This document shows positions 1 through 47,691 of a stretch of 47,691 bases of DNA, in pieces. Where the stretch lies: assembly GCA_013821455.1 (NCBI GenBank), contig JACDGS010000034.1:1-47691 (forward strand), in the 5' to 3' direction. The notes under the pieces are model-generated. The model worked only from the letters and a program-made list of their open reading frames with translations. It made no database searches and had not been told where the DNA came from. Source of the stretch: Chthoniobacterales bacterium. Lineage in GTDB: Bacteria; Verrucomicrobiota; Verrucomicrobiia; Chthoniobacterales; UBA10450. Made by a program: the position numbers and the translations under genes. Every line of letters starts with the position of its first letter. The first letter of the stretch is position 1.

Positions 1-603
<603 letters not shown>

Positions 604-830
604 CATTTACTTTTCTATTAACCCGCCGTGTTGGGTCAAACCAACGCGGCGGCCAATAGAGAGGAATGACTTAAAAACAAAACGAAGCCTAGACTGTTGG
701 AAATAACTTTTACCACGCCGTAGCTTTTTAGCGAAGGCGGGTCCTGTATGTAGACATCAGAGAATCAGTTGTTCTTTGGAGTTGGAAATAAGATCGCTAG
801 AGATCCGACGCCGAAAGGTTCGGCTTCGCA
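604..830 (+). other. 23S-5S internal transcribed spacer with a strong hairpin
   Basis: This 227-base spacer has no tRNA gene that I can see. Bases 623-652 form a nearly perfect hairpin: a 12-bp stem (ccgccgtgttgg against ccaacgcggcgg, one G-U pair) with a small loop and no following T-run. It therefore looks more like a processing stem of the rRNA precursor than a terminator. The remainder shows nothing recognisable. Confidence 0.7.
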
Positions 831-947
831 CTCTGGTGATCCTAGCGCAGTGGCCCCACCCGTTCCCATTCCGAACACGGAAGTGAAACGCTGCAGCCCC
901 GATGGTAGTGCATCTATAGGTTGTGCGAGAGTAGGACGTTGCCAGAA
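831..947 (+). rRNA. rrf: 5S ribosomal RNA
   Basis: The core 'cccgttcccattccgaacacgg' region (about 859-880) and 'gatggtagtgcat' are diagnostic of bacterial 5S rRNA. The ends pair as helix I: tctggtgat at 832-840 pairs with gttgccaga near 938-946. Length is about 117 bases, normal for 5S. It follows the 23S gene in the usual 16S-23S-5S order and is followed by an intrinsic terminator. Confidence 0.95.
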
Positions 948-952
948 CTTAC

Positions 953-994
953 GCCCGACATCTTGGAAACAAGGTGCCGGGCTTTTTCTTTTTG
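953..994 (+). terminator. Intrinsic terminator of the rRNA operon
   Basis: A stem of about 12 bp with one mismatch (gcccgacatctt against aaggtgccgggc) around a short ggaaac loop is followed directly by a T-rich tract ending near 994. It lies a few bases after the 5S gene and closes the rRNA operon. Confidence 0.88.
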
Positions 995-1006
995 AGCCCT
1001 CGTAAG

Positions 1007-1219
1007 TCAGTCGAGCAACTCATATCGATAGTTATCCTTCACACCGTTCCAAAAGGCGCCTGCCGAATCTGCCACCAGCAACGCGTCGAAGGCAAATTGC
1101 GGCACCGCAAAGTAGCGATAAGTATCTCCTTCGCGAAACTCAAGAACCAGCGTTCGCCTCTCCGAATCATACGTCGCCCCTGCGATCGCTGACGAATCAA
1201 GAACGACCCGTTTTCTCAT
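1007..1219 (-). CDS. KTSC domain protein
   Basis: This 70-residue protein matches the small KTSC family. It opens with VVLDSSAIAGATYDSE, has the central LEFREGDTYRYFAVP and ends with the FWNGVKDNYRYE segment in place of the family's 'F..IR..Y'. The eponymous Lys-Thr-Ser-Cys signature varies in the family and is only partly recognisable (SS-A) here. KTSC domains occur alone or fused to nucleases and RNA-associated proteins, and their function is not settled. The minus-strand gene converges on the rRNA terminator and is divergent from the ferritin gene. An AGGA-like ribosome site precedes the ATG. Confidence 0.8.
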   Translation of the reverse strand: MRKRVVLDSSAIAGATYDSERRTLVLEFREGDTYRYFAVPQFAFDALLVADSAGAFWNGVKDNYRYELLD

Positions 1220-1292
1220 GTCCTAGAAGAAGAAGATTTGAGACTCGACCACGATTGCCGTAAGCAGGTAACATCCGCCGAAAGGAATACCA

Positions 1293-1805
1293 ATGCTCAC
1301 CCAACAAAAAGTAATCGACGCCATCAACGAGCAGATAGGCTACGAATTCAGCGCCTCCATGCAGTATTACGCGATCGCGGCCCATTTCGCCGCTGAAGCC
1401 CTGCCGCAACTTTCCCGCCACTTCTTTCGGCAGGCCGAAGAAGAGAAAGACCACGCCCTGCGCTTCCTCAAATACGTCCTCGATGCCGGCGGCAGCGTAG
1501 CCATACCCGCGATCGCCGCCCCGCAAGCCAACTTCGCCAACGCCGAGGCAGCCATCCAGTTATCCTACGATCAGGAAGTCCACGTCACCCAGCAGATCAA
1601 TGGTCTGGTCGAGTTAGCGCGCTCCGAGAACGATTATATCACGAGCAACTTCCTGCAGTGGTTCCTCACCGAACAGCTCGAAGAAGTATCCTCGATGGAT
1701 AACCTGCTCAAGATAGTTCGACGCGCCGGCGAGAACCTCTGGCAAGCCGACGAATACCTCGCGCGTGTCGGCGCGACGACAATGCCCGAAGGTAAGAGTG
1801 CCTAA
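1293..1805 (+). CDS. ftnA: Ferritin, FtnA-type non-haem iron store
   Basis: A 170-residue four-helix-bundle ferritin that would assemble as a cytoplasmic 24-mer, oxidise Fe(II) and store it as mineral. The ferroxidase residues are in place: Glu18 (GYEFSAS), Glu51 and His54 (EEEKDHA), Glu95 (DQEV), Gln128 and Glu131 (TEQLEE). This pattern follows bacterial FtnA rather than bacterioferritin, and no haem-ligand methionine is evident. A good GAAAGGA ribosome site lies about 8 bases before the ATG. The stop codon lies in a GCCTAACA sequence, one base from the iterated word of this genome. It lies just upstream of mutS on the same strand and may be read with it. The symbol is by family resemblance. 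Confidence 0.88.
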   Translation: MLTQQKVIDAINEQIGYEFSASMQYYAIAAHFAAEALPQLSRHFFRQAEEEKDHALRFLKYVLDAGGSVAIPAIAAPQANFANAEAAIQLSYDQEVHVTQQINGLVELARSENDYITSNFLQWFLTEQLEEVSSMDNLLKIVRRAGENLWQADEYLARVGATTMPEGKSA

Positions 1806-1892
1806 CAAGTATAGCTCTGCTGCGCGCGCCGGAGTAACTCCCAGAAGGGCGGACCGGTGTTGGCGCAGCGCGTCCTGGGATGCTTTCAAGAA

Positions 1893-4406
1893 ATGCGCGA
1901 CGCGTTAACTCCGATGATGCAGCAATATCAGCGGCTGCGCGCGAGCGTGCCGGCTGACACCCTGCTTCTTTTCCGGTTAGGGGACTTCTACGAACTCTTT
2001 TTCGAAGACGCGAAAGAAGCTTCCGCGCTCATCAACCTCGCGCTCACCAAGCGGAACGACGTTCCGATGTGCGGCATGCCTTACCATGCCGCGCAGGGTT
2101 ACATTGCCAAACTGATCAAAGCCGGCCGCCGTGTCGCCATCTGCGATCAGACGAGCGAGCCGCAACCCGGCAAGATCGTTACTCGCGACATCACCCAGAT
2201 CATCAGCGCCGGCACGGTCAGCGACTTGGATCTTCTGGAAGCCAAACGCGCGAACTATCTCGGCGCGGTCTTCGCGGACGACGGAGTTTTCGGCCTCGCC
2301 TACGCCGACCTGACCACGGGTGAATTCCGCCTCATGCAACTAGAAAAAGAAGCGTCTGTTTTCGACGAACTCGCGCGCGTGGCCCCATCGGAACTGCTGG
2401 TGAGCGATAAGCAGGAGGCGCAATTCCGGGAGGTTCCTGGCGTGCTCGCTTACGATCATTACGCTTTTCTTCCCGAGAACGCGCGCTTCACCCTTTGCGA
2501 GCATTTCAAAGTGAAGTCGCTCGACGGCTTTGGCTGCAGTGATCTCCCGCAAGCGATCGGCGCGGCGGGCGCGATCATCCATTATTTAAAACATCAACTC
2601 CGGCGCAAGATCGATCATCTAGCCTCTCTTCGGTCTGAAGCGCCTAACGAGCACGTCGTCCTCGACGCGGCTACGCAGGCGAATCTTGAGCTCGTCAGCT
2701 CGCGCGGCGCGCGCGACACCAGCCTGCTGGCCGCTCTCGACCGCACCATCACGCCGATGGGCGGTCGCCTGTTGCGCAACTGGATTCTCCAGCCCATTCG
2801 CGATCTGCCGGAGCTGGAAAAACGCCAGCAATTCATCGCCGATCTACTCCAGGAATCCGATCTCCTCTCCTCACTGCGCACCGCTCTGCAATCGATTCGC
2901 GACTTGGAGCGCGCAGGTGGCCGCCTCGGCCAGGCGTCGGGAAATGCGCGCGATCTCGTCGCGCTCAAAATCTCGTTAGGCCAGATTCCTCAACTGAAAC
3001 GCGAGCTACAAACACTGCTTGCTCGCGTCAATTTTGGCGCCAATCAGCCTAACGGAAAGTCGACCGCGGAGACTCTCGCCCAACAACTTCAGCGCGAGCT
3101 GCGCGAAATGCCGGCGCTGGCCGCAAAATTAAATGGCGCTCTCGCGGACGATCCTCCACTCGCGCTCAAGGAAGGCGGGATTTTCCGCGACGGTTTCGAC
3201 GCGCAGTTGGACGAGTTTCGCCAGGCCTCGGGCGACGGTAAAACCTGGATCACCGAGCTGCAGGAACGGGAAATCGCCAGCACGGGCATCAAATCCTTGA
3301 AGGTCCGGTTCAATTCGGTCTTCGGATATTTCATCGAGGTTACGAAATCGAATCTGGCCAGCGTACCGGAGCGTTACACCCGCAAACAGACCACCGTCGG
3401 TGGCGAGCGTTTCATCACGCCGGAGCTGAAGGAAATGGAGGCCAAAATCCTCGGCGCCGATGAGCGCGCGCGTCATCTCGAGTACCAGCTCTTCCAAACC
3501 CTCCGTGAAGAAACGTTAGGCGAACTTGCCCCCATCCAGCAGACCGCGAGCGCGATCGCCACGCTCGACGTCCTTTGCTCGTTAGGCGAAACGGCGCGAC
3601 TCTTCCACTACTGCCGTCCTCAACTGAACGATTCCCTGCGCCTCTGCCTGAAAGACGCGCGCCATCCCGTTCTCGATCAAAATCTCGCCGAGGAAAAATT
3701 CGTGCCTAACGACACCGACCTCGACGGCGAAAAGTTGCGTCTCGCCATCATTACCGGTCCGAACATGGCCGGAAAATCCACTTACATTCGGCAAGTCGCG
3801 CTCATCACCTTGATGGCCCAGATCGGCAGCTTCGTCCCCGCGGCCAGCGCCGAGATCGGTTTGGTCGATCGTCTCTTTACTCGCGTCGGCGCGAACGACG
3901 ATCTCTCGCGCGGCCAATCCACCTTCATGGTCGAGATGAACGAGACCGCCAACATCGTCAACAACGCGACCGCGCGCAGCCTCGTCATCCTCGACGAAAT
4001 CGGCCGCGGCACCTCGACCTTCGACGGCCTCTCCATTGCCTGGAGCGTCGCGGAATTTCTGCACGACAAAATAAAAGCGCGCACGCTTTTCGCGACGCAT
4101 TATCACGAGTTGACCAAGCTCGCCGAGCAGCGAAACGGCGTGGCGAATTTTAACGTCGCCGTGCGCGAATGGAACGAACAGATCATCTTCTTGCGCAAAA
4201 TTGTTCCCGGCGGCGCTGATAAAAGTTACGGCATCCAGGTGGCGCGTCTCGCCGGGTTACCGCGGGAAATTCTCGACCGCGCGAAGGATATTCTATTGCA
4301 TTTGGAGAACCCATACGGCGCCGCCAAAAAAGCCGGCGCGACGAAAACGCGGCGTTCTCGCGAGAGGCCCCATCCGCCCCAGAAGCCTCAACTTGAACTC
4401 CTTTAA
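1893..4406 (+). CDS. mutS: DNA mismatch repair protein MutS
   Basis: MutS binds mismatched DNA and uses ATP to license repair through MutL. From the chosen ATG the protein has 837 residues, normal for MutS1. The mismatch-wedge motif is Phe32-Tyr33-Glu34 (GDFYELF), the Walker A GPNMAGKST is near residues 622-630, and the signature/Walker B run (LVILDEIGRGTSTFDG) follows, with the THYHEL motif after it. A GTG at 1857 would add 12 residues. I prefer 1893 because family members begin close to the ALTPMMQQY segment, which then starts at residue 4. Neither start has a strong ribosome site. Six exact copies of the iterated CGTTAGGC word lie inside the gene, mostly read as Ser/Thr-Leu-Gly or Pro-Asn. 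Confidence 0.97.
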   Translation: MRDALTPMMQQYQRLRASVPADTLLLFRLGDFYELFFEDAKEASALINLALTKRNDVPMCGMPYHAAQGYIAKLIKAGRRVAICDQTSEPQPGKIVTRDITQIISAGTVSDLDLLEAKRANYLGAVFADDGVFGLAYADLTTGEFRLMQLEKEASVFDELARVAPSELLVSDKQEAQFREVPGVLAYDHYAFLPENARFTLCEHFKVKSLDGFGCSDLPQAIGAAGAIIHYLKHQLRRKIDHLASLRSEAPNEHVVLDAATQANLELVSSRGARDTSLLAALDRTITPMGGRLLRNWILQPIRDLPELEKRQQFIADLLQESDLLSSLRTALQSIRDLERAGGRLGQASGNARDLVALKISLGQIPQLKRELQTLLARVNFGANQPNGKSTAETLAQQLQRELREMPALAAKLNGALADDPPLALKEGGIFRDGFDAQLDEFRQASGDGKTWITELQEREIASTGIKSLKVRFNSVFGYFIEVTKSNLASVPERYTRKQTTVGGERFITPELKEMEAKILGADERARHLEYQLFQTLREETLGELAPIQQTASAIATLDVLCSLGETARLFHYCRPQLNDSLRLCLKDARHPVLDQNLAEEKFVPNDTDLDGEKLRLAIITGPNMAGKSTYIRQVALITLMAQIGSFVPAASAEIGLVDRLFTRVGANDDLSRGQSTFMVEMNETANIVNNATARSLVILDEIGRGTSTFDGLSIAWSVAEFLHDKIKARTLFATHYHELTKLAEQRNGVANFNVAVREWNEQIIFLRKIVPGGADKSYGIQVARLAGLPREILDRAKDILLHLENPYGAAKKAGATKTRRSRERPHPPQKPQLELL

Positions 4407-4484
4407 CCAAACTCCCGCGCGGACGCGAAATTATTTCAATGACTCTCTCGCTCGGGGCGGGTAATTTCCTCCCCTCTTACACGC

Positions 4485-5900
4485 ATGGCTGTTCGAACCG
4501 AAAGAGATCTCAGCGACCTGCTCCGCGGCTACTGGTTAAAGGCCGTCGCCGCGATCGAATTGCGTAATTTTGGCTATGCCATCGAGCTGCTCGAGAATCT
4601 GCTCAAACAGGAGCCGGAGTTTTTAACCGGCCGCCAGATGCTGCGCCGTGCCGAAGTGACGCGCGCGAAGAGCGAAAAGAAAAGTTTCTTCAACATGTCG
4701 TCTTCGCCGCTCGCTGTGATGAAAGCGCAGCGCGAACTAAAGAAAGATCCGCGCAAGGCGATCGAGTTACTCGAAAAAATCCTGGAGACCGAGCCCTACA
4801 ACCAGCAGGCCAACATGCTCCTCAAAGAAGCCGCGGTAAACGCGGAGTATCCCGAGATCGCAATCTTCGCCTTGGAGACGCTGCTCGAAAACGATCCCAA
4901 GGACGTGAAAGTGATGCACGAATTAGGCCGCCTCTATCATCGCTACGAGCAGAGCGACAGGGCTGTCGAAGTTTACGGCCGCATCACAGAAATCAATCCC
5001 GCCGATCTCGAAGCGCTAAAGTTAGGCAAAGACGCGTCCGCGCGGGCTTCGATGAAAAAGGGAGGTTGGACCGAAGCGGAAAGCTACCGCGATTTGATTA
5101 AGGACAAAGAGATCGCCATCTCGCTCGAGCAACAAGGCCGCATGCAGTTAACCGGCGAATCGCTTGAACAACAAATCACCGAGACCTTCGCGCGCCACGA
5201 AGCCGAGCCGCAGAATATCGATTTCGCGAAGCGGCTCGGTTCGCTGCACGATCAAAAGGAAGATTTAGACGGCGCGATCGCCTGGTATCAATACGCGGTT
5301 GACCTGACCGAGCGGAGCGATCCCGGCCTTATTCGCAAAGTAAGCGACCTGCAAATGCGCCAACTCGAACAACGGATTCGCGAAGGTGAAGAAGCGGTCG
5401 CCACGCCGGGCAAGAACGGTGAAGGCTACGCGGAGAAGATGGCCGCGTTGGAGGAAGCGAAAAAGCAACGGGCGCAAATCCTGATCGAGGACGCGAGGAA
5501 GCGGCTCGACCGCAATCCGACCGACTTACAACTCCGTTACGAGCTGGGCGAGCACTTGACGAGTGCTGGCCTCTACCGCGACGCGCTGCCGGAATTGCAA
5601 CGCGCCCGCCAGAATCCGAATGCGCGGCTCCGAGCGATGAATTTGTTAGGCCGCTGCTATCGCGAACTCGGCATGCTCGATCTTGCCGCGAAACAACTCG
5701 ACGATGCCGCGAAAGAAATGATCACGATGGACGCGGTGAAAAAGGAAATCGTTTACAACCTCGGATTGGTTTACGAGCAGATGAGCGATGAAGCGAAATA
5801 TATCGACGCGATGAAACAGATATACGAAGTCGATTACGGCTATAGGGACGTCGCTGAGCGCGTAGAAAAATCCTACAGCCGGGCCGCAGCCGGTAGTTAG
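4485..5900 (+). CDS. Tetratricopeptide-repeat protein
   Basis: A 471-residue protein made largely of degenerate TPR helix pairs (for example the segments around AIELLENLLKQEPEF, AIELLEKILETEPYN and AVEVYGRITEINPADLEA, and again LQLRYELGEHLTSAGLYRDA near the C terminus). The middle (about residues 195-330) is charged and helical, including a Lys/Glu-rich stretch likely to be coiled coil. No signal peptide or membrane segment is evident, so it is probably a cytoplasmic scaffold. Its partner cannot be inferred. It sits 78 bases after mutS and before ftsY on the same strand. Confidence 0.85.
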   Translation: MAVRTERDLSDLLRGYWLKAVAAIELRNFGYAIELLENLLKQEPEFLTGRQMLRRAEVTRAKSEKKSFFNMSSSPLAVMKAQRELKKDPRKAIELLEKILETEPYNQQANMLLKEAAVNAEYPEIAIFALETLLENDPKDVKVMHELGRLYHRYEQSDRAVEVYGRITEINPADLEALKLGKDASARASMKKGGWTEAESYRDLIKDKEIAISLEQQGRMQLTGESLEQQITETFARHEAEPQNIDFAKRLGSLHDQKEDLDGAIAWYQYAVDLTERSDPGLIRKVSDLQMRQLEQRIREGEEAVATPGKNGEGYAEKMAALEEAKKQRAQILIEDARKRLDRNPTDLQLRYELGEHLTSAGLYRDALPELQRARQNPNARLRAMNLLGRCYRELGMLDLAAKQLDDAAKEMITMDAVKKEIVYNLGLVYEQMSDEAKYIDAMKQIYEVDYGYRDVAERVEKSYSRAAAGS

Positions 5901-5975
5901 AGATTCGCTCCTGCTCGATTCCCGATGTCGCGCGATTGACAACACGCGGAGGAGCACGGGAAACCCGAACGCGAA

Positions 5976-6098
5976 TGTCATCCCGATCCGCCGTAGGACG
6001 GAGAGGGACCCCGCACCTGCAATCCTCGCGTTCCTTCTCCAGAGAACTCTGATTCCATCGAGAGGTCCCTCTCCGTGCTCCGCCGGATCGGGATGACA
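5976..6098. repeat. Palindromic intergenic element, 'tcatcccga' family, copy 1
   Basis: The element begins tgtcatcccgatccgccg and ends with the matching inverted cggatcgggatgaca, with an inner inverted pair gagagggacc / aggtccctctcc. The whole can fold into one long hairpin. It lies in the 342-base gap between the TPR gene and ftsY, which otherwise holds nothing I recognise. Five related copies occur in the window (10227, 20836, 26201, 40778, 46540). No coding capacity; probably a REP/MITE-like element. Confidence 0.8.
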
Positions 6099-6242
6099 AT
6101 GCGAGTCGCCCGCATAACCCTGCCGTCGCTGACCAGATTCTACATCTAATCCGAAGACGAGACTCGCCCCTCCCGGTTGCCACCCCCCGCCGCTCCGGCT
6201 TACCTTCCGCGCTCCTCGCAGATCGGATTGTTCTCGTTAGGC

Positions 6243-7091
6243 ATGAATTTCTTCAAGTCGCTCGTCCAAAAATTTACCGGTCGGCCCGTCGATTGGGATG
6301 AGCTGGAAGAAATGCTCATCCGCAGCGACCTGGGCGTGCCGATGAGTCTGCGCATCGTTACCGCGCTGCAGGAGCGTGCCGTGAGCCACAAGATCACCGC
6401 CCAAGACGTCGTCGAAGTCGCGCGCGAAGAAATATTGCGCGTCCTCCCGATTCAACCTGCTCCTATCCGGCCACTTCCCGCGAAACCAAAAGCGATTCTC
6501 ATCGTAGGCGTTAACGGCACGGGCAAGACGACCTCGACCGCCAAGCTCGCCGCTTATTTTCAGCGCCATCGCCACAGTGTTTTGCTCGCGGCGGCGGATA
6601 CTTTCCGCGCGGCTGCGATCGAGCAATTGGCAGTGTGGGCCGAGCGACTGAAGATCGAAATGATTCGCGGCCAATACAACGCCGATCCCGCTGCGCTTTG
6701 CTACGAAGCCTACCAGTCCGCCGAGCGCCGCGGCATCGAGTTCCTCCTTTGCGACACCGCCGGTCGGTTACACACAAAAACAAATTTAATGGGCGAGCTG
6801 GAGAAAATTAAGCGTTCGTTAGGCAAACACGATCCTGCCGCACCGCAGGAGCGACTCCTGGTGGTCGACGCCACGACCGGCAGCAATGCTCTGGCGCAGG
6901 CCCGCGAGTTCCATGCCGCCGTCGATCTCACCGGACTCATTGTGACCAAGCTAGATGGGAGTGGAAAGGGCGGCGTTGTTATCGCCATCCAGCATGAGCT
7001 CGGCATCCCGACCCGCTTCGTCGGCACGGGCGAAAAACTGGAAGATCTGGCTCCGTTCGATAGCCGCGCCTTTGTCGAACAAATGCTCTAA
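6243..7091 (+). CDS. ftsY: Signal recognition particle receptor FtsY
   Basis: FtsY is the SRP receptor GTPase that docks ribosome-nascent-chain complexes at the inner membrane. The 282-residue form has the N domain and the G domain only and lacks the long acidic A domain of enterobacterial FtsY. G1 is GVNGTGKT (89-96), followed by AADTFRAAAIEQL, the DTAGR G3 motif, TKLDGSGKGG, and the GTGEKLEDLAPF C-terminal motif. The ATG at 6243 immediately follows a CGTTAGGC copy (6235-6242). An in-frame upstream extension is proline-rich and unlike FtsY, so I exclude it. Confidence 0.95.
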   Translation: MNFFKSLVQKFTGRPVDWDELEEMLIRSDLGVPMSLRIVTALQERAVSHKITAQDVVEVAREEILRVLPIQPAPIRPLPAKPKAILIVGVNGTGKTTSTAKLAAYFQRHRHSVLLAAADTFRAAAIEQLAVWAERLKIEMIRGQYNADPAALCYEAYQSAERRGIEFLLCDTAGRLHTKTNLMGELEKIKRSLGKHDPAAPQERLLVVDATTGSNALAQAREFHAAVDLTGLIVTKLDGSGKGGVVIAIQHELGIPTRFVGTGEKLEDLAPFDSRAFVEQML

Positions 7092-7311
7092 AGAGCGGTT
7101 GGTCAGCTCCTATACTCGTTAGGCTAGACCTTGGCCCTGCGCGTTTGGGACGCCCGCCGATCTTAGTCACAGGAAATCATAATTGACGATTGCTCAAAAT
7201 CCGCTCATAGGCAGAACACGTGGGAACGATCCGCGCTTTCCTGGCTACCCGTAAAGTCATCAACCAAAGGAAAGCGACGAAGTATCTCTGGCGACTCGGG
7301 GAGAACTCATT

Positions 7312-8070
7312 GTGAACGCTCTCCCCGTGGCCGCGATTTCATTCGCCTGCGTCTTCGGCGCCGCCCTCCTCGGCTTCCTCCTGCGCAGCGCGATCCCGGA
7401 GGAACACCTCAGCGACCAGACCAAGGACGTAGTGAAGCTCTCGATGGGCTTGGTCGCGACTATGACCGCGCTTATTCTGGGCCTGCTCGTCGCCTCCGCG
7501 AAAGACGCCTACGACGCCAAAAAAGCGGAGACGCTGCAGATGGCCGCTCGGATCGCTTACCTTGACCGCGGTTTGGCTAACTACGGGCCTGAAACGGCGG
7601 GCTCGCGCGCACTCCTCCGCGAGATCGTTGAACGGATGATTGCGAAGCTATGGCCAGATTCGGACTCCGCGATAGACCTGCGGGACGATCTGAGCGGCTT
7701 CCGCGGCGCGCAGCTTTATGACTCCATCCAAAAGTTATCGCCGGCGAACGATCTCCAGCGCTCTCTCAAATCCCAAGCTCTGACCGCGACCGGCGACCTC
7801 GGCCAAATGCGCTGGCTGCTGGCCGAGCAGGGCGGCAGCTCCATCTCCACTTCCCTGCTCATCATCGTTGTCTCGTGGTTGGCTATTCTCTTTCTTAGCT
7901 TCGCCCTCTTTGCGCCGCCTAACGCTACAGTTATCGCCGCTCTCATGATCGCCTCGTTGTCCGTCTCCGGCGGAATTCTACTCATCCTTGAGTTAGACCG
8001 TCCCTTTGATGGCTTTATCAAAATCTCTAGCGAACCTATGCGCCATACTCTGACTTATCTTGCTCACTAA
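7312..8070 (+). CDS. DUF4239 (bestrophin-like) membrane protein
   Basis: A 252-residue membrane protein with a GTG start. Hydrophobic segments lie near residues 5-27, 45-64, 184-205 and 208-228, with a soluble, mostly helical middle of about 110 residues. The second segment, LSMGLVATMTALILGLLVASAKDAYD, and the overall two-plus-two topology match DUF4239, a family described as bestrophin-like but without an established role. It is preceded by a 220-base gap containing one CGTTAGGC copy in a TATACTCGTTAGGCT context (7111). Confidence 0.78.
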   Translation: MNALPVAAISFACVFGAALLGFLLRSAIPEEHLSDQTKDVVKLSMGLVATMTALILGLLVASAKDAYDAKKAETLQMAARIAYLDRGLANYGPETAGSRALLREIVERMIAKLWPDSDSAIDLRDDLSGFRGAQLYDSIQKLSPANDLQRSLKSQALTATGDLGQMRWLLAEQGGSSISTSLLIIVVSWLAILFLSFALFAPPNATVIAALMIASLSVSGGILLILELDRPFDGFIKISSEPMRHTLTYLAH

Positions 8071-8175
8071 GAGCCGGCTCACTGAACTATACTCGTTAGG
8101 CTGCTCACTGTGCGCTCCGACAGGTTAGCATGCTTCCTTGCCGTCCGTCGGCTTCGGCTTTCCTGGTTTTCTTCC

Positions 8176-8568
8176 TTATGTGGCAATGGAGTGCCAAAGT
8201 TCCCAGAGATTGCCTTCGGGATCGGCAAAGTAAGCCGTTCTTCGCCCCCACGACTGGCTTATTGGCGGTTTGATGAAGATAACCCCCTTGTCCGTTAATG
8301 CCTTATAGGTCTCATCGACATCCTTGACCCCTGCACACAAGAGCATCGTATGACTAACCTCGCGTTGCAGCGCCAACGCTTCCTCACTTACCATTTGCGC
8401 AGCGGCAGATATATCCAGTAGGACGAAATCCTGATCCTCCAACCGGAGGCCATCAGAATGAGTATCGCTGAACGTGACCGGAAGCCCGAGAGTGTCCCGA
8501 TAAAACGCCATACACTTTGCCCGATCCCGCACAAACAGCACGACCGCATCAACCCTGCGAATTAACAT
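8176..8568 (-). CDS. VOC-family (glyoxalase/bleomycin-resistance fold) protein
   Basis: A 130-residue protein with the paired beta-alpha-beta-beta-beta modules of the vicinal oxygen chelate superfamily. The first module begins with VDAVVLFVRDRAKCMAFYRDTLGLPV and the second ends with the typical AYFADPEGNLWEL, whose Glu is the usual metal ligand. Members range from lyases and dioxygenases to drug-binding proteins, so the substrate cannot be named. It converges on the DUF4239 gene. Confidence 0.85.
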   Translation of the reverse strand: MLIRRVDAVVLFVRDRAKCMAFYRDTLGLPVTFSDTHSDGLRLEDQDFVLLDISAAAQMVSEEALALQREVSHTMLLCAGVKDVDETYKALTDKGVIFIKPPISQSWGRRTAYFADPEGNLWELWHSIAT

Positions 8569-8950
8569 CTGTCATCCTTCCATGTCGCCAAAGCTTCAGC
8601 CACATCATTTTTCGAATCGTTAGGTTAAGTAATGAAAAGCATGGGAGAATATGAGTGCTGAATCCTCTCCGACGTGTGACTTCCTGGCCATAAAGCGATG
8701 CCGGCTTGGAAGGTCTATTACCTGGCAGAGCAGGATGTGCATAGCCTAACCCTTCGCATTCCTTCTCTTCCCTTACGCCTCCCGACATTACTCGGGGTTC
8801 CAACACTAATCACGCTCGCTACATCGGGTTAGCCCAACCTTTCTCTTGACCTGCCGCCGGGCCGGCCTAGCGTGCCCGCAAGCTCGTCTGGAACCGGGTG
8901 GCGCTCGATAAGGTGTCGAGCGCAACAGGGAAATAAGGAGGTTCTGATAT
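8569..8950. other. 382-base non-coding gap with a strong Shine-Dalgarno site
   Basis: No convincing gene was found here. Two degenerate copies of the iterated word occur (CGTTAGGT near 8628 and GCCTAACC near 8744). At its right end an AAGGAGG at 8935-8941 sits 9 bases before the ATG at 8951, one of the best ribosome sites in the window, which fixes the start of the next gene. The gap must hold promoters for one or both divergent genes, but I could not place them with confidence. Confidence 0.55.
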
Positions 8951-10162
8951 ATGAGAGCGTTTCATTGTGTCGCAGTAGCGGGTTTACTCGGGCTAATCTT
9001 AGGTGGCCCAGTGCGGGCGCAGGATGGCACTTGCGCGGGAATTGATCTGGGGCAGGAGGCAAATCTTCACGGATTCATCCCCTTCCCGCCCGATAACGCC
9101 TGGAATACCGACATCTCGGCCTTGCCGGTCGATCCCAACTCGGCTAACTATATCTCGTTCATCGGCGCAACCTCGCCGCTGCATCCTGACTTCGGCTCCG
9201 GCCTCTATGCTGGGAGTTCCATCGGCATTCCCTACCAGGTCGTGGACTCCACTCAGCCAAAAGTCCCGATTAAGATTGTCCTTTATAAGAATGAGTCTGA
9301 TCCGGGGCCAATGCCTATCCCGGCCAATGCACTCATCGAAGGTTATCCTAAACCAACCGGCGATCGCCATGTCCTGGTCTTGGATAAGGATGGCTGTTGG
9401 CTCTACGAGTTATACCACTCCTTTCTCAAACATGGCTTATGGCAGGCTGATTCCACCGCTATCTGGGATATGACTATCAACGAACAACGCCCTTACACCT
9501 GGACTTCGGCCGACGCGGCCGGGCTGGCTATTTTCCCGGGGCTGGTGCGTTACGATGAAGTCGCGGCGGGTGCAATCAATCACGCCATCCGTATCACGGT
9601 CCCGGTGACACGCGAAGCCTTTACTTTGCCGGCCACGCATTGGGCGTCATCAAATACGGATCCGAATGCGCCACCCATGGGTCTGCGCCTGCGCTTAAAG
9701 TCCAGCGTCAACCTGACCGGGTTTCCACCTAACGACCAGGTCATCCTCACCGCGCTTCAGAAATACGGCGCGATCATTGCCGATAACGGAAGCGCGATGT
9801 TCATCAGTGGAGCGCCGAACGATAGCTGGAATAACGATGAGTTGGCACTTATCGAGTCACTAAAAGGATCGGACTTCGAAGTAGTAATGTCAGGGCCCAT
9901 CTATACACCGACCAATGTGCCGACTGGCCCGAAGCCGACTCTCTCCAGCCTGGTCGCTAACCCTTCCTCGATCAGCGCCGGCCAATCCTCCACTCTCACT
10001 TGGAATGTCGCGAACACCATCTATACCATCGTCTCACCGGAGATAGGGCCGGTCCGCGGCACGAGTGCGATCGTAAAGCCGGCGATAACGACGACCTATA
10101 AGGTTTACGCGACTAATCAATACGGCCGCACGACTAAGTCAGTGACAGTAACTGTGCAATAA
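8951..10162 (+). CDS. Secreted protein of unknown function with a C-terminal Ig-like domain
   Basis: 403 residues with a clear signal peptide (MRAFHCVAVAGLLGLILGGPVRAQ, cleavage after about residue 24). The mature part (about 25-320) is a conserved domain that I recognise from soil bacteria but cannot assign to a reaction; landmarks are FPPDNAWNTDI, AAGLAIFPGLVRYDEVAAG and INHAIRITVP. The last about 75 residues (PTLSSLVANPSSISAGQSSTLTW onward) form a bacterial immunoglobulin-like domain, common in exported surface or carbohydrate-active proteins. The AAGGAGG site supports the start. It opens the accessory block. Confidence 0.82.
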   Translation: MRAFHCVAVAGLLGLILGGPVRAQDGTCAGIDLGQEANLHGFIPFPPDNAWNTDISALPVDPNSANYISFIGATSPLHPDFGSGLYAGSSIGIPYQVVDSTQPKVPIKIVLYKNESDPGPMPIPANALIEGYPKPTGDRHVLVLDKDGCWLYELYHSFLKHGLWQADSTAIWDMTINEQRPYTWTSADAAGLAIFPGLVRYDEVAAGAINHAIRITVPVTREAFTLPATHWASSNTDPNAPPMGLRLRLKSSVNLTGFPPNDQVILTALQKYGAIIADNGSAMFISGAPNDSWNNDELALIESLKGSDFEVVMSGPIYTPTNVPTGPKPTLSSLVANPSSISAGQSSTLTWNVANTIYTIVSPEIGPVRGTSAIVKPAITTTYKVYATNQYGRTTKSVTVTVQ

Positions 10163-10226
10163 CTCTCTGATCAAACTGCGTTTGGAAGTCGATGAAGGAA
10201 GCCATCCCATCAAAACCCTCGAGCGT

Positions 10227-10338
10227 GCCATCCCTAGCTGGCGAGGGACCTCGCAAGCGTCTTTCGGCGCAATTTCCAAAACGACATCTCCCGAACGCTT
10301 GCGGGGTCCTTCGCCGTGCTCCGCCGGCTCAGGATGAC
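10227..10338. repeat. Palindromic intergenic element, 'tcatcccga' family, diverged copy 2
   Basis: A decayed copy: the left arm (tgccatccctagctgg) has drifted while the right arm (ccgccggctcaggatgaca) is typical. An inner inverted pair, cgcaagcgt / acgcttgcg, is well kept. It lies between the secreted protein gene and the cupin gene. Confidence 0.65.
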
Positions 10339-10430
10339 AAATATCTAGTTATGCGATGGCTCGAGAGGTCAACAATTAAAGTTGTCTCACTCGGCGCGAA
10401 TCGCTATACCTATGACATAGACTAACTGTG

Positions 10431-10892
10431 ATGAAAAAAACAACACTCTTATTTGTTGTCCTTTGCGCGTTAGGTATATGGCCGATCCTCGCACAAAACG
10501 ACCAGGGTAAATCAAAGTCACATCCGACCAGGAAGGCGGATCAGCACGTAGCGGTCAACGCTAACGAGGTGCACTGGATGGACGCTCCACCGAGCCTGCC
10601 GCCGGGAGCGCAGTTCGCCGTCTTAGCTGGCAATCCAGGCAGCCCGGGTCTTTACACCATCCGCCTTAAAATGCCTTCGGGGTATAAGATTCCGCCGCAC
10701 ACTCATCCGACCGCGGAGAACGTGACCGTCATTTCCGGTGCAATGTCTTTCGGCATGGGAGATAGGTTCGATGAGTCAGCCGGAAAGAAAATCAAGGCCG
10801 GTGGATTCGCCAGCATGCCTGCCGGGATGAAGCATTTCGGCTGGGCCAGCGGGCCAACCGTGGTGCAGGTGCACGGCGCAGGACCCTTCTAG
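10431..10892 (+). CDS. Exported cupin protein, apparently cut short by a TAG codon
   Basis: A 153-residue exported cupin: signal peptide MKKTTLLFVVLCALGIWPILAQ, then a single cupin barrel with metal-site motif PPHTHPTAENVTVISG and second motif PAGMKHFGW. The reading frame stops at TAG (10890-10892) after VQVHGAGPF, but the same frame stays open for 18 more codons (to TAA 10947-10949) and encodes ITYCHPEDDPRR. Related cupins, as I recall, continue past GPF with a similar 'I.Y..P.DDPR' tail, so this looks like a late nonsense mutation (or sequencing error, or readthrough). The barrel itself is complete and probably functional. ATG 10431 is preferred over the adjoining GTG 10428. Confidence 0.8.
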   Translation: MKKTTLLFVVLCALGIWPILAQNDQGKSKSHPTRKADQHVAVNANEVHWMDAPPSLPPGAQFAVLAGNPGSPGLYTIRLKMPSGYKIPPHTHPTAENVTVISGAMSFGMGDRFDESAGKKIKAGGFASMPAGMKHFGWASGPTVVQVHGAGPF

Positions 10893-11012
10893 ATCACCTA
10901 TTGCCATCCGGAAGACGATCCGCGCCGCGCGAAAGAGCCGCACCACTAACCGGATGTCCGGCCCCAAGAGATAGTGCACTGACTTAGACTCGTTAGGGAA
11001 ACAGCGCAGCAG

Positions 11013-11574
11013 ATGGGAGAGCTACTAGCCGTGACCGTAAAGTCCTGGCCGCTCCTTTTCGTTGCCTGCGCCAGTTTCCTTATCCTTGGTGTCTTACTCA
11101 TCTGGGTGGTAGCGCGACTGGTGCGCAGTAACCGCGAGCAAATCGTCGCTACATTGCCCTTGCGTGAGGAGCAGGAACTTAAGCTTGGCCAACCCGCATC
11201 TCTTTTACTCATGGTCGAAGTGCCGCGCGTAGGATCAAACTTTCGTAATCTAGAATTCGAAATTATCGAAAAGGCGACCGGCCAGTCGGCCCGGCTAAGT
11301 TACGACTTTGCGCGCGCGCAGGGAGCCATCTACGGCTTGACCACAATGCGAGTACCAATCGGTCCAGTAGAGGTGCCACATGCGGGGAGTTACCTCGTGC
11401 GGATCTTCGGCTTTACAACCAGCTACGGAAGACACCACCAGCCGTCTCCTTTTCTCCAAGCCTTATCTTGGTCGAATGGTCTTGCAGATCATCGGCATCG
11501 TCCTCTGCGCGATCGGTCTCTTACTCAGCCTGCTTCTCGGCGCGTGGCAGTTGTTCGAACTACAACACGGCTAA
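11013..11574 (+). pseudogene. Membrane protein gene with a single-base frameshift
   Basis: The frame from 11013 gives an N-terminal membrane anchor (about residues 12-36) and a beta-rich soluble domain ending in AGSYLVRIFG. It then falls into sequence without sense (FTTSYGRHH...). The +1 frame continues naturally as GLQPATEDTTSR, then KPYLGRMVLQIIGIVL and a second membrane segment, ending at 11574. One extra T in the TTT at 11412-11414 explains the break. The intact protein would be about 187 residues, anchored at both ends, with a periplasmic beta domain. Function unknown. Whether the lesion is real or a sequencing error cannot be told from one sequence. Confidence 0.78.
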
Positions 11575-11611
11575 GCTCAGCCACCAGTAAGAATCGAGGG
11601 ACGTTCAGCTT

Positions 11612-11755
11612 CCGGGGAGCGCACGCGCCCCGCGTGCTGGCGATGGCGCCCTCGCCATCGCGAACTTGCTTTGCCAAGCGACCATAGATCCTCGCCGCGG
11701 AAGTTCGTTTCGGCGAGGCGCCGAAACCGGCACGCGGGGCGCGTGCGCTCCCCGG
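11612..11755. repeat. Intergenic element with perfect 26-bp terminal inverted repeats
   Basis: The left arm 11612-11637 and right arm 11730-11755 are exact reverse complements (26 of 26; outer end ccggggagcgcacgcg). Smaller hairpins lie inside (gcgatgg...ccatcgc near 11640-11661 and ttcggcg...cgccgaa near 11709-11726). There is no reading frame of note. It has the architecture of a small non-autonomous mobile or REP-like element and lies between the frameshifted gene and the convergent GH18-like gene. Confidence 0.85.
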
Positions 11756-11787
11756 AACGCTCAGCACACTTCAAGCGATACGGATCA

Positions 11788-12990
11788 CTAATCCGCGGCT
11801 GAGTTTACCGTGAGAGTCAGAGTGAGAGTTTGTATCAGAGTGCCGGAAGTGCCGGTCACAGTCACGGGAAAGGATCCAGTGCTGGCAGTCGTGCTGGCTT
11901 GGAATAAAATCTTCTGCCGATTTCCCGTCCCTTGAATACGAGCCTTCACTCCCCTCGGTAAACGAGATAGAGTTAGAGTTACCGTCCCATCGAAACCACC
12001 GGTGTCTGTTATAGTAATTAAAGCCTGCGCGGACGAGCCTTGATTGATAGAGACATTACCAGGTCCCGAAAGAGTAAACCCGCCACCAGTAGCGCCCACC
12101 GCGGTATTGATCGCATTCGCATACTGCGCGGCTAACCCTGTGCCGACGATGTCGTCATAGAGCCAGAGGAATCCGCCATTGATTCCACATTGGCTATGCC
12201 AGCCGCTCATAATACTCTGCACCTGCGCAGGGCTATCCACCTGATCCCACAGACCAGGCCACACTGGAACCGTCCCGAAGTTCCAACCTACACAAGGATT
12301 ATTGCCCGCCCCGCCAGCATACGCCTGCAAGTGAACGCCATCGACCGTCCCTGGCAGTTGCGCGTTGATCTGCGATACCACATTTATCCAATAACTATTG
12401 TTATCAAAAGGATCTGGCACCACGTGATAACCCAGTTGACCCAGCATTACTCCAAACGCGATCGTCGTCGGTGAGTTAAAGCTATTCTCATCATCGAAGT
12501 CGATCGCATCCAAAGCAGGTATAGCAGCTTTTAACGCCGCAAAAGTCTTATAGAGGATACTATCCGTGCCAGTTCCTTGTGAGTTAACCAGCGCCGTAAT
12601 ATCCTGCCAGTCCCCCACGTTGGATGACCCGATACTAAAAGTAACTCTCTTGATCGTCCCTTGCTTCAAGGCAGCCATGTTCGCGGGAAAGTCAGGATGA
12701 GTTTGATCGCCGATATAAACTCCGTTGGAAGTTAACGGAAATTCGCCGTTAAAGTTGAGGTCGCCATTCGTCTTGACCTCGACGCTCCAAACGATGGCTT
12801 CGGTGAAGCCGGAATTCTTTATCTCATTGATGTTGTTAGTCGCGTTAATGTAGTAGGGCCCGCCGCCGAAGATGCCGGTGTAGCCGGTCTGGCCGAGGGC
12901 CGTCGCTCCGGCGAAGATCAAAGCCAGTGAGGCGAGAAAGAGGCCGCGCCGGGCGACCACAATGAAACGGTGCAGAATGGTTGAGATCAT
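11788..12990 (-). CDS. Secreted GH18-like glycoside hydrolase with Ig-like tail
   Basis: 400 residues with a signal peptide (MISTILHRFIVVARRGLF... to about residue 33). The central region carries LDAIDFDDE, which fits the GH18 catalytic pattern DxxDxDxE, with the last Glu as the expected acid. Downstream segments such as DGVHLQAYAGGAG and GGFLWLYDD fit later barrel strands of GH18-type enzymes. Residues from about 305 (FTLSGPGNVSINQGSSAQ...) form an Ig-like/NPCBM-type beta domain. GH18 enzymes cut chitin or N-glycan cores; which substrate applies is not visible. Sequence outside the motif is diverged, so the family call is moderate. Confidence 0.65.
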   Translation of the reverse strand: MISTILHRFIVVARRGLFLASLALIFAGATALGQTGYTGIFGGGPYYINATNNINEIKNSGFTEAIVWSVEVKTNGDLNFNGEFPLTSNGVYIGDQTHPDFPANMAALKQGTIKRVTFSIGSSNVGDWQDITALVNSQGTGTDSILYKTFAALKAAIPALDAIDFDDENSFNSPTTIAFGVMLGQLGYHVVPDPFDNNSYWINVVSQINAQLPGTVDGVHLQAYAGGAGNNPCVGWNFGTVPVWPGLWDQVDSPAQVQSIMSGWHSQCGINGGFLWLYDDIVGTGLAAQYANAINTAVGATGGGFTLSGPGNVSINQGSSAQALITITDTGGFDGTVTLTLSRLPRGVKARIQGTGNRQKILFQASTTASTGSFPVTVTGTSGTLIQTLTLTLTVNSAAD

Positions 12991-13132
12991 TTTATGGATG
13001 GTTGAAAATGCAGCGCTATTTACCGATCGGAAAGGGCGAAGTCAAGATAACGCTCAAAGGAAGTCGTGGCGGGTTGCCGGATAACCATGCCGCCCTCGGC
13101 GGCACAAGTCCTATACTCGTTAGGCGACGTCT

Positions 13133-13795
13133 TTATTTGCTTGCCGCATACTTCGGCTCCAGGACCTCTTTGCGCACCGCGGCGAAGACTTTCCGGATCG
13201 CTACCTGGCTGCCGTGGTTGGCCATGAAGGCCGGAATGGCGCCGCCGGTATCGCTCTGGATAAGATAAGTCGCGCGGGTCGCGCCTGGACCGGTGGCCTC
13301 GAGCAACCAGCTCCCCGCGCACGATTGCACCCGCTCCACGCCCGGCAGCGGCGCCGGCCCCAGCGCGTTGGCGGAGTTCCAGTGGATATGATAAACCGGG
13401 CCGTCCGGCCCCTGTGTTTCGGAATGCTCCGAGCGCACAGTATAATCGCGGTCACTAATCAGAGGCATACTAAGACGTTGATAGGCTACGGTACTATCCT
13501 TGGTCCTTTGCAGGACCTTGATCTCAGCGACGTAGGGCATGAAACTCGGGAAAGCTTCCGGGTCATTGAGCACCGCAAAGACAACGCTCGAAGATGCCTC
13601 AATCTCGCCCACGCCGCGGAACTCCTTGACCGACGAACCAGTCGGCGTCCGGCTGGAAATAACCACGCCTCCCTGCGTTCCTTCGCACTGCCATGCTGTA
13701 GCGTCGGTGCCGGCAAAAGCACTCACGGCGCACAGCAGCAGAAGAAAAATTGCGAGCCGCCTAACGAGTGCAGTAGCTCCACGCGATAGCATCAC
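13133..13795 (-). CDS. START/SRPBCC-fold exported lipid-binding-type protein
   Basis: 220 residues with an N-terminal signal or anchor (RLAIFLLLLCAVSAFA, about residues 14-29). The rest has the START-domain pattern: FRGVGEIEASSSVVFAVLNDPEAFPSFMP at the front, DRDYTVRSEHS in the middle and RATYLIQSDTGGAIPAFMAN near the end. START proteins have a deep hydrophobic pocket for lipids or other apolar ligands. In bacteria the exported ones are uncharacterised. A GCCTAACG copy falls in its signal-peptide region (13759-13766). Either of two adjacent ATG codons could start it. Confidence 0.82.
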   Translation of the reverse strand: MMLSRGATALVRRLAIFLLLLCAVSAFAGTDATAWQCEGTQGGVVISSRTPTGSSVKEFRGVGEIEASSSVVFAVLNDPEAFPSFMPYVAEIKVLQRTKDSTVAYQRLSMPLISDRDYTVRSEHSETQGPDGPVYHIHWNSANALGPAPLPGVERVQSCAGSWLLEATGPGATRATYLIQSDTGGAIPAFMANHGSQVAIRKVFAAVRKEVLEPKYAASK

Positions 13796-13929
13796 TTGGA
13801 TTCGTTTGCGCGCGCTTCGGCGGACTCACCAGGGCGCAAAAGAAATATTCGTTTCTGTGGTTAACTTATATCGACTCGGCCTAAGTCTAAGAGGGATAGG
13901 TGCGTAGAGTTGCGCCGTGCGATGATGAG

Positions 13930-14844
13930 TTACTTGGCCTTCCGAGCCAGCCAGTGAATTTCTCCGGGCCACCACGGAAAGGCGCGCCCCCAACGGATAT
14001 TAAATCTTAGCCACGCCCGCGAGTTTTCGCAGATGAAACCCTTATGTCTCATAAAGTGCGCGCCCGAGATGAATTCGATCGTTAGACCAGCGGCCGCCGT
14101 CATTTCATAGATCCGCTTCGGCGAAAATGCAGTGACATGACCAAGTCTTTCCGCCTTACGCCGCAACTGCCCCTCCCGAACTCCAATAAGAAAATGCGGT
14201 AACACGGGGGAACCGCCTAAAACGGAACCACCCGGCCGCAAGGTCGCCGCGACCTTACGCAAAGCTCCGAGAGGATCCGCCGTGTGTTCCAGAATGTGCA
14301 GACAAATAGCGGTATCGAAGGAACCGGGCATCGTTAGGTTAGGTGCTTCGATATCTGCCTGTAGGACGTCTTTGTAGCCGGCCCGCCTTAGAATCACTCG
14401 TTTCGGCTCGGCATCGACTCCAAGCCAATGACTCCAACGCGGCGCCCGCGCACGATCACGCACCTTCTCCGCGGCCAACCGCGCAAAGGTCCCCATCTGG
14501 CCATTATGGGTGCCGACTTCCAAGACCTTCAGCGGCCGGCCCACGCGCACATACTCGGCCGCGAGTAAGTGATAAGTAAACCAGTAACGCAGCATGCGCA
14601 CCGGGAAGCGGACCCGCATAGCCTTATCGGAAATGCCAAAGCCACGTCCGCGGAGGAATCGTCTAGTCTCAAGGAAATCAACTTCCCAGCTCGCTAAGTC
14701 GTAAGGATCGCGATGCGAGACGGGCTGAGATGAGGCAAAACCATCCTTCGCCAGCACGAGGAGATTGGAACTACTTAGCGTTCTCATGATAACGACTTCA
14801 TCGCACAAACAGTTGGCCACTTTCGGAAACGAAAGCAAGCGCAA
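13930..14844 (-). CDS. Class I SAM-dependent methyltransferase
   Basis: 304 residues. The SAM-binding motif I is VLEVGTHNGQMG, the acidic motif II is WLGVDAEPKR, and the post-motif is FDTAICLHILEHTADPLGALRKVAATLRPGGSV, typical of the Methyltransf_11/23 group. The C-terminal FSPKRIYEMTAAAGLTIEFI fits the same fold. The substrate is unknown. The N-terminal 19 residues before an internal ATG (14787) look unstructured, so the protein may start there. The fold and the second methyltransferase 2.4 kb away would suit tailoring of a small molecule or glycan, but this is inference. Confidence 0.82.
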   Translation of the reverse strand: MRLLSFPKVANCLCDEVVIMRTLSSSNLLVLAKDGFASSQPVSHRDPYDLASWEVDFLETRRFLRGRGFGISDKAMRVRFPVRMLRYWFTYHLLAAEYVRVGRPLKVLEVGTHNGQMGTFARLAAEKVRDRARAPRWSHWLGVDAEPKRVILRRAGYKDVLQADIEAPNLTMPGSFDTAICLHILEHTADPLGALRKVAATLRPGGSVLGGSPVLPHFLIGVREGQLRRKAERLGHVTAFSPKRIYEMTAAAGLTIEFISGAHFMRHKGFICENSRAWLRFNIRWGRAFPWWPGEIHWLARKAK

Positions 14845-14984
14845 TACGCTGGCTTTGGGATTATTCTGATTTCCGCTGAGACAATACCAGCTACGATCAG
14901 AACTGAGCGCCTTTTAGGCTACCGTCCCGGAATCTTGGGCATTGACTCATAGACCTTTACTCGTTAGTTACCCCTGACCAGGTT

Positions 14985-15215
14985 ATGATGAAAACCGTGC
15001 TGCTGCTATTTTTCCTCTTTGGTCTCAGCTTGCTAGGCTTTTGCTTTTGGGGTGTATCAACCAGCGCGGGGCAAGCGGCTTTCCCGGAGATGGCCGGCCT
15101 TTATCCGTTCTATGCCGGCGGGCTAAGTGGCGCGATCGTTCTGCTGACCGCTCTCATTTATACCTCACGCCGATGGCGGGATCGACGCGCCTCTCGTTCC
15201 TCGCGCGAGCGCTAG
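14985..15215 (+). CDS. Small membrane protein, two predicted transmembrane segments
   Basis: A 76-residue peptide with hydrophobic spans at about 3-24 and 40-60 and an arginine-rich cytosolic tail (SRRWRDRRASRSSRER). No family is recognised. It is preceded by a degenerate CGTTAGT word and overlaps the 3' end of the nitroreductase gene by 4 bases, tail to tail. The strong hydrophobic/basic pattern favours a real protein. The lack of a clear ribosome site keeps confidence modest. Confidence 0.5.
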   Translation: MMKTVLLLFFLFGLSLLGFCFWGVSTSAGQAAFPEMAGLYPFYAGGLSGAIVLLTALIYTSRRWRDRRASRSSRER

Positions 15216-15799
15216 AAGCGGAAACTGCCTTCACAGATACTTTCGCCCGCCTTCCGGCGATCGTTAGGGCTTTCGCCCTTCTGTAACTTTTCCGGCAGAA
15301 CATCCTTGTCCGCGGGCTTGCCGACAGCTGCCATCGCTTCCACCTGAAACTCTGCTGGTATTTTTAACTCTACCCGCGCGCGTTCGTAATCGAAGCCTTG
15401 CATCCCATGAACAACATAGCCTAGCTGGAAACCTTGGAACGCAAAGCTAAGCCAGGCAGAACCCGTATCGTAGGAATGAGTCACAGAAGGCTTGCCGTTA
15501 TGTTCGAAGTGAGTCCGCGAAATAAATACCACGAGGACCGCGGCGCGTTCGGCCCATGACTTATTCGCGTCCGCCAGTAGCCCGACGAACATGGGCCAAG
15601 GCTCCGTCTCGCGACGGGCATAAAGCGCGCGCCATGGTTGCGCGTTGAAGGAGGAGGGCGCCCAGCGCGCAGCTTCGAAAAGCCGCATCAATTCTGCAAC
15701 GGGAATTTCCTCGCCCGTCATGGCGCGCGGCGACCAGCGGTCGAGTAACCATGGCGCGATTGGATAGTCAGACTTTCTTACTTCACTTCCTTTTATCAT
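15212..15799 (-). CDS. Nitroreductase-family flavoprotein
   Basis: A 195-residue member of the FMN-dependent nitroreductase fold: RWSPRAMTGEEIP followed by LFEAARWAPSSFNAQPWR, the family's N-terminal FMN-binding signature, and later LSFAFQGFQLGYVVHGMQGFD. These enzymes use NAD(P)H to reduce nitro groups, quinones or other acceptors. I start it at ATG 15799, where the SDYPIAPWLLDRWSPRAM family start follows. A longer reading frame upstream overlaps the MATE gene on the other strand and is unlikely. Confidence 0.86.
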   Translation of the reverse strand: MIKGSEVRKSDYPIAPWLLDRWSPRAMTGEEIPVAELMRLFEAARWAPSSFNAQPWRALYARRETEPWPMFVGLLADANKSWAERAAVLVVFISRTHFEHNGKPSVTHSYDTGSAWLSFAFQGFQLGYVVHGMQGFDYERARVELKIPAEFQVEAMAAVGKPADKDVLPEKLQKGESPNDRRKAGESICEGSFRF

Positions 15800-15904
15800 A
15801 GGAAGTAACCCTGGCGCGGCGAAGCCGGCGTGTCGAGCAGAGATACGCCAACCCAGACCGGGCCGCGTTGCGTTTACTTTAGTTCCAGCCAACCTTACCC
15901 GGCC

Positions 15905-17281
15905 ATGAACGATCTTACCCAGGGTTCGGTCTTCAAACACCTCATCCAAATGGCGTCGTTTCTGGCGGTGAGCATGGCGGTGCAGACACTCTATCTCCTG
16001 GCCGATCTCTATTGGGTGGGACGCCTCGGGAAGGAAGCCATCGCCGCCGTAGGTGTGGCGGGCAACCTCAATATGATCGTCCTAGGTCTAACTCAGATGC
16101 TGGGCGTAGGCACAACCACACTTATCGCCCAGGCCGCCGGGAGGAAGGATCAACCGCGCGCGGAATTGGTCTTCAATCAGTCGCTCGTCATGTCTTTGCT
16201 TGTTGGTCTGGGTCTGGGCGTCGTGGGGTTTTTGCTGCGTATTCCTTACTCTAACTCTCTCAGTGCCGACGCCACGACTTCGACCCTGGCGCAAAGTTAT
16301 CTGCTTTGGTTCATCCCGAGTCTTGTCCTGCAGTTTCCCTTGGTCGCTCTCGGCGCGGCTTTACGCGCGACTGGCATCATAAAGCCGGCCGTAGGCATCC
16401 AAGTGCTAAGTGTAGCTCTTAACATGCTACTCGCGCCATTGCTTGTCTTTGGGCTGATCGGTCTGCCGCGGCTGGGAGTTTCGGGCGCAGCCCTGGCGAC
16501 ATTTATATCTGTCTGCGTCGCCGATGTCCTGATGATTCTTTATTTCAAGAAGAAGTATGACTATCTCCACTTTCGCTCGACCTCATGGCGACCTCAGTTC
16601 AAGACTTGGTGGGCCATGTTGCGGATAGGTCTTCCGGCGGGCGCAGAGTTCGCCTTGCTCTTTCTCTTTATCCTTATTGTTTACGCTGTGATCCGCGGGT
16701 TTGGCCCGGCGGCCCAGGCGGGTTTCGGTATCGGCGCGCGCGTCATGCAGGCTCTCTTCCTTCCCGTCGTCGCCTTGAGTTTCGCAGTGAGTCCAGTTGT
16801 TGGACAGAACTTCGGCGGACGCCAAGCGGACCGCGTGCGGCAATCGATTTACGCCGCGCTAGGTCTCGCGGCAGCGATTATGTTCCTACTCGCCGTCTTT
16901 GTGCATTACTTTCCGGACTTCCTGTTACGAGTCTTCTCGAATGATCCTCGTGTCATTGCCTTCGGTAGCGAGTATCTGCGCATCGCGGCACTTAACTTCG
17001 TCGCGGCTGGGCTCGTCTTTTCCAGCTCCAGTGTCTTCCAAGGCCTTGGTCATACCATTCCGCCTTTGCTTAGCTCCATGATGCGACTATTTCTCTTCGC
17101 TTTGCCGGCAGTTATACTTTCACGCCAGGCTGGCTTTGAGCTTCGCTACCTCTGGTATCTGTCTGTCGCCTCACAAGTCATTCAAGCCTGCGTTAACCTT
17201 CTGCTCCTGCGTAGGGAGTTGAAGCGGAAGCTAGTCTTTCCTGACATAGCGCCGTTTAGTTCCGCCGCTGTCTCACCCTAG
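15905..17281 (+). CDS. MATE-family multidrug/metabolite exporter
   Basis: 458 residues in the two six-helix bundles of the MATE/NorM family. The first begins with VFKHLIQMASFLAVSMAVQTLYLLADLYWVGRLGKEAIAAVG, the second repeats the pattern near ISVCVADVL...MLRIGLPAGAEFALLF. It would export cations or small organic compounds using a Na+ or H+ gradient. I start at ATG 15905, where the MNDLTQGSVFKHL family start begins, rather than 25 codons upstream. It overlaps the next gene by 9 bases, tail to tail. Beside methyltransferases, a Rieske oxygenase and flavoproteins it could export a locally made compound. Confidence 0.93.
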   Translation: MNDLTQGSVFKHLIQMASFLAVSMAVQTLYLLADLYWVGRLGKEAIAAVGVAGNLNMIVLGLTQMLGVGTTTLIAQAAGRKDQPRAELVFNQSLVMSLLVGLGLGVVGFLLRIPYSNSLSADATTSTLAQSYLLWFIPSLVLQFPLVALGAALRATGIIKPAVGIQVLSVALNMLLAPLLVFGLIGLPRLGVSGAALATFISVCVADVLMILYFKKKYDYLHFRSTSWRPQFKTWWAMLRIGLPAGAEFALLFLFILIVYAVIRGFGPAAQAGFGIGARVMQALFLPVVALSFAVSPVVGQNFGGRQADRVRQSIYAALGLAAAIMFLLAVFVHYFPDFLLRVFSNDPRVIAFGSEYLRIAALNFVAAGLVFSSSSVFQGLGHTIPPLLSSMMRLFLFALPAVILSRQAGFELRYLWYLSVASQVIQACVNLLLLRRELKRKLVFPDIAPFSSAAVSP

Positions 17282-17929
17282 CTCTCTTGGCGGCTTCCAC
17301 CCCGTCGCGCCGCGATAGCTGCGCGCGGGCACAAGTTCCAGTTCGTCGAGCGCATCATCGTGTTCACGGTTCTTTACCCAGAGCTTCAAGTCGTCGTCAA
17401 AGAAGCACGCTTCGCAGTCATAACAGGCCGGGATTTCGTCAGCATATCCAGCGTAAGTCACAACCCGTGTGCCCAGGGGTCGCCTGCCGAGTTGTGAAGC
17501 AACATAACGAATATAGGACTTAAACAGCCTTATGGTGAGCGGGACCGTCGCATCGATCCTATGACCAGCAATATTCTCGGCGAAGGGGTTATAGAGATAG
17601 AACGCATCGTAGTCCTCGAAGCTCATCTCCAGCACATTGCCGCGCAGGAACTTCACATTACTGAGTTCCAACTTCGTTGCGGCACGACGCGCGACAGCGA
17701 CCAGATCTGTGCGTTGCTCGATGCCCGTGAAGTAACCATCACTCGACTTGGCGCCAACAAGGCAAAACTTACCCGGCCCACAGCCAATATCCAAAACGCG
17801 CGTGCCGGGCGCGGTCACGAGTAAGCGGGCCGCAGTCGAGGCGACAGCTACCGGCGTCCAATGCAGCGCGGAATGTTTACGAATACGCACCGGGAAGATT
17901 TGATCGAACTCTTCGTCCGCGCGCTCCAT
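17273..17929 (-). CDS. SAM-dependent methyltransferase-like protein
   Basis: About 218 residues from ATG 17929. Motif I is VLDIGCGPGKFCLVGA, followed by GYFTGIEQRTDLVAVARRAA and FLRGNVLEMSFEDYDAFYLYNPFAEN. The NPF in the place of the usual acidic post-motif recalls N-methylating or DOT1-like methyltransferases, but the protein is too diverged for a specific call. An upstream in-frame ATG (18025) would overlap the divergent Rieske gene, so the shorter form is preferred. Confidence 0.78.
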   Translation of the reverse strand: MERADEEFDQIFPVRIRKHSALHWTPVAVASTAARLLVTAPGTRVLDIGCGPGKFCLVGAKSSDGYFTGIEQRTDLVAVARRAATKLELSNVKFLRGNVLEMSFEDYDAFYLYNPFAENIAGHRIDATVPLTIRLFKSYIRYVASQLGRRPLGTRVVTYAGYADEIPACYDCEACFFDDDLKLWVKNREHDDALDELELVPARSYRGATGWKPPRELG

Positions 17930-18011
17930 GAGAAAACCTAGACCCGATCGTGTCGCTGTCACGAGTAAGCGCAGACTCGCTTTCCATGAGGTTATGTTGC
18001 ACAGTGCGAGC

Positions 18012-19154
18012 ATGCCACCGCTCACTGATACGCTGGCGCCGACCGTCTTTCGTAAGACCGCCGAGACTTACACCTCCGGCGCGCGCACCTTACCACAACG
18101 CTACTTTGTTTCACCGGAGGTCTTCGTGCAGGAACAGGAACAGATCTTCGCCCGACACTGGCTTTGCGTAGGACATCAAAGTCAGGTGTCGCGGCCGGGA
18201 GATTTTTTTGTGGCGGAAGTCGGCGATGAGAGCGTGATCATCGTCTGCGATCAAACCACGACCATCCGCGGTTTCTATAATGTGTGCCGCCATCGCGGCA
18301 CGCGGCTGCGGGAGGCAGCACATGGTTGCGCCGCGGTTATTCAATGTCCCTACCATGCCTGGACCTATGGCCTCGACGGTCGCTTAATGGGCGCACCGGC
18401 AATGGATCAGGTGCCGGACTTCGATAAAGCGAACTACTCATTACACGCGGTGAATCTCCGACTTTGGGAAGGTCTAATATTCGTTAGTCTGGCCGCTAAG
18501 CCGGAGCCATTGGAAAAGGTCTTTGCTCCTTTGAGCGGAAAGTTCACGCACTGGAACCTACCAGCCCTTCGCTCTGCGCGGCGTATCACCTACGACGTGG
18601 CCGCTAACTGGAAACTGATCTTCGAGAATTATTCGGAGTGTTACCATTGCCCGGGTGTCCATCCCGCCCTCGCAAAAGTCTCGCCCTACGATTCCGCCGA
18701 GAACGATCTCGTCGAGGGACTATTCCTGGGTGGTTACATGGCGATCGCGAAAGGGCAGAGCCTAACGAGGAGTGGAAAAACTTGTGCCTTGCCTGTGGGT
18801 GAAATCGCGGCAGACGACCATGCGCGAGTATTCTACTACTCTATCTTTCCTAACGTGCTCCTAAGTCTCCATCCGGACTATGTCATGGTTCATCTGCTCC
18901 GCCCGCTTTCTCCCGGCCGCACTCTCATCGATTGCGATTGGTATTTCCACGCGGACGCGTCGAAGGCAGCCGAGCCGTGTTATCACCCGGAGGACGCAAT
19001 CGAATTCTGGGATATGACGAACAAGCAGGATTGGCACGTTTGCGAGCTAAGTCAGCTCGGGATTGCTTCACGCGCCTATGAACCGGGACCCTATTCGCCG
19101 CGAGAGAGTATTCCCGCAGCCTGGGATCGGGAGTATTTGCGTCACGTTACTTAG
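18012..19154 (+). CDS. Rieske non-haem iron oxygenase, alpha-subunit type
   Basis: 380 residues. The Rieske [2Fe-2S] site is CRHRG with Cys92/His94 and CPYHAW with Cys112/His115. The catalytic domain carries NWKLIFENYSECYHCPGVHPAL, with the two His ligands of mononuclear iron. Such enzymes hydroxylate, demethylate or oxidise aromatic amines and quaternary ammonium compounds with electrons from a separate reductase, which is not encoded in this window. The sequence resembles the choline/carnitine/glycine-betaine-type and ring-hydroxylating groups; I cannot separate them. It is divergent from the methyltransferase gene. Confidence 0.9.
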   Translation: MPPLTDTLAPTVFRKTAETYTSGARTLPQRYFVSPEVFVQEQEQIFARHWLCVGHQSQVSRPGDFFVAEVGDESVIIVCDQTTTIRGFYNVCRHRGTRLREAAHGCAAVIQCPYHAWTYGLDGRLMGAPAMDQVPDFDKANYSLHAVNLRLWEGLIFVSLAAKPEPLEKVFAPLSGKFTHWNLPALRSARRITYDVAANWKLIFENYSECYHCPGVHPALAKVSPYDSAENDLVEGLFLGGYMAIAKGQSLTRSGKTCALPVGEIAADDHARVFYYSIFPNVLLSLHPDYVMVHLLRPLSPGRTLIDCDWYFHADASKAAEPCYHPEDAIEFWDMTNKQDWHVCELSQLGIASRAYEPGPYSPRESIPAAWDREYLRHVT

Positions 19155-19217
19155 AGATATCGGGCTTGTATCAAGGAGCGACCGTGCTTGGTGCGAAATA
19201 GTCTTTAATGGTATTCC

Positions 19218-19296
19218 TGTAGCGTGCGCTGTCCTCAGCGCAACGGACGATCCGGATACGTCGCCGGGTAATCCGCTGAGGACAGCGGACGCTACA
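19218..19296. repeat. Intergenic inverted-repeat element, 'tgtagcgt' family
   Basis: Arms of 23 bp (19218-19240 and 19274-19296) are reverse complements with one mismatch: the left begins tgtagcgtgcgctgtcc and the right ends aggacagcggacgctaca. The 33-base centre shows no structure. It lies between the Rieske gene and the convergent MoaD-like gene and may act as a bidirectional terminator or be a small REP-like element. Confidence 0.8.
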
Positions 19297-19319
19297 GAAC
19301 GCCGGGCGCGTCGAGGCAG

Positions 19320-19616
19320 CTAGCCACCCGCCATTGCGCCGATAATGACAAAAGGCTCAAGCCCACGCGCGACCTCGTCCGCCACAGGAATCTCGGGCGC
19401 CAAATGGGAGACATCTTCTCCGTTGGCAAAAAACCTAACGAGAGTTCGGCGGCGCCGGGTGCCTTGCTCTCGAATAGTACCGCGCAGGACTGGATACGCA
19501 TTCTCCAGGGCGTCGAGAAGCGAGCTCTGCGTGACCGGTGCCGCCACTTCGAAACGCACTTCGTCTCGCACGTTCGCGAGCGTGCGCAGATGCGCCGGAA
19601 GGATGACCCGAATCAT
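19320..19616 (-). CDS. MoaD/ThiS-family ubiquitin-like sulfur carrier
   Basis: 98 residues with a beta-grasp pattern ending in the diagnostic di-glycine (IIGAMAGG then stop). Family members are adenylated and thiocarboxylated at this end to donate sulfur for molybdopterin, thiamin or other sulfur-containing products. The coding region overlaps the upstream BNR-repeat gene by 4 bases, so the two are co-translated. No E1-like activator (MoeB/ThiF) is in the window. The pairing argues for a specialised carrier rather than the housekeeping MoaD. Confidence 0.85.
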
Positions 19617-20728
19617 GGCAAGGTCTGGGCTTCGACGGAGAGGACGGCGGGTAAGTCTCTGGCAATCGCATTCCAGCTATCACCGGCGTCTGCGGAGGCA
19701 TAAACCTGTCCGCCCGTCGTGCCGAAGTAGATGCCACACTTATCCAGCGTATCGACCGACATGGCGTCGCGCAGGACGTTCACATAGCAGTTACTTTGCG
19801 GCAGACCTTTGGTTAGTGCTTCCCATTGGTTACCGCCTGTCCGGCTACGATAGACGCGTAACTTACCCTCTGGCGGGAAATGCTCTGAGTCACTCTTGAT
19901 GGGAACGACATAGATAGTCTCAGGTTCGTGCGCGTGCACGTCGATCGGAAAACCGAAATCGGATGGTAAGTCACCACTTACTTCGCTCCATAGGTCCCCG
20001 CCATTATCGCTCCTCATCACGTCCCAATGTTTTTGCATAAAGAGCACGTCGGGTTTTGACGGATGCCGCGCGAGACGATGCACGCAATGACCTACTTCCG
20101 CCGTAGGATCAGGTAATTCGTAGGGTGATATAAGGCCACGATTGATCGGGCGAAATGTTTCCCCGCTGTCATCGCTCCGGAAGGCGCCCGCAGCCGAGAT
20201 AGCGACAAAGATACGCGCGGGATCGATCGGATCGAGCAGGATGGTATGCAAGCACATCCCGCCGGCTCCCGGTTGCCATAACTTACCCTTGGCAGCGCGC
20301 AAGCCGGGAAGCTCCTGCCAGTTCTGCGCGCCATCGTTACTCCGAAATAGCGCCGCGTCTTCTACCCCCGCGTAAACTGTCTCGCGATCGGTGAGTGATG
20401 GCTCGAGATGCCAGACGCGCTTGAACTCCCATGGATGCTGCGTGCCGTCATACCATTGATGAGTGCCCGGCGTGCCATCGTAGGTGAAGTCTTTGCCTAA
20501 CGGCTGCCAGGTCTCACCGCCATCGTCGGAGCGCTGAATTAACTGGCCAAACCAGCTCGTGCTTTGCGAAGCGTAGAGACGATTCGGGTCCACCGGAGAA
20601 CCTTTAAGATGATAAATTTCCCAGCCGGCAAAATGTGGTCCGCTGATTTTCCAATCCGCGCGCCGGCCATCGGCGGTGAAAATAAAAGCTCCCTTGCGTG
20701 TGCCGACCAGCAATCTTATTCCACTCAT
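19613..20728 (-). CDS. BNR/Asp-box repeat beta-propeller protein
   Basis: 371 residues with at least six Asp-box turns of the SxDxGxTW type: [40 protein letters not shown] and SADAGDSW. These mark a six- or seven-bladed propeller as in sialidase-like and VPS10-type domains. It begins [17 protein letters not shown] with no signal peptide, so it is probably cytoplasmic. Catalytic residues of sialidase are not evident, and a binding role is at least as likely. It is coupled to the MoaD-like gene. Confidence 0.85.
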
Positions 20729-20835
20729 AGCGACAACCTTTTAACAAAATATTTCGCCAAGGCAATCATGGAAGGATCGCGGAGGTGTAAAAATATGGGC
20801 CAGCTAGTTAGGGCCATTTAACAATTCCTGCTCCC

Positions 20836-20963
20836 TGTCATCCCGAGCGAAGCCGAAGGCGCAGTCGAGGGATCCCGTGGAATTTCCCTGAAGCGCTCGA
20901 GGCTAAGCTTCACGGCAGTTCCACGGGATCCCTCGACTGCGCTGCGCTGCGCTCGGGATGACA
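20836..20963. repeat. Palindromic intergenic element, 'tcatcccga' family, copy 3
   Basis: tgtcatcccgagcgaagccg at the left is mirrored by gcgctcgggatgaca at the right, with an inner pair cagtcgagggatcccgtgg / ccacgggatccctcgactg that is a perfect 19-bp inverted repeat. One long hairpin fills most of the 304-base gap between the divergent propeller and flavoprotein genes; the rest of that gap shows nothing else recognisable. Confidence 0.85.
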
Positions 20964-21032
20964 CACATGTTGAGGAGATGGCTTGTCGTTCAGCTTTTGC
21001 TTCGCGGCGAACCGCGTTACAATAAGCGGCGC

Positions 21033-22334
21033 ATGAGTGCTGAGTTATACGACGTAGCCATCATCGGCGGAGGGCCGGCCGGGAGCACCGCGGCCACCTT
21101 GCTCGCGCGCACGGGACGGCGCGTCATTGTCTTCGAGAAGGAAAAGTTCCCGCGCTTTCATATTGGTGAATCACTACTGCCTTCGCTCATGCCGACGTTC
21201 GATCGGCTCGGCGTAAGGGAGCAGCTCGATCGCACTTTCATGCCGAAGTACGGCGGAGAAATCGCTGCGGCCTGCGGGGGTCGCCAGGCCAAGTTTTATT
21301 TCAAGGATGGTTTCAACGCGAAGCAGGATCGCGCCTACCAGGTCACGCGTTCGATTTTCGATGAGTTGCTCCTGAATCAATCCCGCGCCAGCGGGGCCGA
21401 AGTGCACGAAGAAACGATCGTGAACGAGCTCTCGTTAGGCGAAAGGAGCGTGGTGTTAGAGACAGTAAGCGCCGCCGGTAGGAAAACGATAACCGCGAGT
21501 TATCTAATCGATTGCAGTGGCCGACAAACAGTGGTTGGAAACTTCTGTCATTTGAAAAGGTCTTATCAGCACCTGCAGAAGTTTTCGATCTTCGCCCACT
21601 ACGAAAATGTGGACCGGCCGAGCGGCATCGATGGCACACTTATCCGAATGGTGCGCGGATTGGATCGCTGGTTTTGGATGATCCCACTCACTCCCACACG
21701 CATGAGTATCGGCGTGGTTATGGATACCAAGGTTTTCCGCGCACTTAAACTATCCCCAGAGGAGGCCCTCACTAAGTGCATCGAAGAACAACCGGTCGTG
21801 ACTGAGCGTATGACTCACGCCGAGCGGGTGTCTCCGGTCTATGCTGCCGGAGATTATTCTTATCGCAACGTGCAACTGCACGGCGATCGCTGGTTACTGG
21901 CTGGTGACGCCGCCGGCTTTATCGATCCGGTTTTTAGTAGCGGTGTTTATCTCGCAGTCTTATCCGGCGAGAAGGCCGCTGACACTCTCGAGCAGGTTCT
22001 GCGGGAACCACACCGTCGGCGAAAACTCTTTCAGAGCTACGAACGGAGCTTCAACTCTGTCCTGAAGATGTATCTCTCCTTTGTTAACTCGTGGTATAGC
22101 GGCAGGGAATTCATGGAGGTGTTCTTAAATCCTACCGACATCCTGCAGATTGCGCCGGCGGTTAATGCGCTGCTCGCCGGCAACGCGAGTAATAGCTTCC
22201 CCGTACGCTGGCGGATGTGGCTCTTCTATTTCTTTGTTCGCGCGCAGCGATACATTCCCTTTTCACCACGACTTACTCTTACCCCCACCAAGGCGGAGGG
22301 GTCAGCGCTCACGAACGAGCCAGTAACCGCGTGA
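21033..22334 (+). CDS. Flavin-dependent halogenase-like oxidoreductase (first of a pair)
   Basis: 433 residues. An N-terminal FAD-binding Rossmann motif, VAIIGGGPAGSTAATLLA, is followed by FPRFHIGESLLPSLMPTFDRLGV, typical of the phenol/pyrrole halogenase branch, and KYGGE near residue 73, where halogenases place the catalytic lysine. The WxWxIP motif of flavin halogenases is present (Trp213, Trp215, Ile217, Pro218), then LAGDAAGFIDPVFSSGVYLA. Proteins with these features may halogenate an electron-rich aromatic using FADH2, but similar ones act as reductases, so activity is inferred. I start at ATG 21033; upstream in-frame codons lie in the palindromic element. It ends in a GTGA overlap with the next gene. 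Confidence 0.8.
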   Translation: MSAELYDVAIIGGGPAGSTAATLLARTGRRVIVFEKEKFPRFHIGESLLPSLMPTFDRLGVREQLDRTFMPKYGGEIAAACGGRQAKFYFKDGFNAKQDRAYQVTRSIFDELLLNQSRASGAEVHEETIVNELSLGERSVVLETVSAAGRKTITASYLIDCSGRQTVVGNFCHLKRSYQHLQKFSIFAHYENVDRPSGIDGTLIRMVRGLDRWFWMIPLTPTRMSIGVVMDTKVFRALKLSPEEALTKCIEEQPVVTERMTHAERVSPVYAAGDYSYRNVQLHGDRWLLAGDAAGFIDPVFSSGVYLAVLSGEKAADTLEQVLREPHRRRKLFQSYERSFNSVLKMYLSFVNSWYSGREFMEVFLNPTDILQIAPAVNALLAGNASNSFPVRWRMWLFYFFVRAQRYIPFSPRLTLTPTKAEGSALTNEPVTA

Positions 22335-23905
22335 CTACTTCTAACTCCGACTACGATGTAGTTATCCTGGGCGGAGCGATGTCCGGCGCTTCGACCGCCG
22401 TGCTCCTCCTGCGGGAAAATCCCGGCCTGCGCGTTTTGATCGTCGAGAAGTCGAAACAATTCTCACGTCGCGTCGGTGAAGCGACGGTGGAGATAAGCAG
22501 TTACTTCATGGGCCGAGTGTTGGGTATGACTCAGTACCTCAATGAGCATCATCTCGCGAAACAGGGTTTGCGCTATTGGTTCGCGAATAAGGATGTCGCG
22601 AATCTGGGCGAAGCGAGTGAGTTGGGTGGTCGCTATCAGGTAAGGTTGCCATCCTATCTCATCGACCGATCGACCTTTGATGAAGAAGTGCTTCGACGTG
22701 CCTGTGATGCCGGCGCGGAACTCCTAAGACCTGCGGCCGTGAGCGATGTCCAGCTTTCACCTGGCGCCGTGCAAACGATAACTCTTAAGACGAACGATAC
22801 CGTGCGGACAATAACTGCTCGGTGGGTGGTAGACGCTTCCGGCGTCGCCGCCTTACTCGCCCGTAAGAACGGCTGGTTTGTTTCGAATGAAGCCCATCCC
22901 ACGGCGGCGGCCTGGTCGCGCTGGAAAGGAGTAAAGGACTGGGATAGTCTTGAGTTAGGAGATAGGTTTCCGGAGTGGAGTCAGGCAGTCTATGGTATCC
23001 GCGGGACAGCTACTAACCATATCACTGGGGACGGATGGTGGAGCTGGTGGATTCCGCTAAAAGGTGGCGATGTCAGTGTAGGTGTGGTCTTTGATCAGCG
23101 CCTCGTCCATTGGCCGCAGGATGGCAAGGTTGGCGACCGGCTAAGAGAGTTCCTCATGAAGCACCCGGTCGCACGTGAGATGCTTGCTCAGGCTGAATAC
23201 GATCAGGAAGATGTGCATTGGCGGAAGAACCTGGCCTACTCCAGTACGACTTTGGCAGGAGATGGCTTTGTTCTGGTCGGCGATGCAGCTGCTTTCCTGG
23301 ATCCTTTTTACAGTCCGGGGATGGATTGGATTTCCTTTACCGCAAGTGCCGCCGCAGACCTTATCGCAGCGGAGCGGCGAGGTGAAGCCATGCCCGAACG
23401 GATAGCGCGCCTTAACCGTGACTACGGCCTGAGTTATCGTTCCTGGTTCGACGCCGTTTACCGCGATAAGTACGAGTATCTCGGCGAATTCGACTTAATG
23501 AGTCTCTCGCTCATTCTGGACCTTGGCCTTTACTATCTCGGGATAGCTTCTCAGCCTTATAAGCTGGGACCAAAGGCGCTGTTAATACCACCGTTCTCCG
23601 AGCGTGTTTCCCGCCCTTTCTATCATCTTATCCGGACTTACAATCGACGCTTCGCCCAAATCGCTCGACGCCGGCGAAGGCTAGGCTTGCTTGGACGAAA
23701 AAATCGCGGGCGTCGTTGTCTTATCGGCGGCTTTACCCTTAAGCCCACTGATGTCGGACTTATCGTAAGAGCCCTTTCGCGCTGGTTGTGGTTGGAACTA
23801 ACAGAAGGTTGGCATAGCTGGATCGACCGTGCGCCGCGCGTCACTGCGAACAGTGAGTTATCCGCGCCCCTCGCTCCAACTGTCTCAGCTCCGACGCGCG
23901 GCTAA
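22331..23905 (+). CDS. Flavin-dependent halogenase-like oxidoreductase (second of a pair)
   Basis: 524 residues from a GTG start that overlaps the TGA of the preceding gene (GTGA). The nucleotide-binding loop reads VVILGGAMSGASTAVLL, with Ala in place of the third Gly. VGEATVEISSYFM corresponds to the 'VGEAT' block of tryptophan-type halogenases, WxWxIP is at Trp237-Trp239-Ile241-Pro242, and VLVGDAAAFLDPFYSPGMD is the FAD-pyrophosphate motif. The C-terminal part is basic and less conserved. The two coupled paralogue-like flavoproteins probably act in one pathway. The gene ends one base before the convergent ACMSD gene. Confidence 0.78.
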   Translation: MTTSNSDYDVVILGGAMSGASTAVLLLRENPGLRVLIVEKSKQFSRRVGEATVEISSYFMGRVLGMTQYLNEHHLAKQGLRYWFANKDVANLGEASELGGRYQVRLPSYLIDRSTFDEEVLRRACDAGAELLRPAAVSDVQLSPGAVQTITLKTNDTVRTITARWVVDASGVAALLARKNGWFVSNEAHPTAAAWSRWKGVKDWDSLELGDRFPEWSQAVYGIRGTATNHITGDGWWSWWIPLKGGDVSVGVVFDQRLVHWPQDGKVGDRLREFLMKHPVAREMLAQAEYDQEDVHWRKNLAYSSTTLAGDGFVLVGDAAAFLDPFYSPGMDWISFTASAAADLIAAERRGEAMPERIARLNRDYGLSYRSWFDAVYRDKYEYLGEFDLMSLSLILDLGLYYLGIASQPYKLGPKALLIPPFSERVSRPFYHLIRTYNRRFAQIARRRRRLGLLGRKNRGRRCLIGGFTLKPTDVGLIVRALSRWLWLELTEGWHSWIDRAPRVTANSELSAPLAPTVSAPTRG

Positions 23906-23906
23906 G

Positions 23907-24959
23907 TCAGGCTAAATCCAGAAACTCCCGGCAGTTATCCGCCAGGATGTGCTCTCTATCTGCCGGTGTGAGTTCAACCATGCTTTCTACAAGTGCTCCC
24001 GGATGGGATTCGCCTAACGGGAATGGGTAATCCGAACCCAGGATCACTCGCTTGATGCCAAATAGCTGCAGGAGGAAGCCCAAGGCCGCGGGGTCGTGGA
24101 CTAACGAGTCAACGTAGAAATGCGCTGGAGTGACAATGCCATCCTCAGACTTGGCCGCGACATAGTTACGCGGAGGAGTCTTACAATCGACCGCGCATAA
24201 GTCTGGTCGCACGTCGAAGCCATGACTTATGCGCCCCATGCTAAAAGGGAATGCGCCCCCGCCATGTGCAAACGCGACTCGAAGGTTGGGAAAGCGTTCG
24301 AAAACGCCGCCAAACATCATCGAACAAATAGCCAGCGAAGTCTCGGCGGGCATCCCGACCAGCCATGGCAGCCAATACTTAGTCATTCGTTCTTTGCCAA
24401 CCATATCCCAGGGATGAACGAAGATCGCCGCACCGAGCTTTTCCGCTGCGCTCCAGAAAGGGTAGAGAGACTTATCGTCGAGATTTCTGACACCGCTCGT
24501 GAGATAGGAATTCTCATCGACATGCGTCCCGATTTGCGCGCCGCGAAAACCCAGGTCACGCACGCAACGCTCTAACTCTTGCGCGGCTAACTCCGGATCC
24601 TGCAAAGGCACCGTGGCTAGACCGGCAAAGCGTGCCGGGAATGCTCGAACGACTTCCGCAATGTGGTCGTTCAAGCGGCGAGAGAGATCGAGCGCGTCGG
24701 CCGGTTTCGCCCAGTAACTGAACATCACCGGCACGGTCGAAAGCACCTGCATCGTCACGCCAGTCTGGTCGCATTCCTCGATTCTACGTCCGGGATTCCA
24801 GACGTTATCGCCGATTTCGCGAAAGAAACGGTCGCCGATCATCATGCGGGCACAGCACGGCTGGTGATGTTCCAGCCTAACGAATCCAGGATAACCGTAC
24901 TTCGCATCCAGATCGGGCCAGTCGCGCGGCAGAATGTGAGTATGCAGATCGATCTTCAC
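23907..24959 (-). CDS. nbaD: 2-amino-3-carboxymuconate-6-semialdehyde decarboxylase (ACMSD)
   Basis: 350 residues of the amidohydrolase superfamily. It opens KIDLHTHILP, giving the HxH zinc ligands, followed by PDLDAKYGYPGFVRLE as in ACMSD. Further ligands are in FVHPWDMVG, FAHGGGAFPF and the catalytic aspartate of LGSDYPFPLGE. ACMSD decarboxylates the ring-opened product of 3-hydroxyanthranilate and steers carbon away from quinolinate/NAD. HAO, which makes its substrate, lies 0.6 kb upstream on the same strand, which supports the assignment. A two-gene toxin-antitoxin-like pair lies between them. Confidence 0.9.
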   Translation of the reverse strand: MKIDLHTHILPRDWPDLDAKYGYPGFVRLEHHQPCCARMMIGDRFFREIGDNVWNPGRRIEECDQTGVTMQVLSTVPVMFSYWAKPADALDLSRRLNDHIAEVVRAFPARFAGLATVPLQDPELAAQELERCVRDLGFRGAQIGTHVDENSYLTSGVRNLDDKSLYPFWSAAEKLGAAIFVHPWDMVGKERMTKYWLPWLVGMPAETSLAICSMMFGGVFERFPNLRVAFAHGGGAFPFSMGRISHGFDVRPDLCAVDCKTPPRNYVAAKSEDGIVTPAHFYVDSLVHDPAALGFLLQLFGIKRVILGSDYPFPLGESHPGALVESMVELTPADREHILADNCREFLDLA

Positions 24960-24981
24960 GCTTTTCCTTGCACAGCTAGCG

Positions 24982-25314
24982 TTAAGGGCCGACGACGGTC
25001 AACGTTCCCGCGGTCGCCTGTTCCACGGCCGCCAGAATATTGGGGAGCAACGGATGGATATCTTGTAGTCGATTCGACCGCGAACGGACGAGGAGAACCG
25101 CGATACTAAATCTCGTTAGGCGCTGTTCCTCCGAAAGTTTGCGATCAACCGTCAGAAGGACATCGAAGTCCTGTTGCGCTAGTTCGAGCAACTCACCGTT
25201 CTTAATCCCCGCCCAACCGCAGCGTGGGACAGAAGATACCGAATGGCCTGAAAGAAATCGGCGTAACCGCGCCGGCACACACTCATCGAGCAGAATTCGC
25301 ACAGGCGCGGTCAA
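24982..25314 (-). CDS. DUF5615 PIN-like protein, probable toxin
   Basis: 110 residues beginning ILLDECVPARLRRFL, with later FDVLLTVDRKL: the conserved acidic residues of a PIN-like nuclease fold, as in DUF5615 (formerly grouped with 'Mut7-C-like' PIN proteins). Such proteins are commonly paired with DUF433 proteins, as here, in presumed type II toxin-antitoxin modules. Its start lies 32 bases inside the upstream DUF433 gene, so the two are translationally coupled. RNase activity is inferred, not shown by sequence. Confidence 0.86.
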   Translation of the reverse strand: MTAPVRILLDECVPARLRRFLSGHSVSSVPRCGWAGIKNGELLELAQQDFDVLLTVDRKLSEEQRLTRFSIAVLLVRSRSNRLQDIHPLLPNILAAVEQATAGTLTVVGP

Positions 25315-25510
25315 GAACGCTTTCTTTAGCCTCTTTTAGGAAGGCGATCACCTGTTCATGGGTAACGGTCGGGAAATCCTCACGAAACTCCCCGATCGAA
25401 TCCCCTCCCTCCAGATAATCGAGCAAGTGCTGAATCGGCACGCGCGTTCCCGCGAAGCAGGGCGCGCCGCTCATGATCTCCGGATCGATTTTGATGACGG
25501 ATGGTTTCAC
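25283..25510 (-). CDS. DUF433 protein, probable antitoxin
   Basis: 75 residues with the DUF433 hallmark IDPEIMSGAPCFAGTRVPIQHLLDYLEGG and a following helix region, a winged-helix-like DNA-binding fold. In the family the antitoxin gene precedes a PIN-like partner, as here. It follows HAO by 46 bases on the same strand and could be transcribed with it. Confidence 0.88.
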   Translation of the reverse strand: MKPSVIKIDPEIMSGAPCFAGTRVPIQHLLDYLEGGDSIGEFREDFPTVTHEQVIAFLKEAKESVLDRACANSAR

Positions 25511-25556
25511 AGATTTAGGATGCCGTAACGCTGCTGACGTGCAAGCAACAGTCTCG

Positions 25557-26099
25557 TTAGGCAGCGAAAGGCTCCACTGGTTTGGGCTGCGGCACTTTCG
25601 TGCCGCATTGGGCGCAGGTGCGGCGCGCGTCGTCGTTCCAGAAATCGAGCATCGCCTGGCTAAAGTGCTCGACGATATCGCCGCAATCGAAGTCGATGTT
25701 TTCCACCACCGCGCCGCAATTTTCGCAATAAAAAATGACGTGCTCGTGTTCGCCTGGCGGGCGGCGGCGTTCCACGACCACGCCTAACGTCTCCGGCGGC
25801 CGGACCGGCGCGTGCGGGACGTTAGGCGGAATGAAGAACGTCTCACCCTCGCGCACGAGATGCTCCACGATCTGGTCGCCTTCGCGGGTGAGCACTTTGA
25901 TGTCGCCTTTGAGCTGATAAAAATATTCCTCCGAGTCCACAAGATGGAAATCGTTTCGCGCGTTCGGACCGGCGATGACCATGACGAAGAAATCGCGGCC
26001 ATCGTAAAGATATTGGTTGCTGACCGGCGGCTTGAATTTATCGCGGTTCGCTTCGATCCAGTTTTCGAGATTTATCGGCGCCTGCACGGAGTTTTTCAT
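25557..26099 (-). CDS. nbaC: 3-hydroxyanthranilate 3,4-dioxygenase
   Basis: 180 residues of the cupin-type HAO family. Iron ligands are His52, Glu58 and His96; substrate-contact residues Arg48, Arg100 and Glu110 are in the expected places. The C-terminal part has the bacterial two-CxxC rubredoxin-like iron site (YCENCG and CAQCG). It opens 3-hydroxyanthranilate to 2-amino-3-carboxymuconate semialdehyde, the substrate of the ACMSD downstream. Its TAA stop (25557-25559) is part of a GCCTAACG word. The gene is divergent from kynU, which makes 3-hydroxyanthranilate from 3-hydroxykynurenine. Confidence 0.95.
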   Translation of the reverse strand: MKNSVQAPINLENWIEANRDKFKPPVSNQYLYDGRDFFVMVIAGPNARNDFHLVDSEEYFYQLKGDIKVLTREGDQIVEHLVREGETFFIPPNVPHAPVRPPETLGVVVERRRPPGEHEHVIFYCENCGAVVENIDFDCGDIVEHFSQAMLDFWNDDARRTCAQCGTKVPQPKPVEPFAA

Positions 26100-26200
26100 A
26101 GGTCCTAATCGCGGTCTCTGTCTCTAAACTTCGCGCGGCTCCCCCACAACCCAATCCTTCGTCGGCCAGAGCATCTCGACATCGTTAGGCGCGGCACGCT

Positions 26201-26315
26201 TGTCATCCTGAGCGGAGCGCAGCGAAGTCGAAGGATCCCGCGAACTGACGCAATCGCTCGCTCAACACAGAGCCGCAAGAGAGATCCCTCGCCGTCTTCG
26301 CGGCTCGGGATGACA
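26201..26315. repeat. Palindromic intergenic element, 'tcatcccga' family, copy 4
   Basis: tgtcatcctgagcggagcgc at the left is mirrored by ttcgcggctcgggatgaca at the right, with a less perfect centre. It lies in the 377-base divergent gap between HAO and kynU, 11 bases after a CGTTAGGC copy (26183-26190). The gap must also hold the promoters of both operons, but no -35/-10 pair could be placed securely. Confidence 0.8.
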
Positions 26316-26410
26316 ATAGCGCGAGCGACAGACCGGCGACAGCTTGGAGTCCTCATCATCGCCTGCGACGTCTTGGGAGCAGTTGAATTGTGAGTGCCTA
26401 GCGGTAAAGA

Positions 26411-26448
26411 AGCGCGGGAATCACGGCGTGGGCCCGCGCTCTTTTTTT
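26411..26448 (+). terminator. Terminator-like hairpin in the kynU-trp leader (possible attenuator)
   Basis: An 8-bp GC-rich stem (agcgcggg at 26411-26418 with cccgcgct at 26433-26440) is followed by C and seven T residues ending at 26448. That is 28 bases before the kynU ATG and on the coding strand. HAO is transcribed away from here, so no upstream plus-strand gene needs this terminator. The position fits a transcription attenuator of the tryptophan operon. The upstream leader shows no short reading frame rich in Trp codons and no T-box signature, so any sensing mechanism is unknown. Confidence 0.7.
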
Positions 26449-26476
26449 ACCTAATTTTTCCTACCCGAATAGAATC

Positions 26477-27769
26477 ATGATTCCAAAACCTTCGCGCCAA
26501 CTGGCGCAGGAACTCGACGCGAATGACTCGTTAGGCAAATTCCGTGCCCGTTTTCACATCCCCCGCGACGGCATTTATCTCGACGGGAATTCCCTCGGCC
26601 TGCTCTCGCGCGACGCGGAACGCAGCCTTCTCGAGGTCGTGGAAAAATGGAAAGCGGGTGGCATCGGCGGCTGGCTGGAAGGCGATACGCCTTGGTTCAC
26701 GCTGGCGGAAGCGCTCGCCGCTCGCGTCGCGCCCCTGGTCGGCGCGGCCGCCGACGAGATCGCGATCGCCAATTCGATGACGATTAATCTGCATCAGCTT
26801 CTCGCCACCGTTTACCAGCCGCGCGCGCGCCGCACGAAAGTCCTGATCGATGCGCACAGTTTTCCGACCGATCGTTATGCTTTGCGCAGTCATCTGCGCC
26901 TGCGCGGACTCGACCCGGATGAACATCTCGTCATCGCGCCCGCGGGCGAATCGCGTTTCCTCGATGAAGCGGAAATCGAAAAGGCGCTCACAAATCCCGA
27001 GCTGCAGATGGCGCTTTTTCCTTCGGTCGTTTACACCACCGGCCAGCTCCTCGATCTCCCGCGGCTTTGTCGCGCGGCTCGGGAAAATGGCGTCATCATC
27101 GGCCTCGATATGTCGCATTCTGTCGGTGTCATGCCGCACGCGCTCGACGAATGGGGCGCGGATTTCGCCGGCTGGGGCCATTACAAATGGCTCAATGCCG
27201 GCCCCGGCGCAGTCGCGGGGCTTTATCTGAATCGCCGCCATTTCGCGCCTAACGGAATGGTGGACGCCGGCCTCGCCGGTTGGTGGAGCGTGCACAAGGA
27301 AAGCATGTTCGAAATGTCCGACGAATTTTTTCCAGGCATGGGCGCGTCGGCTTTGCAGATCGGCACGCCTGCGGTCCTGAGCATGGCGCCGCTCGACGGC
27401 GCGCTCCGGCCGATCGAAGAAGCGGGCCTCGCGCGCATCCGGGAAAAATCGATCGCGCTGACTGAATTCATTATCAACGGCGTGGACGCCGAGCTGAGCG
27501 AGCTTGGATTTCAAATCGGCACGCCACGAGAGGCGCGCCGACGTGGAGGTCACGTTTCGATTCGTCACGAAAATGCGCAACCCATGTCGCTCGCGTTGCG
27601 CGCGCGCGGCGTCATCCCCGATTTTCGCCGGCCTGACGTCATCCGCTTCGCGCCCTCGCCGCTCTACAACACCTTCACGGAATGCTGGGACGCGATGCAG
27701 CTCCTGCGGGAAATCGCCGCGACTCAAGCCTACGAAGAATTTGAGTCCACGCCCGCACTGGTCACCTGA
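26477..27769 (+). CDS. kynU: Kynureninase
   Basis: 430 residues of the fold-type I PLP enzyme family. It hydrolyses kynurenine to anthranilate plus alanine, or 3-hydroxykynurenine to 3-hydroxyanthranilate. Family motifs include IYLDGNSLGLL at the N terminus, LIDAHSFPTDRYA, GLDMSHSVG with the PLP-nitrogen aspartate, and the PLP lysine Lys237 in WGHYKWLNAGPG. Its TGA shares one base with the trpD ATG (TGATG), so the two genes are translationally coupled. This places an anthranilate-producing enzyme at the head of the trp operon, while HAO and ACMSD, which take the hydroxylated product, are divergent. Confidence 0.96.
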   Translation: MIPKPSRQLAQELDANDSLGKFRARFHIPRDGIYLDGNSLGLLSRDAERSLLEVVEKWKAGGIGGWLEGDTPWFTLAEALAARVAPLVGAAADEIAIANSMTINLHQLLATVYQPRARRTKVLIDAHSFPTDRYALRSHLRLRGLDPDEHLVIAPAGESRFLDEAEIEKALTNPELQMALFPSVVYTTGQLLDLPRLCRAARENGVIIGLDMSHSVGVMPHALDEWGADFAGWGHYKWLNAGPGAVAGLYLNRRHFAPNGMVDAGLAGWWSVHKESMFEMSDEFFPGMGASALQIGTPAVLSMAPLDGALRPIEEAGLARIREKSIALTEFIINGVDAELSELGFQIGTPREARRRGGHVSIRHENAQPMSLALRARGVIPDFRRPDVIRFAPSPLYNTFTECWDAMQLLREIAATQAYEEFESTPALVT

Positions 27770-28908
27770 TGACGCCGCCCGCGTCTCAGCCTAACGACGG
27801 CCGTCGTCGGCCTCCCTGGCTTCTGCCGACCCCGGCCCGTCACGACGAAATCGGCCCGGAAGCGACCGTCCGGACGTTGCTCATCCGGCTGATGCGCGGC
27901 GAAGATTTGCCGCAGGCAGAAGCGGCCACGCTTTTCGGCGCAGCCATGGACGAGCGCGCGACCGACGCGCAGATCGGCGCGGCTCTCGTCGCGCTCGCGG
28001 TGAAAGGCGAAACCGTCGCAGAGCTCACAGGCATGGCGGAAGCGATGCGTGCGCGCGCGGTAAGAATCCACTCGCACCATGAGCGCTTCATCGACACCGC
28101 GGGCACTGGTTCAAGTTATGCGAAAACATTCAATGTCTCGACCGCCGCGGCGTTCGCCTGTGCGGGCGCAGGCGTGCCCGTAGCGAAACATGGCAGCCGC
28201 GCCGCGACGAGTTTGTCCGGCAGCGCCGATGTTCTCACTGAGCTCGGGGTCAACATTCAGGTCGAAGCCGCCATTTCGGAAAATTGCCTGAACGAGATCG
28301 GCATCTGTTTCCTTTTCGCGCCCCTCTATCATCAGGCGACCGCGCGCGTCGCTCATCTACGCCGCCAGCTCGGAGTGCATACCACGTTTAACCTGCTCGG
28401 CCCCCTAACGAATCCGGCCGGCGCGCCGCGCCAGTTGATCGGCGTGTGGCACGAGTCCCTCCTCGAACCGCTCGCTCATACCCTCCTCGCGCTCGGGACC
28501 GAGCACGCCTGGGTGGTCCACGGCAGCGACGGCCTCGATGAAGTAACGACCACCGGCCTAACGAAAGTGGCGGAGGCGCGCGAAGGTCAGGTCAGGATTT
28601 TTGAAGTCGGCCCGGCCGACTTTGATTTACCGCGTTGCCTATCGCTGGAGGAGCTGCGCGGGGGAACGCCGAGCGAAAATGCGCAGCTTATCCGTGCCAT
28701 CTTGCAAAACGAAACCGGCCCGCGCCTCGAGGCGGCGCGCGATCTCGTCCTCGCCAATGCGGCCGCGGCGATCGTCGTGGGCGGAAGAGAGACCGATCTG
28801 CGCGCGGCCGCGGAACGCGCGCGCGATAGCCTTCGCTCGGGTGCGGCCTTCCAGAAATTGGAAATGCTCTGCCGCGCGACGAATGTGAAGTCAGCCGCTG
28901 CCTCATGA
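27769..28908 (+). CDS. trpD: Anthranilate phosphoribosyltransferase
   Basis: TrpD joins anthranilate and PRPP. This 379-residue form has about 30 extra N-terminal residues compared with the usual length near 340. The PRPP loop normally read GTGGDG is GTGSSY here (112-117), followed by KTFNVSTAAAF. The anthranilate-contact KHGNR is KHGSR (140-144), with Asn replaced by Ser143. The later FAPLYHQA and the LGPLTNPAG block are standard. Related sequences with GTGSS-type loops exist as I recall, so this is probably a subfamily rather than a loss of function. It overlaps kynU by 1 base and trpC by 4. Confidence 0.93.
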   Translation: MTPPASQPNDGRRRPPWLLPTPARHDEIGPEATVRTLLIRLMRGEDLPQAEAATLFGAAMDERATDAQIGAALVALAVKGETVAELTGMAEAMRARAVRIHSHHERFIDTAGTGSSYAKTFNVSTAAAFACAGAGVPVAKHGSRAATSLSGSADVLTELGVNIQVEAAISENCLNEIGICFLFAPLYHQATARVAHLRRQLGVHTTFNLLGPLTNPAGAPRQLIGVWHESLLEPLAHTLLALGTEHAWVVHGSDGLDEVTTTGLTKVAEAREGQVRIFEVGPADFDLPRCLSLEELRGGTPSENAQLIRAILQNETGPRLEAARDLVLANAAAAIVVGGRETDLRAAAERARDSLRSGAAFQKLEMLCRATNVKSAAAS

Positions 28909-29729
28909 AGAGCGCGAATTTTCTTGAGGAAATCGTGCGCCGTCGCCGCGCGAAAGTCGCGCAAGATCGATTGACCAACAATCTTTCCGAGCTGCGGTGC
29001 GCCGCGGAGCAGAGGCGAGCGCAGCAACGCCCCCACCGCCTGCGCGGCGCGCTCGAGCAAGGCGAGGGCGTGAACATCATCGGCGAATTTAAGCGTGCCT
29101 CCCCCTCGTTAGGCGCGATTCGCGTGGAGGCGGACGCGGCGCAGACCGCCGCGCTGTACGACGCAGCCGGCGTCAGCGCCATTTCTGTTCTGACCGAGCC
29201 GGAGTTTTTTTGTGGCTCGCTCGGCGATCTGTGCGCCGTGCGCGCGATCTCCGCGCTCCCTCTTCTGCGGAAGGATTTTATCGTCGATGAATTCCAGATC
29301 GATGAAGCCGCAGCTCTCGGCGCGGATGCCATCCTCCTGATCGTCGCCGCGCTCGATCAAAACGAGCTGGAGCGATTACGCCGCCACGCGGAGGAGACGC
29401 TCGGCCTGGATGCGCTGGTGGAAATTCATTCCGCGGAGGAGCTGGAGCGCGCGGCCGCGAGTGGCGCCAGGTTGCTCGGCGTAAACAACCGCGACCTGCG
29501 CACCTTCGTCACGTCACTGGAGACTTCCGAAAAGCTGGCGGCACTCGCGCCTAACGATGCCACGCTCGTGAGCGAAAGCGGCATTTCCACGGCGGCCGAA
29601 ATCGCGCGCCTCACGAACTGTGGTTATCGCGCCTTCCTCATTGGCGAAGCGCTCATGCGCGCGCAGGATCCGGCGGCCATGATTCGTTCGCTTCGAGGCC
29701 GGGAGCGGGAAGGCATCTCGCATGTTTGA
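28905..29729 (+). CDS. trpC: Indole-3-glycerol-phosphate synthase
   Basis: A 274-residue TIM barrel that closes the indole ring. Catalytic lysines sit in IGEFKRASPSLG and LLRKDFIVDEFQ; the phosphate-binding and catalytic segments LGVNNRDLRTF and VSESGIST follow. The ATG overlaps the trpD stop (ATGA), and the gene overlaps trpF by 8 bases. It contains two GCCTAACG/CGTTAGGC words, one read as Ser-Leu-Gly beside the catalytic segment. Confidence 0.96.
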   Translation: MKSANFLEEIVRRRRAKVAQDRLTNNLSELRCAAEQRRAQQRPHRLRGALEQGEGVNIIGEFKRASPSLGAIRVEADAAQTAALYDAAGVSAISVLTEPEFFCGSLGDLCAVRAISALPLLRKDFIVDEFQIDEAAALGADAILLIVAALDQNELERLRRHAEETLGLDALVEIHSAEELERAAASGARLLGVNNRDLRTFVTSLETSEKLAALAPNDATLVSESGISTAAEIARLTNCGYRAFLIGEALMRAQDPAAMIRSLRGREREGISHV

Positions 29730-30393
29730 TTTCGGGAGGAGAGTGGCGGTGAAAATCTGCGGCGTCACGAGCGTGCCAGACGCGCTGGTTTGCGCCACGG
29801 CCGGCGCCGATCTGATCGGTTTGAATTTTTCCACGACGAGCCCGCGTTGCCTCGCGCCGGTGCGCGCGGCTGAGATCGTCGCAACGACCCGTCCGTTGTT
29901 TCCGAGAGTAAGTTTCGTCGGGGTATTCGTCGATCAGCCGAGCGACTTCGTGCAGAACCTCGCGCACGAGCTTTCTCTCGCCGCCGTGCAACTCCATGGC
30001 GCCGAATCTCCCGCCGAGGTCGCGAGGTTATCGCCGATCTTCACGATCAAGGCGCTGCGGGTCCGTTCTTCGTCGCCGACGATCCCGGCGACGGATTATC
30101 GCTGCGACGCCATTCTGCTCGACACCTGGAGCGCACAGGTTCCCGGCGGCACCGGCGAAATCTTCCCATGGTCTCTCGCCGCAGAGCTGCTGCCGCAGGT
30201 GCCGCGCTTGATTTTGGCCGGCGGCCTAACGAGTGCCAATGTCGCCGCTGCGCTCGCCGTCGTTCGGCCCTTCGCAGTGGATGTGTGCAGCGGAGTGGAA
30301 AAAGCGCCGGGCCGCAAAGATGCTGCCAAGGTCAGGGAATTCATCGCCGCGGTGCAGGCGGCAGAAGGAGCGAACGTTGCGATCCGAGCCTAA
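29722..30393 (+). CDS. trpF: Phosphoribosylanthranilate isomerase
   Basis: A 223-residue TIM barrel that carries out the Amadori isomerisation between TrpD and TrpC. The catalytic cysteine is in VKICGVTS and the acid in the [12 protein letters not shown] segment, followed by [12 protein letters not shown] and the phosphate-binding DVCSGVE. Its TAA stop (30391-30393) lies inside a GCCTAACG word that is simultaneously read as Pro-Asn in the overlapping trpB frame. Confidence 0.95.
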
Positions 30394-31594
30394 CGAACAG
30401 GGATTTTGGGGGGATTACGGCGGACGCTTCGTCGCCGAAACGCTCGTCGCGCCCCTCGAAGAACTGACCGAGGCCTTCTGCGCCGCGCGACGCGACCGCA
30501 GCTTTCAGCGCAGCCTAACGGATTTGCAACGCGACTATTCCGGTCGACCGACACCGCTGACTTTTGCCGCGCGCCTAACGACACACGCCGGCGGCGCGCG
30601 CATTTTTCTTAAGCGCGAAGATTTGCTTCACACCGGCGCGCACAAAATCAACAACGCACTCGGCCAGGGTCTGCTCGCGCAACGCATGGGCAAGCGGCGC
30701 ATCATCGCCGAGACCGGCGCGGGCCAGCATGGGGTCGCGACCGCTACCGTCTGTGCGTTGCTCGGACTCGAATGCATCGTTTACATGGGCGCGGAGGATG
30801 CACGGCGGCAGGCGCCTAACGTCTTGCGCATGCGTTTGCTCGGGGCGGAAGTGCGCGTGGTCGAAAGCGGCTCGCGCACGCTGAAAGACGCGATCAACGA
30901 AGCATTGCGGGACTGGGTGGCGGACGCGCGCGACACTTACTACCTGCTCGGGAGCGCGCTCGGCCCGCATCCGTATCCGCTAATGGTGCGCGAATTTCAA
31001 AAGGTGATCGGCGCGGAAACCCGCCGCCAATTTTTGCGCCGCGAAAAAGCGTTGCCCGATTATCTCGTCGCCTGTATCGGCGGCGGCTCGAACGCGATCG
31101 GTTTTTTTCACGCTTTTTTGAAGGATGAAAAGGTGCAGTTGATCGGCGTCGAAGCGGCCGGAAAAGGGAAACGACTGGGGCAACACGCGGCGCGATTTTT
31201 GCCTAACGGCGGCGGGAAGCCTGGCGTTTTGCATGGAACATTGAGTTATGTCCTGCAGGACGAAAGCGGACAGATTGCAAACACGCACTCGATCTCGGCT
31301 GGCCTCGATTATCCGGCGATCGGTCCGGAGCACGCCTTCTTGCGCGAGCGCAAACGTGTGCGGTATGTCGCAATTAACGATGACGAAGCACTGCGCGGCT
31401 TCCACATCCTGGCGGAGTTGGAGGGAATTATTCCCGCGCTCGAATCGGCGCACGCGATCGCCTACGGCCTTCGTCTCGCGAAGAAACTTGCGCGTGACAA
31501 GACGATCGTGATCAACCTTTCGGGACGCGGCGACAAAGATCTGGCGAGCGTGCCAGCAGTCGTTAGGCGAAAGAGGGCGCGAGGCAAAGCGTGA
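30377..31594 (+). CDS. trpB: Tryptophan synthase beta chain
   Basis: 405 residues. PLP lysine is Lys90 in [13 protein letters not shown], with the phosphate loop GGGSNAIG and the [11 protein letters not shown] block typical of TrpB1. I place the start at TTG 30377, because a strong GAAGGAG ribosome site lies 7-13 bases before it and the protein then begins [17 protein letters not shown] as in the family. No ATG or GTG is available near that point. The start lies 17 bases inside trpF. It makes tryptophan from indole and serine with TrpA. Confidence 0.95.
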
Positions 31595-32376
31595 GCGCCC
31601 TGGGCGAAAGTTTCGCGCGCCTAACGAAAGGAGAAGCCGCTGGCTTCATCCCGTTTCTCCTGGCGGGCGATCCGGATTTGGAAACGACCGCCGAACTTTT
31701 GCGAGCGCTCAGCCGCCTCGCGCCGGTCGCGATGGAATTGGGCGTTCCCTTCAGCGACCCGACGGCGGATGGACCGATCATCCAGCGCGCGGCGCAGCGG
31801 GCGCTCGCCCGCGGTGTTTCGCTCGCAAGGATTTTTCAGATGCTGGAAAAACTTCGGCCTAACGAACTCGCGCCGATTGTGCTCTTCAGTTATTACAATC
31901 CCATTTTCCAATTCGGGATTAAAGCCTTTGCGCGCAAGGTGTCGGGGCTCGGTCTCGCTGGCGTCCTCGCGGTGGACCTGCCGGCCGAAGCCGCGGCGCC
32001 GTTGCAGAAGCAACTTCGGCAAAGAAATGTCGATCTGATTTTCCTTGTCACGCCGACAACTTCCGCGAAGCGGCTGGAAAAAATCGCACGGCTCGCGAGC
32101 GGCTTTCTTTACGTCGTCGCCCGCACCGGCGTCACCGGCACCGCGCGAACTTTAACGGACGAATCGCAAGAGTTAGTCGCGCGCCTTCGCCGGGTCACCG
32201 ACCTGCCCGTCGCAGTCGGCTTCGGAATCACTGCGGGCACTCAGGCGCGACGCGTCCGTCGTTATGCGGAGGCCGCGGTGGTCGGTTCGCGGCTGGTCGA
32301 GGAAGCGGCGCAAAAGGCAAGCAGCCGCGATGCACTCGTGCGCGCGGTCTCCAAATGCGCGCGGCAGTTTGTCTGA
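31591..32376 (+). CDS. trpA: Tryptophan synthase alpha chain
   Basis: 261 residues. The catalytic pair is exactly in the classical positions: Glu49 ([10 protein letters not shown]) and Asp60 (TADGP). The remaining barrel motifs include VARTGVTGT and GFGITAG for phosphate binding. GTG start overlaps the trpB TGA (GTGA). Its own TGA overlaps the next gene's ATG (TGATG), so the glycosyltransferase downstream is in the same transcription unit. Confidence 0.96.
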
Positions 32377-33821
32377 TGCAGCCGGCCCCGGTCGCGCCTA
32401 GCCTAACGAGTCCGTTGACGCGCGGCATTTTGCTCGCTTTTATCGTCGCGCTTTTTGCCGGGACGAATTTTCCCTGGACGCTCGACGACTACGACCAGGC
32501 GAAACAGGCCTACACCTCGTTCGAGATGGTGCGGCAGGGCCACTGGCTCTACCAGCACACGCCTAACGAGGGCGTCGCGACCAAACCGCCGCTCGTCGGC
32601 TGGATTTCGGCGGGACTTTTTCAGACGACAAAATGGTGGGAGGGCGCGTGGCGAATTCCTTCTCTGGCCGCGGCGCTCGCGCTCCTTTGGCTGATCGCGC
32701 ACGAAGCGGACGCGGCCTTTGGCGCGAAAAGCGGGTTGTTCGCAGCCGCCGCTTTTGGGCTCAATCTCCTCACGCCACGTCTCGCGACTTTGGTGCGCAC
32801 GGACATGCCGCTGGCGCTCGTGATTTTTCTCATCGGCCTGCAGATTTGGCGGAAAATTCGGCGCGCGGAAAGATGGACGACCCGCGATCGGACGATCGCT
32901 TTCGCGCTGCTCACGATCTCAATGTTGATCAAAGGGCCAATCGTTTTCGCCTTCGTTTTGCCGGGCCTCGTTGCCTACCAAATACTGCGTCCTCGCACGG
33001 CAGCGCCGAGCGCCTGGAGCGGTTGGTGGCCGTGGCTTTTCTCGTTTGGGATTTTTCTCGCCTGGACCATCGGCGGCATCGTTAGGCAACCCGGCTTCTA
33101 CGAAAGCGTGGTGTTGAAGGAGTTCGCCGGACGGTTCACCGAGACGATCCACAAACCGCAGCCGATCTATTTTTATCTGCCGCATCTCCTGCATAAATTT
33201 GCGCCTTGGAGTCTGTTCATCGTCGCGCTCACGATTGCGTTTTGGCGGCGCAGGGAAAAAATGACACCGGCCACGCTTTGGCTGGTGTGCTGGAGCTTAG
33301 GCGGGCTGGTTTTGATGTCGATAATCCCGTCGAAACGAGTCGATCGGATTTTCCCCATCGTGCCGCCGCTTTGCTTATTGTTAGGCGCGCAGATCGCGGC
33401 GGCGCGCGAGATTTCCTGGAAGCGAAATGAGTTGGAACGCTGGCTGAAGGTTGCGCTCGTCTTTGCTTTCGTTTTCAGCGGCGGTTATGCCGCGTGGAAA
33501 ATCGGCAGCAGAACGCACGACAATGCCGCTGCGCTCGTGCGCTTCGCGCGCGAAGTGCGGCGCACGACAGAGGAGCGGCATTGGCGTTACGAAGTGGCGG
33601 GCGGAAGGGAAGAAGGCCTGCTCCTCTATTTGCGGCGTGATCATTTTCTCTCGCCTAACGACGCCGTGGCGCAATGGAAGACCGGCGGGCTCGACGCGCT
33701 CGTGGTGCCTTCGCGGCCTTCTCCGCCCTGGGTGGCATCTCTTCCGGGCGCACGGGAGTTTCTTCTCTCGGAAACATCGCCGGTTATCCCGAGTTACAGT
33801 CTCCTCGTCCGCTCGCCTTAA
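32376..33821 (+). CDS. ArnT/PMT-like membrane glycosyltransferase
   Basis: 481 residues with about ten membrane spans. The first periplasmic loop carries FPWTLDDYDQAKQAYTSFEMV and KPPLVGWIS, the pattern of the GT39/GT83 (ArnT-like) families, where the acidic residues act in transfer from a polyprenyl-phosphate sugar to lipid A or protein. The donor and acceptor cannot be told. ATG 32376 overlaps the trpA stop, so it is coupled to the trp operon without an obvious functional link. Confidence 0.83.
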   Translation: MQPAPVAPSLTSPLTRGILLAFIVALFAGTNFPWTLDDYDQAKQAYTSFEMVRQGHWLYQHTPNEGVATKPPLVGWISAGLFQTTKWWEGAWRIPSLAAALALLWLIAHEADAAFGAKSGLFAAAAFGLNLLTPRLATLVRTDMPLALVIFLIGLQIWRKIRRAERWTTRDRTIAFALLTISMLIKGPIVFAFVLPGLVAYQILRPRTAAPSAWSGWWPWLFSFGIFLAWTIGGIVRQPGFYESVVLKEFAGRFTETIHKPQPIYFYLPHLLHKFAPWSLFIVALTIAFWRRREKMTPATLWLVCWSLGGLVLMSIIPSKRVDRIFPIVPPLCLLLGAQIAAAREISWKRNELERWLKVALVFAFVFSGGYAAWKIGSRTHDNAAALVRFAREVRRTTEERHWRYEVAGGREEGLLLYLRRDHFLSPNDAVAQWKTGGLDALVVPSRPSPPWVASLPGAREFLLSETSPVIPSYSLLVRSP

Positions 33822-33848
33822 AAGCTCGCTCGACAGCATGGCCGAGGC

Positions 33849-33880
33849 CGTTAGGCTGCGGAGCAATTTTTTGCCTAACG
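33849..33880. repeat. Inverted pair of the CGTTAGGC word forming a hairpin
   Basis: CGTTAGGC at 33849-33856 and GCCTAACG at 33873-33880 form a perfect 8-bp stem with a 16-base loop in the 64-base gap between the glycosyltransferase and HIT genes. This is the only tight inverted pair of the word in the window. The T-run is in the loop rather than after the stem, so it is not a textbook terminator. Confidence 0.8.
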
Positions 33881-33885
33881 AATCC

Positions 33886-34395
33886 ATGGAATTCCCCAAA
33901 GCCGAAATCGAAACTCTCTGGTGCCCATGGCGCGTGGAGTATTTCGAGCAGAAAGAGCGCGACCCGGATTTCCTCACCCGCGCCGCGCAGGCGAGTGACG
34001 ACGCCGCGCATCTCGTGGTGACGCGCCGCAAGAATGCGTTTCTTATGATGAATCGCTATCCTTACTCCGTCGGGCACCTCATGGCGGTGCCGTATCGCAA
34101 GACGGCAGACCTTTCCTCGTTAGGCGAAAACGAAGTGCTGGAACTTTGGGCATTGGCCGTACACGCGCAGGCTTTGCTGCGGGCGACGATGAAGGCGCAG
34201 GGCTTCAACATTGGTCTCAACCTCGGCCCGGGCGCGGGCGCGGGCGTGCTCGATCATCTTCATCTCCACATCGTGCCGCGCTGGGAAGGCGATACGAATT
34301 TCATGCCCATTCTCGGCGGGACTCGGTTGCTGTCGGAAGGTTTGCAAACACTTTACGAGAAGCTGACGACCGCGCAGAGCCAGCTCGCAGCCTAA
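33886..34395 (+). CDS. HIT-family nucleotide hydrolase/phosphorylase
   Basis: 169 residues. The histidine-triad motif HLHLHIVPRW near residues 125-134 and the N-terminal TLWCPWRVEYFEQK block match the Ap4A-phosphorylase-like HIT branch that cleaves dinucleoside polyphosphates. Cytoplasmic. The TAA stop (34393-34395) is part of a GCCTAACG word, and the next gene's ATG follows 4 bases later, so the two genes are likely co-transcribed. Confidence 0.88.
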   Translation: MEFPKAEIETLWCPWRVEYFEQKERDPDFLTRAAQASDDAAHLVVTRRKNAFLMMNRYPYSVGHLMAVPYRKTADLSSLGENEVLELWALAVHAQALLRATMKAQGFNIGLNLGPGAGAGVLDHLHLHIVPRWEGDTNFMPILGGTRLLSEGLQTLYEKLTTAQSQLAA

Positions 34396-34399
34396 CGAG

Positions 34400-35107
34400 A
34401 TGCCAAACAGCACAACGAACCCGCCGACTTTTATCGAGCCTCCCCCGCCGCCGCCGCGCGCAGGCTTGGGTTGCTTCGGCAAGAGCATCCTCGCTTTCAT
34501 TCTCCTCGCGCTCCTTCTCGTCGTCGGGATTTACTTTTTCGTCTCGCGCGGTCTCATTGCCTCGGACCCGGTGCAGATCCCGGTGCAAGAACTGCCACCC
34601 GAGGCGCTCTCGGAAGTGCAGCACAGGGTCGTGCAATTTCAAAACGGCGCGGCCACGACCCAGGTGCCCGAGCCCACCGTCGCGCCGGAGGCGACGGCCG
34701 CCCCGGACGTAACACCAACGCCTGCTCCTCCGCCGGACGGGAGGCAACTCGTTCTCAGCGCAGCGGAGATCAACGGCCTTATCGCCGCTAATCGCAAAGC
34801 GCGCGGGCATGCTTCCGTATCGATTAGCGGCCAGACCGCTAATATCCAAATCAGCATTCCGTCGGACAAGGTGCCGACATTCCCTCCCGGCTATTTAAAC
34901 GGGACTTTTACGATCACCACCAATGGCCCGACAGAAATCAGCGGCCTCCAAGTCTCGCAAATTCGGGCCAACGGCTATCCCATCCCCTCGAGCATTCTCT
35001 CGATGTCTTACCGCGGCGAAACCCTTCTAAGTTATGCCCTAAGCGGGGCGGCGCCATACAATGTGAGCACCGCTGAAATTCGCGATGGCGCTGTTATTCT
35101 ACGCTGA
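34400..35107 (+). CDS. Membrane-anchored protein of unknown function
   Basis: 235 residues: a proline-rich cytosolic start (EPPPPPPRAG), one membrane anchor (about 28-50), a Pro/Thr/Ala-rich linker (about 88-114) and a C-terminal beta-rich domain (about 115-235) beginning RQLVLSAAEINGLIAANRKARG and containing DGAVILR at the end. No family with a known role is recognised. The topology suggests a periplasmic sensor or binding domain. It directly follows the HIT gene. Confidence 0.75.
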   Translation: MPNSTTNPPTFIEPPPPPPRAGLGCFGKSILAFILLALLLVVGIYFFVSRGLIASDPVQIPVQELPPEALSEVQHRVVQFQNGAATTQVPEPTVAPEATAAPDVTPTPAPPPDGRQLVLSAAEINGLIAANRKARGHASVSISGQTANIQISIPSDKVPTFPPGYLNGTFTITTNGPTEISGLQVSQIRANGYPIPSSILSMSYRGETLLSYALSGAAPYNVSTAEIRDGAVILR

Positions 35108-35131
35108 GTTTCCGACTCGTTAGGCTGACAC

Positions 35132-36649
35132 TCATTGCTTCATGATTTCGCGCACGAAGACGTTGAGCTGACCGTCGGACTGCTCGCGCACTTCGGTCAC
35201 TTCAAAGGGGCGCGCCGAGTCGCGATCGAGAGTCGAGCCCGGCTGGGGCAACGACACGCCCGCCGGATAATCGACGATGACGCGGGCGTTGTGCGCGAAG
35301 CTCGCGGGCCGGCTGCCGCCGTGGCCATTGGTCGTGCGCAGGACCGCGCGATTGCCGTCGGCAAAGTTGACCACGAATTGGCCGCGGAGATAAACGCGTT
35401 CGCCGCGCAGCCCATTGTTGGCGACTTCGCGCAACCCGCCCTGATCAACCAGACGCCCGACCGGCATCTGGCCTGGCGAAAAAGTTTTCCACGTCGCGCC
35501 CGTAGTGGATGAAATCGCCACCGCGGAGTTGGATGAATCGAGCGGAAGCGCGCGCAGAACCTGATGCGTGGGTGAAGGCGACGCGGCCGCTGCGACCGCG
35601 ATCTCGTTAGGCGAAGGGCTCGCCTCGGCCGCCTTTGCGAGGCGAGGGGGGGGCGACGGCTTCGCCATAACCAAAGTGGTGGTCTTATCGTTAGGCACGA
35701 CGTCCAGTCGATGGTTTCCGGAGTTCGCCGCCAACTTGGAAGAGGCAGATTCGTTGCCCAGCGCAACTGCAGATTCCACCCGCACAAGAGCGTTTTCGGA
35801 CGGTGCCGCGGTCTTCGCCACAGGCAGCCCGACGATCGGTAACGAAGCCGACACGGGCGCGAGCTTTTCGCGATAGCCGTCGTAGCGCACCTCGGCCACG
35901 TGACGGTCCGCGGTTTTAACAACCGGCCAACCCGCCTCCAGATTCAAATCCGTCGGCGGTTGGAGGCTAAAAGTTCCCGTCCCCTTAGTCACGGCGTAGC
36001 TGCCGTAGAGCAACGGGATCGCAGTGATTTGAATCCGGCCATCAGCCAGGCGTTCGGCGTGAATGACCGCCGACAGATCATGACTGCGCTCGAAATTCAT
36101 ATCCAAACCCATGGCCAAGCGTGGAGTCAGAAGTTCCGCATCATGCGTGTCGGCGGTCGTGAAAATATGCTCCAGCAATAACTCCGGTTGATCGACTGCG
36201 CGTGCGAGCGCGACGGCGCCCGCGTCGAAGGTATCGTCCGGCGTGAGCTCGCGCGCGCCCATGATATTGAAACGCCCAACCACATAGGTCACGAGACCAT
36301 GGACCTGTTGGAAGTTACGGATGAAATTACGCGCCAGCTCCGCGTTTTTCCGTGCGAGTTCCGCCGGTCCCATGGCGCTATAACGCGCATAGAGCTGTTT
36401 GGGATTGAGATACTCACCCGCCGGCGCGGCGGTCAGAGCGAAACGTTTCGGGGTTTCGATCTTATGCAGCTTCTTAAGTATCCTATAACTCTCCGGCCTT
36501 TCCGGCTGACCCAAGACATAGAAACTTCCCAGCCAGACCGCGAAGACGAGACCGATGAGAAAGAGAATCAGAATCGTCCAAGCGAAATAATTCGTGCGCT
36601 TGCGCTGGAAACCGTGCGGATCGTCAAAACGAAAGAGATCGGGTTCCAT
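35132..36649 (-). CDS. Membrane-anchored protein of unknown function, with Ala/Ser/Pro-rich linker
   Basis: 505 residues from ATG 36649 (an upstream ATG would run into the ErpA gene). One anchor lies near residues 20-45 (YFAWTILILFLIGLVFAVW), followed by a globular domain of about 220 residues, including YVVGRFNIMGARELTPDDTFDAGA. Then comes a low-complexity Ala/Ser/Pro linker (about 250-370) and a C-terminal part with LRGQFVVNFADGNRAVLR. No catalytic motif is recognised. Probably a periplasmic protein conserved among relatives. Confidence 0.75.
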   Translation of the reverse strand: MEPDLFRFDDPHGFQRKRTNYFAWTILILFLIGLVFAVWLGSFYVLGQPERPESYRILKKLHKIETPKRFALTAAPAGEYLNPKQLYARYSAMGPAELARKNAELARNFIRNFQQVHGLVTYVVGRFNIMGARELTPDDTFDAGAVALARAVDQPELLLEHIFTTADTHDAELLTPRLAMGLDMNFERSHDLSAVIHAERLADGRIQITAIPLLYGSYAVTKGTGTFSLQPPTDLNLEAGWPVVKTADRHVAEVRYDGYREKLAPVSASLPIVGLPVAKTAAPSENALVRVESAVALGNESASSKLAANSGNHRLDVVPNDKTTTLVMAKPSPPPRLAKAAEASPSPNEIAVAAAASPSPTHQVLRALPLDSSNSAVAISSTTGATWKTFSPGQMPVGRLVDQGGLREVANNGLRGERVYLRGQFVVNFADGNRAVLRTTNGHGGSRPASFAHNARVIVDYPAGVSLPQPGSTLDRDSARPFEVTEVREQSDGQLNVFVREIMKQ

Positions 36650-36678
36650 CTGGACGCCAGCGCTTCGTCCTTTGTTCG

Positions 36679-37014
36679 TTAGGCAAGCCGCGCAGGCTCG
36701 AAGGAAGTCCCGCAACCACAAGTGCGCGCGGCGTTCGGATTCACGATACGGAAGCCGGCGCCCGTCAGACCATCCTGAAAATCGAGCGTCGCATCCTGCA
36801 AGTAACCGGCGCTCTCGGCATCGACGAAAAACGAGACGTCATCGCGTTGCAGAACGGCGTCGCCCTGCTGTTGCTGACCGAGCGACATCTCGTATTGCAT
36901 GCCAGAACAGCCACCTTTGGCGACCTGGACGCGAAGCCCCTGACCGGCCTCGGCGGAATGCTCCGCGAGCAGACCTCGCAGATGCTCCACCGCTGTCTCA
37001 GTGACATTAATCAT
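36679..37014 (-). CDS. erpA: A-type Fe-S carrier, ErpA/IscA family
   Basis: 111 residues with the A-type carrier cysteines: GGCSGMQYEM in the middle and the C-terminal CGCGTSF. It accepts and passes on Fe-S clusters to apoproteins. No isc/suf operon is nearby. The Gln-rich loop (GQQQQGD) is unusual but lies in a variable region. The TAA stop (36679-36681) is inside a GCCTAACG word. ErpA versus IscA cannot be separated with certainty. Confidence 0.9.
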   Translation of the reverse strand: MINVTETAVEHLRGLLAEHSAEAGQGLRVQVAKGGCSGMQYEMSLGQQQQGDAVLQRDDVSFFVDAESAGYLQDATLDFQDGLTGAGFRIVNPNAARTCGCGTSFEPARLA

Positions 37015-37274
37015 CGAACGAAAAAGCTATCGCGCGGCAGGGGCAAGTCAACCTGAGGGTGCGCAGGGAAACAAGCGTTTGCCCAACCGTTTTAGTGTCT
37101 ATGTGCTGGCGAACGGCCAAACTTGTAGTCTCGCATGCGCGTATTTAGGCCTTCACTTCTTCTCAATTCTACTCTGCGCGGACTGCGGCTTGCGCGCGTT
37201 TGTCTCGAGGATTCTACGGAAGCGAACCCGCCATGTTTCCGGCGGATCACAGCCTTCAAGGAAGTGCCTAATCC

Positions 37275-38042
37275 TTACAACACTTTTTCCAACAGTTGTC
37301 CTAAGGCTCGGGCGGCGGCGTCTCCGGCCTTGAGCACTTCCTGATGACTTAGCGATGTCTTATGCAGTCCCGCCGCCCAATTCGTTAGGCAGGAAAAGCC
37401 GCTCAGGTCCAAACCCAGGGCGCGCGCCTGAATAGCTTCACACACGGTGGACATGCCGACGACGTCGGCGCCTAACGAGCGTAGCATCCTTACTTCCGCC
37501 GGTGTCTCGTATTGTGGGCCGCGCAGCCCGGCGTAAACTCCCCGGTGCAGCTTTAAGTCTAACGCTTGCGCGGCGCGGGCAAACTGCTCCCGCCAGGACG
37601 GCGAATAAGCGTCAGTCATATCCAGAAATCCACTTTCGCCGGACAACGGCGAAGCGCCGGTAAGGTTAAGATGGTCGGCAATCATCATCCATGAGCCGGG
37701 CAGGAAATCCGGATGCAGCGAGCCGGCCGCATTCGTGAGAATAAGCCGGGTGATGCCGGCGCGAGCGAGGAAGCGAATGCCGGCAGTGATTTCGCGCGCG
37801 CTGTAGCCTTCGTAAAGATGCACGCGACCTTGCGCGAAGACGACGCGAGCTTTGCCTATCTCGCCGAGAACGAAACGGTTCGCGTGTCCCTTCACGCCGG
37901 AGCGTGGAAGGTCGGCAATTTCCTGGTAGGGAATTGTTCGGTCACGCGCGGGTTGCTGGACTAACGAGTAAAGGCCGGAACCGAGCACGATCGCGATCTC
38001 CGCGCCGTACTCCCGCACCCGCTCGACCGCGAACGCGTCCAC
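37275..38042 (-). CDS. punA: Purine-nucleoside phosphorylase (PNP/MTAP family)
   Basis: 255 residues. Phosphate-site motifs IAIVLGSGLYSL and GHANRFVLGEI, the LILTNAAGSLHPDF block and the base-site region VGMSTVCEAIQARALGL fit trimeric PNP of inosine/guanosine type. It cleaves purine nucleosides by phosphorolysis in salvage. It lies 3 bases after the HD-protein gene on the same strand, so the phoH/HD/PNP genes form one unit. A 260-base gap without recognisable content follows it. Confidence 0.9.
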   Translation of the reverse strand: MDAFAVERVREYGAEIAIVLGSGLYSLVQQPARDRTIPYQEIADLPRSGVKGHANRFVLGEIGKARVVFAQGRVHLYEGYSAREITAGIRFLARAGITRLILTNAAGSLHPDFLPGSWMMIADHLNLTGASPLSGESGFLDMTDAYSPSWREQFARAAQALDLKLHRGVYAGLRGPQYETPAEVRMLRSLGADVVGMSTVCEAIQARALGLDLSGFSCLTNWAAGLHKTSLSHQEVLKAGDAAARALGQLLEKVL

Positions 38043-38045
38043 TCG

Positions 38046-39683
38046 TTAGGCCGCGGAGACCGGCGGCGCGGACGCAGGCCGCTTGGTTCCTACCATCGGA
38101 TCGCCGCGCACGCCCTCATCGCGCCCGCTCGAAGTTTTGCCTTCCTTCGGGTAAGCGATGCGGGTGTGGAGCATGTTCATGAGCGTAAAGCGGAAGCGCT
38201 CCGCGATGACGCGCAGCTCGCGCAGAGTCAAGTCACAGTCATCTAACTGATGATCGGCGAGGCGCTGATCGATCAGGTCGTTCACGAGTTGTTCTATCTT
38301 AGCCGGGGTTGGTTTCTCCAGACTGCGCGAGGCGCTTTCCACCATATCGGCGAGACTAATGATACCGGCCTCCTTACTTTGCGGACGAGGCCCGCTATAA
38401 CGGAAGCTTTCCTCGGAAACCTCGGGGATATCTTCCTCGCGCATCTTCATGATCTTGCCGCCGGCACGCGCGTCTTCGTGTTGTTGCAGCGCGCGTTTGT
38501 AAAAGTAGAAGACGAGAGAGGTACCGTGATGCTGCTGGATAACATCGATGACCTGCTGGTTAAGTCCGTGCTTGAGCGCAAGGTCGATGCCTTCTTTGAC
38601 ATGCGCGATGATAATGAGCGCACTCATGGTCGGCGCGAGATCGTCGTGCGGGTTACGCTCGAAATTCATGTTCTCGGTGAAATATTCGGGCTTCACTAGT
38701 TTGCCGACATCGTGAAAGTAGGAACAGACACGGCAAAGAGTAGCATTGGCGCCGATCGCTTCCGCGGCGGACTCAGCCAGGTTAGCAACGACAAGGCTAT
38801 GATGATAAGTGCCCGGCGCTTCAATAGTCATGCGGCGAAGCAACGGATGGTTTAAGTCGGAAGCTTCCAGCCATGAGATATCGGTAGTGATCTGGAATAA
38901 GTGCTCCAGGATAGGAAGCGCGCCGCCAACTAACATAGCTGTGGCGATACCGTTACCGATGGCGAGCGCGCTTTGGATTCCGATGAGGGTCCAATCGGTC
39001 GCACCGGGGTTGAAGAGATTGATAGGACCAATAAGACCGAAGGTGAGAGATAGGAGCCAGATAGCCAGTCCTACAAAAAGACCGGCTCGAATGAGCCGGC
39101 TGCGACGGCGAACCTGCAAGGTGAGATAGACAGCGGTGAAGCCGCTGATTAACCCATTTACCAGCATGGGCGCATCTATCCTATAAACCAGAATGCTACC
39201 CCAGAGACTAACGAACACAGCTCCATACAGGCCATGGTTACGACCGAGCAGGACACAGAGGATAAGTGGCGCGAAGGCGTAAGGAGCGATCAACCCCGCG
39301 GTTTCCGGTTTGAGCTGAGTAAAGAGGCCGCTATTGCAAAGAACAATGAGTAACTTGGTGACGACGAGCTGGAAGAAGATGACGCCAAAGACGAGGAAGA
39401 CGCGCGAGTTATGCAGGAAAGTCTTAGGCTGATTAATCCAGAGCTGGACAACTGCAGTGGCAAAGAAGAGTAAGGCGATGACGAAGTTCTTCGTCGGCTC
39501 TGGTTGTTGTCCGGTGAAGATGAGTGAAGCCAGCCCGGCGACGAGCGCCGCGAAGATCAGGACCTTCATCCACGGGGCGTGCTCGAGGTTACGCAGGATT
39601 TCGTTGGAGGGACGGCGCCGGCGTTTCTTGCCCGACGCGAGGCCTTTCTTCACCAACTGGGTATGACGAAGAAAGTCGAGCAT
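38046..39683 (-). CDS. PgpH-like multi-pass membrane HD-domain phosphodiesterase
   Basis: 545 residues from ATG 39683. A basic cytosolic start (KKGLASGKKRRRR) is followed by seven or so membrane spans, then a cytosolic HD domain: TYHHSLVVANLAE, YFHDVGKLVKPEYF, NPHDDLAP and IIIAHVKEGID match PgpH, the c-di-AMP phosphodiesterase. Unlike classical PgpH (about 700 residues), the large extracellular 7TMR-HDED domain between the first and second span is replaced by about 10 residues. The Ala/Pro-rich tail is variable. Its TAA stop lies in a GCCTAACG word. Position next to phoH supports the family. c-di-AMP as substrate is inferred. Confidence 0.87.
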   Translation of the reverse strand: MLDFLRHTQLVKKGLASGKKRRRRPSNEILRNLEHAPWMKVLIFAALVAGLASLIFTGQQPEPTKNFVIALLFFATAVVQLWINQPKTFLHNSRVFLVFGVIFFQLVVTKLLIVLCNSGLFTQLKPETAGLIAPYAFAPLILCVLLGRNHGLYGAVFVSLWGSILVYRIDAPMLVNGLISGFTAVYLTLQVRRRSRLIRAGLFVGLAIWLLSLTFGLIGPINLFNPGATDWTLIGIQSALAIGNGIATAMLVGGALPILEHLFQITTDISWLEASDLNHPLLRRMTIEAPGTYHHSLVVANLAESAAEAIGANATLCRVCSYFHDVGKLVKPEYFTENMNFERNPHDDLAPTMSALIIIAHVKEGIDLALKHGLNQQVIDVIQQHHGTSLVFYFYKRALQQHEDARAGGKIMKMREEDIPEVSEESFRYSGPRPQSKEAGIISLADMVESASRSLEKPTPAKIEQLVNDLIDQRLADHQLDDCDLTLRELRVIAERFRFTLMNMLHTRIAYPKEGKTSSGRDEGVRGDPMVGTKRPASAPPVSAA

Positions 39684-39687
39684 AGGC

Positions 39688-40671
39688 CTATTTCCGGCCG
39701 GCCCCGCTGGTGTTAGCCGGTGAACGATGCTGCTGATAGGCGTTAATAATGGCGCGGACCAGCTCGTGCCTAACGACATCTCGATCGGTAAAGTAAGCGA
39801 AGCCAATGCCCGAAATGTCTTTCAGCGCCTGAAGCGCCTCGAGAAGGCCGGAGCGTTTGTTAGGCGGAAGGTCGATCTGCGTTCCGTCACCAGTGACGAC
39901 ACATTTTGAGCGCGGCCCTATGCGCGTGAGAAGCATGAACATTTGCTCGCGGGTAGTGTTCTGCGCTTCGTCGAGGATAACAAAAGCATTACTTAGGGTC
40001 CGCCCGCGCATGTAGGCGAGCGGCGCGATCTCAATGGTTTCGCGCGCGACGAAGCGTTCCAACTCTTCCGGTTCCAGCATGTCATGCAGCGCATCGTAAA
40101 GCGGGCGCAGATACGGGGTAATCTTTTGTTGTAAGTCACCGGGCAAAAAGCCTAAGGCTTCGCCGGCTTCCACTGCTGGCCGGGTAAGAATGATGCGATC
40201 GACTTGTTCTTTCTTTAATGCTGAGACTGCCATGGCGACGGCGAGATAAGTCTTACCCGTGCCGGCAGGTCCTATTCCGAAAACGATGTCATGAGTCTGG
40301 ATCGCTTCCAGATAATGACGCTGCCCTAACGTGCGCGCGACGATCGGCGGCTTGCGCGCCGAAGTCACAATCTTCGTCGCAACCAGGTCATCGAGATTAT
40401 CGGGCCGGGCTTCACTCACGGAATTGAGCGCGTAGTTAAATTCATGGCGCTGAATGTCCACGCCGCGCTGCCGGGCGCTCTCCAATTGATTGAAAACGCT
40501 TTCGGCCTTTTCAATTTGTGCGGGCTCGCCCTCGATTCGGATCCAGCCATCGCGGGTGGTGACTTTCACGCCTAACGACTCTTCGAGGTTCTTGAGCAAT
40601 TTTAGATCGTGCGCGTGCAGCGCCTGCACGGCGCGCGCGTTTTCAAATTGAAGCGTGCGCGTTTCAGTCAT
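39688..40671 (-). CDS. phoH: PhoH-family ATPase
   Basis: 327 residues from ATG 40671. A KH-like N-terminal region is followed by the PhoH ATPase domain: Walker A GPAGTGKTYLA, Walker B AFVILDEAQNTT, and VTGDGTQIDLP. PhoH/YbeZ proteins act in RNA metabolism beside YbeY. The pgpH-like gene follows after 4 bases, the order seen in many bacteria (phoH-pgpH-ybeY). Here the third place is taken by a purine nucleoside phosphorylase and no ybeY is visible. Confidence 0.93.
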   Translation of the reverse strand: MTETRTLQFENARAVQALHAHDLKLLKNLEESLGVKVTTRDGWIRIEGEPAQIEKAESVFNQLESARQRGVDIQRHEFNYALNSVSEARPDNLDDLVATKIVTSARKPPIVARTLGQRHYLEAIQTHDIVFGIGPAGTGKTYLAVAMAVSALKKEQVDRIILTRPAVEAGEALGFLPGDLQQKITPYLRPLYDALHDMLEPEELERFVARETIEIAPLAYMRGRTLSNAFVILDEAQNTTREQMFMLLTRIGPRSKCVVTGDGTQIDLPPNKRSGLLEALQALKDISGIGFAYFTDRDVVRHELVRAIINAYQQHRSPANTSGAGRK

Positions 40672-40777
40672 CTCGCCGCGGGGAAAATCAGCCGCTGAGG
40701 ATAGGCTGGCGGGAAGAGACGTGCAAACCGGACTGCGCGCAGATCTCTCCACGCGCACGATCGTCGCCACCATGAGT

Positions 40778-40926
40778 TGTCATCCTGAGCGAAGCGTAGC
40801 GGAGTCGGAGGATCCCGCGGAGTTGACGTGAAGGTGCGCTGCGGATTCTCCGGATCGTCGCTTCAAGGTTTCCCCACGGGATCCCTCGACTTCGTTCCGC
40901 TTTCGCTCCACTCCGCTCGGGATGAC
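40778..40926. repeat. Palindromic intergenic element, 'tcatcccga' family, copy 5
   Basis: tgtcatcctgagcgaagcgtag at the left is mirrored by ccactccgctcgggatgac at the right, with ggatcccgcgg / ccacgggatccctcgac inside. It is the longest copy in the window (149 bases) and fills half of the 303-base gap upstream of phoH; the remainder shows nothing else. Confidence 0.85.
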
Positions 40927-40974
40927 GGACTTTGTGAGCGCTCTCACTGGCACGTTAGCCGTCCGGACACCGTC

Positions 40975-41427
40975 TTACTTAAACCCGTAAACCAACGCCC
41001 AATGTGTGCGGTCCTCAGACGAGCTATCGACTGTGACGATGATGAAATAGCTTCCCGTCGCCTTCGGCACGAGGTGCGCGGCGGCAAAGTGACCTTTCTG
41101 CCAGCTATCGGTTTGCTCGGCCAGCTTCCCGTCCGAGTCGTAGATGTGGACTGAGACTTTGGCCTGCTCCACTTCTGTCCCCATCCAAAACCAGTAATCG
41201 TTCCCTTTGAACAACTGCTGCCGGACGGCCTTCTTCTCCGTCGCCCCGAGGTCGCCGCCCCAGTAATCCTCGCGGATCTGGTAACCTTGTTTGACGTAAG
41301 GCTCAGCCGCTTCGAGCGCGAAAGAATGCGCATCATCGACCGAGGCGCGCGAACTCACGGCAGGCAAAGCCAGAGCCGCCGCAACGAGCCAGCCTACACG
41401 ACGAGTGCTGAAAACGGTGAGACGCAT
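40975..41427 (-). CDS. Exported protein of unknown function
   Basis: 150 residues with a signal peptide (to about residue 29, ...ALPAVSSRAS). The mature part is a single beta-rich domain, with VSVHIYDSDGKLAEQTDSW and GSYFIIVTVDSSSEDRTHWALVYGFK recalling PPC-like beta-sandwich domains that assist exported proteins. No catalytic motif is seen. It lies 4 bases after the next gene on the same strand and is surely co-transcribed with it. Confidence 0.78.
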   Translation of the reverse strand: MRLTVFSTRRVGWLVAAALALPAVSSRASVDDAHSFALEAAEPYVKQGYQIREDYWGGDLGATEKKAVRQQLFKGNDYWFWMGTEVEQAKVSVHIYDSDGKLAEQTDSWQKGHFAAAHLVPKATGSYFIIVTVDSSSEDRTHWALVYGFK

Positions 41428-41431
41428 GTGG

Positions 41432-42226
41432 CTATTGGAGGCGCGTCACGATGCCTTCATCCAGGCGGCTTGTGATTTGGTTGATCTTTTTCACCGAGGC
41501 CGCCGAGATCGGGTTGTCGGTCTCGATGATTGGTTTTACTTCCACCAGAGAACTTCGAATCTGCCCCAAAAGCGGGACGTGGAATTCCGCCATGTTCGCT
41601 AATTTGCGCTGAAAATATTCGAGCAGGTCCGGCTGGTGCAGCAACTCCGCACCGTCTACTGAAAAGTGCCGGTCGACCACGGCGGTAAGAACCTCAGTGC
41701 CCCGGAGCCAGCCGCCCAGACTAACGAGTTGGGAAAGCTTCTCATCGTGCACTTCGTTCATCGCCTGCTGCACACTGTTCTGGGTGCGGTCGAGTTCGTT
41801 GCGCACCTCGACCCAATCCCGCCGGTCCGCCGCCTCGGTGATCGCCTTCGCGTGAGGCACGATGGAATTACCAACGCCGATCCCTTTGGCCAGCCTCACG
41901 ACGCGCTGACCGATTTCGCGCACACTGGGCGCGTCCTCCGCCTGCACCGCGATGAACCCGTCCGCGATCGTCGCCCCGAGGAGCAGCGCGATCCGCGGCC
42001 GCTCCGTGAAATTGGTGCCCTTATTCGTGCGCACGAACTCTTTCCAATTCACGCTGTCCAGCTTGTTCAGCGCGCCGAAGATTTCGTTAGGCAACGGCAC
42101 CACGACGTCCTCGACGGTCTTCGAAAGACGCTTCACGTCGATGTGCTTCGGCACCTCCGCGGCCTGCGCCGAAGCCAGCGAAAAAACGCAACTGCCTACC
42201 AAAGTTAGTTTAAAGAAAGATCTCAT
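41432..42226 (-). CDS. Exported helical protein of unknown function
   Basis: 264 residues: signal peptide MRSFFKLTLVGSCVFSLASAQA, then an all-helical body without a recognised family. Segments RIALLLGATIADGFIAVQAED and GGWLRGTEVLTAVVDRHFS look conserved in style. Together with the following exported protein it forms a two-gene periplasmic unit. A CGTTAGGC copy (42085) is read in the protein as Pro-Asn. Confidence 0.78.
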   Translation of the reverse strand: MRSFFKLTLVGSCVFSLASAQAAEVPKHIDVKRLSKTVEDVVVPLPNEIFGALNKLDSVNWKEFVRTNKGTNFTERPRIALLLGATIADGFIAVQAEDAPSVREIGQRVVRLAKGIGVGNSIVPHAKAITEAADRRDWVEVRNELDRTQNSVQQAMNEVHDEKLSQLVSLGGWLRGTEVLTAVVDRHFSVDGAELLHQPDLLEYFQRKLANMAEFHVPLLGQIRSSLVEVKPIIETDNPISAASVKKINQITSRLDEGIVTRLQ

Positions 42227-42387
42227 CCGCAGCTTCGACTATTGATTTCAAGAAGGTATTCAGGATTAGTTGGCTACTTTATGCAGAACGCTTCCGCCGC
42301 ACAAACCGCGATACCTTGCCGTGAACTGCGGTCGCGGCAAACCCTTTCCGCCGTCTGGCGCGTGCTCTAGTTTTCCGGAGGTCTTGC

Positions 42388-43395
42388 ATGAAGCCGGAAC
42401 GTCTGCGCGAAATTCTCAGCCGCGCTGCGAGCAAACGCATCACGGTCATCGGCGATTTGATGCTCGATGAGTTCGTTTGGGGAAAGGTCGGGCGCATCTC
42501 GCCGGAAGCGCCGGTGCCAGTAGTCGAGGTCACCGGCGAAACGTTTTATCCGGGCGGAGCGGCGAATGTTGCGCGAAATCTGCGCGAGTTTATCGCCGGG
42601 GTTTCGGTCATCGGCATGGTCGGCCCTGATGCCAGCGGCCAACAGCTTCTCGGGCTCCTGCGCGAAGAAAAAATCGACACTGCGCTCACGGTGGAAGACC
42701 CGGCTTATCGGACCATCGTGAAGACGCGCATCGTCGCGCGAAACCAACAAGTGGTGCGAGTCGATCGCGAACAATTCCGCGAACCGAGTCCCGCGCAGCT
42801 CGAACAAACCTCGAGCGCTCTCAAGCGTCTCCTGCCGCAGCTCGATGCCGTAATTTTCGAGGACTATGGCAAAGGGTTTCTGAGTGCTGCGCTCGTCAGG
42901 CAACTCTCCGGTGAAGTAGGTGCCGCCGGCAAAATCGCCACCGCCGATCCGAATCCGCGGCAGGCGCTGGCCTGGAAAAACATGACCGCAGTCAAACCGA
43001 ACCGCGCCGAAGCGCTCGCCGCCGCTGGTTTGGCTTCGGCCGACCCGATCGATCCACCGATGGAAGATGCGGCGCTGTTGCAAGCGGGCGCGCGTCTGCT
43101 CGAGGCTTGGGACACGCGCTTGCTCCTCGTCACGCTCGGCGAACAAGGCATGATGCTTTTCGAACGGGGAAAATCGCCGCACCATATCCCCACAAAAGCG
43201 CGCCAGGTTTTCGACGTTTCCGGCGCGGGCGACACCGCGATCGCCTTATTCACTCTGGCGCTCTGCTGCGACGCCGCGCCGATCGAGGCCGCGGAGATTG
43301 CCAATCACGCGAGCGCGGTTGTGGTCGCGAAACTCGGCACGGCCACGGTAACGCCAGCGGAATTGAGCGCGAGTTTCGAAGATGATTGTGCCTAA
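42388..43395 (+). CDS. hldA: D-glycero-beta-D-manno-heptose-7-phosphate kinase
   Basis: 335 residues of the PfkB/ribokinase family: VIGDLMLDEFVWGKVGRISPEAPVPVV, the HldE-kinase signature, and FYPGGAANVARNL for sugar binding, with the catalytic GAGDTAIA anion hole near residue 278. It phosphorylates heptose-7-phosphate for ADP-heptose, used in the LPS inner core. It corresponds to the kinase half of HldE (RfaE1) only, so the adenylyltransferase must be elsewhere. It overlaps gmhB by 14 bases. Confidence 0.93.
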   Translation: MKPERLREILSRAASKRITVIGDLMLDEFVWGKVGRISPEAPVPVVEVTGETFYPGGAANVARNLREFIAGVSVIGMVGPDASGQQLLGLLREEKIDTALTVEDPAYRTIVKTRIVARNQQVVRVDREQFREPSPAQLEQTSSALKRLLPQLDAVIFEDYGKGFLSAALVRQLSGEVGAAGKIATADPNPRQALAWKNMTAVKPNRAEALAAAGLASADPIDPPMEDAALLQAGARLLEAWDTRLLLVTLGEQGMMLFERGKSPHHIPTKARQVFDVSGAGDTAIALFTLALCCDAAPIEAAEIANHASAVVVAKLGTATVTPAELSASFEDDCA

Positions 43396-43936
43396 CGAAT
43401 CGGTCCCGGCGGTTTTTCTCGACCGTGACGGCACTCTCATGGAGGAGGTAAATTACTGCTCCGATCCGAAGCAGGTAAAGGTGTTCCCTGGCGTCCCCGG
43501 GGCACTGGAACGAATGAAAGCGCGTGGCTACAAGCTGATCGTCATTTCCAATCAAGCGGGAATCGGACGCGGTTATTTCACCGAAGAACAATATCGCGCG
43601 GTCGAAGCCGAGCTCGCGCGCGCCATCCTGCCGGCAACCCTCGACGCCACCTATTTTTGTCCCGATCACCCTGACCGCCCCACCAATCGGCGCAAGCCGG
43701 CGCCGGGAATGGTGCTAGAAGCGCAACGCGATCACAGAATCGACTTGGCGCGCTCGTTTTTCATCGGCGACAAAGCGATCGACATCGAGTGCGGGCGAAA
43801 CGCAGGTGTACGCACGATCCTGGTGAAAACCGGCTACGGCGCGAACGAACATGCGCAATCCGGCGCGAATTGGATCGCGGAAGATCTGCGCGAAGCCGCC
43901 GCAATCGTGCTGCGCGAAAGCGATCCAGTTGCCTAA
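43382..43936 (+). CDS. gmhB: D-glycero-beta-D-manno-heptose-1,7-bisphosphate 7-phosphatase
   Basis: 184 residues of the HAD superfamily. The nucleophile motif is FLDRDGTLMEEVNY; VISNQAGIGRGYF and FIGDKAIDIECGRNAG are the later HAD motifs. It removes the C7 phosphate of heptose bisphosphate made by the kinase upstream. The zinc loop of E. coli GmhB (CxH...CxC) is incomplete: CPDHPD is present, but RPTNRRKPAPGM lacks the two later Cys, so zinc binding is probably lost, as in some other GmhB proteins. The TAA stop is in GCCTAACA, one base from the iterated word. Confidence 0.93.
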   Translation: MIVPNESVPAVFLDRDGTLMEEVNYCSDPKQVKVFPGVPGALERMKARGYKLIVISNQAGIGRGYFTEEQYRAVEAELARAILPATLDATYFCPDHPDRPTNRRKPAPGMVLEAQRDHRIDLARSFFIGDKAIDIECGRNAGVRTILVKTGYGANEHAQSGANWIAEDLREAAAIVLRESDPVA

Positions 43937-43953
43937 CAATCAAGCGCTGGGAA

Positions 43954-44102
43954 GGACGGGCTGGCAGCCCGTCGCATGGGGCGAGTCTCGGCCCGTGCAT
44001 TTTGCGCGGAGCGCAACAGACGTTGGACGCAGCGTTATTTCGTGCGCATCCGGCAGACGGTTCGGCGCAGACTGCGCCGAACGACGGGCTACCAGCCCGT
44101 CC
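43954..44102. repeat. Intergenic element with 'gacgggctggcagcccgtc' terminal palindromes
   Basis: Both ends carry self-complementary units (gacgggctggcagcccgtc at the left, gacgggctaccagcccgtc at the right) that also pair with each other. The centre has a further hairpin, ttcggcgcag / ctgcgccgaa (44061-44081). About 149 bases without coding capacity, between gmhB and kdsB. Probably a REP/MITE-like element, different from the other families in this window. Confidence 0.82.
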
Positions 44103-44167
44103 TCCCCGGAAAGCTACTGCTCGCCTCGTCTTGAAAGACCATCCCCCGTCCTGCTAGTCTCCCGCGC

Positions 44168-44920
44168 ATGATAAAAGCCGTCGGCCTCATTCCCGCACGC
44201 TGGGGCTCGACGCGTTTCCCGGGGAAGCCATTGCATATTATCGCCGGAAAACCTCTCCTCCAGCACGTTTGGGAACGCTGCCGGTGCGCGAAAACACTCG
44301 CCGCCGTCATCATCGCGACCGACGACATGCGCATCGCCGAGGCTGCATTTTCATGGGGCGCGGAAGTCAGCCTAACGAGTCCGAAACACCGCAGCGGCAC
44401 CGATCGCATCGCCGAGATCGCGCGAAAAATGCGCGGCGTCTCGCACGTCCTGAACATCCAGGGCGACGAACCGCTGGTCGATCCGACGCTGCTCGATCGA
44501 CTCGTTAGGCAAATGCAAAACCGGCCGGAAATCGAGATGATCACCGCCGCCCATCCCTTCGAAAATCCGGCCGACGCGCAGTCGCCACACCAGGTCAAAG
44601 CGGTCTTCGACCGCCACGGGCACGCTCTCTATTTTTCCCGCAGTCCGATCCCTTTCGCGCGCGGATCCGCGAACTATTTTCGCCACCAGGGCATCTACGG
44701 CTACCGGCGCGAAACCCTGCTTCGCTTCGTCCGCTGGCAACCTTCGCCGCTCGAAAGAGCGGAAGCCCTCGAACAATTGCGCGCCTTGGAGAATGGCGTA
44801 AAGATTCATGTAGTTGTGACCCGAAGCGGCTCACCCGGAGTCGACACGCCGGCCGACGCGCGCGCGCTCGAACTTCAGCTCGCTTCGCCCTCCCGGTCGC
44901 GTCCGAGGCATCCCCGATGA
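44168..44920 (+). CDS. kdsB: 3-deoxy-manno-octulosonate cytidylyltransferase
   Basis: 250 residues. It activates KDO as CMP-KDO for lipid A core assembly. The nucleotide loop is LIPARWGSTRFPGKPL, followed by IATDDMRIAEAA, SGTDRIAEIA and VLNIQGDEPLVDP with the metal-binding aspartate. The ATG follows a 231-base gap with the palindromic element. It overlaps pyrG by 4 bases (ATGA); the kdsB-pyrG pairing links CTP supply with CMP-sugar synthesis. Confidence 0.95.
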   Translation: MIKAVGLIPARWGSTRFPGKPLHIIAGKPLLQHVWERCRCAKTLAAVIIATDDMRIAEAAFSWGAEVSLTSPKHRSGTDRIAEIARKMRGVSHVLNIQGDEPLVDPTLLDRLVRQMQNRPEIEMITAAHPFENPADAQSPHQVKAVFDRHGHALYFSRSPIPFARGSANYFRHQGIYGYRRETLLRFVRWQPSPLERAEALEQLRALENGVKIHVVVTRSGSPGVDTPADARALELQLASPSRSRPRHPR

Positions 44921-46515
44921 AATATATTTTTGTAACTGGTGGCGTGGTCAGTTCGTTAGGCAAAGGCCTTGCGGCGGCATCGTTAGGCACGCTCCTCGAG
45001 TTGCGCGGTCAGCGCGTGCTCCTGCAAAAATTCGACCCCTACTTGAACGTCGATCCCGGCACGATGAACCCGTTTCAACACGGCGAAGTTTACGTCCTGA
45101 ACGACGGCGCTGAGACCGATCTCGACCTCGGTCATTACGAGCGTTTCACCAATTGCGTCCTCTCGCGCAACAACAACCTGACGAGTGGCCAGGTGTACGA
45201 GACCGTCATCTTGAAAGAACGCCGCGGCGACTATCTCGGCAATACCGTGCAGGTCATTCCGCACGTCACGGACGAGATCAAGGCGCGCATCCGCCAAGTC
45301 GCCGATCCGGAAAAAGTCGACGTCGTCATCACTGAAATCGGCGGAACCACGGGCGACATCGAAGGGCTGCCCTTCCTCGAAGCGATCCGGCAATTCATTC
45401 TCGAAGTCGGCCCGCAAAACGTCGTGAACATGCACGTCACGCTCGTGCCTTTCATCCGCGCGGCCGGCGAACTGAAGACGAAACCGACCCAGCAAAGCAT
45501 CGCGAAATTGCGCGAAATCGGGTTGCAGCCGCAGGTGCTGCTCTGCCGCACCGAGCACGCGCTCGACAACGACGTTAGGCAAAAGCTTTCCATGTTTTGC
45601 AACGTCGGGATGAACGCCGTCATCGAGGCGCGCGACGTGCCGCACACGATCTACGAGATGCCGCTCATGCTGCACGAGGAAGGTCTCGACTCGTTAGTCT
45701 GCGAGCTGCTGCAACTCGGTTGCCCCACGCCCGACCTAACGAATTGGCGAAAATTTGTCGGCCGCGTCGTCAATCCCAAGAAGCAGGTCAAGATCGCGGT
45801 CGTCGGCAAATACATCGAGCTGCAGGATGCCTACAAAAGCATTTACGAATCGCTTACCCACGCCGCGGCGCAGCACGATTGCGGCATCGACTTGCGGCTG
45901 ATCGACGCCGAGTCGCTCGAGAACGGCGTCGATGGCCAGCTCAAAGATGTCGCCGGTGTTTTGATTCCGGGCGGCTTCGGGGAACGCGGGGTCGAAGGGA
46001 AAATCCGCGCGGCGCAATTCGCCCGGGAAAACAAAGTGCCTTATCTCGGCCTCTGCCTCGGGATGCAGGTCGCGACGATCGAGTTCGCGCGCAACGTCTG
46101 CGGCATCGCGGGCGCGAACAGCATTGAGTTCGACGAAGGCTCGGCCGACCCGGTCATCTGCCTGCTCGACGAGCAGCGCAACATCCAGCGCAAAGGCGGG
46201 AGCATGCGTCTCGGCACCTGGCCGACGAAAATCGTTAGGGGAACGCTCGCCGAAAAAGTTTACGGGCACGAGGAAGTGCTGGAGCGACATCGGCACCGCT
46301 ACGAATTCAACATGAAATATCGCGACCAGATGATGGAAAAAGGCTTTCTCATCAGCGGCACTTCACCCGACGGATCGCTCGCGGAATTGATCGAACTGCG
46401 GGATCATCCATGGTTTTTGGCGTGCCAGTATCATCCGGAATTCCAGAGCAAGCCGAACAAGCCGCACCCTCTTTTTAGCGGCTTCATCCGCGCGAGTCTC
46501 GCGCATCAGGATTAG
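44917..46515 (+). CDS. pyrG: CTP synthase
   Basis: 532 residues. The N-terminal synthetase domain starts YIFVTGGVVSSLGKGLAAASLGTLL with the P-loop-like motif, and EIGGTTGDIEGLPF follows. The C-terminal glutaminase domain has the nucleophile cysteine in LGLCLGMQVA and the His-Glu pair in ACQYHPEFQSKP. It makes CTP from UTP with glutamine nitrogen. Two copies of CGTTAGGC lie 19 bases apart in the first motif and encode both Ser-Leu-Gly runs. Confidence 0.97.
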   Translation: MKYIFVTGGVVSSLGKGLAAASLGTLLELRGQRVLLQKFDPYLNVDPGTMNPFQHGEVYVLNDGAETDLDLGHYERFTNCVLSRNNNLTSGQVYETVILKERRGDYLGNTVQVIPHVTDEIKARIRQVADPEKVDVVITEIGGTTGDIEGLPFLEAIRQFILEVGPQNVVNMHVTLVPFIRAAGELKTKPTQQSIAKLREIGLQPQVLLCRTEHALDNDVRQKLSMFCNVGMNAVIEARDVPHTIYEMPLMLHEEGLDSLVCELLQLGCPTPDLTNWRKFVGRVVNPKKQVKIAVVGKYIELQDAYKSIYESLTHAAAQHDCGIDLRLIDAESLENGVDGQLKDVAGVLIPGGFGERGVEGKIRAAQFARENKVPYLGLCLGMQVATIEFARNVCGIAGANSIEFDEGSADPVICLLDEQRNIQRKGGSMRLGTWPTKIVRGTLAEKVYGHEEVLERHRHRYEFNMKYRDQMMEKGFLISGTSPDGSLAELIELRDHPWFLACQYHPEFQSKPNKPHPLFSGFIRASLAHQD

Positions 46516-46539
46516 CGGCCTAACGAGAGCGTTCAATTC

Positions 46540-46688
46540 CGTCATCCCGAGCGGAGTGTAGCGGAGCGGAACGAAGTCGAGAGATCCCGTGGCGCGAGTT
46601 TGAAGAGAAACCCGCGAGAAGCGCCTTCGAGCTTCACGGAAACGCGACGGGATCCTTCGACTCCGCTCCGCTCCGCTCAGGATGACGG
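46540..46688. repeat. Palindromic intergenic element, 'tcatcccga' family, copy 6
   Basis: cgtcatcccgagcggagtg at the left is mirrored by ccgctcaggatgacgg at the right, with gagatcccgtggcg / cgacgggatcc inside. It fills nearly the whole 183-base gap between the convergent pyrG and sua5 genes and is bracketed by GCCTAACG copies at 46518-46525 and 46697-46704. Confidence 0.85.
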
Positions 46689-46698
46689 AAGGTGCCGC

Positions 46699-47679
46699 CT
46701 AACGATGCGCGGCGCGGCGCAGGCGATCCATGATCGCCATGCCCAGACCGATCTCGGGAACTGCTTCGGCGACGATGAGGTCGAGTCCCGCGCCATCCAA
46801 CTCGCGCAGAACGCGAAATAAATTCGCCGCCGCCTCTCGCAAATTCCGCGTCGCGCTTAAGCGGCGTTTCGCGACGAAATCTCGCGGAGCGTCCTCGCTG
46901 CTCCAAAGCAGCGCGCCGTAACGCTTTTCGTTAGGCACGGTGATCTGCGCAACGTCGTCCGCGAGCAGGAGCGGCGTGCGTGGCGCGTAATGCGACGGCA
47001 ACTGCCCCGGCGCTTCCGGGCGCAGCGCGTTTCCCGCGACGCGATGAATTTCACCAAACTCCGCGAGCTGTTCCCGCGTGATGGGGCCGGCGCGCATGAT
47101 GATCATTCCATTTTTCTCCGGCCTAACGATGGTCGATTCGACGCCGTGTTCCGTCGCGCCGCCATCCACGATGAGCGGAATGCGTCCGGCCAATTCCTCG
47201 AAGACGTGCTCTGCCATGGTCGGGCTGATCCGACCGAAACGGTTGGCGCTCGGGGCGGCAAGCGGGCGATCGAGGTCGCGCACGATTTCGGAGAAGATCG
47301 GATGCGCGCTCATCCGCACTGCGACCGTCGTTAGGCCAGCGGTGACGATTTCTGGAATCAGGCTCGTCTTCGGGAGCAGAATCGTTAGGGGACCGGGCCA
47401 GAAGTTTTCGGTTAACTTTTCCACCAGCGCGGAGGTCGTAGCTACTCGCGGAAGCCAGGAAAAATCTGGCAAATGGACAATAAGTGGATCGAAGCGCGGA
47501 CGCTCCTTTGTTTCGAAAATCTTCGCCACTGCTTCGAGTGAAAGCGCGTCGGCGGCGAGGCCGTAAACAGTCTCCGTGGGCAACGCCACCACTTCACCCG
47601 CGCGGAGCAGGGCGAGCGCACGCGAGATCGCGTGCGCGCGCTCGTTAGGCGTAGCGGCCGGCGCGATGACCGTTTTCAC
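46699..47679 (-). CDS. sua5: L-threonylcarbamoyladenylate synthase, Sua5 type
   Basis: 326 residues. The YrdC domain has VVALPTETVYGLAADAL, KERPRFDPLIVHL, the WPGPLTILLP block and LAAPSANRFGRISPT. The C-terminal Sua5 domain follows from about residue 215 (PGQLPSHYAPRTPLLL). It makes threonylcarbamoyl-AMP for the t6A tRNA modification. The TAG stop (46699-46701) is read from the GCCTAACG/CGTTAGGC word. The gene is complete, with its ATG 12 bases from the right edge. Confidence 0.95.
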   Translation of the reverse strand: MKTVIAPAATPNERAHAISRALALLRAGEVVALPTETVYGLAADALSLEAVAKIFETKERPRFDPLIVHLPDFSWLPRVATTSALVEKLTENFWPGPLTILLPKTSLIPEIVTAGLTTVAVRMSAHPIFSEIVRDLDRPLAAPSANRFGRISPTMAEHVFEELAGRIPLIVDGGATEHGVESTIVRPEKNGMIIMRAGPITREQLAEFGEIHRVAGNALRPEAPGQLPSHYAPRTPLLLADDVAQITVPNEKRYGALLWSSEDAPRDFVAKRRLSATRNLREAAANLFRVLRELDGAGLDLIVAEAVPEIGLGMAIMDRLRRAAHR

Positions 47680-47691
47680 CCGAGTCGTGTG

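Follow-up and report, generated by a model that had tools for sequence, protein, structure and literature searches.

A non-palindromic nine-letter word iterated through a Chthoniobacterales family, probably a DNA uptake sequence with two dialects

Why should one short word recur on both strands across 47,691 nucleotides of a bacterial genome? We addressed this question for the whole of that stretch, hereafter the window, whose host is a member of the Chthoniobacterales near Candidatus Udaeobacter. The 8-bp core CGTTAGGC is the most frequent 8-mer in the window, and our recount returned the same 33 copies on the forward (+) and 35 on the reverse (−) strand that the first-pass annotation had counted by eye. 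Most of these cores extend to the nine-letter word TCGTTAGGC (29 on + and 26 on −, or 55 of 68, against about 56 in the annotation), and the span it had given, 2642–47650, is exact at both ends, the first word starting at 2642 and the last ending at 47650.

Several words fall within named genes. In mutS, the nine-letter word stands at 2642–2650 (−), 2973–2981 (+), 3579–3587 (+; common to G001) and 3704–3712 (−), the last of these sites holding the word in 12 of the 23 mutS genes aligned, and the core without the extension stands at 3047–3054 (−) and 3514–3521 (+). The kynureninase gene carries the full word at 26528–26536 (+) and a core only at 27247–27254 (−), trpD two full words at 27789–27797 and 28556–28564 (both −), and pyrG full words at 44953–44961 and 44980–44988 with a core only at 45573–45580 (all +). 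Elsewhere in the window, TCGTTAGGC lies on the forward strand at 6234–6242, 6816–6824, 7116–7124, 8093–8101, 13117–13125, 21432–21440, 25113–25121, 25554–25562, 26182–26190, 29106–29114, 31560–31568, 33079–33087, 34117–34125, 35117–35125, 35604–35612, 35688–35696, 36676–36684, 37382–37390, 38043–38051, 42084–42092, 44502–44510, 46928–46936, 47328–47336 and 47642–47650, and on the reverse strand at 13759–13767, 18760–18768, 24875–24883, 29549–29557, 30224–30232, 30388–30396, 30573–30581, 31619–31627, 31857–31865, 32401–32409, 32561–32569, 33653–33661, 33873–33881, 34390–34398, 37470–37478, 39768–39776, 40570–40578, 43390–43398, 44370–44378, 46518–46526, 46697–46705 and 47121–47129. The remaining cores without the extension are at 25820–25827 and 33849–33856 (+) and at 7917–7924, 20495–20502, 24012–24019, 25782–25789, 30513–30520, 30814–30821 and 31201–31208 (−). 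Spacing is uneven: positions 8200–24000 hold 5 core words (0.32 per kb) against 63 elsewhere (1.98 per kb), and an empty 15.8 kb of that kind arose in 0 of 5000 random placements, for a stretch that was picked after the data had been looked at. This word-poor stretch is a candidate for a recently acquired or accessory segment.

The excess extends to the whole genome. The first-pass annotation had allowed that the count might fall near a Markov expectation, or that the excess might be limited to one contig; instead, the 4,302,014-bp host genome holds 2299 copies of TCGTTAGGC on one strand and 2306 on the other (1.07 per kb), against 62 (29 + 33) of the reversed word used as a control. In a sample of 369,923 unmasked bases, made up of the window and 20 further stretches (two of the 20 consisting only of N), 465 copies were observed against 8.5 expected under a third-order Markov model; under a fourth-order model, into which part of the word is itself absorbed, the expectation is 49. 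The word has the top z-score among 7- to 10-mers of this sample. It is also sharply defined, each of its one-base variants occurring 0–29 times, with variation greatest at the end positions. Its flanks show little conservation; a search there for a longer motif gave weak preferences and nothing more, and no extended repeat surrounds the word.

The equal use of both orientations that the annotation had described for the window holds genome-wide. Among the 16 stretches with at least five words there was no departure from 1:1 (chi-square 20.4, 16 df, p 0.20), nor did word orientation correlate with GC skew, used as a proxy for replication on draft contigs (rho −0.13, p 0.63). Inverted pairs of uptake words acting as terminators are reported for Neisseriaceae and Pasteurellaceae in the available text of one source (PMC13020248). 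Here, close inverted pairs are not in excess: 37 pairs of neighbouring words lie less than 60 bp apart, where about 35 are expected, oriented −− (14), +− (9), ++ (8) and −+ (6).

About 70% of the words in the sample (328 of 465) lie wholly inside called genes, where they occupy all four stop-free frames (88, 59, 81 and 100 words); in the remaining two frames the word would bring in a stop codon. These frames encode SLG, PN[DE], LT and VR, in agreement with the peptides read at first pass (Ser-Leu-Gly, Pro-Asn, Leu-Thr and Val-Arg). With a simple gene caller, word density is 1.63 per kb in spacers and 1.08 per kb in genes. The words are also retained at fixed silent sites in different genera. 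Where the encoded peptide was unchanged, word 1 sites were identical in 12 of 13 cases from G000 to G014 and 12 of 12 in the reverse direction, and in 11 of 15 from G000 to G001 and 11 of 12 in reverse, compared with 18% of control 9-mers, the two directions of one genome pair not being independent. For the second word described below, the corresponding figures were 6 of 8, 6 of 6, 4 of 7 and 4 of 4, with 17% for the controls. Six of these eight comparisons were tested, each resting on a small number of peptide-conserved words (4–15), and gave p values from 0.02 (the 4 of 7) to 1e-9.

The annotation had proposed a comparison with related genomes. Word 1 exceeds 1,400 copies in 7 of the 83 genomes of the host family and has 1–30 copies in 21 genomes from other families of the order. 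In one clade of the host family there is a second word, TGTCGATCTT, which is unrelated to the first and reaches 500 copies or more in 15 of the 83 genomes. By eye, the two words have only TCG.T in common; both differ from their own reverse complements, and word 2, which contains GATC, has somewhat clearer flank preferences than word 1. This second dialect is not visible from the window. One genome, G014, has both words (1802 copies of word 1 and 4653 of word 2). The density of word 1 is bound to one family, and the second word is coherent with one clade. We also looked for further words in five other families (f3, f6, f7, f9 and f18), sampling 48–90 kb of a single genome from each, and found none matching words 1 and 2 in both count and excess; samples of G007 (g4) had no dominant word. 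The k-mers that stood out were GAGGATTT in G042 (38 against 8.1 expected), ATTTTGGAT in G044 (7 against 0.2) and attC-like words in G038 and G242. The f18/g63 genomes hold 61–133 copies of word 1, which are probably integron-derived: in 80 kb of one of them, G242, attC-like words top the list and word 1 is absent from the sample.

Genes for transformation are present. The annotation had pointed to ComEA, ComEC and type IV pilus genes, and this held for ComEC (14 of 14 genomes tried) and for T2SSE-family ATPases of the type IV pilus (11 of 11), but only in part for ComEA, a ComEA-type HHH_3 domain being found in 7 of 11 genomes and not in the word-rich G005; in G000 it sits fused to a nuclease domain, as an SNase-HHH protein. 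DprA was found in 11 of 11. As ComEC, DprA and the ATPases are present also in relatives with neither word, their presence does not discriminate. G000 encodes two proteins above the PilT/PilU cut-off, a PilC/GspF-like protein and pilins; its ComEC scores 168.5 bits, above the Pfam cut-off and below the NCBIfam equivalog cut-off of 190.05, and the PilB/GspE-like ATPase scanned is below its equivalog cut-offs. Across seven genomes we collected 64 pilin-like reading frames, some of them spurious, and among their orthogroups no receptor of the ComP or ComN type could be linked to a word. Three pilin orthogroups were seen in G000 and G005 alone, but coverage was incomplete and therefore no link between pilin and dialect can be claimed. 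Compared with PDB sequences, two of three pilins matched known pilins through their N-terminal part and one matched weakly.

From density, strand use, reading frames, silent-site conservation, confinement to a family, dialects and machinery, we infer that a DNA-uptake-sequence system with two dialects is the best reading, which supports the proposal made at first pass. TCGTTAGGC is probably the word by which a naturally transformable lineage of Chthoniobacterales recognizes its own DNA. In this account, a retractile type IV pilus would carry a pilin able to bind the word in free DNA, so that kin DNA carrying words would be pulled in by preference, pass through ComEC, receive protection from DprA and recombine. 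Biased import of alleles with words would be what builds up and keeps them, and, in one clade, altered specificity of the receptor may have led word 2 to begin replacing word 1. With somewhat less assurance, we favour a wider account in which the whole family practises sequence-specific sex with self-recognition words that evolved independently. One clade would have exchanged TCGTTAGGC for TGTCGATCTT, to which it is unrelated, and living genomes would show every stage of the switch: genomes with word 1 only, with both words, with word 2 and relics of word 1, and with neither. The receptor would be a pilin of a new class that binds DNA in a sequence-specific way.

The main rival is a role linked to methylation, as for the iterated cyanobacterial word HIP1, in which a methyltransferase that recognizes the word, together with mismatch repair or another process, would bias creation or retention of the word, and two words would reflect two methyltransferases. 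Usual methyltransferase sites are shorter than 9–10 contiguous bp, a length that both words here reach, and this explanation appears unlikely to us even though word 2 contains a GATC. In the available text of PMC4390886, HIP-type words number about 500–2500 per Mb, may give way to alternate words and have one-base deviations that gather at their ends, much as TCGTTAGGC varies most at its ends; those HIP words are, however, palindromic and have matching methyltransferases, whereas neither word here is a palindrome. Somewhat less probable again is an undescribed self-marking or gene-conversion drive, such as a nuclease or a system resembling restriction by which DNA with the word is spared or copied. 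The data demand a bias that is strong and specific to this sequence; its point of action need not be uptake, but uptake is the route with a known precedent.

Lower still we place a Chi-like recombination hotspot or a chromosome-organizing signal such as KOPS or a nucleoid-protein site, which would suit a short, frequent, non-palindromic word that is dense in the window's core genes. Signals of this type usually show an orientation skew that follows replication, and we rejected strand skew here, having detected none in the genome or in the 16 stretches; in addition, the enrichment is about 50-fold and an unrelated word takes over within one family. Two further explanations seem to us very improbable. 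Selection on RNA or protein, or an effect of codon usage, would fit the large share of words inside genes, but not the four frames over both strands, the higher density in spacers, or the lack of excess for the reversed word and in other families. An origin from integron attC sites (core GTTAGGC), whose ends have letters in common with the word, or from a dispersed repeat element was considered because G038 has attC-like clusters, with six copies of TCGTTAGGC that follow one another on a single strand at intervals of 409–637 bp, apparently as a cassette array. In G000, however, this arrangement shows no excess: within 160 bp, the attC order GCCTAAC...GTTAGGC turns up 21 times and the opposite order 35 times, and words lie within core genes on both strands with no extended repeat in their flanks.

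In the available text of two sources, uptake words are named for Neisseriaceae and Pasteurellaceae only (PMC13020248, PMC12616744); with two families, it is hard to tell whether special circumstances produce them. A literature search for uptake sequences and natural transformation in Verrucomicrobia returned no match, and among the matches listed for the letters of TCGTTAGGC none concerned a genome word. If our reading is correct, self-DNA tags reach a new branch of life, the Verrucomicrobia. The independent emergence of such words in another phylum, where one dialect is seen giving way to another, would make drive and selection testable against each other on 83 genomes. Biased transformation would have shaped a lineage close to one of the most abundant groups in soil, and word-tagged DNA would offer a handle for genetic access to it.

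How, then, do these words compare with known systems? Word 1 has the letters GTTAGGC in common with integron attC sites, but its copies lie on both strands within core genes, with no excess of R''–R' pairing in G000. Uptake of DUS-bearing DNA in Neisseriaceae proceeds through the type IV pilus and ComEC, and the Pasteurellaceae USS occurs about once per kb with AT-rich flanking segments. HIP1 is likewise iterated at comparable density, with other words substituting in some genomes, but HIPs are palindromes that occur together with matching methyltransferases, as the available text describes them (PMC4390886), unlike the non-palindromic words here. Neisseriaceae DUS, in the available text of PMC3630211, are 10–12 bp, non-palindromic and present in thousands of copies, with dialects that track phylogeny and retain a CTG core; Simonsiella muelleri has two dialects at once, and some members have no obvious word. 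The words here resemble DUS in copy number, lack of palindromy, phylogenetic dialects, a two-dialect genome (G014) and word-free family members, and differ in their unrelated letters, their phylum, the near absence of a common core between the two words and the lack of excess of close inverted pairs. The Pasteurellaceae USS has a 9-bp core and two dialects, Hin and Apl, in one family (PMC12616744, PMC13020248), and a predicted receptor in the minor pilin ComN/PpdA (PMC12616744), as far as the available text of these sources goes. Although the letters are unrelated, the phylum is another and the flanks are at most weakly AT-rich for word 1 and somewhat clearer for word 2, the system described here matches the USS in its 9-bp length, its density of about one per kb and its two dialects within one family.

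The first-pass annotation had singled out an iterated octamer, CGTTAGGC, and our recount agrees, with 33 copies on the + strand of the window and 35 on the - strand; 55 of these 68 cores continue as the 9-mer TCGTTAGGC (word 1), at matching coordinates. The proposed excess proved stronger than claimed, both against a Markov model and genome-wide. The assembly (4,302,014 bp in 117 contigs, of which the window is number 49) holds 2299 + 2306 copies of TCGTTAGGC, about 1.07 per kb, and 29 + 33 copies of the backwards-read control. In a sample of 369,923 unmasked bases (the window plus 20 stretches, two of them N only), TCGTTAGGC is the top 9-mer, with 8.5 copies expected under a third-order Markov model and 465 seen, and the top 7-, 8- and 10-mers are its fragments or extensions. 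No single-base variant exceeds 29 copies (range 0-29); the word is tightest at the inner GTTAG and slackest at both ends, and neighbouring positions carry little information.

A simple gene caller found 291 genes in this sample, placing 328 words within genes, 109 in spacers and 28 across gene edges; density is higher in spacers, which may hide missed genes, than in genes (1.63 versus 1.08 per kb, p 4e-4). All stop-free frames are used (88, 59, 81 and 100 words), the remaining two containing a stop and being impossible within a gene. Strands are used about 1:1 in the 16 stretches of this genome with at least five words, where orientation does not track GC skew, and neighbours less than 60 bp apart in the sample show no excess of inverted pairs. 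We rejected an integron attC reading of word 1, as the attC-like order occurs less often in this genome than the opposite order. Gaps between words are near-exponential at short range, deficient at 1.5-2 kb (28.3 expected, 14 found) and in excess above 5 kb (0.5 expected, 7 found), the pattern that word-poor segments would give.

One word-poor stretch of the window, 8200-24000 (its longest gap, 8092-13116, has a GC content below the rest), carries Rieske oxygenase-like and FAD-dependent halogenase-like genes, each below its family cut-off, and is perhaps an acquired segment. Separately, a REP/MITE-like dispersed element starting GTCATCC[C/T]GAG is represented in the window by inverted copies some 100-140 bp from each other (20837-20952, 26202-26304, 40779-40916 and 46541-46676) and at further loci (L094, L095, L098, L100-L102, L104, L106 and L107); its k-mer GTCATCCCGAG has 21 copies in 370 kb of this genome, and related k-mers occur in the relatives G005 and G006.

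Whole-genome counts of word 1 across the window's own family (83 genomes, 14 genera) are highest in genera g1 (1410-4605, 5 genomes), g2 (2147) and g11 (1802), and intermediate in g3 (177-481, 7 genomes), g7 (94-587, 8), g8 (277) and g10 (194). The other genera are g5 (42-469, 35 genomes), g14 (111-222, 6), g6 (82-134, 4), g12 (204), g9 (133), g13 (60) and g4 (19-95, 11). The order's other families hold 1-30 copies (21 genomes), and a phylum survey gave 0-133 outside the family (285 of 288 genomes). The maximum there belongs to three genomes of genus g63 in family f18 (61, 75 and 133; next best at most 29 to 30). These genomes, G239, G242 and G251, exceed other families with 61-133 copies of TCGTTAGGC, possibly owing to integrons; in an 80-kb sample of G242, attC-like k-mers rank first. 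Clustered words in G038, from another family of the order, are attC-like ends of an apparent integron cassette array, with six attC-like sites 409-637 bp apart at 6047-8651 of L296 (G038:C7).

Counting k-mers in samples of relatives without a preset word uncovered word 2, TGTCGATCTT. G014, the g11 genome, has 196 copies in 120 kb (1.5 expected) and 474 in 276 kb (3.2 expected), and G016 has 43 in 138 kb (0.9 expected). Whole-genome counts are 4653 in G014, 996-1509 in g6 (4 genomes), 1070 in g9, 760 in g13, 715 in g12, 147-1016 in g14 and 74-755 in g5, and only 19-29 in g1 and 9-22 in g3; 15 of the 83 genomes have at least 500. Its flanks favour W before the core, GC after it and G at -5.

Both words are conserved at orthologous sites, scored between reciprocal-best orthologues at words whose encoded peptide is unchanged. 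Word 1 is retained from the window's genome, G000, to G001 at 11/15 sites (reverse 11/12) and to G014 at 12/13 (reverse 12/12), versus 18% for other 9-mers in each case; word 2 is retained from G014 to G016 at 6/8 (reverse 6/6) and to G009 at 4/7 (reverse 4/4), versus 17%. Without the peptide condition, word 1 gives 14/27, 14/18, 15/36 and 15/30 versus 6.5-9.2% in controls. Smaller comparisons gave 2/3 (G005), 1/4 (G003), 1/4 (G004) and 1/6 (G010). None of the G000 word 1 sites was kept in G016 (0/25), G007 (0/12) or G006 (0/12), where controls predict 4-5%, and G014 word 2 sites were kept at 0/55 in G000 and 1/23 in G007. Of 23 mutS genes, 12, drawn from several genera, have word 1 at the site corresponding to window 3704-3712; at each of two further mutS sites, six of the 23 have word 2.

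In a single-gene FastTree phylogeny of MutS (22 family genomes and one outgroup, without printed support values; 30 genomes were searched, of which two lacked a match, among them G005 of g2, and five fragmentary ones were dropped), word 2 genomes form a single clade adjoined by g4, and the word-1-rich genomes except G014 fall outside it. Most simply, word 1 would have come first and word 2 would have replaced it later. In G014 the two are interleaved, and the excess of word 1 variants over Markov expectation, per perfect copy, is about 0.76 versus about 0.18 in G000. A single form, TTGTTAGGC, accounts for 58 of the 226 single-base variants in G014 (against 195 copies of TCGTTAGGC in the 276-kb sample, L127-L132, L224-L227 and L256-L260), a share that makes both a decay product and a sub-dialect possible. 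A small sample of G009 holds six perfect copies and one variant versus 6.1 expected, a poor fit to simple decay.

The window's MutS is 77-79% identical to those on contigs of Candidatus Udaeobacter sp. AEW3 and Verrucomicrobia bacteria AV86 and AV72, and at most 63% to the remaining matched loci, the nearer ones mostly Verrucomicrobiota. Because this overlaps the 76-80% seen with other genera of the family (alignments >640 residues), AEW3, AV86 and AV72 are probably members of it or close to it; Ca. Udaeobacter is placed in Chthoniobacterales by NCBI. Their loci (17-23 kb each) have 0-1 copies of word 1 apiece and so are not word-rich.

ComEC and type IV pilus genes, to which the first-pass annotation had pointed, are present: ComEC in 14/14 genomes tried, DprA and T2SSE-family ATPases each in 11/11, prepilins in 8/8 and HHH_3 in 7/11. 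As word-free genomes carry most of them too, these genes permit uptake without proving it. In G000, DprA and two adjacent PilT/PilU proteins exceed their cut-offs, ComEC lies above the Pfam and below the NCBIfam equivalog cut-off, and a PilB/GspE-like ATPase falls below both equivalog cut-offs. Its HHH_3 protein (L254:7699-8583, -) is a fusion of a ComEA-like HHH domain with a staphylococcal-nuclease-like one; by eye its N terminus looks signal-like, and the protein could combine DNA binding with strand cutting in uptake. No word-linked receptor emerged from a pilin orthogroup comparison (7 genomes, incomplete coverage).

On sequence grounds, the best explanation is a putative DNA-uptake-sequence system that has two dialects within a single Verrucomicrobiota family. 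Its main rival is a methylation-linked word like HIP1; HIP1 words, according to passages of PMC4390886, are palindromic and track methyltransferases. Among abundant soil bacteria, Verrucomicrobia included, parts of PMC7305173 report recombination in the 19 populations studied, D' being lowest where ComEC lies together with further recombination genes; a term search of a Ca. Udaeobacter paper (PMC7343977) for DNA uptake, competence, transformation and type IV pil returned no occurrence. Passages of PMC13020248, PMC12616744 and PMC3630211 report uptake words from Neisseriaceae and Pasteurellaceae, and the two-word state of G014 has a precedent, in an excerpt of PMC3630211, in Simonsiella muelleri of the Neisseriaceae, whose single genome carries two dialects at 2257 + 2292 copies.
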